Shown: positions 1 to 64,000 of the stretch, piece after piece
Layout of the letters: every line of letters starts with the position of its first letter
How positions within the stretch are numbered: position 1 is the first letter of the stretch
DNA from: Trebouxia sp. TZW2008
Lineage: Eukaryota > Chlorophyta > Trebouxiophyceae > Trebouxiales > Trebouxiaceae
Assembly: GCA_002118135.1 (NCBI GenBank)
Contig: BDIU01000301.1
Location: 1 to 64,000, forward strand
Direction of reading: 5' to 3'
DNA length: 64,000 nucleotides
The notes under the pieces: generated by a model
What the model saw: only the letters and a program-made list of their open reading frames with translations
What the model was told of the DNA's origin: nothing
Database searches by the model: none
Made by a program: the position numbers and the translations under genes

Positions 1-2358
1 AAGCATGCAACAAATTGTCTCGGCGTTCGTCAACAGAGCACCTGGATAGCTAGGGACATGAAGGAGAGGTGCTAGTGCTGCGACGCCACTGACACACGAC
101 TACACCTTGATTGTCTTTGATGTTCTCAACAAAGCATCGAGAAGTATTGCATAGAATGCAGGCTCACATGGGTTGTGTGTCTGATGCACAGGGTGTGGAT
201 GTGTACCTGAAGAGTGACGGCAGTGGGGCAGGGCGAGGGGGTAAGGCCCAGCAAGATGTCATGCCCCCACTCATGCCTGGCCTCAAAGCTAGGCAAGCCA
301 AGCAGCAGCAGACCCAAAACCAGCAACAATAGTAAAATGGCCCATAGAGGCATTGCAAACGCAGGGACAACAGTAACATGGCTCAAAAGCCATTGTGAAT
401 GCAGCAACAATTGTGAAACAGCCCAAAAAGCTGTCGCATAAGCTGCAAAACCTTTCAGCTCAGAAAGCAAAGCTAGTTGAGCAGCAGCAGCGGAAGCAGC
501 AGCAACAGCCGATGAGGCAGACTCGGCTCCTGAGCAAAGCCGTGCAATGTGTTGGCCTGTGTGGGCAGTGTGTCATAGAAATGAGCAAAGGACAATTTTC
601 AGCTTAGTTGGCAGGGAGCATCAACACGCATGGGTGCCTTCAGCAGTTCGTCTATGCTGCAACTGGACAACATGTGTGAAATTTAATGTGTGTGCTCGTG
701 TGGCAACAACAGCAACGTTTTGCTTCGATGATGCAAGTAACTTAAAGGTCCTTGGATTTGTAAGTGCAAATAAGCTCACGGCAATGATCAAACATCTGTC
801 ACTCTAATTGGCTTCATATGAGCCAGCTGTTGCAAGATCCTGGAAATCACCAGCGCCAGCATTTCCAGCTTGCACGCCAACAGTGCCCTGACCCTTGTCA
901 GCAGCGTTGGTCCCAGGGTTGCCGTCACCGGCGTTTTGACCCCGGTTGTTGTTGCCAGCATCGAGCATCTCCATTTCATCACGATACCCATCTGACATGT
1001 TGCGCTCAAAAAGCTAGCCTGGAAGCTCCGAAACCAATGTGACAGAGTGAGATTTACAACAGTGCCTTGGTGCTGGAAGGCACCAAAGAGCAAACGTGCG
1101 TAGCGGAATCATTGATGACAAACCTAAACGCATTGACCTTGGACAGCTGCAACCCGACAGGAATCAGAAGCAGGCTTGATTTAGGCAAGCGACGTCATAA
1201 TCACAGCTACGGTAAAGCATAGAGCGCACTGCTACCATCTTGGCTTTCTGTAACAGACACAGAAACCTGTGACGATACAAACTGACTTCAAAAGAAGGCT
1301 ACCTGTCAAGCATCTGGTCAAGAGGATGGGTCCATGCCTGTCTTGACATACAGAACAATACTAGGCAAGCATCAACCAAGCAGCACATGTTCCCTGCCCT
1401 TTGTCAACGCATGGCAGAGATGCAACCGCTGATCTTCTGGCACAAACGTCATGGCGTAAAAGTCTGTACTTTCGAATAGGGGCAAGCTGTATGAAATAGC
1501 TGTCAAGAGACCCTGTCAAGGGTGGGCCAGTCCTACATCAAGATGTTATAGTCGCTTTAAATTTATGACTGCAATCTCAGCCCAAACTCCAGCCAAGTCA
1601 GCAAGCCTGCGCAGCACAAACAGCAATTGACTCAGAGAAATACAAACAGTAGCCATCCGACGAAATTGACAGCTGATTGGAAGAGCTTTTAAAGCCTCAT
1701 GCATTGCTGCTCAGTTTGATCCTACAAGACTGGTGCCAGCTTCACAGTGGCAGCCTATGCATTATCCGGCCTAAGCTGCCTGCTGGCTTATGATGGTTCA
1801 TGCCACTTTGCAGTGGCTCATAGTGGCTAAGCATAATGCAAATCAGGGGGGTAGAATTGAGCAGCTTATTGATTGCATCCTCTCAGCAATACTCAATGCA
1901 CCTAGCTGTTGATGACGAATGAGCATGGAAGGAAGCTGACAGGTAGCCTTGAGTGACGCAATCACATCAGCACGCGTATAACATGCAAACAAATGGAACG
2001 CTGACCTGTTGCTCAGTTGTAAACTGCCCACTCACCAATGTCGACTACACTGAGCAAACACAAACAAAGGGAACCGTGACAAGCATTGGCAATAAATGCA
2101 AGCCAACAATGCAATGCTGCCCATGCAAACAAAATGAGCTTTTGAAACGCACATCAGTCTGTGATGTACACAGGAATCTGCTAAGTCCTGAATCTGCAGA
2201 TCTTCACTCAACTAATGGAAAGCCTGATCTGAACCTATGCTCAAGTCAACCCAAGTGTAGAATGACTTGCCCTCGACTCATTTTTTTGAGCCGTACACCA
2301 GCAGACTACTTTTCATCACTCAAAGGTGCTCACATTCTTGCGGACATCAGAAACCTAC
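1..2358. other. Left edge: no confident gene; probable 3' part and flank of the URB1 gene
   Basis: No reading frame here could be tied to a protein family. The last confidently recognised URB1 exon ends at 2359, and its donor (GTAGGT on the minus strand) predicts at least one further exon to the left. The URB1 family normally continues for some tens of residues past this point. Short open frames at 111-600 are built from low-complexity CAG/CAA-rich sequence and are not convincing. The best candidate for a terminal exon is listed separately at 788-1010. Confidence 0.5.
788..1010 (-). other. Candidate terminal exon of the URB1-like gene (weak)
   Basis: Two minus-strand frames are open across this stretch. 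One ends in a helical, Leu-rich segment (around TLLTRVRALLACKLEML) and stops near 790. The other is an acidic Gly/Asn-rich tail containing DAGNNNRGQNAGDG and stops near 807. A URB1 protein could end with either. Possible acceptors are the AG before the ATGGGTATCG stretch and others nearby. No homology decides between them, and the segment may be non-coding. Confidence 0.2.
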
Positions 2359-3330
2359 CTCCCTTTTGGATGAGGTCTTTGGCATATGCTGGCACATTTG
2401 TTGCTGCTGACAGGGTTTGTATGGCCAGGCGCTTGACTTGTGCTGTGGTCAATGGTGAGTCATGCAGGCTCATCAACAGCTCCGCCACAAAATGCCGCCT
2501 ACAACATGACTAAGCAGGTTTGAAATGGAAGTTGCTGCCTTGTTGACAGATGTCTGAGCCTAGATTTGGCTATCAGCAGCAGCAACTCAAAAAGGCTCAT
2601 CAACAGCTCTGCCACAAAGTGTCGCCTGCAGTGCAGTGAAGCAAGCATTTTTTCACAAGTTGTGTGCTTTGAACGATTGACACTATTTGAGCGTCAATCT
2701 TGAGCATTCCAGCTTCATGCTGGCTTGTCTTGAGCCCTGCTGCAGAACGTCATAGCTGAGACATATGTTGCTGCTGATAGGTTTTGTATGACCACGTGTT
2801 TGATTTATGCTGTGGCCAATGGCGAGTCATGCAAAGTCATCAACATCCACGCCACAAAATGCCGCCAGGTTTCATTGTCTTCTGCTATTTTCTGAGCATG
2901 TGTCAGCATTGCATACAAGCACCAGTGTCAGGAACTCATGCATACTCATCAACATCTCTGTCGCAAAGTGCAGCCTGCAGCAAAAGCAAACAGGCATTGA
3001 TAAAACCACACGATTGCTCGAGTGAAGGCCAGCTCTCAGGAGTAGTTGTGAGCATCAGAGAGACATGCAAACGTAGGAACAGCTCTGCCACAAAGCGCTT
3101 CCTGCAGCAAAATCAAGCAGGCCAGCATTCAATAGCTGATGCTCTCTGGGTGAATGCCAGCATGCAGGGGTTGTGTTGAGCCATTCAAAGCTACAAAGCG
3201 CCGCCTGCAACAACATCAAGCAGGTGTCAGCCAGAGGTCAATGTGTTCTGACAAGATATCAACATCAGAAATTGACAGCAGCATCCATGCAACCTCATTG
3301 TTAGCTCTGCCACAAAAAGTGACCTTGAGA
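2359..3330 (-). repeat. About seven tandem partial copies of one URB1 exon
   Basis: The intact exon is 2359-2498. Degenerate copies of its acceptor side and 5' part recur at about 2590-2640, 2765-2868, 2940-2990, 3070-3110, 3185-3230 and 3295-3325. They share the plus-strand core CATCAACAGCTCTGCCACAA followed by a (C)TGCAG-like acceptor. The copy at 2765-2868 is the longest and matches nearly the whole exon, but an in-frame stop interrupts it. Confidence 0.85.
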
Positions 3331-6300
3331 TTGGGGGTGCCAGAGCGGGCACACTCGTAGTTTGGTACACCCTGAAGGCTTATGAGGCCGGCGGCGAGCA
3401 GTCACAAATCAGGCGTCCGGCATTGGCATTGAACGCTTGAAGCAAGATGAGATGCTAATTCCACAGGGGTCAGGAGAGGGGAGGGGGTGGGGGGGCAGAT
3501 CTGTAGAGGGGTGCATCTGATGGGCCTTCAAAACTGGCAGCCAGCGGGCATACGCAAGACAGGTCCCTAGCTGTACAGGACAAAGGGAGGAGGAGGACCA
3601 TGGGACAATGGGGAAGGAGGGGTTGTGGGAGATTGAGAGAATGGGGTTGCTTGTGAGTGGGGTTGTTTGGGGATGTACCTGTAAAGGGGGGCATCTAGGG
3701 GGCCTCTAAGGCCAGCAGCCAGCAATTGCAGGCCCCACAACTGCTCCTCGCAGTGCTGCTGGTTGCCACTCACCAATAGCCGCCACATCATGGGAATCTC
3801 CTGCGTTGGTAGACACATAGAATTAGTCACCTGTGAGCTGAGGCTGTTTGACTATGCTTGGCAAGAAATGAAGTCCAGCATCAGGGTAAGCCTGCAAGAC
3901 TGCTTCACCGACATGATTGAACGACCGGCAAAACAAGACCAGGAAGAACCACCTGAAAGAACAGCTGAGGCTGTTCTGGTTTGAGTGTTCAGTCACGACC
4001 AGCAGCAGCAGCAGCAGCAGAACAATCCTCATGACGTTTTCAAGGTCAAAATCACAAAACAATTGCAGCACAGCCTTGTACATGGCCGTCCCAGGGACAT
4101 AAGCACAAAGACTGATTCCACCTTGTGCAGTCCAACAACAGAGCAAGCCTGTCACAAGAGACTCACCTGTAAGGAGAGCTGAGGCCTTTTCAGTAGCAGC
4201 TTATTGATTGGCATGTACATGGCCGACCCCGGGGACATAAGCACAAAGACTGATTCTGCTAGGAAGATAGCAATCACGCTAGGTAGCTGCTGGAACGGAT
4301 GACTAATGGAGCGCTGCAGGGATTCTAGCAGCAACTTCACCTGGGACTGTTTGGAGTTGGAAGCTACCAGGGCTGCTGCAAACAGCCCTATACCCTCATA
4401 TGCAAGTGCCCTGCACCAGAACAAGGATTCGTAAGAGGCATGGAGGCTCTGAAACCAGCAGTACAAGCATTCAGGTTTGCAGCAAAACACTGTACCATCA
4501 GCAATACGTGCCTTGTTGCTGAAGATTCAGGAGTAACGCGCGCTTATTTCATCAAACCACATCATGAGACATTGCTGCCTTATGAGAAGCTAGCAGGGGT
4601 TGGTCATCCAATTTACATGCTGCATTGTTGCTGCACATGGAGACTGTTAGAGCAACAGCCAGCAAAGAGTTCGCAGTCCAAAGATCATGACACGTTCTTG
4701 TACACACTCACTGCAGTCTTCTCAAGTGTACAGCGTGCTGAGGACAGTGCAAACAGCAAAATCAAATTGAAACCATAAGCAAGAACACATGCCAAATGGG
4801 AAAGTACAGTCAGTGCTGAAAGTGCCTGCAGCAGCTAGTGTTTGAAGCAAACTTACGCAGCATGCACTGTCGCTGAGTGAGATACGCACCATATACTGTT
4901 GCACAAGTTTGCATTGTATGTAGCGCGCACGAAAGGTCAAGAATGCATACCGTATACCGTCGTCACTTGCCGCTAGGCTTCTGAGGCATACTGACAGCAA
5001 TCCGTCGTTGATGAAACTCTCATGCTCAATGTGTCTGTCTTGAAGTGCCTGCAAGCATTATCATGGATGATGCTGCACAGCCCATGCATACACAGATAAG
5101 AAGTCACAAATCACAGAAGAAGAATATCAGGCTTGCAGTGAACTGCTGAGGTTCACAACAACAACATGTGAAAGGGCACATGTGCCAGTGATGGAGCCCG
5201 CTAGCAATGATTTCACAAAGACGCGAGCAAACTAGAAGATGCAGGAGCGCAAACAGGTCACAAAGTGCCTGCATGCAATACAGCAAATAGTGGTCCACAG
5301 CTCAGGCCTGCATACATGGCAAGACACAAAGGCTAAAAGTGACAACACAATAGCAATGACACACCAGTCCAACTCCAAATACTGCGAAGAAGAACACATT
5401 GCTCTGATAGATCCAGCCAGCAAAGTTGCACACGCTCGACGCTGCTGCATATCGGAAAAAAAGTCGGACAAGACAAACAAGAGGAAAGGAGAAAAGCCGT
5501 TAACTGAATCAGAAGAAGAAATATAAATGAAGAGAAGAAGAAGGGTACCTTGACGGCATACAGCAGCAGCCACACTGGGTCAGAGCCAGCAACATGGTAC
5601 AATACAGGGACCCCCTGCAACCCCTCTGGGGTCTCTGTGGGTAGCTGCTGCCAAGGACCACCGCCAACAAGCAGCGCCCCAGCTGTGGCGGCCACCTGGC
5701 GCAGAGCATCAGGCATCACCACAGCTGTGGTATCATCACCTGACAACGTACGATGCTCTGGGTAATGGACAGCTGTCAAAGCACACCTGGGCGCTTCCAC
5801 CATCCTGTGCTGCGCTACCAGGGCAGCCCTGCAAAATCAAATGCAAAAGAGTGAATCCCAAATCACAGCATGCCTCTTGTCATGCTGATGTGCGTCATAA
5901 GCTGTTGTACGCAGACTGCATCAATATAAGTAACTGAAACGCCTTCAGAGCTCCTTTCATGCCTTCTTAAGTCAAGGGACCACAGTTGCAAATGAGATTA
6001 GAGAGAGAGAGAGAGAGTAATTTTACATGCTTCAGCTAGACAACAAGTCTAATCGCATGTGCCACAAGTGGCAAACTCTAATTCAATCAACTGAGTTGTG
6101 TGATTGTAGAAAGCATGACATGCTGTCATCATTAATACTGGACACTTGGAAATGTCAACTCCGCCAGATGTTCAATGATGCAAGCACATCCTACATTGAC
6201 TAAGCGCATGCAGTTTTGACCATCAAAGCATGCACATGAAAGGGAATACTAATGTGAATCAAACAGGCTTCACAAGATCTAAATTTGACTGACTGTCATA

Positions 6301-9300
6301 CATACATACGTACATAATAACGCATACTAGTTGGGCTCAAAGGCCTTGCTAGGTATGTACAGTCACCAAGCAACTGTCTTTGAGCAGCTTAGTCTGTTCA
6401 CAAGCTGAACCACTTCAAGAGCACTGATCGATCAACATTGACTGTCATGATAGCGACATATAGCAGGGAGGGGTCATGCATGATCTGCACGAACGTGGCT
6501 GCGCTTGCGAGCTGGCGGCTGCTCAGCAGTCATTCCCAATGAAGAAAAAGAAGGAAAGGCAGGTGTGGCTCTGAACACAGCCTCTTTTTCACTTTGGGGC
6601 TGTTGCAGCAGACAGCCCTGATCATGCAGGTTACGCACAGACAGACAGGGCTCTTACCTGCGCTTGCCAGCTGGCAGCTGCTCAAAAGTTGTCCCAAGGG
6701 AGGAAGAAGAGGCCAATACAGATCTGGGCGCAGCCTCTTCTTCGTCTTGGGGCTGTATCAGCAGACAGCCCTGTTCATGAGCAGCCTTGGCAGCTGTGCC
6801 CCACAGATACCTGTGTTGCCAACTCAACATCAATGCACACAAAGAGACCTGCACTGCCAACATCATGGGTATGAACAGAGGGAGGTGCTATTTCAACTGT
6901 AACTGCTACAAATCAGCAGAAGAAGAAGGTGACGTACAGGCAAGCAGAAGAAGAAGGTGAAATGCAGGCAACAGCTGCAGAAGAACAACAAGAAGAAGAC
7001 ATATGTGCAGCACAAGAAGCAGATGAAATATGTGCAGAAGTGAAAAACCATGTAGCAAGCCAGGTGGGTCTTTTTGCAAATAAACCTGTGCGTACATACA
7101 CACTTAAACCCAGACATAAACGCAGTGTGCAAGTCTTCTCACACAATAAGCTGACAGAAGACAGATCCTAAGAGCAGCAATTGTGGGCTACCACTGTAGA
7201 CGGAGGCTCCCAATGTGACGCCTAATGGCGTGGATGTTTCTTTTAGTCTTCTTTTTTTATGGCAGAACTTAAATTGCTGCTATGGAGCTTTACCCTACTG
7301 ATGCCAAGGGTCCGTGCATCAGTGCGTGCATGGGGCCAGCAGCAACTTTAGCCTGGGTCCCTTCATCTTCTTTGTCTCCTGCTGCACTGTCAACAGTCTG
7401 CACAGGGTCAGTACTGGCTTCATCAAAGTCCCTCTCTTCTTCATTGCTGTCTGAAGACAGCCCTTCCTCCTCTTCATCACTGTCTTCAGCCTGGGCCCCT
7501 TGCTCTTCTTCACTGCCTCCAGCGACCATACGATTGCCAGAAGATTCAGTCAAAGCCGGATCAGCTTCCTCAGCAGCTGCACCAGAAGCTACAGCAGAAG
7601 CTGCTGCAGAAGCTGCTGCAGAAGCTGTCAGGGAAGCTGCCTGCTGCTGCCGCTGCACTGCTTCCTGCCAGTCAGCAGACTGGTAAACCACGTCATTGAT
7701 GTGAAGAAGTAGATGTAGCAATGACTGATCAGGGCCGCTCAGCGTAGCCCCATATGCTGACAGCAACAGGGGCAATAAGGACTGCAGCCTGAGGGGTAGG
7801 GATAGAGGGTGGGGTCCAGTGGGCCCCCCTGCTGGGTTCTTGTCCCCAGTGTTGACCATTGAATATGACTGTTGAAGGTCGATTAATGTGTCCAACAGCT
7901 CTGCCACCTCTCCTTTTACTGTCAAGTCCGCCTGCAAAGTTTGACAATTCTGTCTTTAGGGCTAAAATACCGCATCAGGTGTGTAGTCACACAGGTTTTT
8001 TTATGCCACATGAAGCAGATCCAGTACTCGGAGCGCAAAGATGTAAGCAGGAGTTGTCCATTCATTGTACACAATTATAGAGCAGTTCTTGATGCCAAGC
8101 ACAGCAGCAAGCTATACCTGTGAAGTTGGGCGGCACTCCATTAGCGGCAAAATGGACTGAACAGGCGCCTGTAGCTTCAGCTTCTGGGCAGCTGTTGGCA
8201 GGGACAATAAGGAGTCCCCCATGTCCAGCATGATGGGGACAAATCTGGAATGACTAATCAGGCGCTCAAAGATCTGTGTGGCCATGGCAGCAAGCGGGGA
8301 CTTTGTCAATTCTTGTGTTGTGGGTGAGTCATTGCCTGGAGCAGTCTCCATGACATCTGCAGTGCAGTGGCAATAGTGCATTTTGATTGTGTCCTGAGTG
8401 ATTTTGGGACAGGCCTTACTTGACAGTAACAAACTGTCTTGATCTGTCTACACTGAACAGTCTCTCAATGATCTGTGCAGCCATTGCAGCAAGCGGCGCG
8501 TCAATCAATTTTTGCGTTGGCGGTGAGTCATCGTCTGAGGCAGTTTCCACAATGTCTGCAGTGCACAGTCCAAGAATTGCTGATCAGATGTGTCTATTGT
8601 GATCACTTCTAAGAGGGCAAAACCACGCCGCAATACTTTCAAAGTCAAGCAAGCAAGGCTCGGGAGTTGCAAGAGGAACCAGAACAGGCACAAGGACAGA
8701 AAGAAGAACAAGGTAGAGGAGGGTCGTCGTCATTTTGGGCGCAGTACTTTCCGTGAAATGCATTCATTCATTCCTCGTTCAAGAGTATGCTAGGCAGGCT
8801 CAGCAGGCCCAGCTAGGTATGTACTGAAGCAATCAACGTTTGTGCAATGCAATCAAGGACAGACACACAGTCAGGAGCAAGAACAAACCAATGCTTTTGC
8901 GCGCGATTTTTTGTCAAATGTAATCAGGGCAGACAGGAGCAGACACAAGCCAATGCCCACGTCCCAATCTTACCCGTGTGTTCATCAGGCAACAGTGCAG
9001 CCAGAAGCTGCCGCAGCAGCTTCACCTCAGCAGGGCTGTGCAGCTTGACTTTGAGCACAGCAGCCTTGTGAAGTGCAATCAAGGACAGACACACAGTCCA
9101 GAACAAGGACAAACCAATGTTCACAGCTGAGTCTTATGCATGTCCTCATCAGGCAACAGCACAGCCAGAAGCCGCCACAGCAGCTTCGCCTCAGCAGCGC
9201 TGTGAGTTTTGAGCAAAGCAGCGGCAATGGCTTTCTCCCTTAAGAGGGCACCTGTCTTTACAAAAGCACTCAAGGGCAGACACACAGTTCGGAACAAAGA

Positions 9301-12300
9301 GGAATGCAGCATGCAAAGCTGAATTTTACCCATGTCCTCATCAGGCAACAGGGCAGCCAGAAGCCGCCGCAGCAGCTTCACCTCAGCAGGGCTGTGCAAT
9401 TTGAATTTGAGCACAGCAGCGGCAAAAGCCCCAACAGGGTCTGCAAGGCTGCTGAAGGCGTCCTTGCAGCGGTCCTGATCAGGCAATGCTGCTAGGGAAT
9501 CCCCTAGGAAGCTGTTGACATAAGCGGAGAGCTGATGGACCAATTGCTGCGCCTGCAAAATCATTTTCCAACAGTCAGCATCTGCATTTGCAATAATGCA
9601 GTCCACTTGTGTTTATTATGGCTGATTGATCACCGCTTTACACAGAGCTGGGGCTGCTTTCTGTACTCTTGGAAAATAATCAACCTCATGCGCTGCCGCT
9701 CAAACGAGTTCACAGACAAGAGTCACAAATAGGCAGGTATCAGTGCAGCAAAAGAGTACCTGTTGGGATGAAGACCCACTCCAGTGCTCCCTTGATGGAA
9801 GGACACTTTGTATGAGAACATTCCGAGTGTAAGGACAATGAAATTGGAGCCAACCACTGCATGCTGACTGCAGTCATATCCCTGAGTGAGATCGCTTTGA
9901 CATAAAGCAATCTACTGGCTGATCACAGCAGCCAGTGCAAAAAGTAGTCACTGTACCTGGGACAGCTGGGATTGTTTATATGTGGCGGCGAGGCAAGCAT
10001 AGAAGAAGACTTACCACAAAGAAGGATCAGTACAGGAAACAAGAGTAAGCACAAGGTATACAGAGAAGAAGAGGACCTGGGGTTTACCTGGGGTTGCTTG
10101 AACATAACGGTGAGGGGGGCCAGGCAAGCCTGCCCTGCCAAGAAGAAGGATGAGCATGAAGACAAAGCGTAAATGTTGGAAAGATGAGTAGTTATGAAGA
10201 GCACCTGGGATGACAGTTGGGGTGGCTTGAATGCATCAGTGAGTGTAGCCAGGTAAGCTTGTCCAAACAATATTGCAGAAAAGTCACAAAGCATAAATGC
10301 TATGTGCAGCAGAAAAACAGCATGTTGAGAAGAGCAGTCACATGGAAGAAGAATGTCCGTGGGCGTTTCTGCAGACAGAGAGTGCCTTGGAGCATTTTGA
10401 GAGAAGAAGAGTACTTGAGGGGACAGGTGGGATTTTAGAAGAAAAAACAAATTGGGATTGCTTGAATGCAGTGGTGAGGGTAGACAGGCAAGTGCAGAGG
10501 ACATTTCGTTTTTTGACAAACCTTTTTTTGAGAAGATTGACTATACAGAAAGAAGAATAAGTAACGACTCGCTGCAGAGAAGAAGAGCAATTGCAGCGGG
10601 TGTCTGAGAAGAAGAATACCTGAGGGGACAGCTGGGGTTGCTTGAATGCAGCGGTGAGGGTAGCCAGGCAAGCTTGCCCAAATCTGACTAGGTCTGGCAC
10701 ATGCAGACTCTTCTTCTCCACAGCCTGCGCCATGCAGCAATCAGTTTATGTGTGATCAAGGAAGGATGCTGATACAGATGGCATGGAATGTACGCTTTGA
10801 TTGTCAGACATACTACAGGAACACCATAGCAAACCCAACTTTGGAAGAACAGCTTGGAATGACGCTGATAGCATAAGTACAAACAGGAGCTCAAGCTACA
10901 TTTGCAAGCAGAAGCAATGATATGCACTCAGTGGATTTAGTGGATTTGATGCTAAAATTCATGCGGGACTTCGCAGGCCTTGCAGCATCATGGGCACTGC
11001 TCAAACCTCATGAAACATATGGTAAGAGAAGTAGGGCTTTCACCCTTACCATTTGCAGAAGCACATGAGCCAGCTCAGCCTGCTGACTAGGCACAAGCAG
11101 CCAGCTGATATTACTCAACCCCAGCCCTGCTCCAGCTGATGATCCAGCTGATGCTGACTCCAGCAGTGGCAAGGGCCAGCCAGCAGTGGGCAGCAGCCGG
11201 TGCAGCATTTTTGCAGTGCGGACAGCATCTGGTGAGCTGTGGCCCCAGCACAGTTTCAGCATGTTGACGATGTGCTGCTGAAGGTTGCTGATGGCTGCTA
11301 GTGACAAACTGTCAAAGCCTGTCGAAGCACATACACAGGAAGATGAGGATGAGGTACAGCCATATTTGACTCAATTGGTGCTGTCTGTGCCAGTACAGCT
11401 TGAGCCTGCTAACACTGTGCTGCTGGAGGTTGCTTATAGCTGCTGATGACAACTCCCCAAACCTGTCAACCACAAGCCACAGGTCAGTCAAAGCACAAAG
11501 GCAAAGAACATGACAATGAGACTTAGGGATTTGGCACAGTGCTCCAGGTCATGTTGAGCCAACACAGCTTCAGCATGTCGACGTTGTGCTGTTCAAGATC
11601 GCAGACGGCTGCTAATGACAACTCCTCAGAACCTGGCAGCCACCAGTCACATGTCAGTCAAAGCACACAATTCGCAAATCATGCCCAGCCAGCTTTCACT
11701 CAGACATTAATGCCATGTTATGCTTGCATGCTCAAGCTGATCTGTGGCGCCAACACAGCTTTGGCATGTTGACGCTGTGGTGCCGAGGATTGCTGAAGGC
11801 TGCTGTGGACAGTCTCTCAAAGTCTGTTACTGACAAGGCACACAGCAGTCAAAGCACATGGTTTGAAAACTGAGGTCTAGACACTTTTGGCTCCAAGTCA
11901 ACACAGCTTCAGCATGCTGACAGCGTCTTGCTGATGACACCCCTGCAAAGCCTGTCATTGACAACGCACATTTGTCAGAGCATACGCCTAAAGGATGACG
12001 TCCACGCTTCTTTGACTCAAAATTCCAGGTCATATTGTCATTGCATAGCTTGAATCTGACGATACTGCTGTGTTCAAGCTTGTAGGTGGCAGTGTGTTGA
12101 TGACAGCATCTCTGAGGGCAGACAGCCACATCAGTGTAAGCAGAGGGATGCATTTTTGACAGCTGTAACATAACTCATACATTCATGAGTTCTGGGCTGC
12201 CGGGCTGCCTTTGTAGACAGAGGCTTCTGTTACAGCGCCTAATGGCAAGAACTTTTGTGTTCTTGTGCGCGACAATGTGCATATGGCAGCTTTGTTTTGA

Positions 12301-15300
12301 CACAAGGCAGACTCTGTAGTGAGGTTGTTACCTTGAGGGTTCTTGGCTTTGGCTGTCATGTAGCTCATCAGCAAATCTTCATATACCTGCCTTGCACAAG
12401 CTGCTTTGTCATCCACCATGGTCACGTCAACAGCTGCTGGAGTCACTTCTGGCACGGCATTTGACCTATCCTGCTGTGCCTGCTGTGCTGTGCTAGCTGC
12501 CTGCTGTGCTGCGCTGATGGCATGCTGTGCTGCGTCAGTAGCACGCTGTGCTGTGCTGGTGGCATGCTGTGCCTGCTGGGCTGCCCGGGTGTTGACTTCC
12601 ATGTGGGCAAGGGCTGTTGGTAGCAGCAGAGCTGTTGCCTCTTTGTGGTTTTGCGCACTTGAGGCTCTTGCGCCTGCAAACAGCCAAGTTCTAACTAAAG
12701 AGGACCGGCTTCAAAGAGTGCAACAACTGGTTCATGAATTGATGTGACACCTGTGCCCAACCGAACACAAGGTAGGTAACAGGTCTGCCTCACCCTGGTC
12801 TTGTAGGCCATACAGCAGGCTTATCTTATCACCCAAACAACAATGGCTATGCTTCGCAACTGAGCCATGCCCTACAAATAGCAGACAGTGTAAGCCTAGC
12901 AAGTCAAACCATAACCGACAGCTGCAAAGAACCGCAAATGCTTGCACACCGCCAACAATTTTGAAGTTTATAACGCTTTGTCTCAACATCATGCAGCAGG
13001 CGACAAACATTTGTCTGCAACAACGTTGAAATTGTCTACGGTAGTCAAGTCATGATCCAGATACTGCAAACAGTAAAAGGCTGTACAGGAAAGGTGTACC
13101 TCAAAAGTTGCGAGCAACCAAATGCTGCACAGTCGAGCCATGCTGCAGAAGCTGCCTGCATTTACATTTGTCACAGCCAGTTCATGCTCTCAAGGCAAGC
13201 AAAAAAACATGATTGTGACGCAGCATATCAAAGTATCGTAAGACCACATGCAATTGTCTTGCCGAGTGCCAATTGCAGCAGTTTGGCACAACAGAGTGAA
13301 GAGAGGATAGCTACTGCAAGGACTGCTCATGAGTCACGCCTGTAGTCATGCTCATGTAATGCTCTTCAACCACGTAGCCGATGCTTGGCATTTGTCTGAT
13401 GAGCTGCGCTGCTATAAGTCCACTGGCTGCTGTTGGATGCTGTAGGGTATGCTTGACATACTGAATCAGCTCTGGATGACTACTCTCAAGCCATCTGCAA
13501 CGCAAGCATTAGGTAAGCCAACTGCCGTTGATAGAGTCTATGAGCACAGAGGGTTGAGTTCCTGTCAACGTTTGCACAAAGAAGTTGTGTTATGTAATGC
13601 TGCTTTGTCAAGTGATTGGCGCTAGGGTCTTGTCTGATGAGCTGTGCTGCTACAAGTCCACTGACTGCTGTTGGGTGCTGCAGCATATGCTTGACGCAGC
13701 TCTAAATGCCAATTTTGTAGCCATCTGCAATGCGTGCATGAGCTCAACCAGCTGCCATTGAGAAATTTCACAAGCACCGATGTTTGAGTTCCAGGCAACA
13801 TCAGCAGAAAGCAAGTAATGGTCATGTAATATTGCATTGGGGCTTGGGTCTTGTCTGATGAGCTGTGCTGCCACAAGTTCGCTGGCTGCTGTTGGGTGCT
13901 GAAGTGCATGCTTGACATACCGCCGCAGCTCTGAACGACAGCTTTCAAGCAATCTGCATGGCCAGCATGACTCACGCCGACTGCCAGGAGGAAAGTTCAT
14001 GGGCAAAAACACTGCTTAAGGATGATGTCTGGTGAGAGAATAGATGATCTGGATTGCATGCTTGTAGCCTTGACAATGTGAGCTTGAGAAAGTTACTTGC
14101 TGTACGCAAGCAGTCTCGAACCAGGACGTATGCATGGGCAGGAGGACATTGCATGGCATTGCTGCATGCTAGTTTGTAACAATGTCAACTCTCGCAGAAG
14201 TTTTCTGTGAGAAGGTTGGAGTTACCCTGACCTCAAGCACCCAACTGCTGTCTGATCAAAGTCACAGATGCAACCTGTACATCTTTTCAAGAAAGCTCGA
14301 CATGAACATTCTGGACCATGATACACCCAGTCAGCAGCGTGCAAAACTGCATTGGGCTGTCTACACATCTATTCTCGGCGGTCACACAGCACATTTTGTT
14401 CTTCTTTGACATCAGATCATCATGCACTTGCTGCTTTCTGCCACATGGAAGACACAACAGGTTTTCTGCAGGTCTTACCTTTTGCTGCTGACAATATGAG
14501 GCTGAATGTCAACAGCTGGCAACAGGCATTGTACAAATGCATAGTTGTCACTGACTGAGGACTAGTCAATTGTGCCGCAAGAGAATTGTTCAGCAGCATC
14601 CTTCCACTGACTCTAAGATTGCTGGCACGCACTCCTGAATACTCTGCAGAATCGAAAGCCATCAAAAAGTTTGCTATTCTCACCTTTTGCTGCTGACATT
14701 CTGAGGTTGGGTGACAACAGCTTGCAGCAGCTGATGCAGCAGCTCATGCACCCTTGATTCACTACCAGCCTCTTCTGCTTTGGCAACAGGCCTTGTGATT
14801 GCCAGCGCGAGCAGCGCCTTGACTATTCGTGAGCACCCATCCACTGAGCTCTGCATCACCAACAAAGTTAGACGGGAACATGCAATCTGATATTGCTATG
14901 TACACCCATCAAGCCAATGCAATCTCGTGAGTATGCAGTTTTTGTCAAGTACAGAGGAGCTAAGCTAAATCTGCTCACTTACAGCACATGATGAAGCTGT
15001 AGATGAATGCACAGCATACAGGTGACAAAGGCTCTGCAAGATTGATACCCATACTTCCTTGCAAGTTATGGCGAACTGTGACTCGCAAACATCTATTGTT
15101 CAATGGCAAGATAGAAAGCTCTTGAAAACATGTTGCCACAGAACAGCAGTCCTCATACTACCAACCTGTGCATGACCTTCAGGAATGTTTGAATCCTCGT
15201 TCCCAGCTGTGACTGTTGACAATGCTTTGATGACAGCTTCTGTCAAAGTCAGTGCTAGCTGAGTAACCCAAGCTGAGTCTGAAGGGTGAGTCTGACCAGT

Positions 15301-18300
15301 GAGCTTCACTTGTTCTCCAGATTGAGCTATCCTCAGTGCCTCTTGAGTCAGACTCAGAAGCTCAGGCAGGGGGAAGAAGACTGCTAGATGGGCAGCTGCT
15401 GCGGCAGCTGCTGGCATGATGCCTGAGGAAGCTGCTGCAGAAGTTGACGAATCTTCAAGTGAAGCTATTGATACTGCTGTAGCCTGCTGCTGCAACGCTG
15501 CTTGTAAGTGCTGACTGGCTCTGCAGGCACAAAGCATTTTTGGCATTGCCGATCATTTGGATCAGTGCCATGCATGATGCAGTGGTGTGACTGATGTGCA
15601 ACTCCATCAGCCGCCCGCGTCAAAGTTTTGCTGCATGAAAGGGCTGATGGCAGCAGTATATGCTTAAGCATTTGAAAGACTTGCACACTGTGCAAACATG
15701 GTCAAGTTTCATACAAGGCGTCCAACATGCGGGTTTGAGAACGACCTCAGACAAGAAGCATACAATGAGCTGCACAAAAGTGGTGACATCACATGGAAAT
15801 CAAGGAACGAACAAGAACAGGTCATACAAGCTGATTTGTTGAATGGAAAGGCAGTCTTGCCTGTGAAGGTAGGGTTGGCAGAACTCCCTCAGGTTCTTAG
15901 CAGATGACTGCCAGGCTGACTCAGCACCAGGCTTCAGACTCCCACACAGCACAGCATGCAGCAGCTGACTAAGGCCAGAGTCCCGTGCAGCTGCCATGTC
16001 AGATCCACATGGGTGCCCAGTCAAATAATGAGTCAACAGCCATTGCTGTTGCAGCACTGCTGTCAGGTGAGACCAGTTCACTGAACCTTGCGGCTGCTGT
16101 AGGGTTGACACAGGCCCTAAGATTGCATTTATGGGCCGTGGCCGTCCCATTGCAGCATCAGCAGGAAGCCCTTGAAATTGGGCATTTCTAGGGTTTTCTG
16201 CTGCAGAAGGACCAACTACATTAGGGTTTCCAGGTGCAGGAATTGCATCTGCAGGTGTCAGCAACCCTAGAGAATGCTGAAGCAGGGAGAAGAAGAGCAG
16301 CACAGCATCTGGGCTAGTCGCCATCTGCAGCTGCTGCAGCAAGGCTTGAGTGGCCAGATTTCGATGTGATATGGGAATCTGGTACAGACTGGAAAGAAGA
16401 AGAGCTTGAACATTGGCTTTACCTGCATCATCATACTGCATCATCACTTAGAAATTGATTGACAAACAGGCACTGCAAGAGCCCATGCTGTGAATTTCAG
16501 CAGGATCTGAAAAGCTCCCGCAATCAACAAGCCCCCCAAGGTGTTGAGATGACTAGTTTGCTCAACATTGCAATATGCTGCAAACATTTGACAGCAAATT
16601 TGAAGGAACCAGACATTCATTGCCTTCATCAATTTGCTGCAAGTTTGTATTTGATAGCAGTAACAAAAGCTCCAACAACTGCATGGTGGTGAGTCATCAG
16701 CATGCGCCTACCAGCATCATTCTGCTTCAAGCCTTGAAGAAGAAGCAGGAAAGGAACTTTTGCTGTTGCCCTAGCATCCTCAGCTTCTGCCAGGGTTATG
16801 CCATGACCCGCAGTCGCCACAGCGTTGATGAAGAAGGACAGGTCCAGTGAGATGCTGTGGATTTGACAAACTGAGAAAATCAACTGCTGTTTTTGCTGAA
16901 CTTCAGCTCGGTTGGAAGCTGCCTCAGCAGCTGTTTGCAGCTGTGGAAGCAGCTGCTGTATAGTATGTGCTGGACACTGACTCAGCAGCGGCAGCAGCTG
17001 CTGCGGTAGTTGCCTGCAGGCAGGTGCAAGAAGTACAGTGAGCAGGCCATGACTAAACAAGCAGCTGCTGACACATTCAAAAGGCAAATCTGCAGCTTGC
17101 CGTATTGTTGCAGAGGTCCAGAGTGGAGAAGAAGACTAACAGATTGCCAAAACATACAGGATGGCAAATGCTTCACAATGAAGTAAACGAGAAAAACAAT
17201 CATTGCTTCGTGTATCATGCCTGGAGAGCATTCACACTTGTACATGTGCAGCACTGACAAGCTCTGTACAGTACAAGCAATCAATCAATAGAATTCGCAG
17301 TCTGGGGTAGGTGAGCCAGATGCGACTCACTGGACTTCCTGGCTTGAAAGCACAGGCGAATGTGTCTGGCAACCAAAAGCAGCTGATCATTGTTTGCCTC
17401 AAAGAAAAATACCTGATGCTTGCGAGCTGCCCCCAGCTGTGGATCCACTTGGTCGCTTGCTGAGCAACTTCATCTGAGCTTTCCACCTCCACAACTGGCC
17501 TGTCTGCTGAAGTGCCTTTCTGCTTCTTTGTGCTTCTGGTCTGATTCAGGTCATCCTGCTCACCCTTGCGCTTCTTGTTCTTCTTCTTGCTGCTCCTTGG
17601 CTCTTCATCAAGTTGAAGTTCACTTTGACCAGGCTGCTTAGGGTTTTGAGTCCTGCCACGGTTCTGCCAGCAGCACAGCACACGCTGAACAAACCCTAGG
17701 AGGGAAGCCAGAGGCTGACCCTCAATGGGCAGTTGCAATGGCGCAGCATGCTCAGCATGTTTTGAATCTGCAGGCTGTCTGACAGCAGATGATTGAGCTT
17801 TGGCAGCAGCTGCCTTGTCAGCTGCCTCAGCAGCTGCTGGTGAAGCTGCCTGAGCTGCATTCTGGAAGATGCCAATGGTGACATGGCACAGCACCTCGGG
17901 GTCAGTTTGACTCTGAATCAGCTGAGTAAGCACTGCTGCTGTGTATGCTGAGATGCTGATGCGGGATTCTGAGGTCAGCTTGCCTGATGAGGCAACCTTC
18001 AGGGCCTGCTGTAACGCACACACTGCCAACAGACTTACTGAGATTTCAGAGCTCTGAGAACTGCCTGCATGCAAAGTGACCAATGCTGCAAGCAAAGGTA
18101 GCATGTTGAGATCAAGAGCCACCATGGCCACAGGTGTTGCATGTATTACAGCAGACACTGCTGCATTCCAACTCAATTCCAACAAATAAAAGAGAGAAAG
18201 TAATCTTACATGCTTTAGTCAGCCAACAAGGCTGATCCCATGTGCCACACAGTGGCAATGACTATATGTCCATGAGGTTCAGGCAGTCTATGACATAGTG

Positions 18301-21300
18301 AAACACCCCTGAATAATCATGTTAGGCAAAACATTGTGACCAGCAAGTGGGCAACAACACACCAAGCAGCACTCAGTAGGATCCTGAGGTCATTTGCCAT
18401 GGCATGAAAACAGCAACCCTGTAAGCACCCGTACCAGCAGACTCTGCTGGAGCAAACTGCAGAGATTGGGACAACCCCTTGTGATGCAGTAGGACCACAT
18501 CAAGCAGCAACTCACACAATTCTCTGGTAGCTTGCTGTGGCAAATTGATGACGCGTGTACGGAAACACTTTAACAATGCCAAATAATTTGAGTGAAATAA
18601 GAGAGTGAACACATCAAAACAGTAGAAAAGGGTACAAAAATGGTTTGACAAAGACTTGGGCACCTGTAGCAGTAGACTTGCCTGGAATGGGAAGTAAGGA
18701 TTGCAACAGTCCCCAGTAATGCTGCGGCCGCCGGCTCAAGCTGGCTAGGGCCTCGCACAGGAACCCTAGCACTGCGTCTACACACCTGTGCAGGTCATTT
18801 CAGCACGAGTCAGTGTGAAATGTTCTCCTTTTGAAGGGGCATGCTTCTGCTGGACGCAAGTCGTGGGCGAAAGCTGCAGGGCATGCAACACGCTTTCTGG
18901 AAAAACATCGCCAGCAGCTTTGACGAGGTTTACAAAACCCTCTTACGTGCGTGTAGAAGGTCCATGATCAGTGGCAATGCTGTCAGCACAGATGCGACAC
19001 GCACACAAAAGCTTGTGTGTTGCAAAATGGCACTGCCATAGGAAACGCTGCTGTTGTTGGCATGAAGTATGTGTGGGCAGTTATCAGGCACTCAGGCCAA
19101 GGGTAAACCCAGAGATACTTGGCAGTCAACTGTGTACAAGGACCTCTCCGCCCTTCATGTCCAATGTAATTGGTTTAGGTTGGCACATGACACTGGTTGG
19201 AAACAGTTGATTGCTTCTGTGCGTACCTAGTTGGGCCTGCTGAGCCTGCCTAGCCCACGTGTATAATGAATGAGTGGCAATGAACAGAGCACTTGCAGCA
19301 TGCTGTACCAAAAGCGCTACACCACATCGCTGACACATTAGCTTTGCTGATACCGCAGCATGCATCTAATAGGTATAGCATGCAGAGCATATGCAACTCC
19401 AGATCACGCAAAGACACAGTAGTAACTCTTCTTTTGAAATAGTGCAACATCCGGTGTCTTTTTCAGGTAGAGATTCGTAACAACACCTGGGAAATACTGC
19501 CTGTGCATTATCGCTCGTGACCGACAGCAGCAGCGCAACAGACAGCATAGACAGCTCCAGCAGAATCTCAGCTGCAGACACCCTCAGATCCACTCACCTC
19601 ACCAGCTGAGGCGTACATTCGCTCGCGATTCACGTCACAGGTCACAAACAAGTAGTGCAAAATGAACATCACACGCGTGTCTTGTAGCTGATTTGTGCAG
19701 AAAAAGTTCAGTATTGTAGCAAACGCAAAGGCTTACTTGGTTTGTGCCACATCACGGTCATGCGAAGTGTTGCAGGGCCGCTTGGGAAGCAGCCCCAGCC
19801 AGAGGGCCACTTCTTCCTCACATTGCCTGCCGAGCAGGTCAAACAGGCGCTTAGTCAGCAGTTGCTGCGCCAGCTGGCGGACGCCATCTGACGCGGCCCC
19901 AGTCAGCAGCTTCATGACTGGCAGGAAGCTGGCTGCTGAGTGTTGGCTAGTGGAGGTGTTTGGCAGGGGGGTCGCTTGGGGGGTGGATGGGGGGTCAGCT
20001 TGAGGGGCGTTGGGGTTTGAGGGAAACATCGCTGTGAGCTGAAGCTGTAATAACGCATGCTGGCTCAGCTCTGGCAGCTCCAGAACGTCCTGAAAGGAAG
20101 GAGCAAACAAGTCTGGCTAGAGGTACTTTTGCATTGTTTTGCTGTCAAGTACATCAGGTGAGCAAGGGACGCTTGCAAAAAGGTCTCTGCTTGGCGCATA
20201 CTATTTCATCAGTGCTACGCTGTTCACAAAAGATTGCACACAGGGCCAAAAATTTGAAGTTACCCTATGCTCTGCGTGAAAAAGCAAAAGCAATGTGGAA
20301 ACACATTCACTGCGTGATGATGGCCCAATGCAGTTTGTTGCACTACACAGTCAAAAGTTTGAATCAGAAGTATCTGATGAGCTATTGCCAAAGCACCAGG
20401 CAGACTTGGAGCATGTACAAATATGACAGCAGAACAGGCACTAATGTTTGCAAATTACTTTGCACTGACAAACTCAACGGCAGACAAAGGCAGACAGCAA
20501 CTGACAGGCAGAAAAGATCACTGCATGTCAACTTCAGATTTGACAGTGCAGACCTGCAAACAAGAATAAAAAACATTACCTTGCTTGTAAGGTTTCCTTA
20601 AAAAGAACACAATTTGCAATCAGAATATGGGAGTTCACCTGAGGCATGAGGCTCAAAACATCAATTCGGCTGTCATGCATAGCCTCAGGCAGACAGCGTT
20701 GGTACCCCTTTAGAACCCTGACTAGGGTCACAGCCATCAGCTCCTGTGCAGTCATGCTGTGCTGCGCTTTGCCAACTTCAGATTCAAGCTGTGACTCCTC
20801 AGGAGCTTCCTGAGTAGCTTCAACCTGGTGTTGACTCAGCAGCTCTTTGTTGCTTTGAGCTTCAGCAGCAGCAGCGGCAGCAGCAGCAGCAGCAGCAGCT
20901 GAGTCAGCTGCTGAGTCAGCTACTGAGTCAGCTGCTGTAGCAGGTACTGCAGAAGCAGAGCCGCCCTTTTGCAGGGTGGCCAAGAGCGCTATGAGGATCT
21001 GGGGATCAGGTAATCTGGCCCTGAATGCCTGCTGTAGTTGTGCTTGAAATGTTGTCCACTGGTTTGGTAGACTTGGCGGCTGCTGATTCTTCTGACTTTG
21101 CACGTAGGGAACATCCCTGAACTGCTGGTGCTGCAGGGCTGAAGCAGAAGAACGGGCAATGTCATTCAAATTCGAAACTGTACCTACAACCTGGGAACTG
21201 AGCTGAGCAATATTAGAGGAGATGATCTGATCTGCAGGCTGCGGACTTGATGTCTGGATATTGAGCTCTGGATCTGAAACTCTGTTGCTGGGACAATCTG

Positions 21301-24300
21301 TTTGAAAAGCTGGCGGTGGCGCAGCATGCTCATCATGCCTGGCACGCTCAGCAGCTGTCTCGAGGCTGAGCAGTTTCTGAAGCGCAGCTGCAAGCTTTTT
21401 GAACATGGCCGCCAAAATTTGCAACACCTTCTGCAGCGTGCAAAGCGTGGTGTACTGCACCAAAGCATCTGAGTGTTGGATGCCCTTGGACAGTAGAGCC
21501 CTGGGTAAGCATGGTGGAGTTACGCGCCGTAAGAGGGCCTGTGCGCTGGGGATGTTGACGCTTGGTGGCCCTTGACCCCTGTAATCAGCAAATCACCAGC
21601 TGTGTGATTTGAGGAAGAAGGAGAAGAAGAGGAAGAGCAAGAACAACATGCTTGAGCTAAGAGTATAGCCAAAACTCTCTGACGAACAAGTTACTCACAA
21701 TGAAATGTGCAATTCTGACAAGAAAGAACAGCTTGGCTCAGGCAATGCCAAAAACGACAGGGAAGCCCCTTTTGAAGCTTTGGCAAATCAAACATTTTCA
21801 TTTTTCCGTCTGTTTTCACTTGATTTCAATCTTATTCATTCTGGTCTGTGCTGATCCTGGCTTGTTGGGCTGATGCATAAGCAACTGTCTGATGCATAAG
21901 CAACTGTGTGACGCAACACGCTGTTTCAGAGATGTGAAGATGAGCAATGCGTTCAGGGTGCTGAGCATTTCAAGCTTGGTCAGCGATCTAGTCCTTACGC
22001 AAACGACAAATGTACATACATAGGTGTGCGTCTTGCGACAAAATCAAATGTACCAGGAGCAAGAACTCTTTTTGCTACATTTCTGCAGGAAGAGTTTTTG
22101 TTGCTGCACAGATGTATCAGTGCAGTGTATCAGCATAACAATTTATCAGTGTATCAGTGCACTGTATAAAACAGTTCTGCTCACAGACGCTTCCATGATG
22201 ACGCTCAAACGCACAGGTGCAATCTGCCTTTAGTTGGAAGGGACAAAATTCAGAAATGCCTTGTGCGATTTGATCATTCTACAAGTTCCAGAAGGGAATC
22301 TGGCCCCTGAGCAGCTGCTGAAACACCAGCTGCCCAAAAAAGCGGAGCCAAGCTCTGCGTCAATCAATACATCGGCAAGTGAGCACATGTTATCTGAGGT
22401 CTTACCCTTCCAAGAAATCCAGAATAGAATCTGATCCCTGAGCTGCAGATTCCACCAGCTGCCCAATCAGGCTCATGCCCACAAACCACTGTGAAGAGGA
22501 GGAATCAATTGGCTCCAGGAAGCTGCTGGGGCAGCTGCTGAGGTAATCAGCTGCCATGGCAGGTGCTGCAGCAGCAACTGCCAGCAGCAGCTGAGCGTGA
22601 CTAAGGACCTGAGTCACCTTCAGCTTCAGCAGCAGCCGCAACAGACGAGCTGCTCCTGTAGCACAGTTCCCGGTTAGGGTTATGTATGCTAGGGTTTTCG
22701 CCTTCTTGACAATGCTTTGAGCAGCTGATGCAACAATAAAAGAATGTTGACCTCTGTTTGCAGCACTGGCAGACTGTGCTGTTCTGGGTTGTCCCCTGAG
22801 AGTTGACGATACACCTTGTACTTTCAGCAGCAGCAGCAGCAGCAGCATTAGCAGCAGCAGCAGCAGCTTAACTCGATTTGCAGCATGGCCTCGCGGTCAG
22901 GCATGCTGTGTCACTGACACATCCAATCAAACTCACTTTGAGGTCATGTTCAACAAGAACTACCTCAGAAAAATGCAGATCACGGCTGTCTGCAAGTTGT
23001 GCATGTATGCTTGCCTGTGTGTCAAGCGCTTTTGCCTGATGTGGTAGTCAGAGGTCTGTCCAAAAAGAGTGTACAAATGACAGCTATGCCACCGATGGAA
23101 CGTGAAGTTGGTGTGTCCACACCTGAGCTTTTGGGTGACTTGGACCAGGACGACTCATCATCTTGGTTGCCACCCCACTGACCCCCCTCAGGACCCACCT
23201 CCACAGCAGGGGGTGTCAGCATGCCGTGCGAGGGGTCTGTGCCAAGGGCCATCAGCATATCATGTGCTGCACTTGATGCTTCAACAGCTTTGGCACCACC
23301 TCCCTCTCTCTCACTCACATATGCAAGCTGCAGCACCACTTTTTGACATCGCCTGTTGTTTGTTTGTGTCGTGATGTGTTTTGCTTCTTGTAGAGTGTTT
23401 TGTGTTGATTTCCTCAGCAAAACTCTTGATGTGCACCAAATATTGTACACTAGGGAGCATCATGTAACATGATTGGTCCTGCCAATGATGAACATGAGCC
23501 AAAATTGCAAGAGCCCATACACACTTTGTGATATAGCACGCTCGTGAAAGTTCTGTGCCCACTTTTGACCGCAGCAGCAAATCCGCTGGCAGCGTAATGA
23601 ATGGAATTGCAGATTCTGATGTTTCTAAGGGCATGACAGCAAGTCTTTGCAGATCTTGGAAGTCAGAAATTACGCAAAATCAGGTCTAAACTGGTAATTG
23701 GGGTCCGATTGGCAAGCTCACCTGCATTAGGGCAGTGTCACTGAAAGCCTCAGCCTGCAGGAATGCTGGCAGACCCTGGCTAGGGTCCAGAATTGTGCTG
23801 GTGATTAGCTTTAGTGTTTGCACCACGACTGCATGGGGCTGAATGGCCAAGTGATGCAATAGCGCCGCCATAAGAGCCCTGAAGAAGAAGGAGGAGGTAG
23901 CGACAGCAAACATGTGGTGGTGCTGATGAAATAGATTATTATGCTGCCAGAGGAGAAGAAGAAGGACGACAAGAAGAAGCAGGTACTGACAGCAAAGATG
24001 ATGATGACGCTGGAGATATAGATAATGATGCTGCCAAAGAAGAAGAAGCAGAAGAAGGATGAGAAGAAGAGGATCGGATCTTGCCCAGATCATGACAGCG
24101 CTGGTGCCCGCATGCACACAAAATCTCGCAATGATATTCAAGCATTGGCAAAAGTCTGATATTGATTCAACCTACTGTGTATGCCGTTTCAGTGTGCATT
24201 GCCACAACGCAACTCACAAAAACTGCTTGCCTGGAGCTACAGATATGACTCAAAGACGTTGAGTCAGCGTTGCACAGCATGGCTTGGACCAGGTTGACTA

Positions 24301-25592
24301 AGAGGGCACATGAGGGCTTTTTCAAAGGGTCCTTGCTGGCCCACTGTCGCAGCAAAGAGCCCTTGCTGGATGGATCATCGCTTTTCCTTCTGCATGCCAT
24401 TGCAAAGTTTGACATTGACTTCCTCAGCACAAGCTCAGAGTGTGAGCTGTAAACGGGTCGCTGCAGAGCACATGGGTTGTTGTATGGCACACGGGGTGAT
24501 GCAGTGCAACTCGCACTTCAGATCAGCAGGAGAGCGAGCTTGTTAATCATCTGACACAGCAAGCTGCTATCATTGTGGAGGTTGGCAACATTACATTTGC
24601 AGAAACGCATGCGCTAGGATGATGAGAAAGACTCACTTGGGTGGGTGTGCCAAACTCAGGAAGGCCTGCAGTGTCAGGTCTAGGTTCTTGACTAGGTTTG
24701 CTGCACATGTCTGACCCATAGCTGCAATGGTGGCCAGCAGATACAGCGAGGCATTGGCCTTGTGTCGAACTGTTGAGCTGAGCTGCTGCTGCAAGTAATT
24801 GATACGCTTTGCCAAAATGCTGTCAGCAAAGGCCAACAGCGCTGCCTGAAACTGTGATGCTACTGGTGAAAGTTTCTGCTGTGGCTCTGTCTGGTGACTT
24901 TGGCACAGCTGGAGTAGCTCAGCAGAGGCCAGAAGCAATTTGAGGCTGACGTCTTCATTGCGGACCTGCAGGCAGTGCATGAAACGCTGCAGACGGCCAC
25001 CAGCAGCAATGCTCAAGGCATGCAGCAGAACACACCAGTGCTGGGGTATTCCACGCAACAAGCAAGGCATCCAAAGTCGGCAGAAGCTGTGCATTTTGCT
25101 GTGATCCTGAGTCAGCGTCCTCATTCTGCAGCCGTCTTAGTAAGTTTTGCAAGCCTGCAGCACGCATGCCGTTGAAGTCCCGTGTTGCAGCATGCAGCGC
25201 TGCTGCAACAAGTAGGGCGGCTTTGTGACGTGGGGCTGTGATTGACCTTTGACGACTGTTTCTGGGTCCCTGATGGCGGCAAGCTGCTGGCGTACTTGAG
25301 CGTGATCGACCGGCTTTTCGACAAGTGCCTGCTGTAACGGCTGCGATAATGCCGTTTCGGGCGGCTGATGGTAGCCGAAGAGTCCGGCCAGCTTACCAGG
25401 CATGTTGACGGGGTTGAACGGCGGCGGCACAGCTAGCCGCTGCGCTCTGCAACTCCGAGCTGTCTGCAGGAAAGTCATGCACTCCAACACCGCTGCAGGC
25501 GTTTCTTGCGATTGATCGTTTTTTGTCTTCGTTCGTGAGTAGTCATATAAGTCGCAGCCAATTAGTACATTTGCTTCACGTGCGAGACACAT
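2359..25592 (-). CDS. URB1: URB1/Npa1-like nucleolar pre-ribosome-associated protein (multi-exon, 3' end unresolved)
   Basis: Large HEAT-like helical protein expected to act in the nucleolus on early 60S pre-ribosomes, as yeast Npa1/Urb1 and human URB1 do. Family hallmarks appear in the right order along the minus strand. An N-terminal Npa1 region is followed by HKANASLYLLATIAAMG and a DLTLQAFLSL segment. Then come an AHDMLMALGTDPSHG segment, SALVRVL-type helices, and finally the C-terminal NopRA1 region with SAYGATLSGPDQSLL, LPSVIAIFLAES and MYMPINKLLLKRP. A Lys-rich stretch near 17.57 kb (SSKKKNKKRK) suits nuclear import. The ATG at 25592 or the in-frame ATG at 25403 (MPGKLAGLFGYH) may be the start. 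The gene diverges from the surface-protein gene at 26.2 kb across a CpG-rich promoter. Many introns carry decayed copies of neighbouring exon edges, and one apparent single-base frameshift lies near 25.03 kb. Family assignment is firm; exact exon set is not. Confidence 0.86.
3480..4265 (-). repeat. Partial copies of two adjacent URB1 exons
   Basis: The 3' end of exon 3679-3800 (GLRGPLDAPLYR) is repeated at about 3490-3550 as FEGPSDAPLYR, with the donor GT lost. A segment of the next exon upstream (AESVFVLMSPGSAMY at about 4215-4260) is repeated at about 4080-4130 as VESVFVLMSLG. Both copies lie on the donor (3') side of the intact exon. Confidence 0.75.
6001..6017. repeat. (GA)n microsatellite
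   Basis: An uninterrupted run of GA dinucleotides lies in a URB1 intron of about 830 bp (5829-6656) in which I see no exon apart from the decayed exon copy at 6.49-6.61 kb. Confidence 0.9.
6485..6815 (-). repeat. Twofold copy of a URB1 exon 3' end
   Basis: The exon at about 6657-6815 encodes a segment with EQGCLLIQPQDEEEAAPRS and ends GKRR before a GTAAGA donor. A degenerate copy at about 6485-6610 encodes QGCLLQQPQSEKEAVF and ends RKRS, with the donor degraded. The copy lies 3' of the intact exon. Confidence 0.75.
8118..9552 (-). repeat. Duplicated and triplicated URB1 exon edges
   Basis: Exon 8118-8356 (acceptor side ETAPGNDSPTTQELTKSPLA) has an acceptor-side copy at about 8455-8566 (ETASDDDSPPTQKLIDAPLA). 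Exon 9330-9552 (donor side SPAEVKLLRRLLAALLPDED) has two donor-side copies, at about 9140-9235 (SAAEAKLLWRLLAVLLPDED) and about 8965-9068 (SPAEVKLLRQLLAALLPDEH). Both 9 kb copies keep an open frame over the shared segment. Confidence 0.85.
9750..9957. mobile_element. Dispersed short inverted-repeat element, copy 1
   Basis: It shares with other copies an internal block around GCATGCTGACTGCAGT and ends ACTGTAC at about 9951-9957. The left end near 9756 is less clear. No coding capacity was seen. It lies inside a URB1 intron, and its right terminal GTACAG (minus strand) is flush with a degenerate exon copy. Confidence 0.5.
9950..10724 (-). repeat. Five tandem copies of a 35-codon URB1 exon's 3' half
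   Basis: The intact exon is 10620-10724 (in-phase, 105 bp), ending TLTAAFKQPQLSPQ before GTATTC. Donor-side copies occur at about 10440-10500 (LTTAFKQSQF), 10200-10262 (TLTDAFKPPQLSSQ before GTGCTC), 10070-10140 (PLTVMFKQPQ) and 9950-9995 (YKQSQLSQ before GTACAG). Spacing is about 130-200 bp. The outermost copy abuts the end of a dispersed inverted-repeat element. Confidence 0.85.
11050..12110 (-). repeat. Six tandem copies of a URB1 exon 5' edge
   Basis: The intact exon is 11050-11308, starting SLAAISNLQQHIVNMLKLCW after TTTGACAG. Acceptor-side copies of about 60 bp occur at about 11400-11465, 11565-11630, 11755-11820, 11905-11955 and 12055-12115, spaced 150-190 bp. All lie 5' of the intact exon. 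The copies share plus-strand words such as GCATGTTGACG, GTGCTG and TGCTGATGACAACT, and they are increasingly degenerate. Confidence 0.82.
13370..13953 (-). repeat. Three tandem copies of a URB1 exon, two still open
   Basis: The copies start near 13953, 13730 and 13500 (minus strand). Copy A reads YVKHALQHPTAASELVAAQL and copy C reads YVKHTLQHPTAASGLIAAQL. Both are open and retain CATGCAG or similar acceptors. Copy B between them has lost the frame before the HPTA block. Which of A and C is used, or whether they are alternatives, cannot be told from sequence alone. Confidence 0.8.
13846..21578 (-). other. URB1: URB1 exons, central part
   Basis: Exons read: 20639-21578 (940 bp), 19737-20089, a weak one near 19.46-19.58 kb, 18664-18785, about 18.42-18.56 kb, 17413-18160, 16712-17013, 15861-16388, 15166-15520, 14684-14850 and about 13.85-13.95 kb. 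The 20.6-21.6 kb exon encodes a poly-Ala run from a GCA/GCG tract near 20.87-20.90 kb inside an otherwise conserved helical region (VTLVRVLKGYQRCLPEAM at its end). The 19.7 kb exon has the family's LFDLLGR...ALWLGLLPKRP motif. The 18.66 kb exon reads LGFLCEALASLSRRPQHYWG. The 15861 boundary has a GCAAGA donor, so this is a probable GC-AG intron. The 17.4-18.2 kb exon contains an acidic/basic linker with a likely nuclear signal. Confidence 0.68.
14478..14850 (-). repeat. Exon 14684-14850 with a donor-side copy
   Basis: The plus-strand string CTTTTGCTGCTGACA plus flanking bases at the donor side of exon 14684-14850 recurs at about 14478-14530, again preceded by a donor-like TTAC. The copy lies 3' of the intact exon. 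Confidence 0.7.
22406..25592 (-). other. URB1: URB1 exons, N-terminal Npa1 part
   Basis: Exons read, in transcription order: 25247-25592, 24637-25154, 24218-24446, 23722-23878, about 23545-23665, about 23050-23330 and 22406-22649. The phase fits at the first junction (VVK|GLQNLL) and at the third (HPP|N|SHSELVL, acceptor TTTACAG). The exon at 24.2-24.4 kb carries the conserved WASKDPLKKPSCALL segment. The 23.7 kb exon carries DPSQGLPAFLQAEAF, and the 22.4 kb exon the DYLSSCPSSFLEPIDSSSSQ helix pair that matches the post-Npa1 region. The exon near 23.1-23.3 kb has a disordered Gly/Ser-rich extension that is longer than the family norm. Donor/acceptor limits at 23.05-23.67 kb are the least certain. 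Confidence 0.72.
22827..22869. repeat. CAG trinucleotide tract
   Basis: Interrupted (CAG)n run within an intron of the URB1 gene. Similar short CAG tracts occur at about 3999-4020, 20865-20900 (coding, poly-Ala on the minus strand) and 44300-44320. Confidence 0.85.
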
Positions 25593-26234
25593 GGGTTCAT
25601 GCCTGACTTTGCCGCCAATGCCAATACGGCGGTGTCCGCAAAATGCATGGCATTTGGCACAAAGGCAGCCGATACAAGCTGCGGCAGCTGCGGCCGGCCT
25701 CGACGCAATGGCACTTCCGACTGTGAAGCGTCCAGCTGGCTGACTGAGGTGCGCCTTGCCGGCAGTTGCTGGCCGTGTCGTTGAGTTCCTCTATCTGTCA
25801 CAAGCTTAGGCTGCAGGCTCGCAACCGTGCACGGACGCACATCTTGCGAGCCTTGCAAGATCTGAGCTTTGAGGCAGCCGTGAATCTGTAGAGTCAGTTC
25901 CAGCCGCTGACACAGCTTGCCCGTGCTTTCGAGCGTCGCAGCAAATTTCATCAAAGGTTGCTTCCACCGGTCACGCAGCTCAAAGGGCGAACGATTCTGT
26001 CTTGACCGCTCCCAGCGTGCTCTACTCTCAACGTCCGGCCGTTTCAACACTTCCTACGCAGTCTTCCGCCATTTGCAGCAGCTCGAAATCGTCAGCGTCT
26101 GCGACGCAACTCCTCCCTGTTTCCCACAGCGACATAACATTTGCTAGCCTGGTGCAGCAGTCGACGCAAGGGCAGGCCGCAGTTTTGTAAACGTATTTGA
26201 TCAGCCACCGCGGCTTTCCAACACAGCAGCGTCA
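25593..26234. promoter_or_regulatory. CpG-rich divergent promoter region between URB1 (-) and the surface-protein gene (+)
   Basis: The interval separates the probable URB1 start (25592) from the ATG of the plus-strand gene (26235). It is visibly richer in CG dinucleotides than the introns on either side, like the other first-exon regions in this window. Open frames on both strands here are probably a by-product of base composition. A non-coding first exon for either gene could lie in this stretch. Confidence 0.5.
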
Positions 26235-29200
26235 ATGGCCTCACTCCTCGAAACCCAGCCCCTGTTGGCTCTGCTGTTCATCACGCTTGCTGTCAGCGCT
26301 CAAGGTACAGAGCCAGATCTTCAAGTCAAGCAAGGCTCAACAGCACACTTCAGTCTACGACGGGCTTTTGCGCCACACTGCCACTGGATCTATGGCTGAC
26401 TGTGGGATTGCATGCAGGTCAAAGCTCCACCCTGACAGTGGAGATGCAAATCTTTGGTTCATCAGTCCTGCCTTTCACGTCAGACAAACAAGGCATCATC
26501 ACACAGGGCATGGCAGCTTTCCTAAACTCTGGCGTAACTGCCTCACAAATTATTTTGACTGTGGAGACCCAGATTGCAGGGGTGAGTCTCACCTGTTCCA
26601 CCTTGATTAGGCAACATATGATGCGTGTCTTACCTCACAGCGCCCGAGATGCATCTGAGATGTTGCTTTGCACATTCAACCCACTGCAATACATCAAAGT
26701 GTGGTGCAAGCCTCTGATAGTCAATAACGCCCTGTTGGCGTTTCGCAGTTGAGCATGTTGTGCTCAGCAAGCATGTATTGCAGCAGTCTGTGTGACTTCC
26801 CAAGGCGTCACTGTCTTGTACGCGTGATTAACGCATCAACTACAGCTCATACTACGCAGCAACAAGAGTAAATGCTAAGACAGTAACAGCACATACGTAT
26901 AAGTACAGCTACGGCAAGATTCCAGGGCAATTGCACATCCAGCTTGTTTGGCTAAGTGCCAGCCTCATGACAGCCTATGTATCAGTGATATCTACAGCCC
27001 AACAGGACAGCTGCATGAAGCAGAGTTTTGGCTTGCAGCAACAGCTATCCTCAGCCCCTCGCCAATGTGACAAGCATACATTTTCAAGATATTGCCGACA
27101 GCAACAGCAGGCAGGAGCAATCTGAAAGCATGTGTTTTTCTACATCAACTTCAACAGCGCTTGCCTAATGCACAGGCATAAAGATTGACGTCCCGTATTC
27201 TTCACGTGCAGACAGCAACAGCAGGCAGGCGACATTTGATGGCAGTGGGCAATGGTGAGCCTGGGGTGCAGATCAACATGCAGATCCCAACTACTGCCTC
27301 CAATGCATCAACGCAGTCAACAGCCATTCAAAACGCCATCAACAATGGGGCTTTGGCAAGCCAGTGGGGCAGGCTAGGTAAGACCTTTCCAAACATGTGT
27401 CCTTGACATAGGCATAGATGATAAGGCATTTTGCGTATAGCAATCTCAGCCATGCACAGATAGTTGCTCAGGATCCTCAAACTAGCAATCAGAGCTTGTC
27501 CTACAGCATAAATGTAGCATAACAGTAACGCCACCAAAATTGCGTGCTTCACTGACTGACCGAGTGCTGCTTGTGGCTTCCAACATTAATTTTACACCTC
27601 ATATTGCCCTTGATAGCTGTCAGAAGCGTTTTGAGCTGGTCACATGTAACCAACACATCTGCCCAACATTTCCAAGCATGCACAGCATGCTTGCGTGCTT
27701 GCTGTAAAGTGCATTGCCTCTTCAGGCAATGCTTCATGCAAAGGATTTTGCAGCTTTGACTTGACTACACAGCATTCCCACTTGTAGCAGTTGACATGCA
27801 TCTGATTACAAGCTTGCATCCTCAGACATCTGAGTTTTGCATATCATTCTCTAAGCTATTTCTGGTTTTTAACGCAGGTCTGCAGACATCTGGCTACAAT
27901 GTTCTCAGCAGCAACACAGCAGCTGGCAGTCCAAGTGCTACAGCAACGCCTACAGCAACCCCAACTCCAACCCCAACGGTACGAGCCACAGCAACTCCCA
28001 CTCCAACCCCAACTCCAACCCCCACACCGACCCCAACACCAACTCCAACACCAACTCCAACGCCAACCTTGACCCCAACTCCAACCCCCACTGTCAGGGC
28101 AACCCAAACACCGACCCCCACACCAACACTTGCACCCACATTGACCCCAACTCCAACCCCAACACCAACGGTCAGAGCTACAGAAACTCCAACCCCCACG
28201 CCAACCCCAACAGCAACCCCTACGCCAACCTCCACTCCTACGCCGACCCTAACTCCGACCCTGACCCCAACTCCAACCCCGACGGTCAGAGTCACAGAAA
28301 CCCCAACCCCAACCCCCGCTCCAACACTTGCACCCACCCTGACCCCAACGCTGACCCCTATACCAACCCCCACAGCAACTTTGACCCCAATTCCAACCCC
28401 TACTCCAACACTTGCGCCCACACTGACCCCTACACCGACACCAACCATTGCGCCTACGCCGCTAGCAATCCTGCCAACCCTGACCCCCACCCCAACCCCA
28501 ATTGCGACGCTGCCTGCCACACCAACTCCCACACCCACAGTGAGGCCATCCCCCACCCCAACCCCAACACCCACCCGGACAGTCCTTCCGACCCCAATTG
28601 CAACCCTTGCCCCAACTATTGTTCCAACCCCAACCCCAGTTGCAACTCTGGCGCCAACTTTGGATCCAATGCCAACGCCAACGCCAACACCCACGCCAAC
28701 AGTCCTTCCACTCCCTCTTGCAACCCTTGCACCAACCATAACTCCACCTGCAACCCCACTTGCAACTCTGGCACCAACTGACACCCCCTACCCAACCCCA
28801 CTTCCAACCCTAGCTCCAACCGACACCCCCACCCCAACTCCCACCCCTATACCAACCCCCATATCAACCCCCATTACCACTTTGCCATCAATAGTCTTGC
28901 CCACGCCAACGGCATGTTTCCTGTCCCTGTCCAGCACTGAGTTCTGCTTACAGTGATGGCAACAATCAAGCACACACATCTGCAAACAACTGCAAAATGC
29001 GCAACTCTGCAACTCAGTCACTTTGCTTACAACGCTGATGCGTCCCTGCTGGTTGTCTGTCAACAGCTAGACACGGTATAAACTTGCTGTAATTCTGGTT
29101 TGGTCTGAAAGAAAGCAAGAATATGTTTTTAGGACCTCACCAAATTCTGTAAGGTTCTATTCGCAAAGTCCAAATATTCCTAAATCCTTGAAATTCAGGC

Positions 29201-30313
29201 CATTCTGCCAGCTTTACTAATTTTCATGTGTGTTTGTTGCAGGCAAGCCCTACTTCACTGGAATCCACTCCAGTCAACACTCCAGCTGCTACCACAGCAG
29301 CTACCCCTGCAGCTATTGCGGCAGCTACCCCTGCAGCCACTGCCAACCCTACTACCACAAGTGGAGCATCCACCAACAGCGGCTCTGGCAGCAACAATGG
29401 GGGTAGTGGGGGCAAGGGAGGGTTGCCAGGCTGGGCTATTGCAGTCATTGTGGTGGCGGCGCTGCTCATTCTGGCACTCCTATCAAGTGAGCATCTGCCT
29501 CCTGTATACTTGTTTTGCCCAAATGCCAGATGCTTCTGCTGTGATAAGCTTTTGTAAGTTGCGTCACTTATAGCAGAGTATCAAAACGTCACAGCTGTCA
29601 CAGTGCTGCCACGGCAGCTGCTTGCGATGTCAGTGTTGCTGTAGTGCACAGCACTTTTCAGCCTTTGCAACTTTTGTGCTGGCATGTGATCAAGCGTGTT
29701 GCCTGTTTGAGCTCTGAGGCCTTGGTTTTGGCTCATGTTGCTTACTGTCTGTGCAGGCTTGTGCTGTTGCAAGTATATAGTCAGCCGTCGCCGCAATCGC
29801 CAACAAATGAAGTACGTCGACAACTACTATAACACCGTCGGCTACGGCGAGCCGAGCGCGGCAGACTACGCAGTGACCGGCGCTGCGGCGGGTGGTGGTA
29901 TGGGCTCGCTACGCCAAAACTTGAAGTCTGACAGCATGAGCAGCGGCCACAGCCTGATGTCGAGCAACCCTGTCTTCGACGACTCCGCAGCCAACAGTCA
30001 GACAGCGGCAGGAGCAGGCGCTGGCGCAGCGGCAGGCGCGGGCGTTGGTGCACCTCTGACACGAACTTACAGCAACGCCAGTTCCGGATCTAGGGGACCA
30101 AACCCCAACGCCGGCTGGCTGAACAAGGAAGGACTGGCAAGCAACCCGCTGTACCAAGGGGATAGGACACGCACTCCTTCTGCTGAGAGGCCACGAAGGG
30201 CAAGAGCTCCTTCTGATGCCAGTCCCTTGACAGGCATTACAACTCAGCCAAACAGGGCAAGGGGACGAGTAGGCACCCCTGACCGCAGCATTCTGGACAG
30301 CAATGGTGTTTGA
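26235..30313 (+). CDS. Single-pass surface protein with Thr-Pro repeat stalk (six exons)
   Basis: Exons: 26235-26304, 26418-26581, 27212-27377, 27878 to about 28911, 29243-29486 and 29757-30313. Signal peptide [20 protein letters not shown]. Two small ectodomain segments follow ([13 protein letters not shown]...[11 protein letters not shown], then [20 protein letters not shown]). This pattern resembles the SEA-like/ferredoxin-like modules common in chlorophyte extracellular-matrix proteins (recognition by pattern only). Then come about 340 residues of TPTP repeats, a Gly/Ser/Asn linker, one membrane helix ([18 protein letters not shown]) and CCC next to RRRNRQQ. The cytoplasmic tail of about 175 residues has NPVFDD and NPLYQGD motifs. 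Junction phases fit at 26304/26418, 26581/27212, 27377/27878 and 29486/29757. The donor after the repeat is unclear; GCATGT at 28912 would give a GC-AG intron. Expected at the plasma membrane facing the cell wall; function unknown. Confidence 0.82.
27938..28915 (+). repeat. Coding Thr-Pro (TPTP) repeat array
   Basis: The array is a degenerate hexamer-based repeat of ACNCCN codons giving alternating Thr-Pro, punctuated by TVRAT/TVRVT inserts in the first half and by APT, LATL and IPTP variants in the second. It probably forms an extended, O-glycosylated stalk, as in algal hydroxyproline-rich glycoproteins (family knowledge). The reverse strand is open as a Val-Gly frame, which is a mirror of the repeat. 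Confidence 0.95.
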
Positions 30314-31826
30314 TTTCGTGGTTATATAGAAGCATTTCAGCCAGCTCAGGGTTTTTTATTTTCAGTATGACAACACAGCAAGGAATGAGGAAGGACAGCT
30401 GAATCTATACAGGCCCAGCCACAGAAACAAACGAACATGGAACAGTCTGTGTTCCAGTTTTGCGGCAGCAGGCGTCAATGTTGTGTGTTGTCACAAGGCA
30501 CACAATGGCTGATGCTGTTAAAACTTGATACATTGTTCAGAAGAGCGTGCATATATCCTCAATGTTCCAGCCTGTACTGCTGACCATCAATGTTTCTGCG
30601 TGCGTCCCGTTTCATTAGATAAACTATGTTTTGCTTCAAAAAATTGTGATCCCAGCAAACTTGATTTGAATAGATAGCTCCCCCATTTCCTTCAGAGCAC
30701 GCCATGTAGGTGCTGCTTGTATAGACTCACATCAGATTCTGTGTTACGCTGTTTGCCCTGATAATGATTTGAGTGTGTAACATCTGTCATATACTATAGT
30801 ATGCTCCGCAGTCTGGTCAAGATATCATGTATCTGCAGCAGCTACTCGAAGAGCATCAAGTGGCATCGTAGTAAACCAGCAACAATTGCAACATGCAAAA
30901 GAACAGCATCAGAAAGAGCAGCGGGGCATGATAGCAGTACTACACAGGTCACAATTGCCAGCTGCATGTGCCTAATGTTCCACTAGCATCTAGTGTCGCT
31001 TTTGTACAACACAAAATGCTGTGCATTTGTGTTGACGTTTCAAAAGCAACCCAGGTCAGCATTCACTATGTTCATCATTAACAGCACCACAAGCTAGCAG
31101 GAACCTTGGCATGAGCAGCAATTCATGCTGTAATGCCTCAGAACATTGTGTTGTCAACATGTGCAACTACTGACATTAGATCAGTACGTCACGACCCGGA
31201 GTGCACAGCAGAACCAATCAGTCATGATGCTAACAGGCCAGGCACAAAACAGGTGGCATCCATTTCAATGTTTTTTGAGTTTCTGATGAGCAGTCTGACA
31301 CCATTTCCCAAAATTGTCACTGCCCCAGAGGTAGGTCTAATTTTGCTGCATGTGTAGCTTCTCTGATTGTAGGGTGTCAATAAAACCCTAAGACAGAATC
31401 CCAAGAAATCGTCACTGTCCCAAAGGAAGTGGTATCTTTGCTCCATTAACTGTTGTGAACTGATGCTCTTGACAGTGCCTGCACATGCACATATAAATAT
31501 GACGGTTGTAAACTGATGCTGCTGATAGTGCCTGGACATGAACTCAAGTACATGAACAGATGCACAGTTAGCAGCCTCTCAAGCATTCACTTGAAGCCAG
31601 TACGCGCCTTTATTTACTGTCAATGACCCAGGACGTGTTGCACAGCATTAGCTCTGGCAAAAGTATGATGCACAGCAGCATTAGCTGTAGCAAGAGTATA
31701 ATGCACAATGCTCATACTCATTGCACAGACGCGTGTGAGACTACTGTTCCCATGAATCTTCAGGTGCATAGCTTTCAATGTGCACGTTGTCCAGTGCAAG
31801 GGTTCTTCTGCATCAGGGCAGTTCAA
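30314..31826. other. 3' region of the surface-protein gene and intergenic DNA, no gene seen
   Basis: Short frames only. A TGTAA hexamer-like element, the usual green-algal polyadenylation signal, occurs near 30774-30780 on the plus strand and may end the surface-protein transcript. Confidence 0.55.
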
Positions 31827-32003
31827 TACAGCAAACTCTTGTTGTAATGACTGCTCTGGTTACCAAGAAGTTTGTCCTGAAATCAAATTGTCCTCACTCA
31901 GAGGGACCACTGCAGTCAGAATGCAGTGATGGTCACCAATAGCACTGTCCTTACGTCGAGGTTGTCCTTACATCGAGTGTCCTTACAACAAGAGTTTACT
32001 GTA
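31827..32003. mobile_element. Dispersed short inverted-repeat element, copy 2 (clear terminal repeats)
   Basis: The left end reads ATACAGCAAACTCTTGTTGT and the right end, reverse-complemented, reads GTACAGTAAACTCTTGTTGT. Together they form a terminal inverted repeat of about 25 bp. The interior contains the family block around ACTGCAGTCAGAATGCAGTG and repeated GTCCTTAC words. The element is about 177 bp and non-coding, so this is a MITE-like element. Confidence 0.75.
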
Positions 32004-32009
32004 CAAGGA

Positions 32010-33770
32010 ATTTCCCTTGGTCATCAATGCAGTTTTCACAGAGACAAGGATTGCACCAGAGGGCATCAGGCTTGAAGCAGGTGCCTTGCAGCTGTTGAGT
32101 CCTCGCTGTGAAGAGAAAAAAAATAACACAGACTTATCATGTGGTAGTGCATTCCAATAACTTTCTGTCAATGGGAGCAGTTTTTGCAATGTTTGCTGGT
32201 TTTTACTACTGAATAGGAAAGATCTCCGTCCGGCGAGTGCAGCGCTACTGGATAAACATGTTCATGATGCTGGCAATTGTCACCTTAGTTTGAGCATTGG
32301 TGATGACACAGGCCAAATTCATGCTGGGTATAGGGCATAAAACTCACCAGAGAGTGTCAAGCTTGAAGGGAGTGCCTTGCAGCTGTTGACTCCAGTGAGA
32401 GCAGCGCTGCTGGGTGGACTTATCAGTGATGATGACAAATATGGCGATTGTCACCTCACTTTGATCATCCTGATCATCACTGATGACAAAGGTCAAAATG
32501 ATGCTGGGTATAGGGCGTAAAGCTTACCAGAGAGTATCAGGCTTGAATGGGGTGCCCTGAAGCTGTTGGGTCCAGTGAGTGCAGCGCTGCTGGATGGCCT
32601 TGCGCTGCTCCAGGGTCAGTTGACGCGGCTGGAGCACTCGCCCGAGAGTCATGTGCATGATGCTGCTCTGCTTGCTTGACCCTCCTGAACGAAGTCAAGA
32701 GCATTTCAGTTACAAGTGAACAAAATGTGGCTTGCATCAACATCGTCCCTTAAGAGGCTGAGGCACTCGCCCCAAAGTCATGTGCATGATGCTGCTCTGC
32801 TTGCTTGACACCCCTGAGCGCAGTCAAGAGCATTTCGGACAACGTGAGCAGAATGTGGCTTGAATCAACATTTTCCCTGAAGGGGCTGAACCCCCCAGCC
32901 CCCCCCACAGCCCCCCACCCCCAACCCCGAAGTTATGTGCATGATGCTGCTCTGCTTGCTTGACACCCCTCAGTCACAAGGATTGAACGCAAAACAATCC
33001 TCATGCAGTTGTGTCAAGTTGCCGCCTCATATGCCACCGGCAGTTGTAAGTAGCAGCAGTGCTTGCAAGTTGTAAGCAGCTGTGTAGGTCGCAGGCAACT
33101 GGTATCTTGTTGTGTCAATTTTGACTGAGGAAGCTGGTTGCTGATTTGGTGACATGAGCTATTTCTGACTTGTGATGCCTAACTGCATCATTGCTTGTCT
33201 CTGGACATTAGCATGGACTGGCCGTCTCTGGACCTGAGCAGTAAGGGTTGGCTGCCTGGAAAGGCTTTCCTAATTTGGTGGTGCATGCCAGCCAGCTCGC
33301 CTGTTATGTCCACAAGGCACAAAAGCAATGTCGCATTGAGCCCTTCATGAGAGTTCATGTGATGGGTTTGCTAATAAAGGAGTGTTAGCAAATCTGATAA
33401 GGTTTGCTAACACTGCATGAAGGCACGTAGCATCTTCTGTCATCATACTTTGAGAAAGCATATAGGCTGTTCTTTCTTTGACATGAGCAGCATAAGTCGG
33501 CTACCTGGAAAGGCTTCCCTAATCTGATGGCGCATGCCAGCCAGCTTGCCTGTTATATCCACAAGGCACAGTAGCAGTGTCCCACTGTTAGCAAACACCA
33601 CACTATGCACCTGCAACAGCACTCCTGATGTGAAGACACTCTTTGCGTTTACGCTCAATCTGCAGTTGCTTGTCCAAAACCATAGCATACCAGCCAGCTT
33701 GCCTTTAATGTCCACAAGGCACAACAGCAGCGTCCCACTCTTAGTGAATATCTCACTGTGTACCTATAGC
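32010..33770 (-). repeat. Tandem partial copies of two exons of the 2H gene
   Basis: The donor side of exon 32528-32684 (GTPFKPDTLW) has copies at about 32341-32405 and 32045-32105. Its acceptor side (SSIMHMTLG) has copies at about 32765-32830 and 32930-32975. Exon 33505-33610 (SGTLLLCLVDITGKLAG) has copies at about 33285-33330 and 33680-33770. In all cases acceptor-side copies are 5' and donor-side copies 3' of the intact exon. The 34.3 kb exon also has a small donor-side copy near 34160-34200. Confidence 0.8.
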
Positions 33771-34980
33771 AGCATTCCTGATGATGCAAGCAAATAAACC
33801 CTTTGCATCGGCCAAAAAAAAAAAAAAAAAAAAAAAACCTAGGTTCCCTATAGTCTCTGCAAACCTCCCACTGTGTGACTGCAACACTTCTAGAGGCAAA
33901 CACGACCCTATACACCTTCAATAGCAGCAAACATTGTGTAGGCAAATACCACTCCTATGAACCTGCCTCAGCCCTACTGATGTCAAGAAAATGATTGTGT
34001 GTGAACTTAATCAGCAGTGACTTATACACTGAGCAGATGATGCAACAAAGCCTTAGGCTTGTAGCATCCCATGATTGGCACAAACCAAACTAATCACTTG
34101 CACAAACAACGTGTGCTGTGATGGGTGTCAATTTGAACAAGTAGGAGTGGCTCACAGGGTTACACCTCAGCTGGTGGCCAAGCCGTCAAAGCTATTGTTG
34201 CGCTTTGATTATATAACTTTTCCAGCCACATGTCTACTTTTTGGAACTGCTTTGTGAGATCACTGATGTCCAAATGTTCAAGTAGGAGAGGCTGACAGGG
34301 TTGCACCTCAAAGGTTGGCCGAGCTGTCAAAGCAATTTCGCGGCATGTGTCAATCTCCTTTTGCATGATGGCAGCTGCGGGTGCTGGGATGGGTACAGGG
34401 GGGTGGGTGGGGTCAATTCCCCCACCTTGGGTGAAGGGGTTGGGCCTGGGGTCACCTGGCTGTGACGTCATGAAGACTGTCAGATGGTAGTTCTCTGGCA
34501 AGCTTGCGTGCGGTTGCATGCCTGTGTTAGCAAAGCAGACACATTACAGTGATTTCTTGTAAAAAGTGGTTTATAAAAAGAGGTGATCACGTATTGGGTT
34601 GTGTCCTTACTTACAGGTACTGATGCAGTCAGCATGCAGTGATTGTTTTGCACTTGCATCATCATTTCAATGGAGTTGTGCTTGTGTTGAGGGACCCTGT
34701 ATTGAGAAAGTGTACCTGGTGGCACAGAAGCAAGAACGTCTTGGCACGCGCGCTTTGCCTGCCTCACCAGATCACTCTGCACTTCTGGTTGCAACACAAC
34801 CAGGCGTACAGCTCCAGGCAGCAATGGTGTTGGGAAATGTTCATAGAACAGTGGCTCTGGCTGAGTGTCGAGGCTGCCATACAACTGCCGGACAGCAGTG
34901 ATAGATTCCAAGTTGAGGCCGTTCTGAACAAAGGTGGCAGCCATGCTGTCATAGACCCCTGCCATTTTGGTTCTGTCCAT
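32528..34980 (-). CDS. 2H-phosphoesterase (LigT-like) superfamily protein, multi-exon, ends uncertain
   Basis: Exons read: 34716-34980, 34307-34521, 33505-33610 and 32528-32684. The ATG at 34980 follows an acceptor-like CTTTGCAG, so it may be internal or a start. Two H-x-T motifs typical of 2H phosphoesterases are present, NYHLTVF in the second exon and MHMTLGRV in the fourth. They are separated by a VVFANSGTLLLCLVDITG strand-helix unit that corresponds to the fold's core. In-phase joins give ARPTFE|VHSVVF and REAFPG|GSSKQSS. Related plant and algal proteins are annotated as RNA ligase/cyclic phosphodiesterase family; the substrate is not predictable. The donor at 32527 (GTAAGC) needs a further exon. 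A degenerate copy at about 32010-32105 reads LWCNPCLCENC and runs to a TAA inside a mobile element, a possible but unproven end. Confidence 0.7.
33814..33837. repeat. Poly(A) tract of 24 bases
   Basis: An uninterrupted run of A on the plus strand lies in an intron of the 2H gene, between two decayed exon copies. It could be slippage-expanded or the tail of a retroposed fragment; no flanking direct repeat was recognised. Confidence 0.9.
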
Positions 34981-35803
34981 CTGCAAAGCACTGATCCGTG
35001 AGGGTCACAGCAAGTGGAAAGAAGAGCTGAGGTTGCGATGGTCTTGCCTGATCGTTTGCTGCAGCAACGACTTTCGCAGACCACGCGGCAGACATGTCAG
35101 CTATTGAACCTGTTGCGTGCATTTGTGCGGTTGACATGGCCTGCTGATTGGTCTCTGACACAGGAGGTGCAGTTCGATGCTGCGCGGGTGGTTCATCTCG
35201 CTCTGTCTGTGGCAGCGCTGTCGGTTCGCGTGCACGATCATCTGGAGTTTGTGTGATGGGAGTCGACTCCTCCATATGTGGCCCGGCCGAGCCTTGATCT
35301 GCTTTGTGAATCTCACTGCTGGGCAGTGCTTGTTGCTGTAGGCTCGTGACACTCGAATGCTGCACAAAATTTTTGATTGTGAAGTCGATGCCGGAAGTTG
35401 GACCTGAAGAATCGAATAGACACAATTACATATTTTGACTGAACTCTCGAGCAGGTGCAGGTGCATTTCCTCAAGATGCAGTGTGGTTGTCATCACAACC
35501 AGCTTTTGACAGCCCACCAGTCAAGCTGCATCACAGTCCCTTGCCAGCCCTTTGCCATGAGCACTCCTGGGGTTCAAACAATGATTGCTATCAAGGTTGC
35601 AACGGTGACAGCCTTGTGCAGAGCCGTCTGACTGCTCACTGCACGCTTTGGAGAGTCGCTTGTGCATATGGCATGCATTTCATGGTACTCAGCAGGCTCA
35701 AATGAAGAATGATTCCCTCAAAGAATCCATTTTATTTTCCTAACATAGATTAAAAAAATTAGCAACTTTGCCAATCACGGAACTTCCGCTTCAAGCGGTG
35801 AAT
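34981..35803. promoter_or_regulatory. Upstream region of the 2H gene, partly CpG-rich, possible 5' exon
   Basis: A minus-strand frame is open at about 34985-35404 after a TTCTTCAG acceptor (GTSGIDFTIKNF start; later a low-complexity Gln/Thr/Pro stretch). It could be an upstream exon of the 2H gene or 5' UTR. The stretch from about 35010 to 35310 is CG-rich like other gene starts here. No gene was recognised between 35430 and the tRNA. Confidence 0.4.
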
Positions 35804-35887
35804 GTCAGGGTGGCCGAGTGGTCTAAGGCGCCAGACTCAAGTTCTGGTCCACGTATGTGGGCGTGGGTTCAAATCCCACTCCTGACA
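35804..35887 (+). tRNA. tRNA-Leu (anticodon CAA)
   Basis: The cloverleaf folds by eye. The acceptor stem GTCAGGG pairs with TCCTGAC (one G-T). The D-arm is GGCCGAGTGGTCTAAGGC and the anticodon stem CCAGA/TCTGG has loop CTCAAGT, giving anticodon CAA. A long variable arm (type II, as in Leu and Ser) and the T-loop GGTTCAAATCC are present. Discriminator base A. A T-run about 18 bases downstream (35905-35910) can serve as a pol III terminator. No intron. Confidence 0.97.
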
Positions 35888-35923
35888 TGGAGAGTAACAT
35901 TTTGTTTTTTATCTTTTAGTAGG

Positions 35924-36031
35924 TTGTGACAGTGCACCCTCGGGTCGGCACTCGAAGCATTCAGGGTGTGTTTGCTATATTGTGACAGTGCACCCTCGGG
36001 TCGGCACTCGAAGCATTCAGGGTGTGTTTGC
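35924..36031. repeat. 52-bp perfect tandem duplication downstream of the tRNA
   Basis: Units 35924-35975 and 35980-36031 are identical over 52 bases (start TTGTGACAGTGCACCCTCGG), separated by TATA. Each unit contains inverted-repeat-like words (TCGGGTCGG, CACTCGAAG). It does not overlap a recognised gene, and the identity implies a recent duplication. Confidence 0.93.
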
Positions 36032-36313
36032 ACTGGTGCCTTTTGTAATGCAATGCCAATAGCAATTGAATTCTGTCACAGCCAAGGAACGATTTCATGC
36101 AAAAGTTGAAAAGAAAATTGCAGCATTTGTATTGACCTTGTGATGATTTCACATGTGCCGGCAACCAACTTAATGATAGTTGAGCTGCTGGACTGGCTCG
36201 ACTTTGAGCTTTCAGTACAGTTTTGACCTAAGGGGGCTAAGCCTACGATGACGGTTCTGCAGTCTATCCAAGAACGCTTCGCCATTGCCAAAAGCGTTAT
36301 TTAGAGAGGTACA

Positions 36314-36833
36314 ATGCATTCCCTCGAGTACAAACTTATGGGTACTGACTTTGTTGGACACGTCTATGAGCAGACATATGTTCGATCCGTCCCTGAAGAC
36401 CTGTTTGATCAGTCTCAGTCAGCCAAGTGCAAAGCATTCATTGACACCATTGAGTACTCTGTGCGGCCTGAGATTCGTGCTGCAGCTCCGTGGGTTTGTG
36501 CGAAGTGTCATCGACCCGGCAACGAGCTTGCGACCCGTGTTTTGATCAGCATACCCAAGGATCCACTATGCCCCGTCGAAAGTTATTGACCGTTCGATGA
36601 CAATGTGCCATCAGGGCGCTTGCCAGGTTTATGCAAGAGACAGAGTCAGAGCAGCTTTGGTTCAGGCAGCAGATGAGGCGCATATTGTCAAAGTTTGCAA
36701 GGTCTGTGGTGAGCTAGGCCACACAAAGAAATGTAGCCAGTGCAAGAGCGTATTTTACTGCAGCAGATTCTGCCAAAGACTGGATTGGCCAAAACACAAG
36801 GCAGCTTGCAAAGCCCGCTCTGAACAGCTCTGA
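36314..36833 (+). CDS. MYND zinc-finger protein, with an apparent one-base frameshift
   Basis: Frame 1 runs from ATG 36314 to a stop at 36589 and contains [20 protein letters not shown]. Frame 2 resumes at about 36572 with [20 protein letters not shown] and runs to 36833. It ends in a complete MYND finger ([17 protein letters not shown], then YCSRFC, then HKAAC) with all eight Cys/His zinc ligands. The two frames look like one domain of about 170 residues. Dropping one base of the CCCC at 36571-36574 would join them. The finger usually mediates protein-protein contacts. No intron of suitable length fits between the halves. The shift is either a sequencing/assembly indel or a young pseudogene. 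Confidence 0.78.
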
Positions 36834-38450
36834 TGCAGCACTTGTAACTGTCCTGGCCGCAACTATACTAGCTGCTGCCTAAACGCTGTCCAGTGACAGT
36901 TTCATGCGGCGTTCATTGCAATAGTACAGAGATAGTAACCAGTGTCCAGCATGCTTCATAATGCAGCTATACCACAGTCAAGCCAAAATATGCACGTGTG
37001 TCAACATCATGCTGCAAACATCGATAGAACCATGCATTGTGCAGATGCACGCTGTTTTGTATGGTGCTCTAGATCTTGCCAAAACCTTTGCTATTTACTA
37101 TTTCCCAAAGGTTGCTCGTCAGTGCAGTTTTGAGAGTCTGTTTCCAGATCAGCAACTAAGTAACACCTTTGCCGTGCTAGAAAGAATGTCATGTGTCAAG
37201 AGAGATGCTCTCAAAGCATGTTCATTCACAAAAATTTAAATCTGTCGTTGATCAGAAGCCATCTCAGCTGCTGCACCTCTGCAGGACAAATAGCCTAGCT
37301 AAACCCAAAGTGTGCACACGAAACACGCTTACGAAAAGCAGAGCATGAGCGGGGTCACTTTCGTGCGCAAATGACCTTCAAGTCTCTTAGCTCAGCATGA
37401 AACAGCATTAGGTGATCATATGATGCATGTGTCAATTTCTGTTGCCATTGTTACAGCATGCATTGCAACTTTTGAACAGTGTGGCGTGCCTCAAGTTGAA
37501 GTTGCAGTTGTAAAGGTAAGCAACCCATGATCAGGTGCATAGCCACAAATGCATTCTTCTACTTGATCTGTACCCTATTTACTGAGGGAGTGCACTTTCA
37601 TCACATGCTAAAAGCAGTAGCTTGCATGCAGTCATGTATGACCGCGGCACACAGCGGCAATGTGTCACAGGTAGTGTTTTGTCTGAAATCTCTACATCAT
37701 CACAAATTCATGGTTTTCTGCAACAACGCGCAGTCATATGCAAAGCACATGGTGGCACATACAGTCATGCATGTCACAGAGCAACAAACACTTGCTCTCA
37801 GCCTTGTTCCAGGCCATGCAGTTTTGCTTTGTCCTCGACCTGCGCATAGACGCCAACCGCGTGTAATACCAGTGCTGAGTGTGCTGTGCTTGTCATGCTC
37901 AACCTTCTCACTTCCAGTACATTTCCTCAGTACATTGTCTACTGCTCAAGGTCAGATCACGACGCAATGGCTGGCCTCACTCTACCGGTCAGTAATGCCT
38001 GCAAGCAGTCATACCATTCTTATGTGAATTCACATGTCCACACCTCTCGCAAACCATGGCAGGTATATTACTGCGTCTCGCAAGGTTGGCACAGGGTTTG
38101 CAGAAGACATCTGTTGCATGCACAAGGCAGGCAAAGACGTGCATGAAAAGCAGGATTTGGGCAAGACACACCCAGCACCCGTGGCAGCATGTGTAACATA
38201 CTCCCATTATAGCCCTACCTTGAGGTGCAACTGTCTCTGTGCAATGAGCGCAAGAGATGCAGATTGAAAACAGGAGCGTCTCGTTGTAAGGACACTCAAT
38301 GTCAGGACACTCAATGTGAGGACATTCTCAATGCAAGGACAAGGCAAGTGGGATTGCACCAATCAGTGCATTCTGACTGCAGTGGTCCCTCTAAGTTAGG
38401 AGAACTCGATGTCATTTGTTTTCACAACCAAGCAGTCATTACAAAAGAAG
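36834..38450. other. Stretch without a recognised gene
   Basis: A plus-strand open frame at 37527-38027 has no domain pattern and an unusual Cys/His/Met composition, and is not considered coding. The right part (about 38285-38457) belongs to a dispersed inverted-repeat element. Confidence 0.55.
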
Positions 38451-38457
38451 TCACTGT
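38285..38457. mobile_element. Dispersed short inverted-repeat element, copy 3
   Basis: It begins near CGTTGTAAGGACACTCAATG and ends TCACTGTAC at about 38451-38459. It carries the family's internal GCATTCTGACTGCAGTGG block. The reverse-complement end (GTACAGTGACTTCTTTTGTA) resembles the ends of copies 2 and 5. The TGA that may end the adjacent minus-strand gene lies in this terminal sequence. Confidence 0.65.
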
Positions 38458-40042
38458 ACTCCAGCTGTAAAATTATGAGGTGCAATCATCACTGTGTGTA
38501 GGGCACGAGAGATGCAGATTCGCGTACCTTCAACATCAAGCACATCATTTGCTGTTCCAAGGCTGCTCGCTGAATCACCTGCTTTTGCGCTGCTGTCTAT
38601 CTTAGCAGCAGTGCCAGATGTGGCAGTGACTGACTGACCAGATGAAGCTTCAACCTGCTTCTCCAGCTCCTCTTCTTCCTTCTTGAACTGCAATATCATG
38701 TTGCGGTGAGATGTGGAGAGCATCACAGAGGAATGGTGACTTAAGTAAAGCGTGATTGTGGCCATGCTGCATTGCAGCAGGTGTCTGATCTCCTGTGACT
38801 AGCATAAGTATGCATTGATGTTGGAACTCTACCTCTTCAACTCTAATCTGGTTCAGGCCAGAGTGCAAGGCAGCAACATCAGACTGCTTGTGACCAGCTC
38901 AAGCATGCAATGTTGCTTGAATGTGCACCTTTTCCCTCTCCTCTGCTACTTCTTTGGTTTCTTGTGCAACACACTTGCTGTAACAAGCGTCATACTCCTG
39001 CTTTGACTTGACGTCTCCAGCAGAACTGCCCAAGTCTTCAAGTCTGCATTTGCTGGCACAGATCTCTGCGGCATTCTCCTTGACTGCAAGCACGATCAAG
39101 ACTGCACTTATGGGAAGGCACTTGCACACGTGCACAGTCTATGCCGTAAAGCGTCATGACAGGAGTCTCTGTCTACAGAGGCAGCCTGGGTTTGTGGCCA
39201 TTATACAGCAACCAGCAGCAAGATGACCTGTCGGGGTGCAGCCCAGACAGATCTGAGTTGTAGAGAATATACAAAATAGCAAAACGAGTGCTGTGACTGC
39301 CTAGCACATGTCTGCAGCATTCAGGCAAACATAAACAGCAAAGCGATCGAGCGCTGCATGCACCTAATACAAGTCTCTGCCGTGTTCTCCTTGACTGCAG
39401 GCATGGTGCAGGCTATTGCTATAACAAATTGTGTCGCACGTATGTGAGGCAGACCTGAGACATGGATTGAAGCAAGTGAGTGCTGTGTGCGCCTTGCAGT
39501 CTGGGGCTTAGACTACAGCGTGCAGCTTAAAGGATTTTGGGCAGCAAGGTCATCACAACAGACAATTCACTGCAAATTGGCTGGCAAGCAGCAAGAGCTT
39601 CACCAGCCAGGAGAGGAAGTCCAAAGTTCCCTGTGCTGTATAGCTTGTGGCGAAACATAACAACTCCAGTGATCAGGACCAAGGCAAAGCATACAGCACC
39701 CCAAAGCCACCAGTTGCGCTTGACTTCTTTCACAACGCGATGTACAGGAGAGCCGCCGTCGCGCATACTGCCCTTTGGTCCCATGAAGTCAAGCTGGGCC
39801 TCCTCATCATCACTGCACAAGCAGTGAGTGATCCACAAGGGAGAACTGCATCAGCATGCTCACGACAGGGTCAGCTTTGCTTAAAATGTCTGGAATGTCA
39901 CGGAACCTACTCGTGAAAAGGCTCGCTGTGGTGTCTGACTGCCTGCAGCGCCGCTTAGTTTGGCTATTTTCGCACTTCCACTCAAAGCAAACAAACTTGT
40001 TCTCGACTAGCGTACCTGAAAGCCGTCTCGGGATTTTGACAT
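38451..40042 (-). CDS. Unrecognised membrane protein with twin CX3C motifs (model tentative)
   Basis: Proposed exons: 40016-40042 (MSKSRDGFQ, uncertain), about 39560-39808, 38932-39086, about 38829-38880, 38528-38689 and 38451-38464. The second exon has one membrane span (WLWGAVCFALVLITGVVMF). The third reads CASKC and CYSKC separated by 20 residues, a twin CX3C arrangement. A Glu/Lys-rich coiled-coil segment and a Ser/Ala-rich end follow. Junctions fit in phase from LPLLA|V|KENAAEIC onward. Alternatively the membrane exon could be a separate small gene that runs to the stop at 39527. I do not recognise the family. The gene starts divergently from the AIG1-like gene across a CpG-rich stretch. 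Confidence 0.45.
38932..39415 (-). repeat. Exon 38932-39086 with an acceptor-side copy
   Basis: The intact exon begins VKENAAEICASKC after CTTGCAG. A copy at about 39370-39410 begins VKENTAETCIRC after CCTGCAG and soon degenerates. The copy is 5' of the intact exon. Confidence 0.8.
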
Positions 40043-40649
40043 TTCTCGTGTGCAGCTACTCGTATAGTCTAGGTAACAAGCGAGTGTGCTTTTGCCACCA
40101 GCAAAAGGTCAGGTAGACGTAAAATCAGGGACTCTGAAAAGATCAATCGCGATGAGATGCCTGTCCTGACACCGAACTGAGCTATAGCAAACAGTGCAGC
40201 GGCCAGGAGATGCAAGCTCTACAGACTGGCAGATGGGCAATTGGTGTGGGTGATGTCCTGCCGCTCAAGCGCACTTTCGCTGATGCAGTGCAGATCACAG
40301 TGCGGATGTCTGTGCGTGCGCCTGTCGCCAAACAACGGAAGATGAAACGGCTGTCGGGGGAGCCAGACGATACAAGCAGCGCCTGCTGATTGCGTCCCGA
40401 TTCTGTGGTGCGATGACTGCAGCTGGTCTTGTAGCGTAGCTCTTTTTCAGCAATATTGCACTTCTTGACCGCGAGCGAAGGCGAGCGAGAGAACCGCAGA
40501 CAGTGTGGCACTGTCACGTGAAAGCAGTACAGCTGTGCAGCGAAACGCTGAACGCCTTGACCGTGCGATAGTGGCGGGTCCAGCACGGCATGCACCTTCT
40601 CTTGGGCCGGCTCCGCAAATGCGTAGAAGTTTAAGTTCTAGAAGGGCAT
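40043..40649. promoter_or_regulatory. CpG-rich divergent promoter region
   Basis: The region lies between the tentative start of the minus-strand gene (40042) and the AIG1-like ATG (40650). It is CG-rich. Minus-strand frames at 40182-40740 are open but show no domain, have no plausible splice context, and overlap the AIG1-like first exon. Confidence 0.5.
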
Positions 40650-42482
40650 ATGACGAGCCTGGACCTCGCGCCAGGTGATCAGCGTCAGAGGCTGTAAGCT
40701 TGTGCTCTGCAACCACCGAGCCGCTGGTTCTGAACGTCATGCGTTCCGAGTGCTTGCGTGTTGATTAAAGGGGGTTGCTGCTTCGCATGTCGTGAATGAT
40801 GCAATCTGCCCTGCCCTGCAAGGCTAAGCCTGACGTGGCTGAGATTGTCTGTGCAGGATTGCACAGGGAGCACTACATGCCTGCATTGTGTTTGGAGCTG
40901 CAAGTCTTTGGACATGGCACCTTGGGCGCATTGCAGCACAGCAGCCAATAGCACAAAAATATGGGTGGTTTTCCAGCTATATGACATATGACGCACTAAC
41001 ATTGCAACTATCAATGTTTGTGCTGGCTCTTATACAAGACTTGAGAAGGCCAAAGCTGGTATGCTGCAAATGTGCCTGGCAGCTTGAATGCATGTAGTGC
41101 ATGGCAACACAATTGTGTCCCAGCTGTCGATGGCGCTGCATACCCCATTTTGAAACGTGCTGATCACATGCTGATGTTGTGTCACTGATGTATCACATGT
41201 CACGCGCTGATGAAATGCCTGCCTGTAGGCTTTTTGGAAATTTCTGATGGATGACTTTGCCTGTGCTCTTTTTGGGCCTGCAATCTTTGTGACATTTTCT
41301 TACTATGTCACGCAGTTCCTGCCTCTGACAGAACCCATATATGGCGATGACTACCAAGTGGTATGTCACTCTGACCTCCCCCTATTGCAAGATTTGCGAC
41401 GCAACGCAGCAGTGCACGTCAATGTTGCAGCAATGGGCAACGTACCAAGCAAATCGTCACATCTTGTTTGATATGCAGATGAATGCTAAAGGGCAGGAGC
41501 AGCCAGTGTGCTATGCAAAGGGCATCTGCGTAAGTGTACACACCTTTGTAAGAAGTTGCTTCAACCCCACTGATATGCATTGACTTCAGCATGGGCTCAT
41601 GTCCGCAGACATCATCTTGTCTTGGGCACCCATGCAAGCAAGGCAACTTGCATCTGCAAATTTGCGCAAGCATGCAGTGACAGGTCCTTGTCAGGCAAAG
41701 AGCTGCCTGTTGCACAGCACTGTGCCAATGGCAGCTTTGCTACTGGTGGTCGAGCTTGCTGGGAGTTTGCGTAGTTGCTTATGGAATGCATGAATGTGAT
41801 TTCATGGACTGGAGTGCTGCTTAGATACTAAGGGTGGAGCCCTCATTGGTCAAGATTCTGCTGGCTGCTGTTTCTACAGCAGCGATCCCAGGCTGCCTCT
41901 ACTGACCGAGGCTCCTTGCATGACGCTCAACGGCATAGATTTTTCTTTTCTTACTCAGGTACCTGCGTGGGTTCCAAATGGTTTGCACATCGGGAATAGC
42001 GTGGCAGCAGTCTTGGACTTTCTTGTGTGCTTTGGCCAGCGCACATTCAGCAATCGTGCAGAGCTGTTTCAGAGAGGCTTCACTCTCACCTATGTGTTCT
42101 GGCTGATGGTGCGCAAGTGGCGAATTGGCACATTTCCATACCCTTTTATGTAAGGAGCTTGTGCTGAGTTGAGGTGACTTGTTGCAGCAATGTGTGCCTG
42201 TTAAGTTGGCAAAATTCTTTTGTTGCTGCTGTCAGGGAGCAGCTGCCATATCCTTGGGTGGGATTTGTGCTTGTGAGCATCTTCATGGTCACATCATGTG
42301 GGCTGCTATTTGCTCTGGGTTGGACAGTGCGGTTTCTGCTGGCACGCATTTTCCATCTGGCCAGTCTGCAGCATGACTCTCTGAACCAAGGTCAACGCAG
42401 GCGTCAGGAGCTTACTGCAACACCCTCACCTCATCAACAACTATTACGAAGGAGCAGACAGAATGTTCTGCTAGACCCTTGA
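40650..42482 (+). CDS. AIG1/FAR-17a (ADTRP)-family multi-pass membrane hydrolase
   Basis: Five exons: 40650-40693, 40857-41058, 41229-41360, 41959-42149 and 42236-42482. All junctions keep phase, giving about 270 residues. The family is integral to membranes; the human members AIG1 and ADTRP hydrolyse fatty-acid esters of hydroxy fatty acids using a Thr and a His. The candidate catalytic Thr lies in SSYMTYDALTLQL and the candidate His in WVPNGLHIGNSV, at the positions where the family keeps them. About six hydrophobic segments are visible (LHACIVFGAAS, TLQLSMFVLAL, FGPAIFVTFSYYV, AAVLDFLVCF, TYVFWLMV, VGFVLVSIFMV). The conserved GTFPYPFM segment precedes the last span. A basic C-terminal tail of about 45 residues follows. 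Substrate in this organism unknown. Confidence 0.82.
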
Positions 42483-42996
42483 GGGACAGCCATATCTGCC
42501 CATGCTGTATAAAAAGTCGGTGATTTTCCTTTGTTTGAGTGTCAATAGACTCTGCAATCTGACAACAACTCTGCTGTGTCAACTTAGTTCTGCTCATTGC
42601 TTGTTACACTGGTCTGGCAGTTATGCTTGAGCACCAACTGCTCTGTTCAGTTTCTGCTCATTTGCATCTGCTGTTAGGAAAAATGTCCAAACCGTGTTTG
42701 AGTGGCCCCATGTGGAACAATAAGTGAGTCATATATACCTGTTTTGATTCAGATTGTCAAGGTCTGATCTCATTCAGATGTCAGATAATGTGCTTCATAA
42801 TCGGGTTATGTTCAGCCTGAATCTCATGTTGACTGACTATACACCATACGTAGGCTTTTTTTTGTAAGTGCGCAAAAGCATGGCCTATGCCTTCTCACAA
42901 CAGCCTTGAAGCTGATTTGCTTGCTGCTTTACATGTTTTACACTGAGTCTGTGTGTGTCTTTCCGCTACATCTGACAGCTTCATTTACATTTGCAG
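42483..42996. other. Convergent 3' regions of the AIG1-like (+) and kinesin (-) genes
   Basis: No coding frame was recognised. The two genes end 514 bp apart on opposite strands, so the untranslated regions may abut or overlap. Confidence 0.6.
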
Positions 42997-45900
42997 TTAC
43001 AGCTGCCTCTGCTTCAGATCATCCCTCTCAGCTATTACTGATGCTAGGCGATCCTTCAGAACCTGCGCAACATCATGAAACACAGCTCACTGATTGCACT
43101 GCAGCACAATGTTTGTCCAGCCTGATGCTGCCTGCATTGAAATCCCTGGGTTGCTAAAGCAGATTGGACTGCAAGCCATCTCTAAGTAGCAGCAACAGAG
43201 CTGTGTCAGGTGTACTGGTGATAGCGGCGTGAATGTACTTGTACAATGTCATGGTGTCTGTTCTGCTGCAACTTGCCACTGAGTGCCAAACATAGTCACC
43301 AGTTGGCTTTGCAAGGCTGACTATGTAGAGAGCTCTGACGCATCCCACCTGGGCATCTCTTGAGGCTCTGTTGGTCACAAAATCCAGCTCATACTCCATT
43401 TCCCGCACATCCCGCAGCTTGTCAAACACGCTGCAGAGCAAAAAAGAAAATGTGATTTGTATTGTTGCTGTACACGAGTCAAGCCAGGGCGCATGGCAAT
43501 ACCTCACGGCAACTCAGCTTTGTGGAGCTGTGCACCTATCGGCCACAAGTCCTAGAGAAGGCATGCGGACACTGCTGCACTTTCAATAGCACGCTGTAAT
43601 GTACATAAGAACATGCTGCCAGTAAGCAAAACCAAGAGTTGCTGACTACTTCCATTTGCATTGATGCTGCGGTGCTGCTTCTGGATGCTGCCTAGATTAT
43701 ACATGAGAGCACAAACATAGCACAAGGGCCATGTGCATGAACCTCATGAGTACAACCCTGTTTCAATAATTAAAGGGTCTGCAACACGACTGTAATGTTG
43801 TAGCAGCAGGCTTAGACATACATTGTGCCACAACAGCATACTGACTTCAGCATTGCCTAGCAACAATATTGCGGCCCCTCATGTAAACCGCATGATCCCA
43901 AGTACGCTCTTGATGCAGGACACCTAACTTAAGGATGTTCATATTGCAAGCACCGTGCAATTGAGAAAGAAAGCAATGCACTCTGACTGCAGTGGTGCTT
44001 TTTAAGGCCAGTGAAAGGAACGTTTTGTTAGTGACACATGCAGTCTTCGCATCACCAGAAGACTGCACAAGAAAAGTGCAAGAGCATCCCTCTGCATTGG
44101 TACCCACCTTGTGTCACCGCCAGCTTGGCGCAGATCCTCTTTTAGGCGGTATTGTAGCGCTGTCAGCTTCTCCTCGCGCCGCTTGCTCTTGCGCAGCTGC
44201 TGCTCCAGCTGTATACACTGAGCCTTGACTTCCTGCTCACATATAAGTCAAAGTCATGCATGCGCTGTGCCTTCACTTGCCTGCAACACTGCACACAAGC
44301 TGCAGCAGCAGCAGCAGCTGTGTCTTAGCAGCCATGCAATAACAGCACAATCTTTTTGGACCTCTCCAGTGGAACTTTGTTGCTAGACTGTTCCCCAAGA
44401 GTAGTCAGGCAAGCCAAACTGGCTGTAAGCGCGCAAATATGGAAGGAGGTGTCATTCTTGATATCAATCAAGTGTGCAGGGCATCATGAGTCTGGCACAC
44501 AACTCACCTGGACAGCTGAAGAGTCTGAGGCGGGGGGCTGCTGTTGCTGTTGCGATTGGGCAGCAACCCGCTGCTTGTCTCGATTCAAGGTAGCAACCTG
44601 GCTCTGCACCTGCTCAAGACTGCTGGTCATGTCATTGACTTGCTTGGCGGCTGCTTCCTTGGCTTGAGCTGCCTGCAACCAGCCATTCATGGGTCTCGTT
44701 ATGTTGCACAAATATGTGCAAGGCGCTGCTTGCCCTGAGTCAAGGTAGCAACCAGGCTCTGCACCTGCTCAAGACTGTTGGTCAAATTATTGACTTGCTT
44801 GGCTGCTGCTGTCTTGGCTTGAGCTGCCTGCACCTGAGTGCAATTGTTCCGGCATCTGGAGTAACATTGCTAGTAATATCAACTTAGCAGCTGAACATCA
44901 GACGAAGGTATTGCGACGCCCAGAACAAGCCCAACTGGCAAGATGTTCAGGCACACATCATGCCACAAAGACTTGATACTGCATCCCAGCTTCTGAGTAG
45001 CATTTCACAACAACTCAGCAGGAACATTGTCCATTGACACACAAGCTTTGTCAAATATACAATTTAGCCCAAATGTAAAGTTGTTTGACACACACAATGT
45101 GTCCAGTATAGAACCCACCTCAGCCGTCAAGTTCTCTGCACTCCTTTTGCTCTGCTCTAGTGCAGCCTGCAGCTGGCTGACTTGCTGGTGTAGCGTTTGC
45201 AAGTCCTGAGATGCAGCCTTGCCCTGTTGCCCAGCAGACTGAGCGCTGTCTTCCATCTGGCTCATCTTCAAGTGTGCAGCTTGCAGCGCACGCTGCACCA
45301 ACAGCATATGCCCATGTAATGTACGACTTGCAGAAGTCTGCATTGATTACGCAGCACACGGAGCAGCTAGTTTGGTGATACACGTGTTCTACAAGGCAAC
45401 TGTTGTCAGGTCTTGACTAGATATCAGCACAATGTCTGTGACAAACAGAATGTATCTGACAGGGTCAGGCTGCTGCATTGGTCTACTTCACTCATGAAGT
45501 CACCCATGACACCAGGTTGTATGCTGATGACCTAGATCTCCTACACCAGAACATGGTATATCACTTGCTGTGTACTCTGCATGCATCTTGCCACTTATCA
45601 ATTACCTGGATTTTGCTCTCATTGTTGCTGTTGTCTTCTGCCAGTTGTTTGGCATGCCTTTCTGCAGCCTGAGCCTCACCCAGGGCTTGCCGAGCTTGGG
45701 CCAGCTGCTGCTGCGTTGACTGCAGCTGAGCATCAAGCTCTGCCTTGATCGCTGAGCATCTGGCTTGCTCCTGCTTCAGGGTCTGACTGTGCTCTACCTG
45801 CATGTGTGCATTGCTGATGCATAACAATTGCTGACACAGTGACGTCAGGGGCTGTTTGACACTGGTTTTGCAGTTATCAACAGGTGCTGTGACACCTTAT

Positions 45901-48900
45901 TCTTGCTGCTGTGAGTCTAACTGTGAGTCTTGCTGTGAGCCTTGCGGCGAGTCTGGCAGTCTAAATGTGTTCTGCCTGCCTTTGAACATTGCTAATGTCA
46001 TGCAGCTCTATCTTGTGATGAGCAGCTAATTCACTGCTGCAAAGTCTGGCAGTCACATTCAGACACCTGTAGGGTCTGCCTGTGTTCGCCATGCCACCTG
46101 AATTGAGCAGTGTTGCTCCTCCTGTCTTCTCAAGAGGTATTGTACCACTGTTGTCCTACTGGTATGATCTTTCTTGCAATTGCATGTTTGTTAGCATGCC
46201 TTTTATGACCATTTCTTGCACCTAGCAGGGTCAAAAATCACTGACAAGCATGTGGTCAATGACACGTGTTGTGTTCAATCCTTCCTGCTGGTGTCTAGTG
46301 CCTCGGTTCATTGACCGCAAACATCAAGGGTCACAACACACATTGTGGTCAATTCTTGCTGTGTTCAGTGCTGATTGCTTACCTTGAGAGTAGCAAGAGC
46401 CTGGTCTTTGGCATGGCCTGCGCCAGCTCTGAGGACTTGCATTTCTCCTGCAGCTGTTTTAAGCTGAGCCTCCAGGGCAGCTAGGGCATGTTGATGCTCC
46501 AGCCCTGCCCTGTGCTGAGCCTGCTGGGCCTTGTCTAGAGCAGCTTGTATCAACTGCATCTGCACAAGCACGGAAACTCAGCTGTGAGGAATTGTATTTT
46601 GTCCGCAGCTGTTTTTAGCTGAGCCTCTGAGGCAGCTAGGGCATGTTGGTGCTCCAGCCCTGCCCTGTGCTGAGCCTGCTGGGCCTTGTCTAGTGCAGCT
46701 TGTGTTGCCTGCATCTGCACACACACAGGCAGTGAGTCCTTCCTGTCTCAAAGCCTGATACACATAATCAGGGAATTGGACACAAGGCGTCATGCAAGGC
46801 CATTAAGACAGTTGCCAGACTCATGCAATTAGCACAAACGTCATAAGGGCCCTACACATAGCCAGTGCTGTTGTAAACAGGCCCATGCAATCAGCACAAA
46901 TGTCACAAAAGACACTGTGCATTGCCAGCGCTACCAATGTCAAATCAATGCCATCATCATAGACTTCCCAAATAGCTGGATTCATTTTGTATTGATGTGT
47001 TTTGACCACCAGAGATGTCACAAGGCACTGCTCGCTGCCAATGCTCTTGAGACCTATTTGACAAATGCATTGTCAGTGTTAGTGTTAACTGATAAGGTTT
47101 TGTGCAGTACCTCAGTGGCTTGCAGAGCAGTAAGGGCGCGCTCTTGCTGCAGGCTCTGCTGTGCTGCCTCTTGACGCTGTTGTGCTGCTGCTAGCTGCTC
47201 TTGCAATGAAATGTGAACCTGCTGCTCAGCGTCCAGTTGCTGCCTTGTGCTGGCAAGAGCACCCTGCAATATGCAAGCATCTTCCTGAAAAGTCTGGGCA
47301 ATCACAAACTGTGTTTGTCAAGAAACAAGACAACCGGCAAATCAGCAGGATGCTTTTGCTGCCTTTTGGCCGATAGAATTGTTCAGTGCTTGAATAATCA
47401 TTAACTTTGCCAAGACAAAGACAAGACAACAGGATGGGTGTGCTCAAACGTACGCCGCTGCAAAACGCAATTGCTGCAGTGTCTGTAGAAATTCCTTTGT
47501 CTGTTGCAGTGTACCAGCTGTGGTGCAAGCAGATATGGCATGAAGCAATCGCTTGCATCTGTATTCATCTGTTGATTGGGTCTTAAAGCCTGCCTAGCAA
47601 ACTTCTGAAATGAATGAGTAAATGAAGCAGCTGTGTGTGATCATTCATGCAAGTGAAGCTGCATTGCGGCCTGCCATAGAATCACTGACCTGCAAGTCAG
47701 CTGCTGCTTGCTGATGTGCTTCCACCTGCTGTGCATGAGCTGCCTGCTCATGGCTGAGCTCTGCCTTGGCCTGCAACAAGCAATATCACTTTATGTCGAT
47801 TGCACATGATCTCAACTTCTACAGTTCTGGCGGTGCGCAGCGCCCAGTAAAGCTTCACAGGTTGCACGGCAGCCCCCTGTTGTCAATTCTGGCTGATTTC
47901 TGCAGGCAAGAGCCTTTGTTCCATGTTGACAGCTGGTTTTAGGGGCTTTAAGCTTCAGCGCAGCTCTACAATACCATTGATGGTGCAGAGCTTCACAGCA
48001 ACCTGAATACGTCACATGGCCGCAGGTCTGTTTGTGGCATAGCATTGAATGGACCATCAGGGGGTCATACAGACAATGGCAACAGTCAACAATATACCTG
48101 ATGTCTGAAAAATGAAAATACACCCATCAGTCTACAAAACAAACGTAATATAGTGCACAGCCTGCAAGGGCACGTGCAGGGAGGGAGTCCTGCTGCAGTC
48201 TTTGCTTCAGTGCAAGGCAATCTTACTTGGGCAACAGCAGCTTCCAAACTGCCTCTCTGCTCTTCTGCTGTCGCTATTGCAGCATTGTGATGGCTTTGGG
48301 CACTGGACAACTCATCCGCAGCCTCGGCAAGCTGTTGTGAAGTTGAAGCCACCTCTGCCTGTGCTGCCTGCAGGAGACAGTCATGAGTTTTTCAAATTGC
48401 TTTTTTGATGTTCTGCTGCAGCAGTTTGATAGCTTTGAGCACTGGCCAATTCCTCTACAGCCTTGGCAAGCTGTTCTGAAGTCAAATCCATCTCTGCTTG
48501 CGCTGCCTGCAGTAGCCAGGCATGAGTTCCCACATTGCTTCTCTGCTGCTGCAGCAATGAGATGGCATTAGGCACTTACCACCTCATCTTTGGCCTTGGA
48601 ATTCTGTCTTGAAGTCGAAGTCACTTCTGATTGTGCTGCCTGCAGCAGCCAGTCATGAATCTGTTGAAACCACTGAGTGCTTGAACTGCTTGCCAAGACT
48701 GGCAAAGACAATGGCCCAAGCCAGGCAAGGAATAGAGAAGCGTTAAGGGGTCTGCAGCTCATGTGGTACACACTCGTCCTGACTGAGGCGCCATTTGCAT
48801 CATATACAAAGGCTTGAAACTGTTGACAAGAATATTGAACATTGTGCTGGCTTTCATATGCCACTCAAGCTGCTGGAAGTGTGATGCATAGAGCCGCGAA

Positions 48901-51900
48901 CCAAATTTGTGATTTCTGTGATACTGCATTGCAAGCCAACATACAACAGCTCAGCAAAGAGTCATACACTTTACAGAGACAGACAGGCACTCTACTGAGC
49001 ACACCTGAAGCTCTGCAGAGACTGCATCCAGCTGCTGCTGATGCGCGTTTGGCTGAGCCAGCTTATCAACAAACTCAGTCAACAGCAGCTTGACAACGGG
49101 ACATAAATATGGCAGAGACAGACAGCTATCAGGTGCATGTACCTGAAGCTCTGCAGAGACTGCATCCAGCTGCTGATGCTGTTCTTCCTTTTGCTTGCCC
49201 AGCTTGTCAGCAAACTCCTTCCACTGTTCAGCACTGTCCACAGCCTCCTGATGACGAGCGTCCCACTCAGCATCACTTGCTTCTCGCTCCTGTTTGCTGC
49301 TTTCAAGGGCTGCCTGTGAAACACAGGGCAAGAAAAGTAAATACAGGATCAGTTGAGAAGCCGGAAAGACCCAGAACTGTCAGCATTTGCCACCACGTTT
49401 AATTATGTCCCTTGTACAGCCCTAGCTCATTGCTTTCCATTGCTACCATTTGATCAGTATGTTGACAAGAAGCCAACTTGGACACTTTACACAGGCACAG
49501 GCAGCTGCAGTGGCAGGATGAGTCTGTGTGTACCTTGAGTGTGGTTTCACTGGCTTGCAGAGTGCTGACGTCAGCCTCAGCTGCATCTAGACGCTGCTGT
49601 GCACTGTCCAGCTGCTGCCTCAGTGAACTGATTTGCACATTGGACTCATCAATGACCACTTCCAGCTCATTGATGCTTGCCTGCATGCACAAGGCTTTTG
49701 TGAATTGCTGCTTTGATAGCATGACTGCAAGGCTTGCAGAGCGCTGACATCAGCCTCGGCTGCATCTAGACGCTGCTGTGCACTTCTTAGATGCTGTCTC
49801 AGTGAATTGCATTGAACGACTCGTCAATGACCAGTCGATGCTTGCCTGCATGCACAGGTCCTTTGTGATTTGCTGCTTTGATGACATGACTGTGAGGCTG
49901 GCAGACTGCTGACATAAGTCTCAGCTGCATCCAGACGCTGCTGTGCAGGGTCAAGCTGCTGTTTAAGTGAATTGAGTTGCACATTGGAGTCATCAATGAC
50001 CACTCCTAGCTTATTGATGCTTGGCTGCATCCACAAGGCCCTTATCATTAGGTGCTTCGATAGCATGACTGCAAGGCTTGCAGAGTGCTGACGTCAGCCT
50101 CAGCTGCATCCAAGCGCTGCTGTGCACTGTTCAGCTGCTGCGTCAGTGAACCGAGCTGCATATTGGAGTCATCAATGACCACTTCTAGCTCAATGATGCT
50201 TGCCTGCATGCATCATGACATGCGCACTGCAAGCATGGATGCAGATGAGTTTCCAGGCAGCCCTGGAAAGGTCTTGCAAGCAGTTGCCCTTGCATTTTGT
50301 TGTTGGCTAAGCCAACACCCTACCAGCGGACATGATGCATGCACAGTGACGAGTTGAGTTGCTGCTCTGCTAGCATGACTGTGAGGCTTGCGAGCAAAAC
50401 AGGCAGGCCAGCTTGCTTTGCCATGTTTGCAACCAGAGTGATCCTATGGTCCTGGATCAGTCTCCATCAAACTGAAGGCAGCGACCCAGGTGTTAAACGC
50501 CTCTAGAGCCGCTGCTTATCTGCAGCTAGGGTCCGAGGCAATGCTGGATTGTGAGGCGTACACATTTGCCAGATTCAACACAACCAAAACCCGCCAGTCA
50601 GTGGGGCTGCTTGCATTGTGGCAAGATGAAATCTGGCTGATGCAAATACCATGCTCACTCGGGCCTGGACCTAGGCAAAGCCTGGCACATCTTGGCGTTT
50701 GCCGTCTGTGAGCAAATGCATCAGCAGCTGATGCATATCAGAGCAAACATGCAGCGCCTGTGAAGATGCATGTATCAGTACCTGCAGCTCTTGGCTCAAG
50801 TCACTGGTCTGATTAAGAGCAGTCTTGGTGTGGGTCAGCTCATTTTCCACCCGAGCGTGATCAGCCTGAGCCTGAGACAGCTCAGCAGTGAGCTTCTGGC
50901 ACTGACCCTGCTCAGCCTCGTAACTCGCCTTTGCGGCTTGAGTCTCCATCTCAAGCTCGTTGAGCTGAGCCTCAATCTGTTGTTGGTACTCTAGGCTATC
51001 TGCCAGCTCTGCTTGAATGGCCGTGTGCTTCTGTGTGAGCTCTGACAGCTGCTGCTGGTGGCCTTGCAGCGCTGCGTCAGTTGTTGACAGCCGCACTTCT
51101 AATGCACCCTTCTCAGCTACCAACAGCTCCTGCATAGGAGCATGCTGTCTTGGCAAGTGAAAGTACACTGAGCAAGGCAGACCTTGACAGATCATCTGCT
51201 TTGCATTGCACCGTGGTCAACTTTGGTAGCTGCTGCTGGTGGCCATGCAGTGCTGCGTCACCGGTGGACAGCCGCACTTCTAATGCACCCTTCTCAGCTA
51301 CCCACAGCTCCTGCATAGGAGCATGCTGTTGTGGCAAGTGAAAGCACACGGGGCAAGGCGGGTCTCAACAGGCAATCTGGTGTGCATGACACCGGTGTCA
51401 GTGTTGACAGCTGCTGCTGGTGGCCTTGCAGAGCTGCGTCACTGGTAGACAGCCGCACTTCCAACTCGCCCTCCCAGATACCAACAGCTTCTGCATGAAC
51501 ACATGTTGCCTTGGCAGTGGAACACAATGAACCCAACAGCCCACAGGAGTCAATACTGCCCAGCATGATGACGAGAGATCCTGTGAGTAGAAGCCACACA
51601 GGCAGTCAAAGGTATGGCAAGTGGTGGATGGCTTTGCAGTGATGTGTCACTAGATGACAGTCACAGGTACAAGGCGCCTTTGTGAGCCACAAACAGCTCT
51701 TGCATAGGCAATGCTCTGTCGGCATTTGAAATGTGCCATGTGATGCTGGGCCTTGTCGTGCAATTTGGCCTGCAATGCACTGCTATAGGACGCTGGCACG
51801 TTTGAGAAAGCTGCTTTGCGTATGACAAATTGCAGAAATCCTGTCACAGAGCTAGTCTTGTGCCAGCTCAACTTGTGCCTATGCTTTGCTGCATTATGCA

Positions 51901-54900
51901 GTTGCAGCACTGATTATTGGTATGGCACTGATCTGGGCTGAAGACGCACTGTCCTTACTGTAACGCTAAAAGCAAGCCAGTCATGTGAGATCAGGACATG
52001 AGCCCACACACACCCCTCGCAGCTGTGTGATCTATCATCAACATTCACACTGACCTGGGCTGCAGATGCAGTGGCTTTGTCCTCTTCTAGCTGGAACTTG
52101 ACGTTGGACAGCTCCTCAGCGTTTGTACGCAATTGCTGTGTCAGCTGGTCAATCTCTGGCAGCCGTGCCTGCACAGCACTCAAGGTCACATGTGCTAAAA
52201 ACAAAGTATAATTTTTCAGCTTGGACCTGTCGATGACACACAGCTGCAATGCTCAGGCATGACTGGTTGACACTCATCACAACCAGTCACATGGATGTTG
52301 CACTGCTCTTGAATCAGCCACATTGCGGTTTGGATGCCCCAAAAGGCAACTTTAGTCTTTGTCTATGATGCCACTGTGTTCAAGTACCGACAGCTTGCAG
52401 CATATGTCATGGCACTTCAGGCAATATGCCAAACCTCATGTTGACAATGCTTGCCAAGTTTTTGGCATTGCTAGACCTGCAAGGAAATCAGGTGTTCGTC
52501 ATACCTCAGCAGCTGCTTTGCTTTCCTCCGTTGACTGCAGAGTGGTCTGCAGTCGAGCCACGGCTACTGTGGATGCCTCATGCTGCTCACTGAGAGCAGA
52601 GTGAGCCTCAGTCAGGCCTGCTAGCTGCTGCTGCAGGGCATCTCTGCTTGAGAATGCCTCCTGTAATTCGCTTCCCTTGGTCTCAGCATCTGACCTGCAC
52701 AGCAACACCAAGAACGAGCTTTGTGCTGTATGCCACAAACTGAACGAGAACATGCACGGTGCTCAGGGAGGGCAGCGTGAGCCTCAGTCAGGCTTGCTAG
52801 CTGCTGCTGCAGGTTGTTTCGATTGATGACACCATTCTGTAGCTCACTTCCCTTTGTCTTAGCATCTGACCTGCACAGCAACAGCAAGAACCAGCTTTGT
52901 GCCAAGTTTCACAAAATTGGACAGGAACATGCATGCTGCTCAGTGAGGGCAGAGCGAGCCTCACTCAGGCTTGCTAGCTGTTGTTCCAGGCTTTCTCTGC
53001 TTGAGGCCACCTCCCTTGCTCTCAGCATCTGACCTGCACAGCAACAGGCGAAGCAAGCGTTGTGCTGGGTCGTTGAACAGCAACATGCATGCTGCTCAGT
53101 GAGGGCAGAGCAAGCCTCAGTCAGGCTTGCTAGCTGCTGCTGCGGGTTGTTTTTGCTTGGTAACACCATTCTGTAGCTCACTTGCCTTTGCCTAAGCATC
53201 TGACCTGCACAGCAACAGCAAGAACCAGCTTTGTGCCAAGTGTCACAAAACCTGAACAGGAACATGCATGCTGCTCAGTGAGGGCAGAGCAAGCCTCACT
53301 CAGGCTTGCTAGCTGTTGTTGCAGGCTGTCTCTGCTTGAGGCCACCTCCATTAGCTCGCGTCCCTTGCTCTCAGCATCTGACCTGCACAGCAACAGGTGA
53401 AGCAAGTGTTGTGCTGTGTCGCTGAAGAGGAACATGCAGGCTGCTCAGTGAGGGCAGAGCCAGCCTCAGTCAGGCTTGCTAGCTGTTGTTGCAGGGCATC
53501 TCTACTTGAGAACGCTTCCTTTCCCTGGTTTTCCATTGTGTCAGCATCTGACCTGCACGGCAACAACAAGAACCGGCTTTCTGCTTCGTACTTCAATCAG
53601 GTAGCACTGTTGGCTAATGATGCCCTGCTAACGCTGTGCTGAGCTGTGCTGGAAAACATGGCCTGCGATTTTCAGCAACATCTATGACTGTGTAATGCAA
53701 GCTTGTCACACGTCTGCTTGAGCTTGCGGCTGCTGTAGGGATATGCCACCCAAGCTGCCATGAGCGCAAGGTGTTGACAATTGTTACACTGTTTCATGCT
53801 GATGTGGGGTTTGCAAACAGGAGATGCAGCTGCTGCCAATAATTTGCAAACTTATCTGCTTCTGCATTCTGCTGCAACATATTGACAGAAACTTGTGTCC
53901 GGTGACGCAAAATGGGTGGCATGCCTGGCATCATCATGCGCTTGGGTCATGTCAGCCAGCTGCTGCTCCAAGCCAGCCAGCTGAGCAGACAGCTCATCCC
54001 TCTCTTGCATCAGCTCCGCTCCTGCCTTTTGGGCTTCCTTTAGCTCCTCTGTGGTGCTTTCACACTCACCTGCATACCAATGGGTTTCAAGCGACTGTGT
54101 TGACTGTATCACACAGCATTGATGACAGAACAACCATCTTGCATCAGCTCAGCTCCTGCCTTTTGGGCTTCCTTGAGCACCTCTGTAATGCATACTCACC
54201 TGCATACCAATGTATGTCAACAGAATGTGTTGACTGTATCACAGAGCATGGGTGACAGATTGACCATCTTGCATCAGCTCAGCTCCTGCCTTTTGGGCTT
54301 CCTTCAGCACCTCTGTAATGCATACTCACCTGCATACCAATGTATGTCAACAGACTGTGTTGACTGTATCACAGAGCATGGGTGACTGATTGACCATCTT
54401 GCATCAGCTTAGCTCCTGCCTTTCGGGCTTCCTTCAGTTCCTCTGTGGTGCTATCACACTCACCTGCATAGCAATGTATGTCAAAATACCATACTGACTT
54501 TGTCACAGAGCAGCAGTGCCAGAGTGACCATGTTGCCTTGCCTCAGCTCCTGCCTCATGGGGCTTTTTCAGCTCCTCTATGGTGCTGTCACACTCTCCTG
54601 CATGCCTAGCTTGGTCAGTACATAGCTTTAAGCTTGTTAAGTGTAGTGACGGCATGATGAGCTGCAGCTTCTACTGCTCGTCTCCAAATGTTCCAGTTTG
54701 TCAAAGGTATCTGGGCATGCAAGAGGCTGAATGATTTTGTGTCAGAGTAAAGTTGACAGACGGAGCCATGCAATCTGCAGAACCCTATCACAAATTCACT
54801 TGGAAGCAAGCAAAGCATAGCACCACAGCTTGACCTGCATCCTAAGTCTGTGCTGAGCCACTATGTGTCAGCTATAGCAGCAACGCAAGACAGCAACCTG

Positions 54901-57900
54901 GCAGTCAGTGAAGCCTTTGTGAGTTTGCTGCAATTTCCAGTGCAGGCTTTGGTGGTTGAGCAGTATGTCAACACTTGAACACAACTGGGTAAGCATGACA
55001 TGAAGCATGTCAAATGCCGATTGCACGTCTTGCATCATTCGCACAAGCAGCCTTGTGCAACCGCAAAGAGCATGCACATTGTTGAGTTGCGCCATCAACA
55101 AAGCTGACATGCTCTTTCAGCACACAATTTGGCACATAGCTAAAAGTTGACTCACTCTTCTTGGCGTGCAGCTCAAAGTTGGTCTTCTCCAGGTCCACTT
55201 GAGTCTTTGCCAAGGCATCTTGCAGGCTGCTGAGCTCTGTCTTGGTCTTGTTCAAGCCAGCCATGATGCTCTCCCTCTGCTTCTCAGAGGCTGCATCCTT
55301 CTTGTCCAAGTCCTGCAGGTTTAGAACATCATATTGACCTCATATTCTGGACATAAGTCATGGCAAAGGCTGCTGATGGTATTGCAGACTTGCTGGAAGT
55401 CCTGCAACCCAAAAGGCAGTCAACACTGTACCCTCACAAGTGAGACTTGGAGGTCGAGCAGATAGATCAGCTGACTTGTCACATGACACACCACATCATC
55501 ATGTTTGACAATCAACACCATTTGCAAAGGAGGTCGGTGCAAAAGCAGCTTGTCAAGAGACTGATGCTGAACAGTTGATTGGCATGTTACAGTGCATCTT
55601 GCAAAGCAAGCGCTTGACACTGTATTGCGCAGCAAAAATTACTGAGTACAGTGTTTCCTCTTTAGGAAAGACTGCGCTGGTTGCCAAATACACTGTCCTG
55701 ATACCGTTGCAGTCAGAATGCAGTGATTAATTGCCGTTTGCCTTGTCCTTTCAAGCGGAATGTCCTTACATCAAGCGTCCTTATCCAGAGGATTACTGTA
55801 CCTTGGTCAGCTTGCCAGTCTGTGCTTGCAGGGCTTTCAGCTGACGGTCAATGGCAGCTTTCTCAGACAAGGCATTCGCCTTGTCCTGGACTGCTGACCT
55901 CAGCTTGCCCTCACAGGCTTGCAACTTCTCCCTGCAGCATGGCAGAGCACGCCAATGTCGGCCAACATAGCTGTATGTTGCGGCATGGCAGGCTACTTTG
56001 TTGAATGTTATGCTGATTTCATTTGCTGTGGTGACATGTGCATACATGTGGTGCCATGTGAGGGTGACTATGAGTTGGCGTTGCATCAGTCAGCACCTAG
56101 CTGTGAGGAGCATCAAAAGACATGGGTTTGGCCCAAGACTCCACAGGCAAAATTTTGATGGGTCTGCAACAGTGTCCAGCGAATCACAGCATGCATATGA
56201 TGGGACATCATTGTGGATGCCAAGACAGTCATTCTGAACCAGTTGGTCATGCGCAAAGGCATAGGCCTAAGAAGACAGCTCACCTGGCTTTGTCCAGTTC
56301 TTTCTTGAGGCGGTCAGACTCCTTCTCACCACCCTTGCTGCTAACACTAGCGGACTTGAGCTGTTGCCTGACTTCCAGCATTTCTTGCTTGTGAACCCGC
56401 CTACATATACCGCAGAAAAGGTCTCTTCGATATCAAGGATCGCTTGTCAGGTAAATTACCTGAATGATTAGTTGGCCGAGCGGTCTAAGGCGCCAGATTA
56501 AGGCTCTGGTCCGAAAGGGCGTGAGTTCAAATCTCACACTAGTCATGAGAACTGGATTGCGGTCCGAAACACAAATTTTCGTTTTTTTTACGAAAAATGC
56601 CTCCCGCGCAGGAAAAGCCGCCGTTAGCTGGTAATTTGCTTTGAGTTTGTAGGTTGATATGTCCAGTGCAGCGTTTTTGCAAGCCAGCCTACCTGGCTTC
56701 CTTGAGCTCCTCAGCGGCGTTCAGAGCCCCTCCAGCCTTGGCTAGCTTGCCTTCCAGGTCAGCCTTCTGTGCATTGACAGCATCCAGCACCCGCCGCAGG
56801 TTGTCATAATCTTCCTTTGCCTTGTCACCAGCTGCCTCAAGTCTCTCTGCAGCTGCAGTGTCGGCTGCTGACGAAGCTTCTTGTGCTGCCAGCAGGCTTG
56901 CTTGGGCTTCAGCTGCAGCTGTTGCAGCAGCTTGCTGCAGTGTGACAAGAGACCATGTTATGTGCTATCAATAAGCAGCACATCCTTCAGCGTAACAGGC
57001 CCCACTGGACATGAAGCAGTTCCAGATGTGCAATGTGTCCTAAAGCCCCTGATTGTGCCAATGCATGTCATTACGTGTCAGGCAACCACAGATGACAAGC
57101 AAGCACCGTCATCTGTGGTGGCTTGTTCTCAACAAGCACAGTGGAATGATGCCGCTGTTGTGCGTGGCTTCTGATGCGGCCTTTCAAAATTGAGCATTGA
57201 TGCAGGTAGCATGCCTACCTTGACACTGGCAAGCTCTGTCTCAGCTGCCTCAAGGCTTGCTTTCAGCTCAGCTCTGGTTGTCATGAGTGTAGCAGCGGCG
57301 CTGGCCTGTGCTGCCTCTAGCTCAGCCTGTGCAGCTGCAGCAGCAGCTTCTGCATCTGAGCTCTGAGTATCAAGCTGAATCTCAAGAGCCTGCACCCTTT
57401 CTGAGGCAGCATCTGCGCAAGCTTGTACTTCACCTGCAATCACGCATTACACATGTGTTGAAAGCTGCATGCAAATCCTGTTTGCGTCTGATGATGCAGT
57501 TGAGCCGGAGTGCCATTGTTGCAGTGTCAGCAGCAACCCTAGCTGCTTAGGAACACAACTTGAACCGCCTCATGCAACACTTTAATTCTGTATAGCTTGC
57601 TGATGCAGCTCCTGCAATTGGAACACAGTTGATCTTCTGTTCTGGACCTGAGCTTTCCTTGCAATCAAATGTTACACCGAGCAAGCTGACAGTCTTGAAT
57701 GGCCATTCCATGTTGTTGGTCTATGTTGCAGAGCTGCTTGGATATGCTGTGACAGGCAGCACTGCATGTCATGTAGGACAAGCAATGCAGACAACTCACC
57801 AACAGCAGTTTCAAGGGCCGCTGCTTCTTCCCGCAGTGCCCTGAGCTGTCCCTCAAGCTTAGCAATGTTGGCATCTCTTCTAGCCACAGTAGCCTGCTGA

Positions 57901-60900
57901 GCAGCAGTTGCCTCCTGAGCTGCACTGATCTCAGCTGCAAGCTTGGCTGCTGCCTCCTGATGAGCGGCCTACAGCAACATTTCACTTCATACGCTCTGTT
58001 CTAATGCTTCACAGAAACAGAAAGGTATCACATGATGCACAATGTGTTCAGTCCATATCAGCATTGCTACTTGAGCAAGCTTTGTTTCCCAGCTACACTG
58101 ACCTCAGCTGCAAACCTCGTCACTGCCTCCTCAACAAGCCGCCTCAATTTATGTCAATGTCAGCGGGGAACTTATTTTGAGGGTCAAAGTTGAAAGTCCT
58201 GGTGGAGTTTTGCTACCAAAATGCATGTATCATGCATGATATATCATGCCAGCTTGGCGCAACAGTCACGCCAAAAATAGGAGCCTCCATACATTATGAT
58301 GGATGGAGCAGTGCAAGGCAATATGGCAGTACCTCCATGTGTTCTCGGTCTTTGGCAGCCTTCTGCTCAGCAGTGGTCATGCTGCGCTGAGCTTCAGCAG
58401 CAGACTCAACAGCTTGTTCAGCCAGCCGATCAACCTGGCTGGACAGCTCTTGAGATCTCTGCTCTGCATTTTGCCTGGCAGCCTGCAAAGACGAGGCAAC
58501 CCTCAAGAAATGGTGAGAGTGCTTGCCTGTGCAGTCAGTGTCACAACTTTGTACTGATGCATAAAGGTACACACTGATGTACATGTACTGCTGTTTATCT
58601 TGGCGTGTATGAGTGCTGCTGCATGTGTGCTGCTGCAGCAATGAATGCCATGCACACACTAATGTATAAAGCAATACTGCAAACTCTGAGCGACATACTG
58701 TCACAGAGTGTTGTTGCACAGTCACAAGGCATCTGCTGCTGGGCATGTTTTGGTGCATGGTTGCACCTGGCCAGCGAATTGCAATTTGATGCTGCTGCCT
58801 GACATCTGCTTACACTTCACACTTGCATGCTGGATTGCAACATGGACCATAAAGCAGGTGGGCAGGAGAATGCAAGCTTGCCTTTGCTTCCTTGTACTTG
58901 ATCTCTGCATCTGCAGTTCTGATCTCACACTCCTGAGCCTTCTCAATGGCTGCCTTTAGCTCTTCTTCCTGCTTCTTCTGGTACAAAGGAGCTCGCTTGC
59001 GGCTTTCCAGGTCTGCAATATGGGCCTCCAGTCTCATAGTTGTGTCATAAAGCTCACAGGATCTGGCCTCAACTTGCTCCAACCGTTCCTGCTTCTGTTC
59101 AATGCTCTGCTGAGACTGCTGCAGCTCAGAACGCGCTCCTGTCAGCTTCTCCTCGGCATCACTCAGTTCCTGTAGCAGAGCAACACATTGAAGCTCACAC
59201 CGTCTGTATGTAATGCTTGAACAACACTACACCCACTCAGCGCTGCCGCCAACGTGCTGGCTTACCATATGGCACACCATTGACTTGCTGCAACATTGCA
59301 GTACACGGCACATGCGACAAAGAACAGCAGGACATGGCAGAGGCATGGCTCCAACCTGCTGGAACTTGGCGCACTTAGCCTTCCACTGATCCTGTTGCAC
59401 ATTGAGGTCTTCCTTGCCAGCCTCTGCATCCTTGAGTTGTTGAGCCAAATTCTTGAGCTCCTGCTGCAGTGTTGTCTTGTCAGCTGCAAAGGCCTCTGTC
59501 TGACTAGTGAGGCTGGTCTCCTTCTCAGACAGGGCTGTTTTCAAGCTGTCTATCTGCTGCTGGAGCTCTGCACTGGCCTGCATGTGCGATGTCAAGCATG
59601 TTCAGCAGCGTACATACTGTTAGTCAGAAATGATGCTGCAGGAATGACTCGCACAGCATGTCTGCAGCGCCCTCAATGCCACACCTGTGACAATACTTTG
59701 CTACAATCCACTTGCCGTACCATAGCACAGTCTGCAGTAAGGCATACACATCTGCAGTCCTCAAGCTTGCAAGCTTTTGTGCTGGGAATGAGCCTAATGC
59801 AAGGATGATCATAAATTTCACATGCCGCTGTACATCATTACCGAGCAACCTTGCAGGACCATCAACAGCTGAGGAGATGCATGTTTGCACAGAGGAAGAT
59901 GTCAAAGGGTTGGTGGCCATCAGCAGCAGGTATTAGCTCACACACCTGTTCTACAGCGCTGCTTGCGTCCTGCATCTGCTGGTTGTCCTTCTCCAGCTGA
60001 CGGTTACGCCAGCGAGCCTCCTCCAGCTGGGGTGCCAGTTTGTCCTTCTCATCAGCCACAGCCATCAACTCATCCTCAGCAGCCCTGCAGCACTTATTCT
60101 ACTTCAGGATGACCACTCACAATCAAGCCTACAACACACTGCTGTAGGCTTGATTGTTGGCGTGACCCAAGGCTACACCTAATTGGTATGTAACTGTTTG
60201 TTGAAAGCCTTTGACAGGCAGCTGTGGTGCCAGCTTGCCCTTCTCATCATCCACAGCCACCTCATCCTCAGCAACCCTGCAATAAGCCCAAGCCCATCAG
60301 TGCTAGGCATGTATTGACAACAAAAGCTCAATTTTCCGCTTGCAAGCATGAGGACAGCAACTACAGACACTTGTCACGTGCAAACTGCAGCAGTAAACAT
60401 GTAAGTCTTGTTATTCATGCTTCTGATGCTTGCTAAGCAGGTTGCATGACTGCATCAGGTGTATGAAAACCAGTGGACTGTGTGCAAGCAGTTCTTGTGA
60501 AGCCACTCTGTACCAGAATCAATGCAAATGCAAAACAGCTGGCTGCATACCTAAGCTGGACGTCAGTGCGCTGAGCATCATCGCTCATAGTGTCAAGCTT
60601 CCTGCTGCATTAGGCTTGGTGCATACAGAAGCAGTGGGGAGCCTGCAATTGACTCTGTTCAGAGCTATGATGTGCCAATGCAAACTTGAGTGACTGGCAG
60701 CGTACCTGAGCTGGTTGTCAGTGCGCTGGGCAACATCACTCATGTTGTCAAGCTCCTGCTGCATCAGGCTCTGCTCCATCTCTAGCTCCTTGATGCGAGC
60801 TTGCAGCTCAGCTACCTGAGCAGGCTCCTCAGAGGCGCCCTTCAGAAGCTCAGCCTCAACATTGGTCACGTCTGCATCAGTCACACCATTACTCACATCA

Positions 60901-63900
60901 GCACTGCTTGCAACCATTGGTCACGTTTGCGGTGCTAGCAGCATGAGTCACATTTGCATGAGTCATCATCTCGGTCACAGCTGCTCCATTTTCAGCTGCG
61001 TGATGCACACTTGCAGCTCAGTCACCTGGGCAGCCTTTTTGGAAGTACCCTTGAGAAGTTCAGCCTGAATACGAATCACATCTATATCAGTCTTAGAATT
61101 TGAAAATATCTGCATGAGTCACACAATAAGCACATGATCACAACATTATCATAGTCACAACATTACCACAGGCACACCACTATCACATCTGCAGCAGTCA
61201 CAACATTGATGACATCTGCAGTGGCCACAATGTATGGCGCATCTGCAGTAATAATGCCGTTGGTCGCATTTGCAGTCATGGCAACTGTGCTGACAATGCA
61301 GTTGTCACGATAACGATCATATTCACAGCAATAGCAACATTGGTCACATCAGATGTGACATACAAGCGGCAGTTTATGCTGTTGCATGGAGAGCACTGCT
61401 TTACTTGTTAGTTTTGTGCATTGTACAGGAAGGCATATCGACAGTCATGGCGTCGGCGTCCCTTCCCTTGCAGAGAAGCAAATCTCCTTTTTGCATTGTG
61501 CTTGTTTTGTATCTGAGCATGATGAATAATGGTGTCATTGCAGAGTCGCAAGCTACCTGCCATGCTCTTGCGGCGTTGTGGTGGAGGGGTGACTGCCTCC
61601 AGCCCCAGGGCTGGAGCAAACACAGCCTCTGACTCAGACTTGCGACCCTCTGTGGCCTTTGCCTCTGATGCCTCTGCCAAAGGGCTGCTTCCAACCTTGG
61701 GCGGAAGTGCCCTTTTCCTGTTTCGCTGCCCTGCATATGCAGCCAGCAGCTTACAGTTGTAACACACAGAGCTCTGTAGACTGATGCCAAGGTGCAAATG
61801 CCTTCATGCCCTGATTTTCATGCTTGCAGCTTGTCAGCAAAGACATGGGTGTAAGCTGTTGAATTGAAGGGCCTGATTTTAAGTGCAGGATCCTGTAGCA
61901 CGGCTGCAGGGAACAACAGTGTCTGTATGCAGACAATGCTGACGTGAACGTGTCTGCTCGATGTACCTGCAAGGCCTGGCGCCCAGGTCTCACGCCTGTT
62001 CTCCTTGCGGTGGTTCTCTTTGTCCTCTGACTCATCCCTGCCCCCTTCCAACATCAGCTTGGTCATGTGATCAACCTGCAAACTTAGACAGGTCAATATG
62101 TTGCCAACTAAATTCCATTTGACAACAACGAGTGTGGACACAAGCCTGCCATGTCTTTGCATATGGACAATGCGTTCTTGACAGCAGCCACAACATTGCT
62201 CATGATGCTAGCAGCAACAGCCACACAAAGGTCAGGTCTCTCGCTAAGAGCATGATCGTGTAGGTCAACATAAATGCCAGTCTTGTGCACATTGCAGCAG
62301 ATCAAGTCAGCGCGCGCGCTATGCAATTTGCAGGGCTGGCGTGCAAGCAACTACACCCTTCTTACCTTGCGCTGAGCTCGTTCCCTCTCTTCTTTCTCCT
62401 GAGTCAACTGAAGCTGCACCCGATCATGCTCTTGCTCCTTGTGCAGCAGCTCTGCTCTCAAGTGAGCAATTTGTGCCTCAATCTCTGCGTTCCTGCAAGA
62501 CACGTGCAGGGCTATCACATGACACACAGCAAGAGGGCAACTTGCGTCTGCTGACGCAAGCTTGCCCAACACCCTCTCAAGCTGTGTGCTCTTTGCTCGT
62601 GGTGTCAAGGCCAATGGTACCGGGCTTGCACATTCTCACAAAATCAAATGAGATCTAGACAAGGGCAGACGCAAAGGTGGACAATATCAATTCTGTCTTG
62701 AGCAGCGAGCAACGAGGTAAGCCATTCAGCGTAGAGACAGCACATGCAACAAAGCATTGTGGCACATACCCACTGCCTGTGAGCATCCTCCTGAGCTCTT
62801 CAATTTCATGTGCTTGACGCTTCAGCACCGCAGCATCTGATAGCACCTCATTCACCACAGCGTTGTTGACGACCCTCTTGGCGCGGCAGGCAAAGCGCAG
62901 GGTGCTGTGGCTCTCATCAGCATGAATGACTGCGGGTGTGATGTTACAGATGATGGCTGTCTTGGCATTGCCTCCCAAGGACGGCTGCAAGATTCGCGTC
63001 AGCTTACTATCCCTGTAAGGGATGTGACCACCTGCACCATGCAGCAGTCCCCTTGTAGACATTTGCATGCGTTCCATTGGCAATCTTGCGTTACTTTGCA
63101 ATGTTGCCTACTGCTTGCATGTTGACAGCCAAGTGACTGGGAAGGGAATGCAGCCACCATAGGCACATTATTTGGGGTTGTCAGTCTGAGTGACAATGGC
63201 ATATTGAGCATTGAGTACATAATTAGCTGGGCCTGCTGAGCCTGACCAGCATGCTTTTTGAATTGAAATGAGTGACATTGTATATTGACCTGCTGTGAGC
63301 AAGCCTGCCAAAGTGGTGCCAATATGTTCAGATGTGGCAGGCGCACAGAGCAGGAAGCAGTCTATGCAGCACAGTAATTTCTCTTTAATATGATAAGAAA
63401 ATTTGATATTTGACCGGGTCAGGACCAGGCAGTTTGGGACCAATTGCTGCACGCTGACTGCAGTGATATCTCTGAGTACAGGCAATTTGGTATATGGACA
63501 ATTCTTGGTAAGCAATGCGGTATATTTCAAGAGAGAACTCTGTAGGTTGACCTTGAGCCTGTGCGCCCTCGCTGAGTTTATTGATCACAGTGCCTAATGT
63601 CAACAAACTCTTGTTGATGGATGCGCCCTCTTTCATTCGTAGGCCTTCTGCACCCGTCTTGGCTATGCGCTCAGAGCCTGCCAGATCAACAAGCGTGAGG
63701 GTGGACACCCACACAGCTCCACCGTCTTCCGAGTCTGCGCCTTGGTCTCGACTCCTACTCTCCACCACCTGTGTCAGCATTGACAGCAATGCATTTTTAA
63801 GCTGATCATCACAAGCAAAACATGCTCAGCTTTGAGCTATAAAAACAGGAACTCCTGCATCAGGCGCTTTGTTCTGTTTGCTTCAAGGTCAATGATGCTT

Positions 63901-64000
63901 GCCCAGGTAAGCTGACGCTGTGAATTGATTTGGCCACATCAAGGGCAAGTTCACTTACAGCGCAATAACTGCGTTCAGCTGACACTGGCTTGCAAAGGGA
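42997..64000 (-). CDS. Giant kinesin-7 (CENP-E-like) motor with long coiled-coil stalk; 5' end beyond the window
   Basis: The motor-domain exon 63552-63768 has the switch II motif [10 protein letters not shown] and [19 protein letters not shown]. Exon 62770-63031 continues with [20 protein letters not shown] and the neck region [20 protein letters not shown], a pattern typical of kinesin-7. The P-loop and SSRSH exons must lie to the right of 64000. A Lys/Pro-rich linker (61557-61730, 61967-62075) is followed by about 28 Gln/Glu/Ala-rich heptad exons down to a short last exon, 42997-43062 ([20 protein letters not shown], stop TAA). Expected role: plus-end-directed microtubule motor in cell division, by family. 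Many exons are multiples of three and end in CAG|GT, which eases exon gain and loss. One donor is GCAAGC (58881). At least eleven exon edges are tandem-duplicated. Confidence 0.92.
43900..44010. mobile_element. Dispersed inverted-repeat element, partial copy 4
   Basis: Contains GATGCAGGACACCTAACTTA and the family's GCACTCTGACTGCAGTGG block but no clear terminal repeats. It lies in the kinesin intron before the penultimate exon. Confidence 0.4.
44508..44835 (-). repeat. Kinesin exon with one acceptor-side copy
   Basis: Exon 44508-44672 starts [16 protein letters not shown] copy at about 44738-44832 shares nearly 90 bases (plus-strand TTGGCTTGAGCTGCCTGCA acceptor side) and reads [14 protein letters not shown]. 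It lacks the exon's 3' part and donor. Confidence 0.85.
46383..46715 (-). repeat. Kinesin exon with one acceptor-side copy
   Basis: Exon 46383-46559 starts [20 protein letters not shown]. The copy at about 46605-46715 starts [20 protein letters not shown], is open for about 40 codons, and then loses the exon's 3' end. Confidence 0.88.
48227..48650 (-). repeat. Kinesin exon in three tandem copies
   Basis: The intact exon is 48227-48367 ([20 protein letters not shown]). Copies are at about 48425-48513 ([20 protein letters not shown]) and 48585-48645 ([20 protein letters not shown]). All keep an acceptor. The middle copy is nearly exon length and open. Confidence 0.85.
49007..50210 (-). repeat. 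Two kinesin exons with tandem copies (2 and 4)
   Basis: Exon 49143-49313 has a donor-side copy at about 49007-49080 (plus-strand CACCTGAAGCTCTGCAGAGA shared). Exon 49534-49680 ([20 protein letters not shown]) has acceptor-side copies at about 49725-49850, 49895-50035 ([20 protein letters not shown]) and 50070-50205. Spacing is about 160-180 bp. Confidence 0.87.
50782..51710 (-). repeat. Kinesin exon 5' edge in four tandem copies
   Basis: The intact exon 50782-51129 (348 bp) starts [20 protein letters not shown]. Acceptor-side copies start near 51312 ([20 protein letters not shown]), 51490 and 51705 ([10 protein letters not shown]). They truncate after about 30, 30 and 12 codons. Period about 185-215 bp. 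Confidence 0.88.
52504..53555 (-). repeat. Kinesin exon 5' edge in six tandem copies
   Basis: The intact exon 52504-52697 begins [20 protein letters not shown] after TGTGCAG. Five acceptor-side copies start near 52870, 53035, 53203, 53385 and 53553. Each is open for about 30 codons (for example [20 protein letters not shown]) and keeps the TGCTGTGCAG acceptor, then degenerates. Period about 165-180 bp. Confidence 0.92.
53940..54610 (-). repeat. About 132-bp tandem array of a kinesin exon 5' edge, five units
   Basis: Units end near 54068, 54200, 54332, 54465 and 54600 on the plus strand. Each contains CTCACCTGCATACCAATG and CAGCTCCTGCCTTTTGGGCT or close variants. The lowest unit is the longest, continuing into [20 protein letters not shown]. 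The inner units are highly similar to each other, so this is the youngest array in the window. Confidence 0.92.
55646..55801. mobile_element. Dispersed inverted-repeat element, copy 5, abutting a splice donor
   Basis: The ends are GTACAGTGTTTCCTCT and, at the right, AGAGGATTACTGTAC, which form an imperfect inverted repeat. The element is 156 bp, with the internal GCAGTCAGAATGCAGTGATT block and GTCCTTACATC words. Its last bases lie immediately next to kinesin exon 55802-55931, so that the minus-strand donor reads AAG|GTACAGTAATCC, entirely supplied by the element's terminus. Confidence 0.72.
56466..56545 (+). tRNA. tRNA-Leu (anticodon AAG), antisense in a kinesin intron
   Basis: The acceptor stem GATTAGT pairs with ACTAGTC. 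The D-arm is GGCCGAGCGGTCTAAGGC. The anticodon stem CCAGA/TCTGG has loop TTAAGGC, giving AAG. A long variable arm and the T-loop GTTCAAATC are present. Discriminator A. A T-run at about 56580-56588 can terminate pol III. The gene lies between kinesin exons 56284-56400 and 56693-56934 on the opposite strand. Confidence 0.97.
57800..58141 (-). repeat. Kinesin exon with one acceptor-side copy
   Basis: The acceptor side of exon 57800-57968 (plus-strand CTGATCTCAGCTGCAAGC...GCGGCCTACAG) recurs at about 58098-58141 as CTGACCTCAGCTGCAAAC...CCGCCT, without the exon's 3' part. Confidence 0.75.
59946..61080 (-). repeat. Two kinesin exons with copies on both sides
   Basis: Exon 59946-60084 has an acceptor-side copy at about 60208-60280. 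Exon 60706-60871 has a donor-side copy at about 60548-60605 (3' of it) and an acceptor-side copy at about 60965-61080 ([18 protein letters not shown] against [19 protein letters not shown], 5' of it). This last exon shows the two classes of copy on their expected sides. Confidence 0.82.
61081..61556. other. Kinesin intron rich in CA-type short repeats
   Basis: Loosely periodic words (CACATCTGCAG, CACAACATT, GTCACAAC) spread over about 250 bp from 61080 to 61340. They look like further decayed copies of the CACATTTGCATGAGTCAC-type intron sequence next to the preceding exon. No coding content seen. Confidence 0.5.
61557..63768 (-). other. Kinesin exons: C-terminal half of motor, neck and linker
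   Basis: Exons: 63552-63768, 62770-63031, 62366-62493, 61967-62075 and 61557-61730. The first junction restores [11 protein letters not shown] across a GTCAAC donor. Exon 62366-62493 starts the coiled coil ([20 protein letters not shown]). Exon 61967-62075 is acidic/basic ([19 protein letters not shown]). Exon 61557-61730 is disordered with [11 protein letters not shown], a possible basic/Ser phospho-site by motif only. Confidence 0.85.
63400..63480. mobile_element. Dispersed inverted-repeat element, partial copy 6
   Basis: It contains GCTGCACGCTGACTGCAGTG and an AGTACAGG end, similar to copy 1. It lies in the intron between the two motor exons of the kinesin. Confidence 0.4.

Follow-up and report, generated by a model that had tools for sequence, protein, structure and literature searches.

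Local direct duplicates and truncated exon copies in the introns of Trebouxia sp. TZW2008

At this locus of Trebouxia sp. TZW2008, a lichen-type green alga, exons of neighbouring genes are accompanied by degenerate partial copies in the adjoining introns, which raises the question of how these copies arise and whether they account for intron growth. The first-pass annotation had proposed that short tandem duplications make introns longer throughout the genome while decoy splice sites build up. The window, the whole stretch of 64,000 nucleotides that was analysed, comprises positions 1-64000 of contig 285 (assembly of 68.5 Mb in 527 contigs), and together with 23 further loci from this genome it forms a sample of 260,223 bp out of 68.5 Mb.

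Exons were called with one self-trained gene finder, using a generic splice consensus as seed and length priors, and retrained on the sample, on which it converged on the acceptor TGCAG/G and the donor CAG/GT (junction at the slash). Exons scoring at least 4 were accepted (63 in the window, 223 in the whole sample), and 13 predicted exons judged likely copies were left out of the counts. Exons of the window were checked in part against Trebouxia proteins and Pfam, and were consistent with tblastn of two Trebouxia proteins wherever those align. Support for the identity of the URB1 gene came from the Pfam domains Npa1 and NopRA1, found in four of the eight exons tested; searching the PDB with residues 1-506 of its model gave no match. 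Two H-x-T motifs are visible in the 2H gene, whose label is that of the first-pass annotation, and its protein matched proteins of Trebouxia sp. C0009, Trebouxia sp. C0004 and Myrmecia bisecta, while Pfam searches with two of its exons returned no domain match. The kinesin aligned with a Trebouxia sp. A1-2 kinesin of CENP-E type, at 77% identity and across 76% of the query.

Local direct duplicates in the window and at other loci

Self-BLAST of the window returned 71 non-trivial HSPs, comprising 58 direct pairs less than 2 kb apart, 4 direct distant pairs and 9 inverted pairs, and the near direct HSPs grouped into 28 clusters. Across the 260,223 bp there were 124 clusters of local direct duplicates, present in 20 of the 23 other loci, the three without being 3-kb loci. 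Neither control, fourth-order Markov sequence (4 x 64 kb) or E. coli DNA (50 kb), contained a single cluster. A more sensitive scan of the sample gave 300 direct against 8 inverted near HSPs, with no direct HSP in the control, and placed 16.8% of sampled bases inside a recognisable copy. Across the sample, the copies occur widely, close together and in direct orientation. CAG/CTG low-complexity matches were rejected as the source of the pairs on the basis of alignments and controls, the aligned stretches not consisting of such words.

Introners or other mobile repeats were considered as an alternative source, as introners are known in algae according to the relevant part of PMC9860276, and 112 between-locus HSPs, of unsorted kind, were present among the 24 sequences. 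However, all four units searched for across the 68.5 Mb were found solely at their own place (very common words are passed over in this search, which makes its copy counts lower bounds), and not as the many near-identical copies at unrelated sites that mobile repeats should leave. A mobile origin is thus highly improbable.

A typical pair had 40-150 nt aligned at 70-93% identity, with arrays being longer and some at 64-70%; one tabulation of pairs omitted arrays with an aligned length of more than 1.3 offsets. The offset between the closest copies of each cluster had a median of 146 bp (5-95% range, 81-210) and was mostly 80-220 bp, with offsets of at least 220 in only 4 of the 124 clusters. 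The lower limit may be a detection effect, but the upper limit is not set by detection, which improves with the length of the duplication. Offsets modulo three were distributed 38/41/45, with no preference. Nucleosomes and Okazaki fragments fall on a similar scale to these 80-220 bp.

Identity of the closest pairs was 71-92% (5-95% range) with a median of 80%, a divergence too great for breakpoints to be located exactly. Among 247 HSPs the identity peak lay at 75-85%, with 18 at 90-95% and 1 above 95%; the window self-BLAST contained a single perfect 56-bp pair at 35924-36031. Steady ongoing duplication is doubtful, as the scarcity of near-identical pairs argues against it. An ancient burst, in which the duplications date from one period, for example following the disappearance of a repair factor, and have since largely ceased, would account for that scarcity. 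Median identities of 80.8% for pairs with one copy in an exon and 78.0% for pairs with no copy in an exon compare with 79.6 and 77.9 in a simulated burst, and with 82-83 in every class under a simulated constant rate. Set against this, near-identical tandem copies of ~150 bp could have been merged if the assembly was built from short reads, and the perfect 56-bp pair is itself at odds with a process largely ended. We regard a burst as plausible but somewhat short of probable.

Layout of the copies at exon edges

In the window, 16 of the 63 accepted exons had at least one partial copy (11 acceptor-type and 7 donor-type, 2 of these being both). The earlier count of over twenty exons was slightly high, the total reaching about 20 when four weaker cases are included, namely exons 2359-2498, 11050-11318 and 32528-32684, which fall below the cut-off, and a probable donor identified by eye near 49.14 kb. 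The features of the window, all on the minus strand, are as follows.

Kinesin gene
60706..60871, minus strand, intact exon with copies on both sides (gene finder score 23.2; Trebouxia A1-2 kinesin residues 492-550, 88%)
60981..61092, minus strand, 5' acceptor-type partial copy of exon 60706-60871 (73%, offset 210; self-BLAST, alignment)
60539..60616, minus strand, 3' donor-type partial copy of exon 60706-60871, extending beyond the donor into the intron (85%, offset 155; self-BLAST, alignment)
60219..60281, minus strand, 5' acceptor-type copy of exon 59946-60084 (86%; exon peptide once in P0017)
54137..54606, minus strand, array of 130-134 bp units that repeat, upstream, the acceptor and 5' part of exon 53907-54069 (TRF, self-BLAST; unit not found at other places in the assembly, peptide once in P0017)
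52760..53585, minus strand, array of ~176 bp units 5' of exon 52505-52694 (TRF, self-BLAST)
51228..51516, minus strand, array of ~181 bp units 5' of exon 50782-51129 (TRF, self-BLAST)
49731..50212, minus strand, array of ~179 bp units 5' of exon 49534-49680 (TRF, self-BLAST, assembly search)
48943..49076, minus strand, probable 3' donor-type copy of the exon that begins at 49313 (alignment by eye; uncounted)
48398..48658, minus strand, 5' acceptor-type copies of exon 48227-48367 (75%; self-BLAST, alignment)
46579..46721, minus strand, 5' acceptor-type copy of exon 46383-46559 (88%, offset 155; alignment, assembly search)
44718..44832, minus strand, 5' acceptor-type copy of exon 44508-44672 (88%, similarity from TGCAG onward; alignment)

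2H gene
34138..34196, minus strand, 3' donor-type copy of exon 34307-34521 (83%; alignment)
33685..33783, minus strand, 5' acceptor-type copy of exon 33505-33610 (81%; tblastn of Trebouxia C0009 protein P0003)
33231..33338, minus strand, 3' donor-type copy of exon 33505-33610 (83%; self-BLAST, tblastn)
32229..32601, minus strand, 3' donor-type copies of exon 32528-32684, below the cut-off and uncounted (self-BLAST, alignment)

URB1
14473..14525, minus strand, 3' donor-type copy of exon 14684-14850 (83%; alignment)
10453..10492, minus strand, 3' copy near the donor end of exon 10620-10724 (93%; alignment ends 13 nt before the donor)
8945..9227, minus strand, 3' donor-type copies of exon 9330-9552 (self-BLAST, alignment)
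8452..8565, minus strand, 5' acceptor-type copy of exon 8118-8356 (76%; alignment)
6499..6626, minus strand, 3' donor-type copy of exon 6658-6810 (73%; alignment)
2593..2630, minus strand, 5' acceptor-type copy of exon 2359-2498, below the cut-off (89%; alignment)

The kinesin exon 60706-60871 is flanked by copies on both sides, as had been described, and so is the 2H exon 33505-33610. At 48943..49076 the two copies share one exon end, with a GT after it in each, and the gene model had read through the first donor; for the 2H exon 32528-32684, tblastn of P0003 placed a second copy of the region at 32347-32421. The spread over four genes holds for URB1, the 2H gene and the kinesin. The fourth, at 38-40 kb, had only two weak pairs in the sensitive scan (39058-39103/39369-39414 and 38221-38265/38476-38520, both 76%), and the window self-BLAST returned no near direct pair at E<=1e-4 between 36.03 and 44.56 kb. 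The sensitive scan likewise gave one weak pair in the URB1 stretch from 14.74 to 23.8 kb.

Across the whole sample, 67 of the 223 accepted exons (~30%) were accompanied in the neighbouring intron by a truncated copy of their edge, which lay on the acceptor side alone in 47, on the donor side alone in 13 and on both sides in 7; a stricter cut-off (score 5) gave 52 acceptor-type and 19 donor-type among 214 exons. There were 121 HSP pairs sharing a single junction, of which 93 were acceptor-type and lay 5', 26 were donor-type and lay 3', and 2 were exceptions, where HSP rows from multi-copy arrays enter this count, and the codon-position and decoy counts below, several times. Among 10 further rows, 3 had both junctions in common and 7 had neither. 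The side rule described from the window was thus followed by 119 of the 121 pairs. It had been offered as a sign that duplications are tolerated, a use that does not hold, since a truncated copy must fall on the intron side whatever selection does: when a duplicated segment contains one exon edge, only one copy remains connected to the exon body and its partner ends up in the intron, so that the polarity is forced. The polarity shows that the events were tandem duplications and is uninformative on splicing.

The reading frame provided slightly better evidence of a filter. Seven clusters had both copies touching one exon; the four lying wholly inside it had offsets of 108, 90, 147 and 192, all multiples of three, and in all three running beyond the exon edge the offsets were not divisible by three. 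The internal, in-frame pattern fits a reading-frame filter in this small sample of seven clusters, and offsets overall had no phase preference.

Whole-assembly profile searches gave fragments arranged in the same way in unrelated genes, picked by eye and not as a count:

C79:20579-20683, kinesin fragment with one stop, 5' of 20366-20548, common start
C193:454341-454448, tRNA synthetase fragment, 3' of 454477-454731, common end
C47:166104-166331, tRNA synthetase fragment with four stops, 5' of 165639-165902
C352:40532-40615, helicase fragment with a stop, 5' of 40716-40844

The same kind of search with the chaperonin family gave no equally clear fragment case.

Decay of the fragments and excess at acceptors

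In the pooled exon-copy HSPs, mismatches at codon positions 1, 2 and 3 were 15.8, 12.1 and 23.0%. Mismatches at position 2 are expected to be about half those at position 3 with one free copy, far fewer with two constrained copies and equal with two free copies; the observed value of about half therefore suggests that one copy was constrained and the other unconstrained. Position 3 mismatch (23%) was near the divergence of the intron flanks in acceptor HSPs (25%). Where HSPs ran 12 nt or more beyond the junction, AG was retained at the decoy in 47 of 55 and GT in 12 of 18, near the ~42 AG and ~14 GT that our own arithmetic gives for drift with the real site fixed; neither preservation nor purging of decoy sites is required. 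Exon and intron identities were 0.81 and 0.76 for donor HSPs reaching into the intron, and 0.76 and 0.75 for the corresponding acceptor HSPs. The near-equality at acceptors counts against dead fragments, because one exon copy should be constrained. From these sequence comparisons, the fragments are best read as probably dead and unconstrained, beside an intact exon under constraint.

That the fragments might instead be functional alternative or mutually exclusive exons is suggested by several copies with an open frame and an acceptor, some of them called as weak exons, and by the 13 exon calls set aside as likely copies. The codon-position pattern, however, fits unconstrained copies, and of the 131 HSP rows pairing an exon with a copy only 3 included both splice sites, these coming from a single exon of locus L023. 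Predicted proteins of relatives, where compared, were also without the copies: the exon peptide occurred once for the 2H exon 33505-33610 and for the kinesin exons starting at 60706, 59946 and 53907, a comparison that excludes the kinesin arrays at 44.5-53.6 kb, before which P0017 stops. A functional role for the fragments is very unlikely.

Frequent short tandem duplication, mostly of 80-220 bp and filtered by splicing and the reading frame, has very probably lengthened introns in the nuclear genome of this alga. Direct tandem duplications would originate in error-prone break repair or replication slippage. Those wholly within an exon would persist only if in frame, and those over a single exon edge would persist with the splice site beside the intact exon in use and the edge fragment spliced out together with the intron. 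Fragment and decoy splice site would then decay about neutrally, and the intron would gain one unit of length per event. With regard to the first-pass proposal of a genome-wide process, the occurrence in 20 of the 23 other loci, and the relatives' proteins without copies where comparable, speak in its favour.

Uniform duplication with simple tolerance predicts neither the excess of acceptor copies nor an excess of pairs with one copy in an exon, and the near-absence of young copies and the scarcity of units above 220 bp are likewise left unexplained. When duplications were placed uniformly over the gene models, acceptors and donors were struck 1:1 (4205 and 4139 of 40,000), compared with the observed 47 acceptor-only and 13 donor-only exons (p=1.2e-5; 38:8 outside the window). 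The first-pass annotation had made no mention of this excess. One copy lay in an exon in 70 of 124 pairs against 27 by random placement, and in 60 of 127 against 26 in the sensitive scan; simulated decay and detection bias would raise such pairs 1.1-1.6-fold, below the observed excess. In addition, similarity began within -20..0 of the splice site in 22 of 54 acceptor-type exons, compared with 20-24% in simulation. This pile-up could reflect branch-point or pyrimidine-tract selection after duplication, or mutation tied to 3' splice sites.

The acceptor excess, the surplus of pairs with one copy in an exon and the pile-up would be expected if the mutation itself were linked to exon edges, chiefly 3' splice sites, with segments starting at the acceptor copied a short way upstream and tolerance not being the main cause; possible triggers are transcription-associated breaks, positioned nucleosomes and template switching at TGCAG. 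Among the 24 acceptor pairs with homology starting at most 16 nt from the splice site, upstream homology was found in 3-4 (1 colinear and 2 shifted in the detailed flank test, compared with 9 of 120 unrelated flanks colinear), which also favours edge-linked mutation. A gap resembling exon continuation occurred in only 3 of these 24, and acceptor-anchored copies as tandem units beginning at the splice site were accordingly rejected. On the other hand, in 28 of the 54 acceptor-type exons the HSPs began inside the intron, over 20 nt from the exon, and 15 of 20 donor pairs had significant homology beyond the donor, both as in ordinary tandem copies. The flank tests are weaker when flanks are short, branch-point or pyrimidine-tract selection could erase flank similarity, and the exon calls rest on a single self-trained gene finder. 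Edge-linked mutation as the main cause is therefore doubtful. It can be put forward only tentatively that a process limited to ~80-220 bp and preferring exon edges, above all 3' splice sites, is or was a main engine of intron growth genome-wide. Copies templated on cDNA were also considered and rejected, with the flank resembling the end of the previous exon in only 1 of 22 acceptor-anchored copies.

Relation to known systems and meaning for intron growth

Duplication within genes has reportedly been tied to intron evolution in one earlier study, which is said to concern duplicated exonic regions and not dead fragments straddling junctions. Tandem duplication is an established source of introns in the portions of PMC3443670, PMC4974935 and PMC2891723 that treat it, which include a duplicated intron-exon boundary in a potato RdRp gene (PMC4974935), novel intron positions in Drosophila (PMC2891723) and a review table of 188 events over several species (PMC3443670). 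As described in those portions, these systems resemble the alga in the short tandem copy within a gene and in the extra copy ending in the intron; they differ in making a new intron or exon, whereas in the alga seemingly pre-existing introns are lengthened, at ~30% of sampled exons, and dead fragments are left.

Small tandem duplications are also a product of double-strand-break repair involving CST, Pol alpha-primase and Pol theta, and among short insertions (<100 bp) in human DNA are the most common kind, according to the relevant sections of PMC8355091. Both the alga and the break-repair products described there consist of direct tandem copies of short segments, but the offsets in the alga are mostly 80-220 bp and the copies very dense. 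Introners, in the part of PMC9860276 that describes them, share with the alga the setting of genome-scale algal intron evolution, but form dispersed families, whereas the units searched for here were local. In the open-licence PMC literature, no account was found of this density, of this layout or of ~30% of exons with dead edge copies. The type of mutation is already known; the density and acceptor bias were not found described.

Intron lengthening is usually explained through transposons, whereas here more than 100 local, non-dispersed duplication sites occur in 260 kb. Many of these sites are marked by an exon fragment that reveals the origin of the copy, and thus form a natural record of intron growth. 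The excess at acceptors is a concrete and checkable surprise within that record. Since the events carry exon edges as tags, this alga offers a natural test of which splice-site duplications are tolerated, how decoy sites decay and whether donors differ from acceptors.

Tandem copies and their spacing

Two three-copy arrays in other loci of the genome, in each of which exon tail, donor and following intron were duplicated as one, were located as follows:
Locus L012, near 3218-3360: three-copy array
Locus L021, near 945: three-copy array

Both illustrate plain tandem duplication well. Across the sample (the window and 23 other loci), offsets between the closest copies of a cluster fell at 140–160 bp in 27 clusters, at 160–180 bp in 10 and at 180–200 bp in 21, and this dip at 160–180 bp possibly separates two modes.

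tRNA genes and kinesin-like proteins

Two tRNA genes were found in the window:
35803-36031: tRNA-Leu (CAA) gene with a perfect tandem pair (56-bp unit)
56465-56546, plus strand: tRNA-Leu (AAG) gene, flanked by two exons of the kinesin gene, which runs on the opposite strand

The perfect pair, starting at most about 40 bp after the tRNA-Leu (CAA) gene, was the sole self-BLAST match above 95 % identity among the 247 in the sample. Two proteins met in the kinesin search, P0020 and P0021, have a kinesin motor domain yet are labelled as from a bacterial Taibaiella sp. metagenome-assembled genome, perhaps reflecting algal contigs binned with a bacterium.

A repeat-rich gene

Gene finding and repeat search identified one further feature:
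27886-28701, plus strand: predicted exon of 816 nt made of degenerate repeats

Its repeat units span 6 to 120 nt, and its open frame encodes a high proportion of Pro and Thr residues. Further along the gene lies an exon that encodes a hydrophobic stretch. The predicted product is perhaps a membrane or wall protein.
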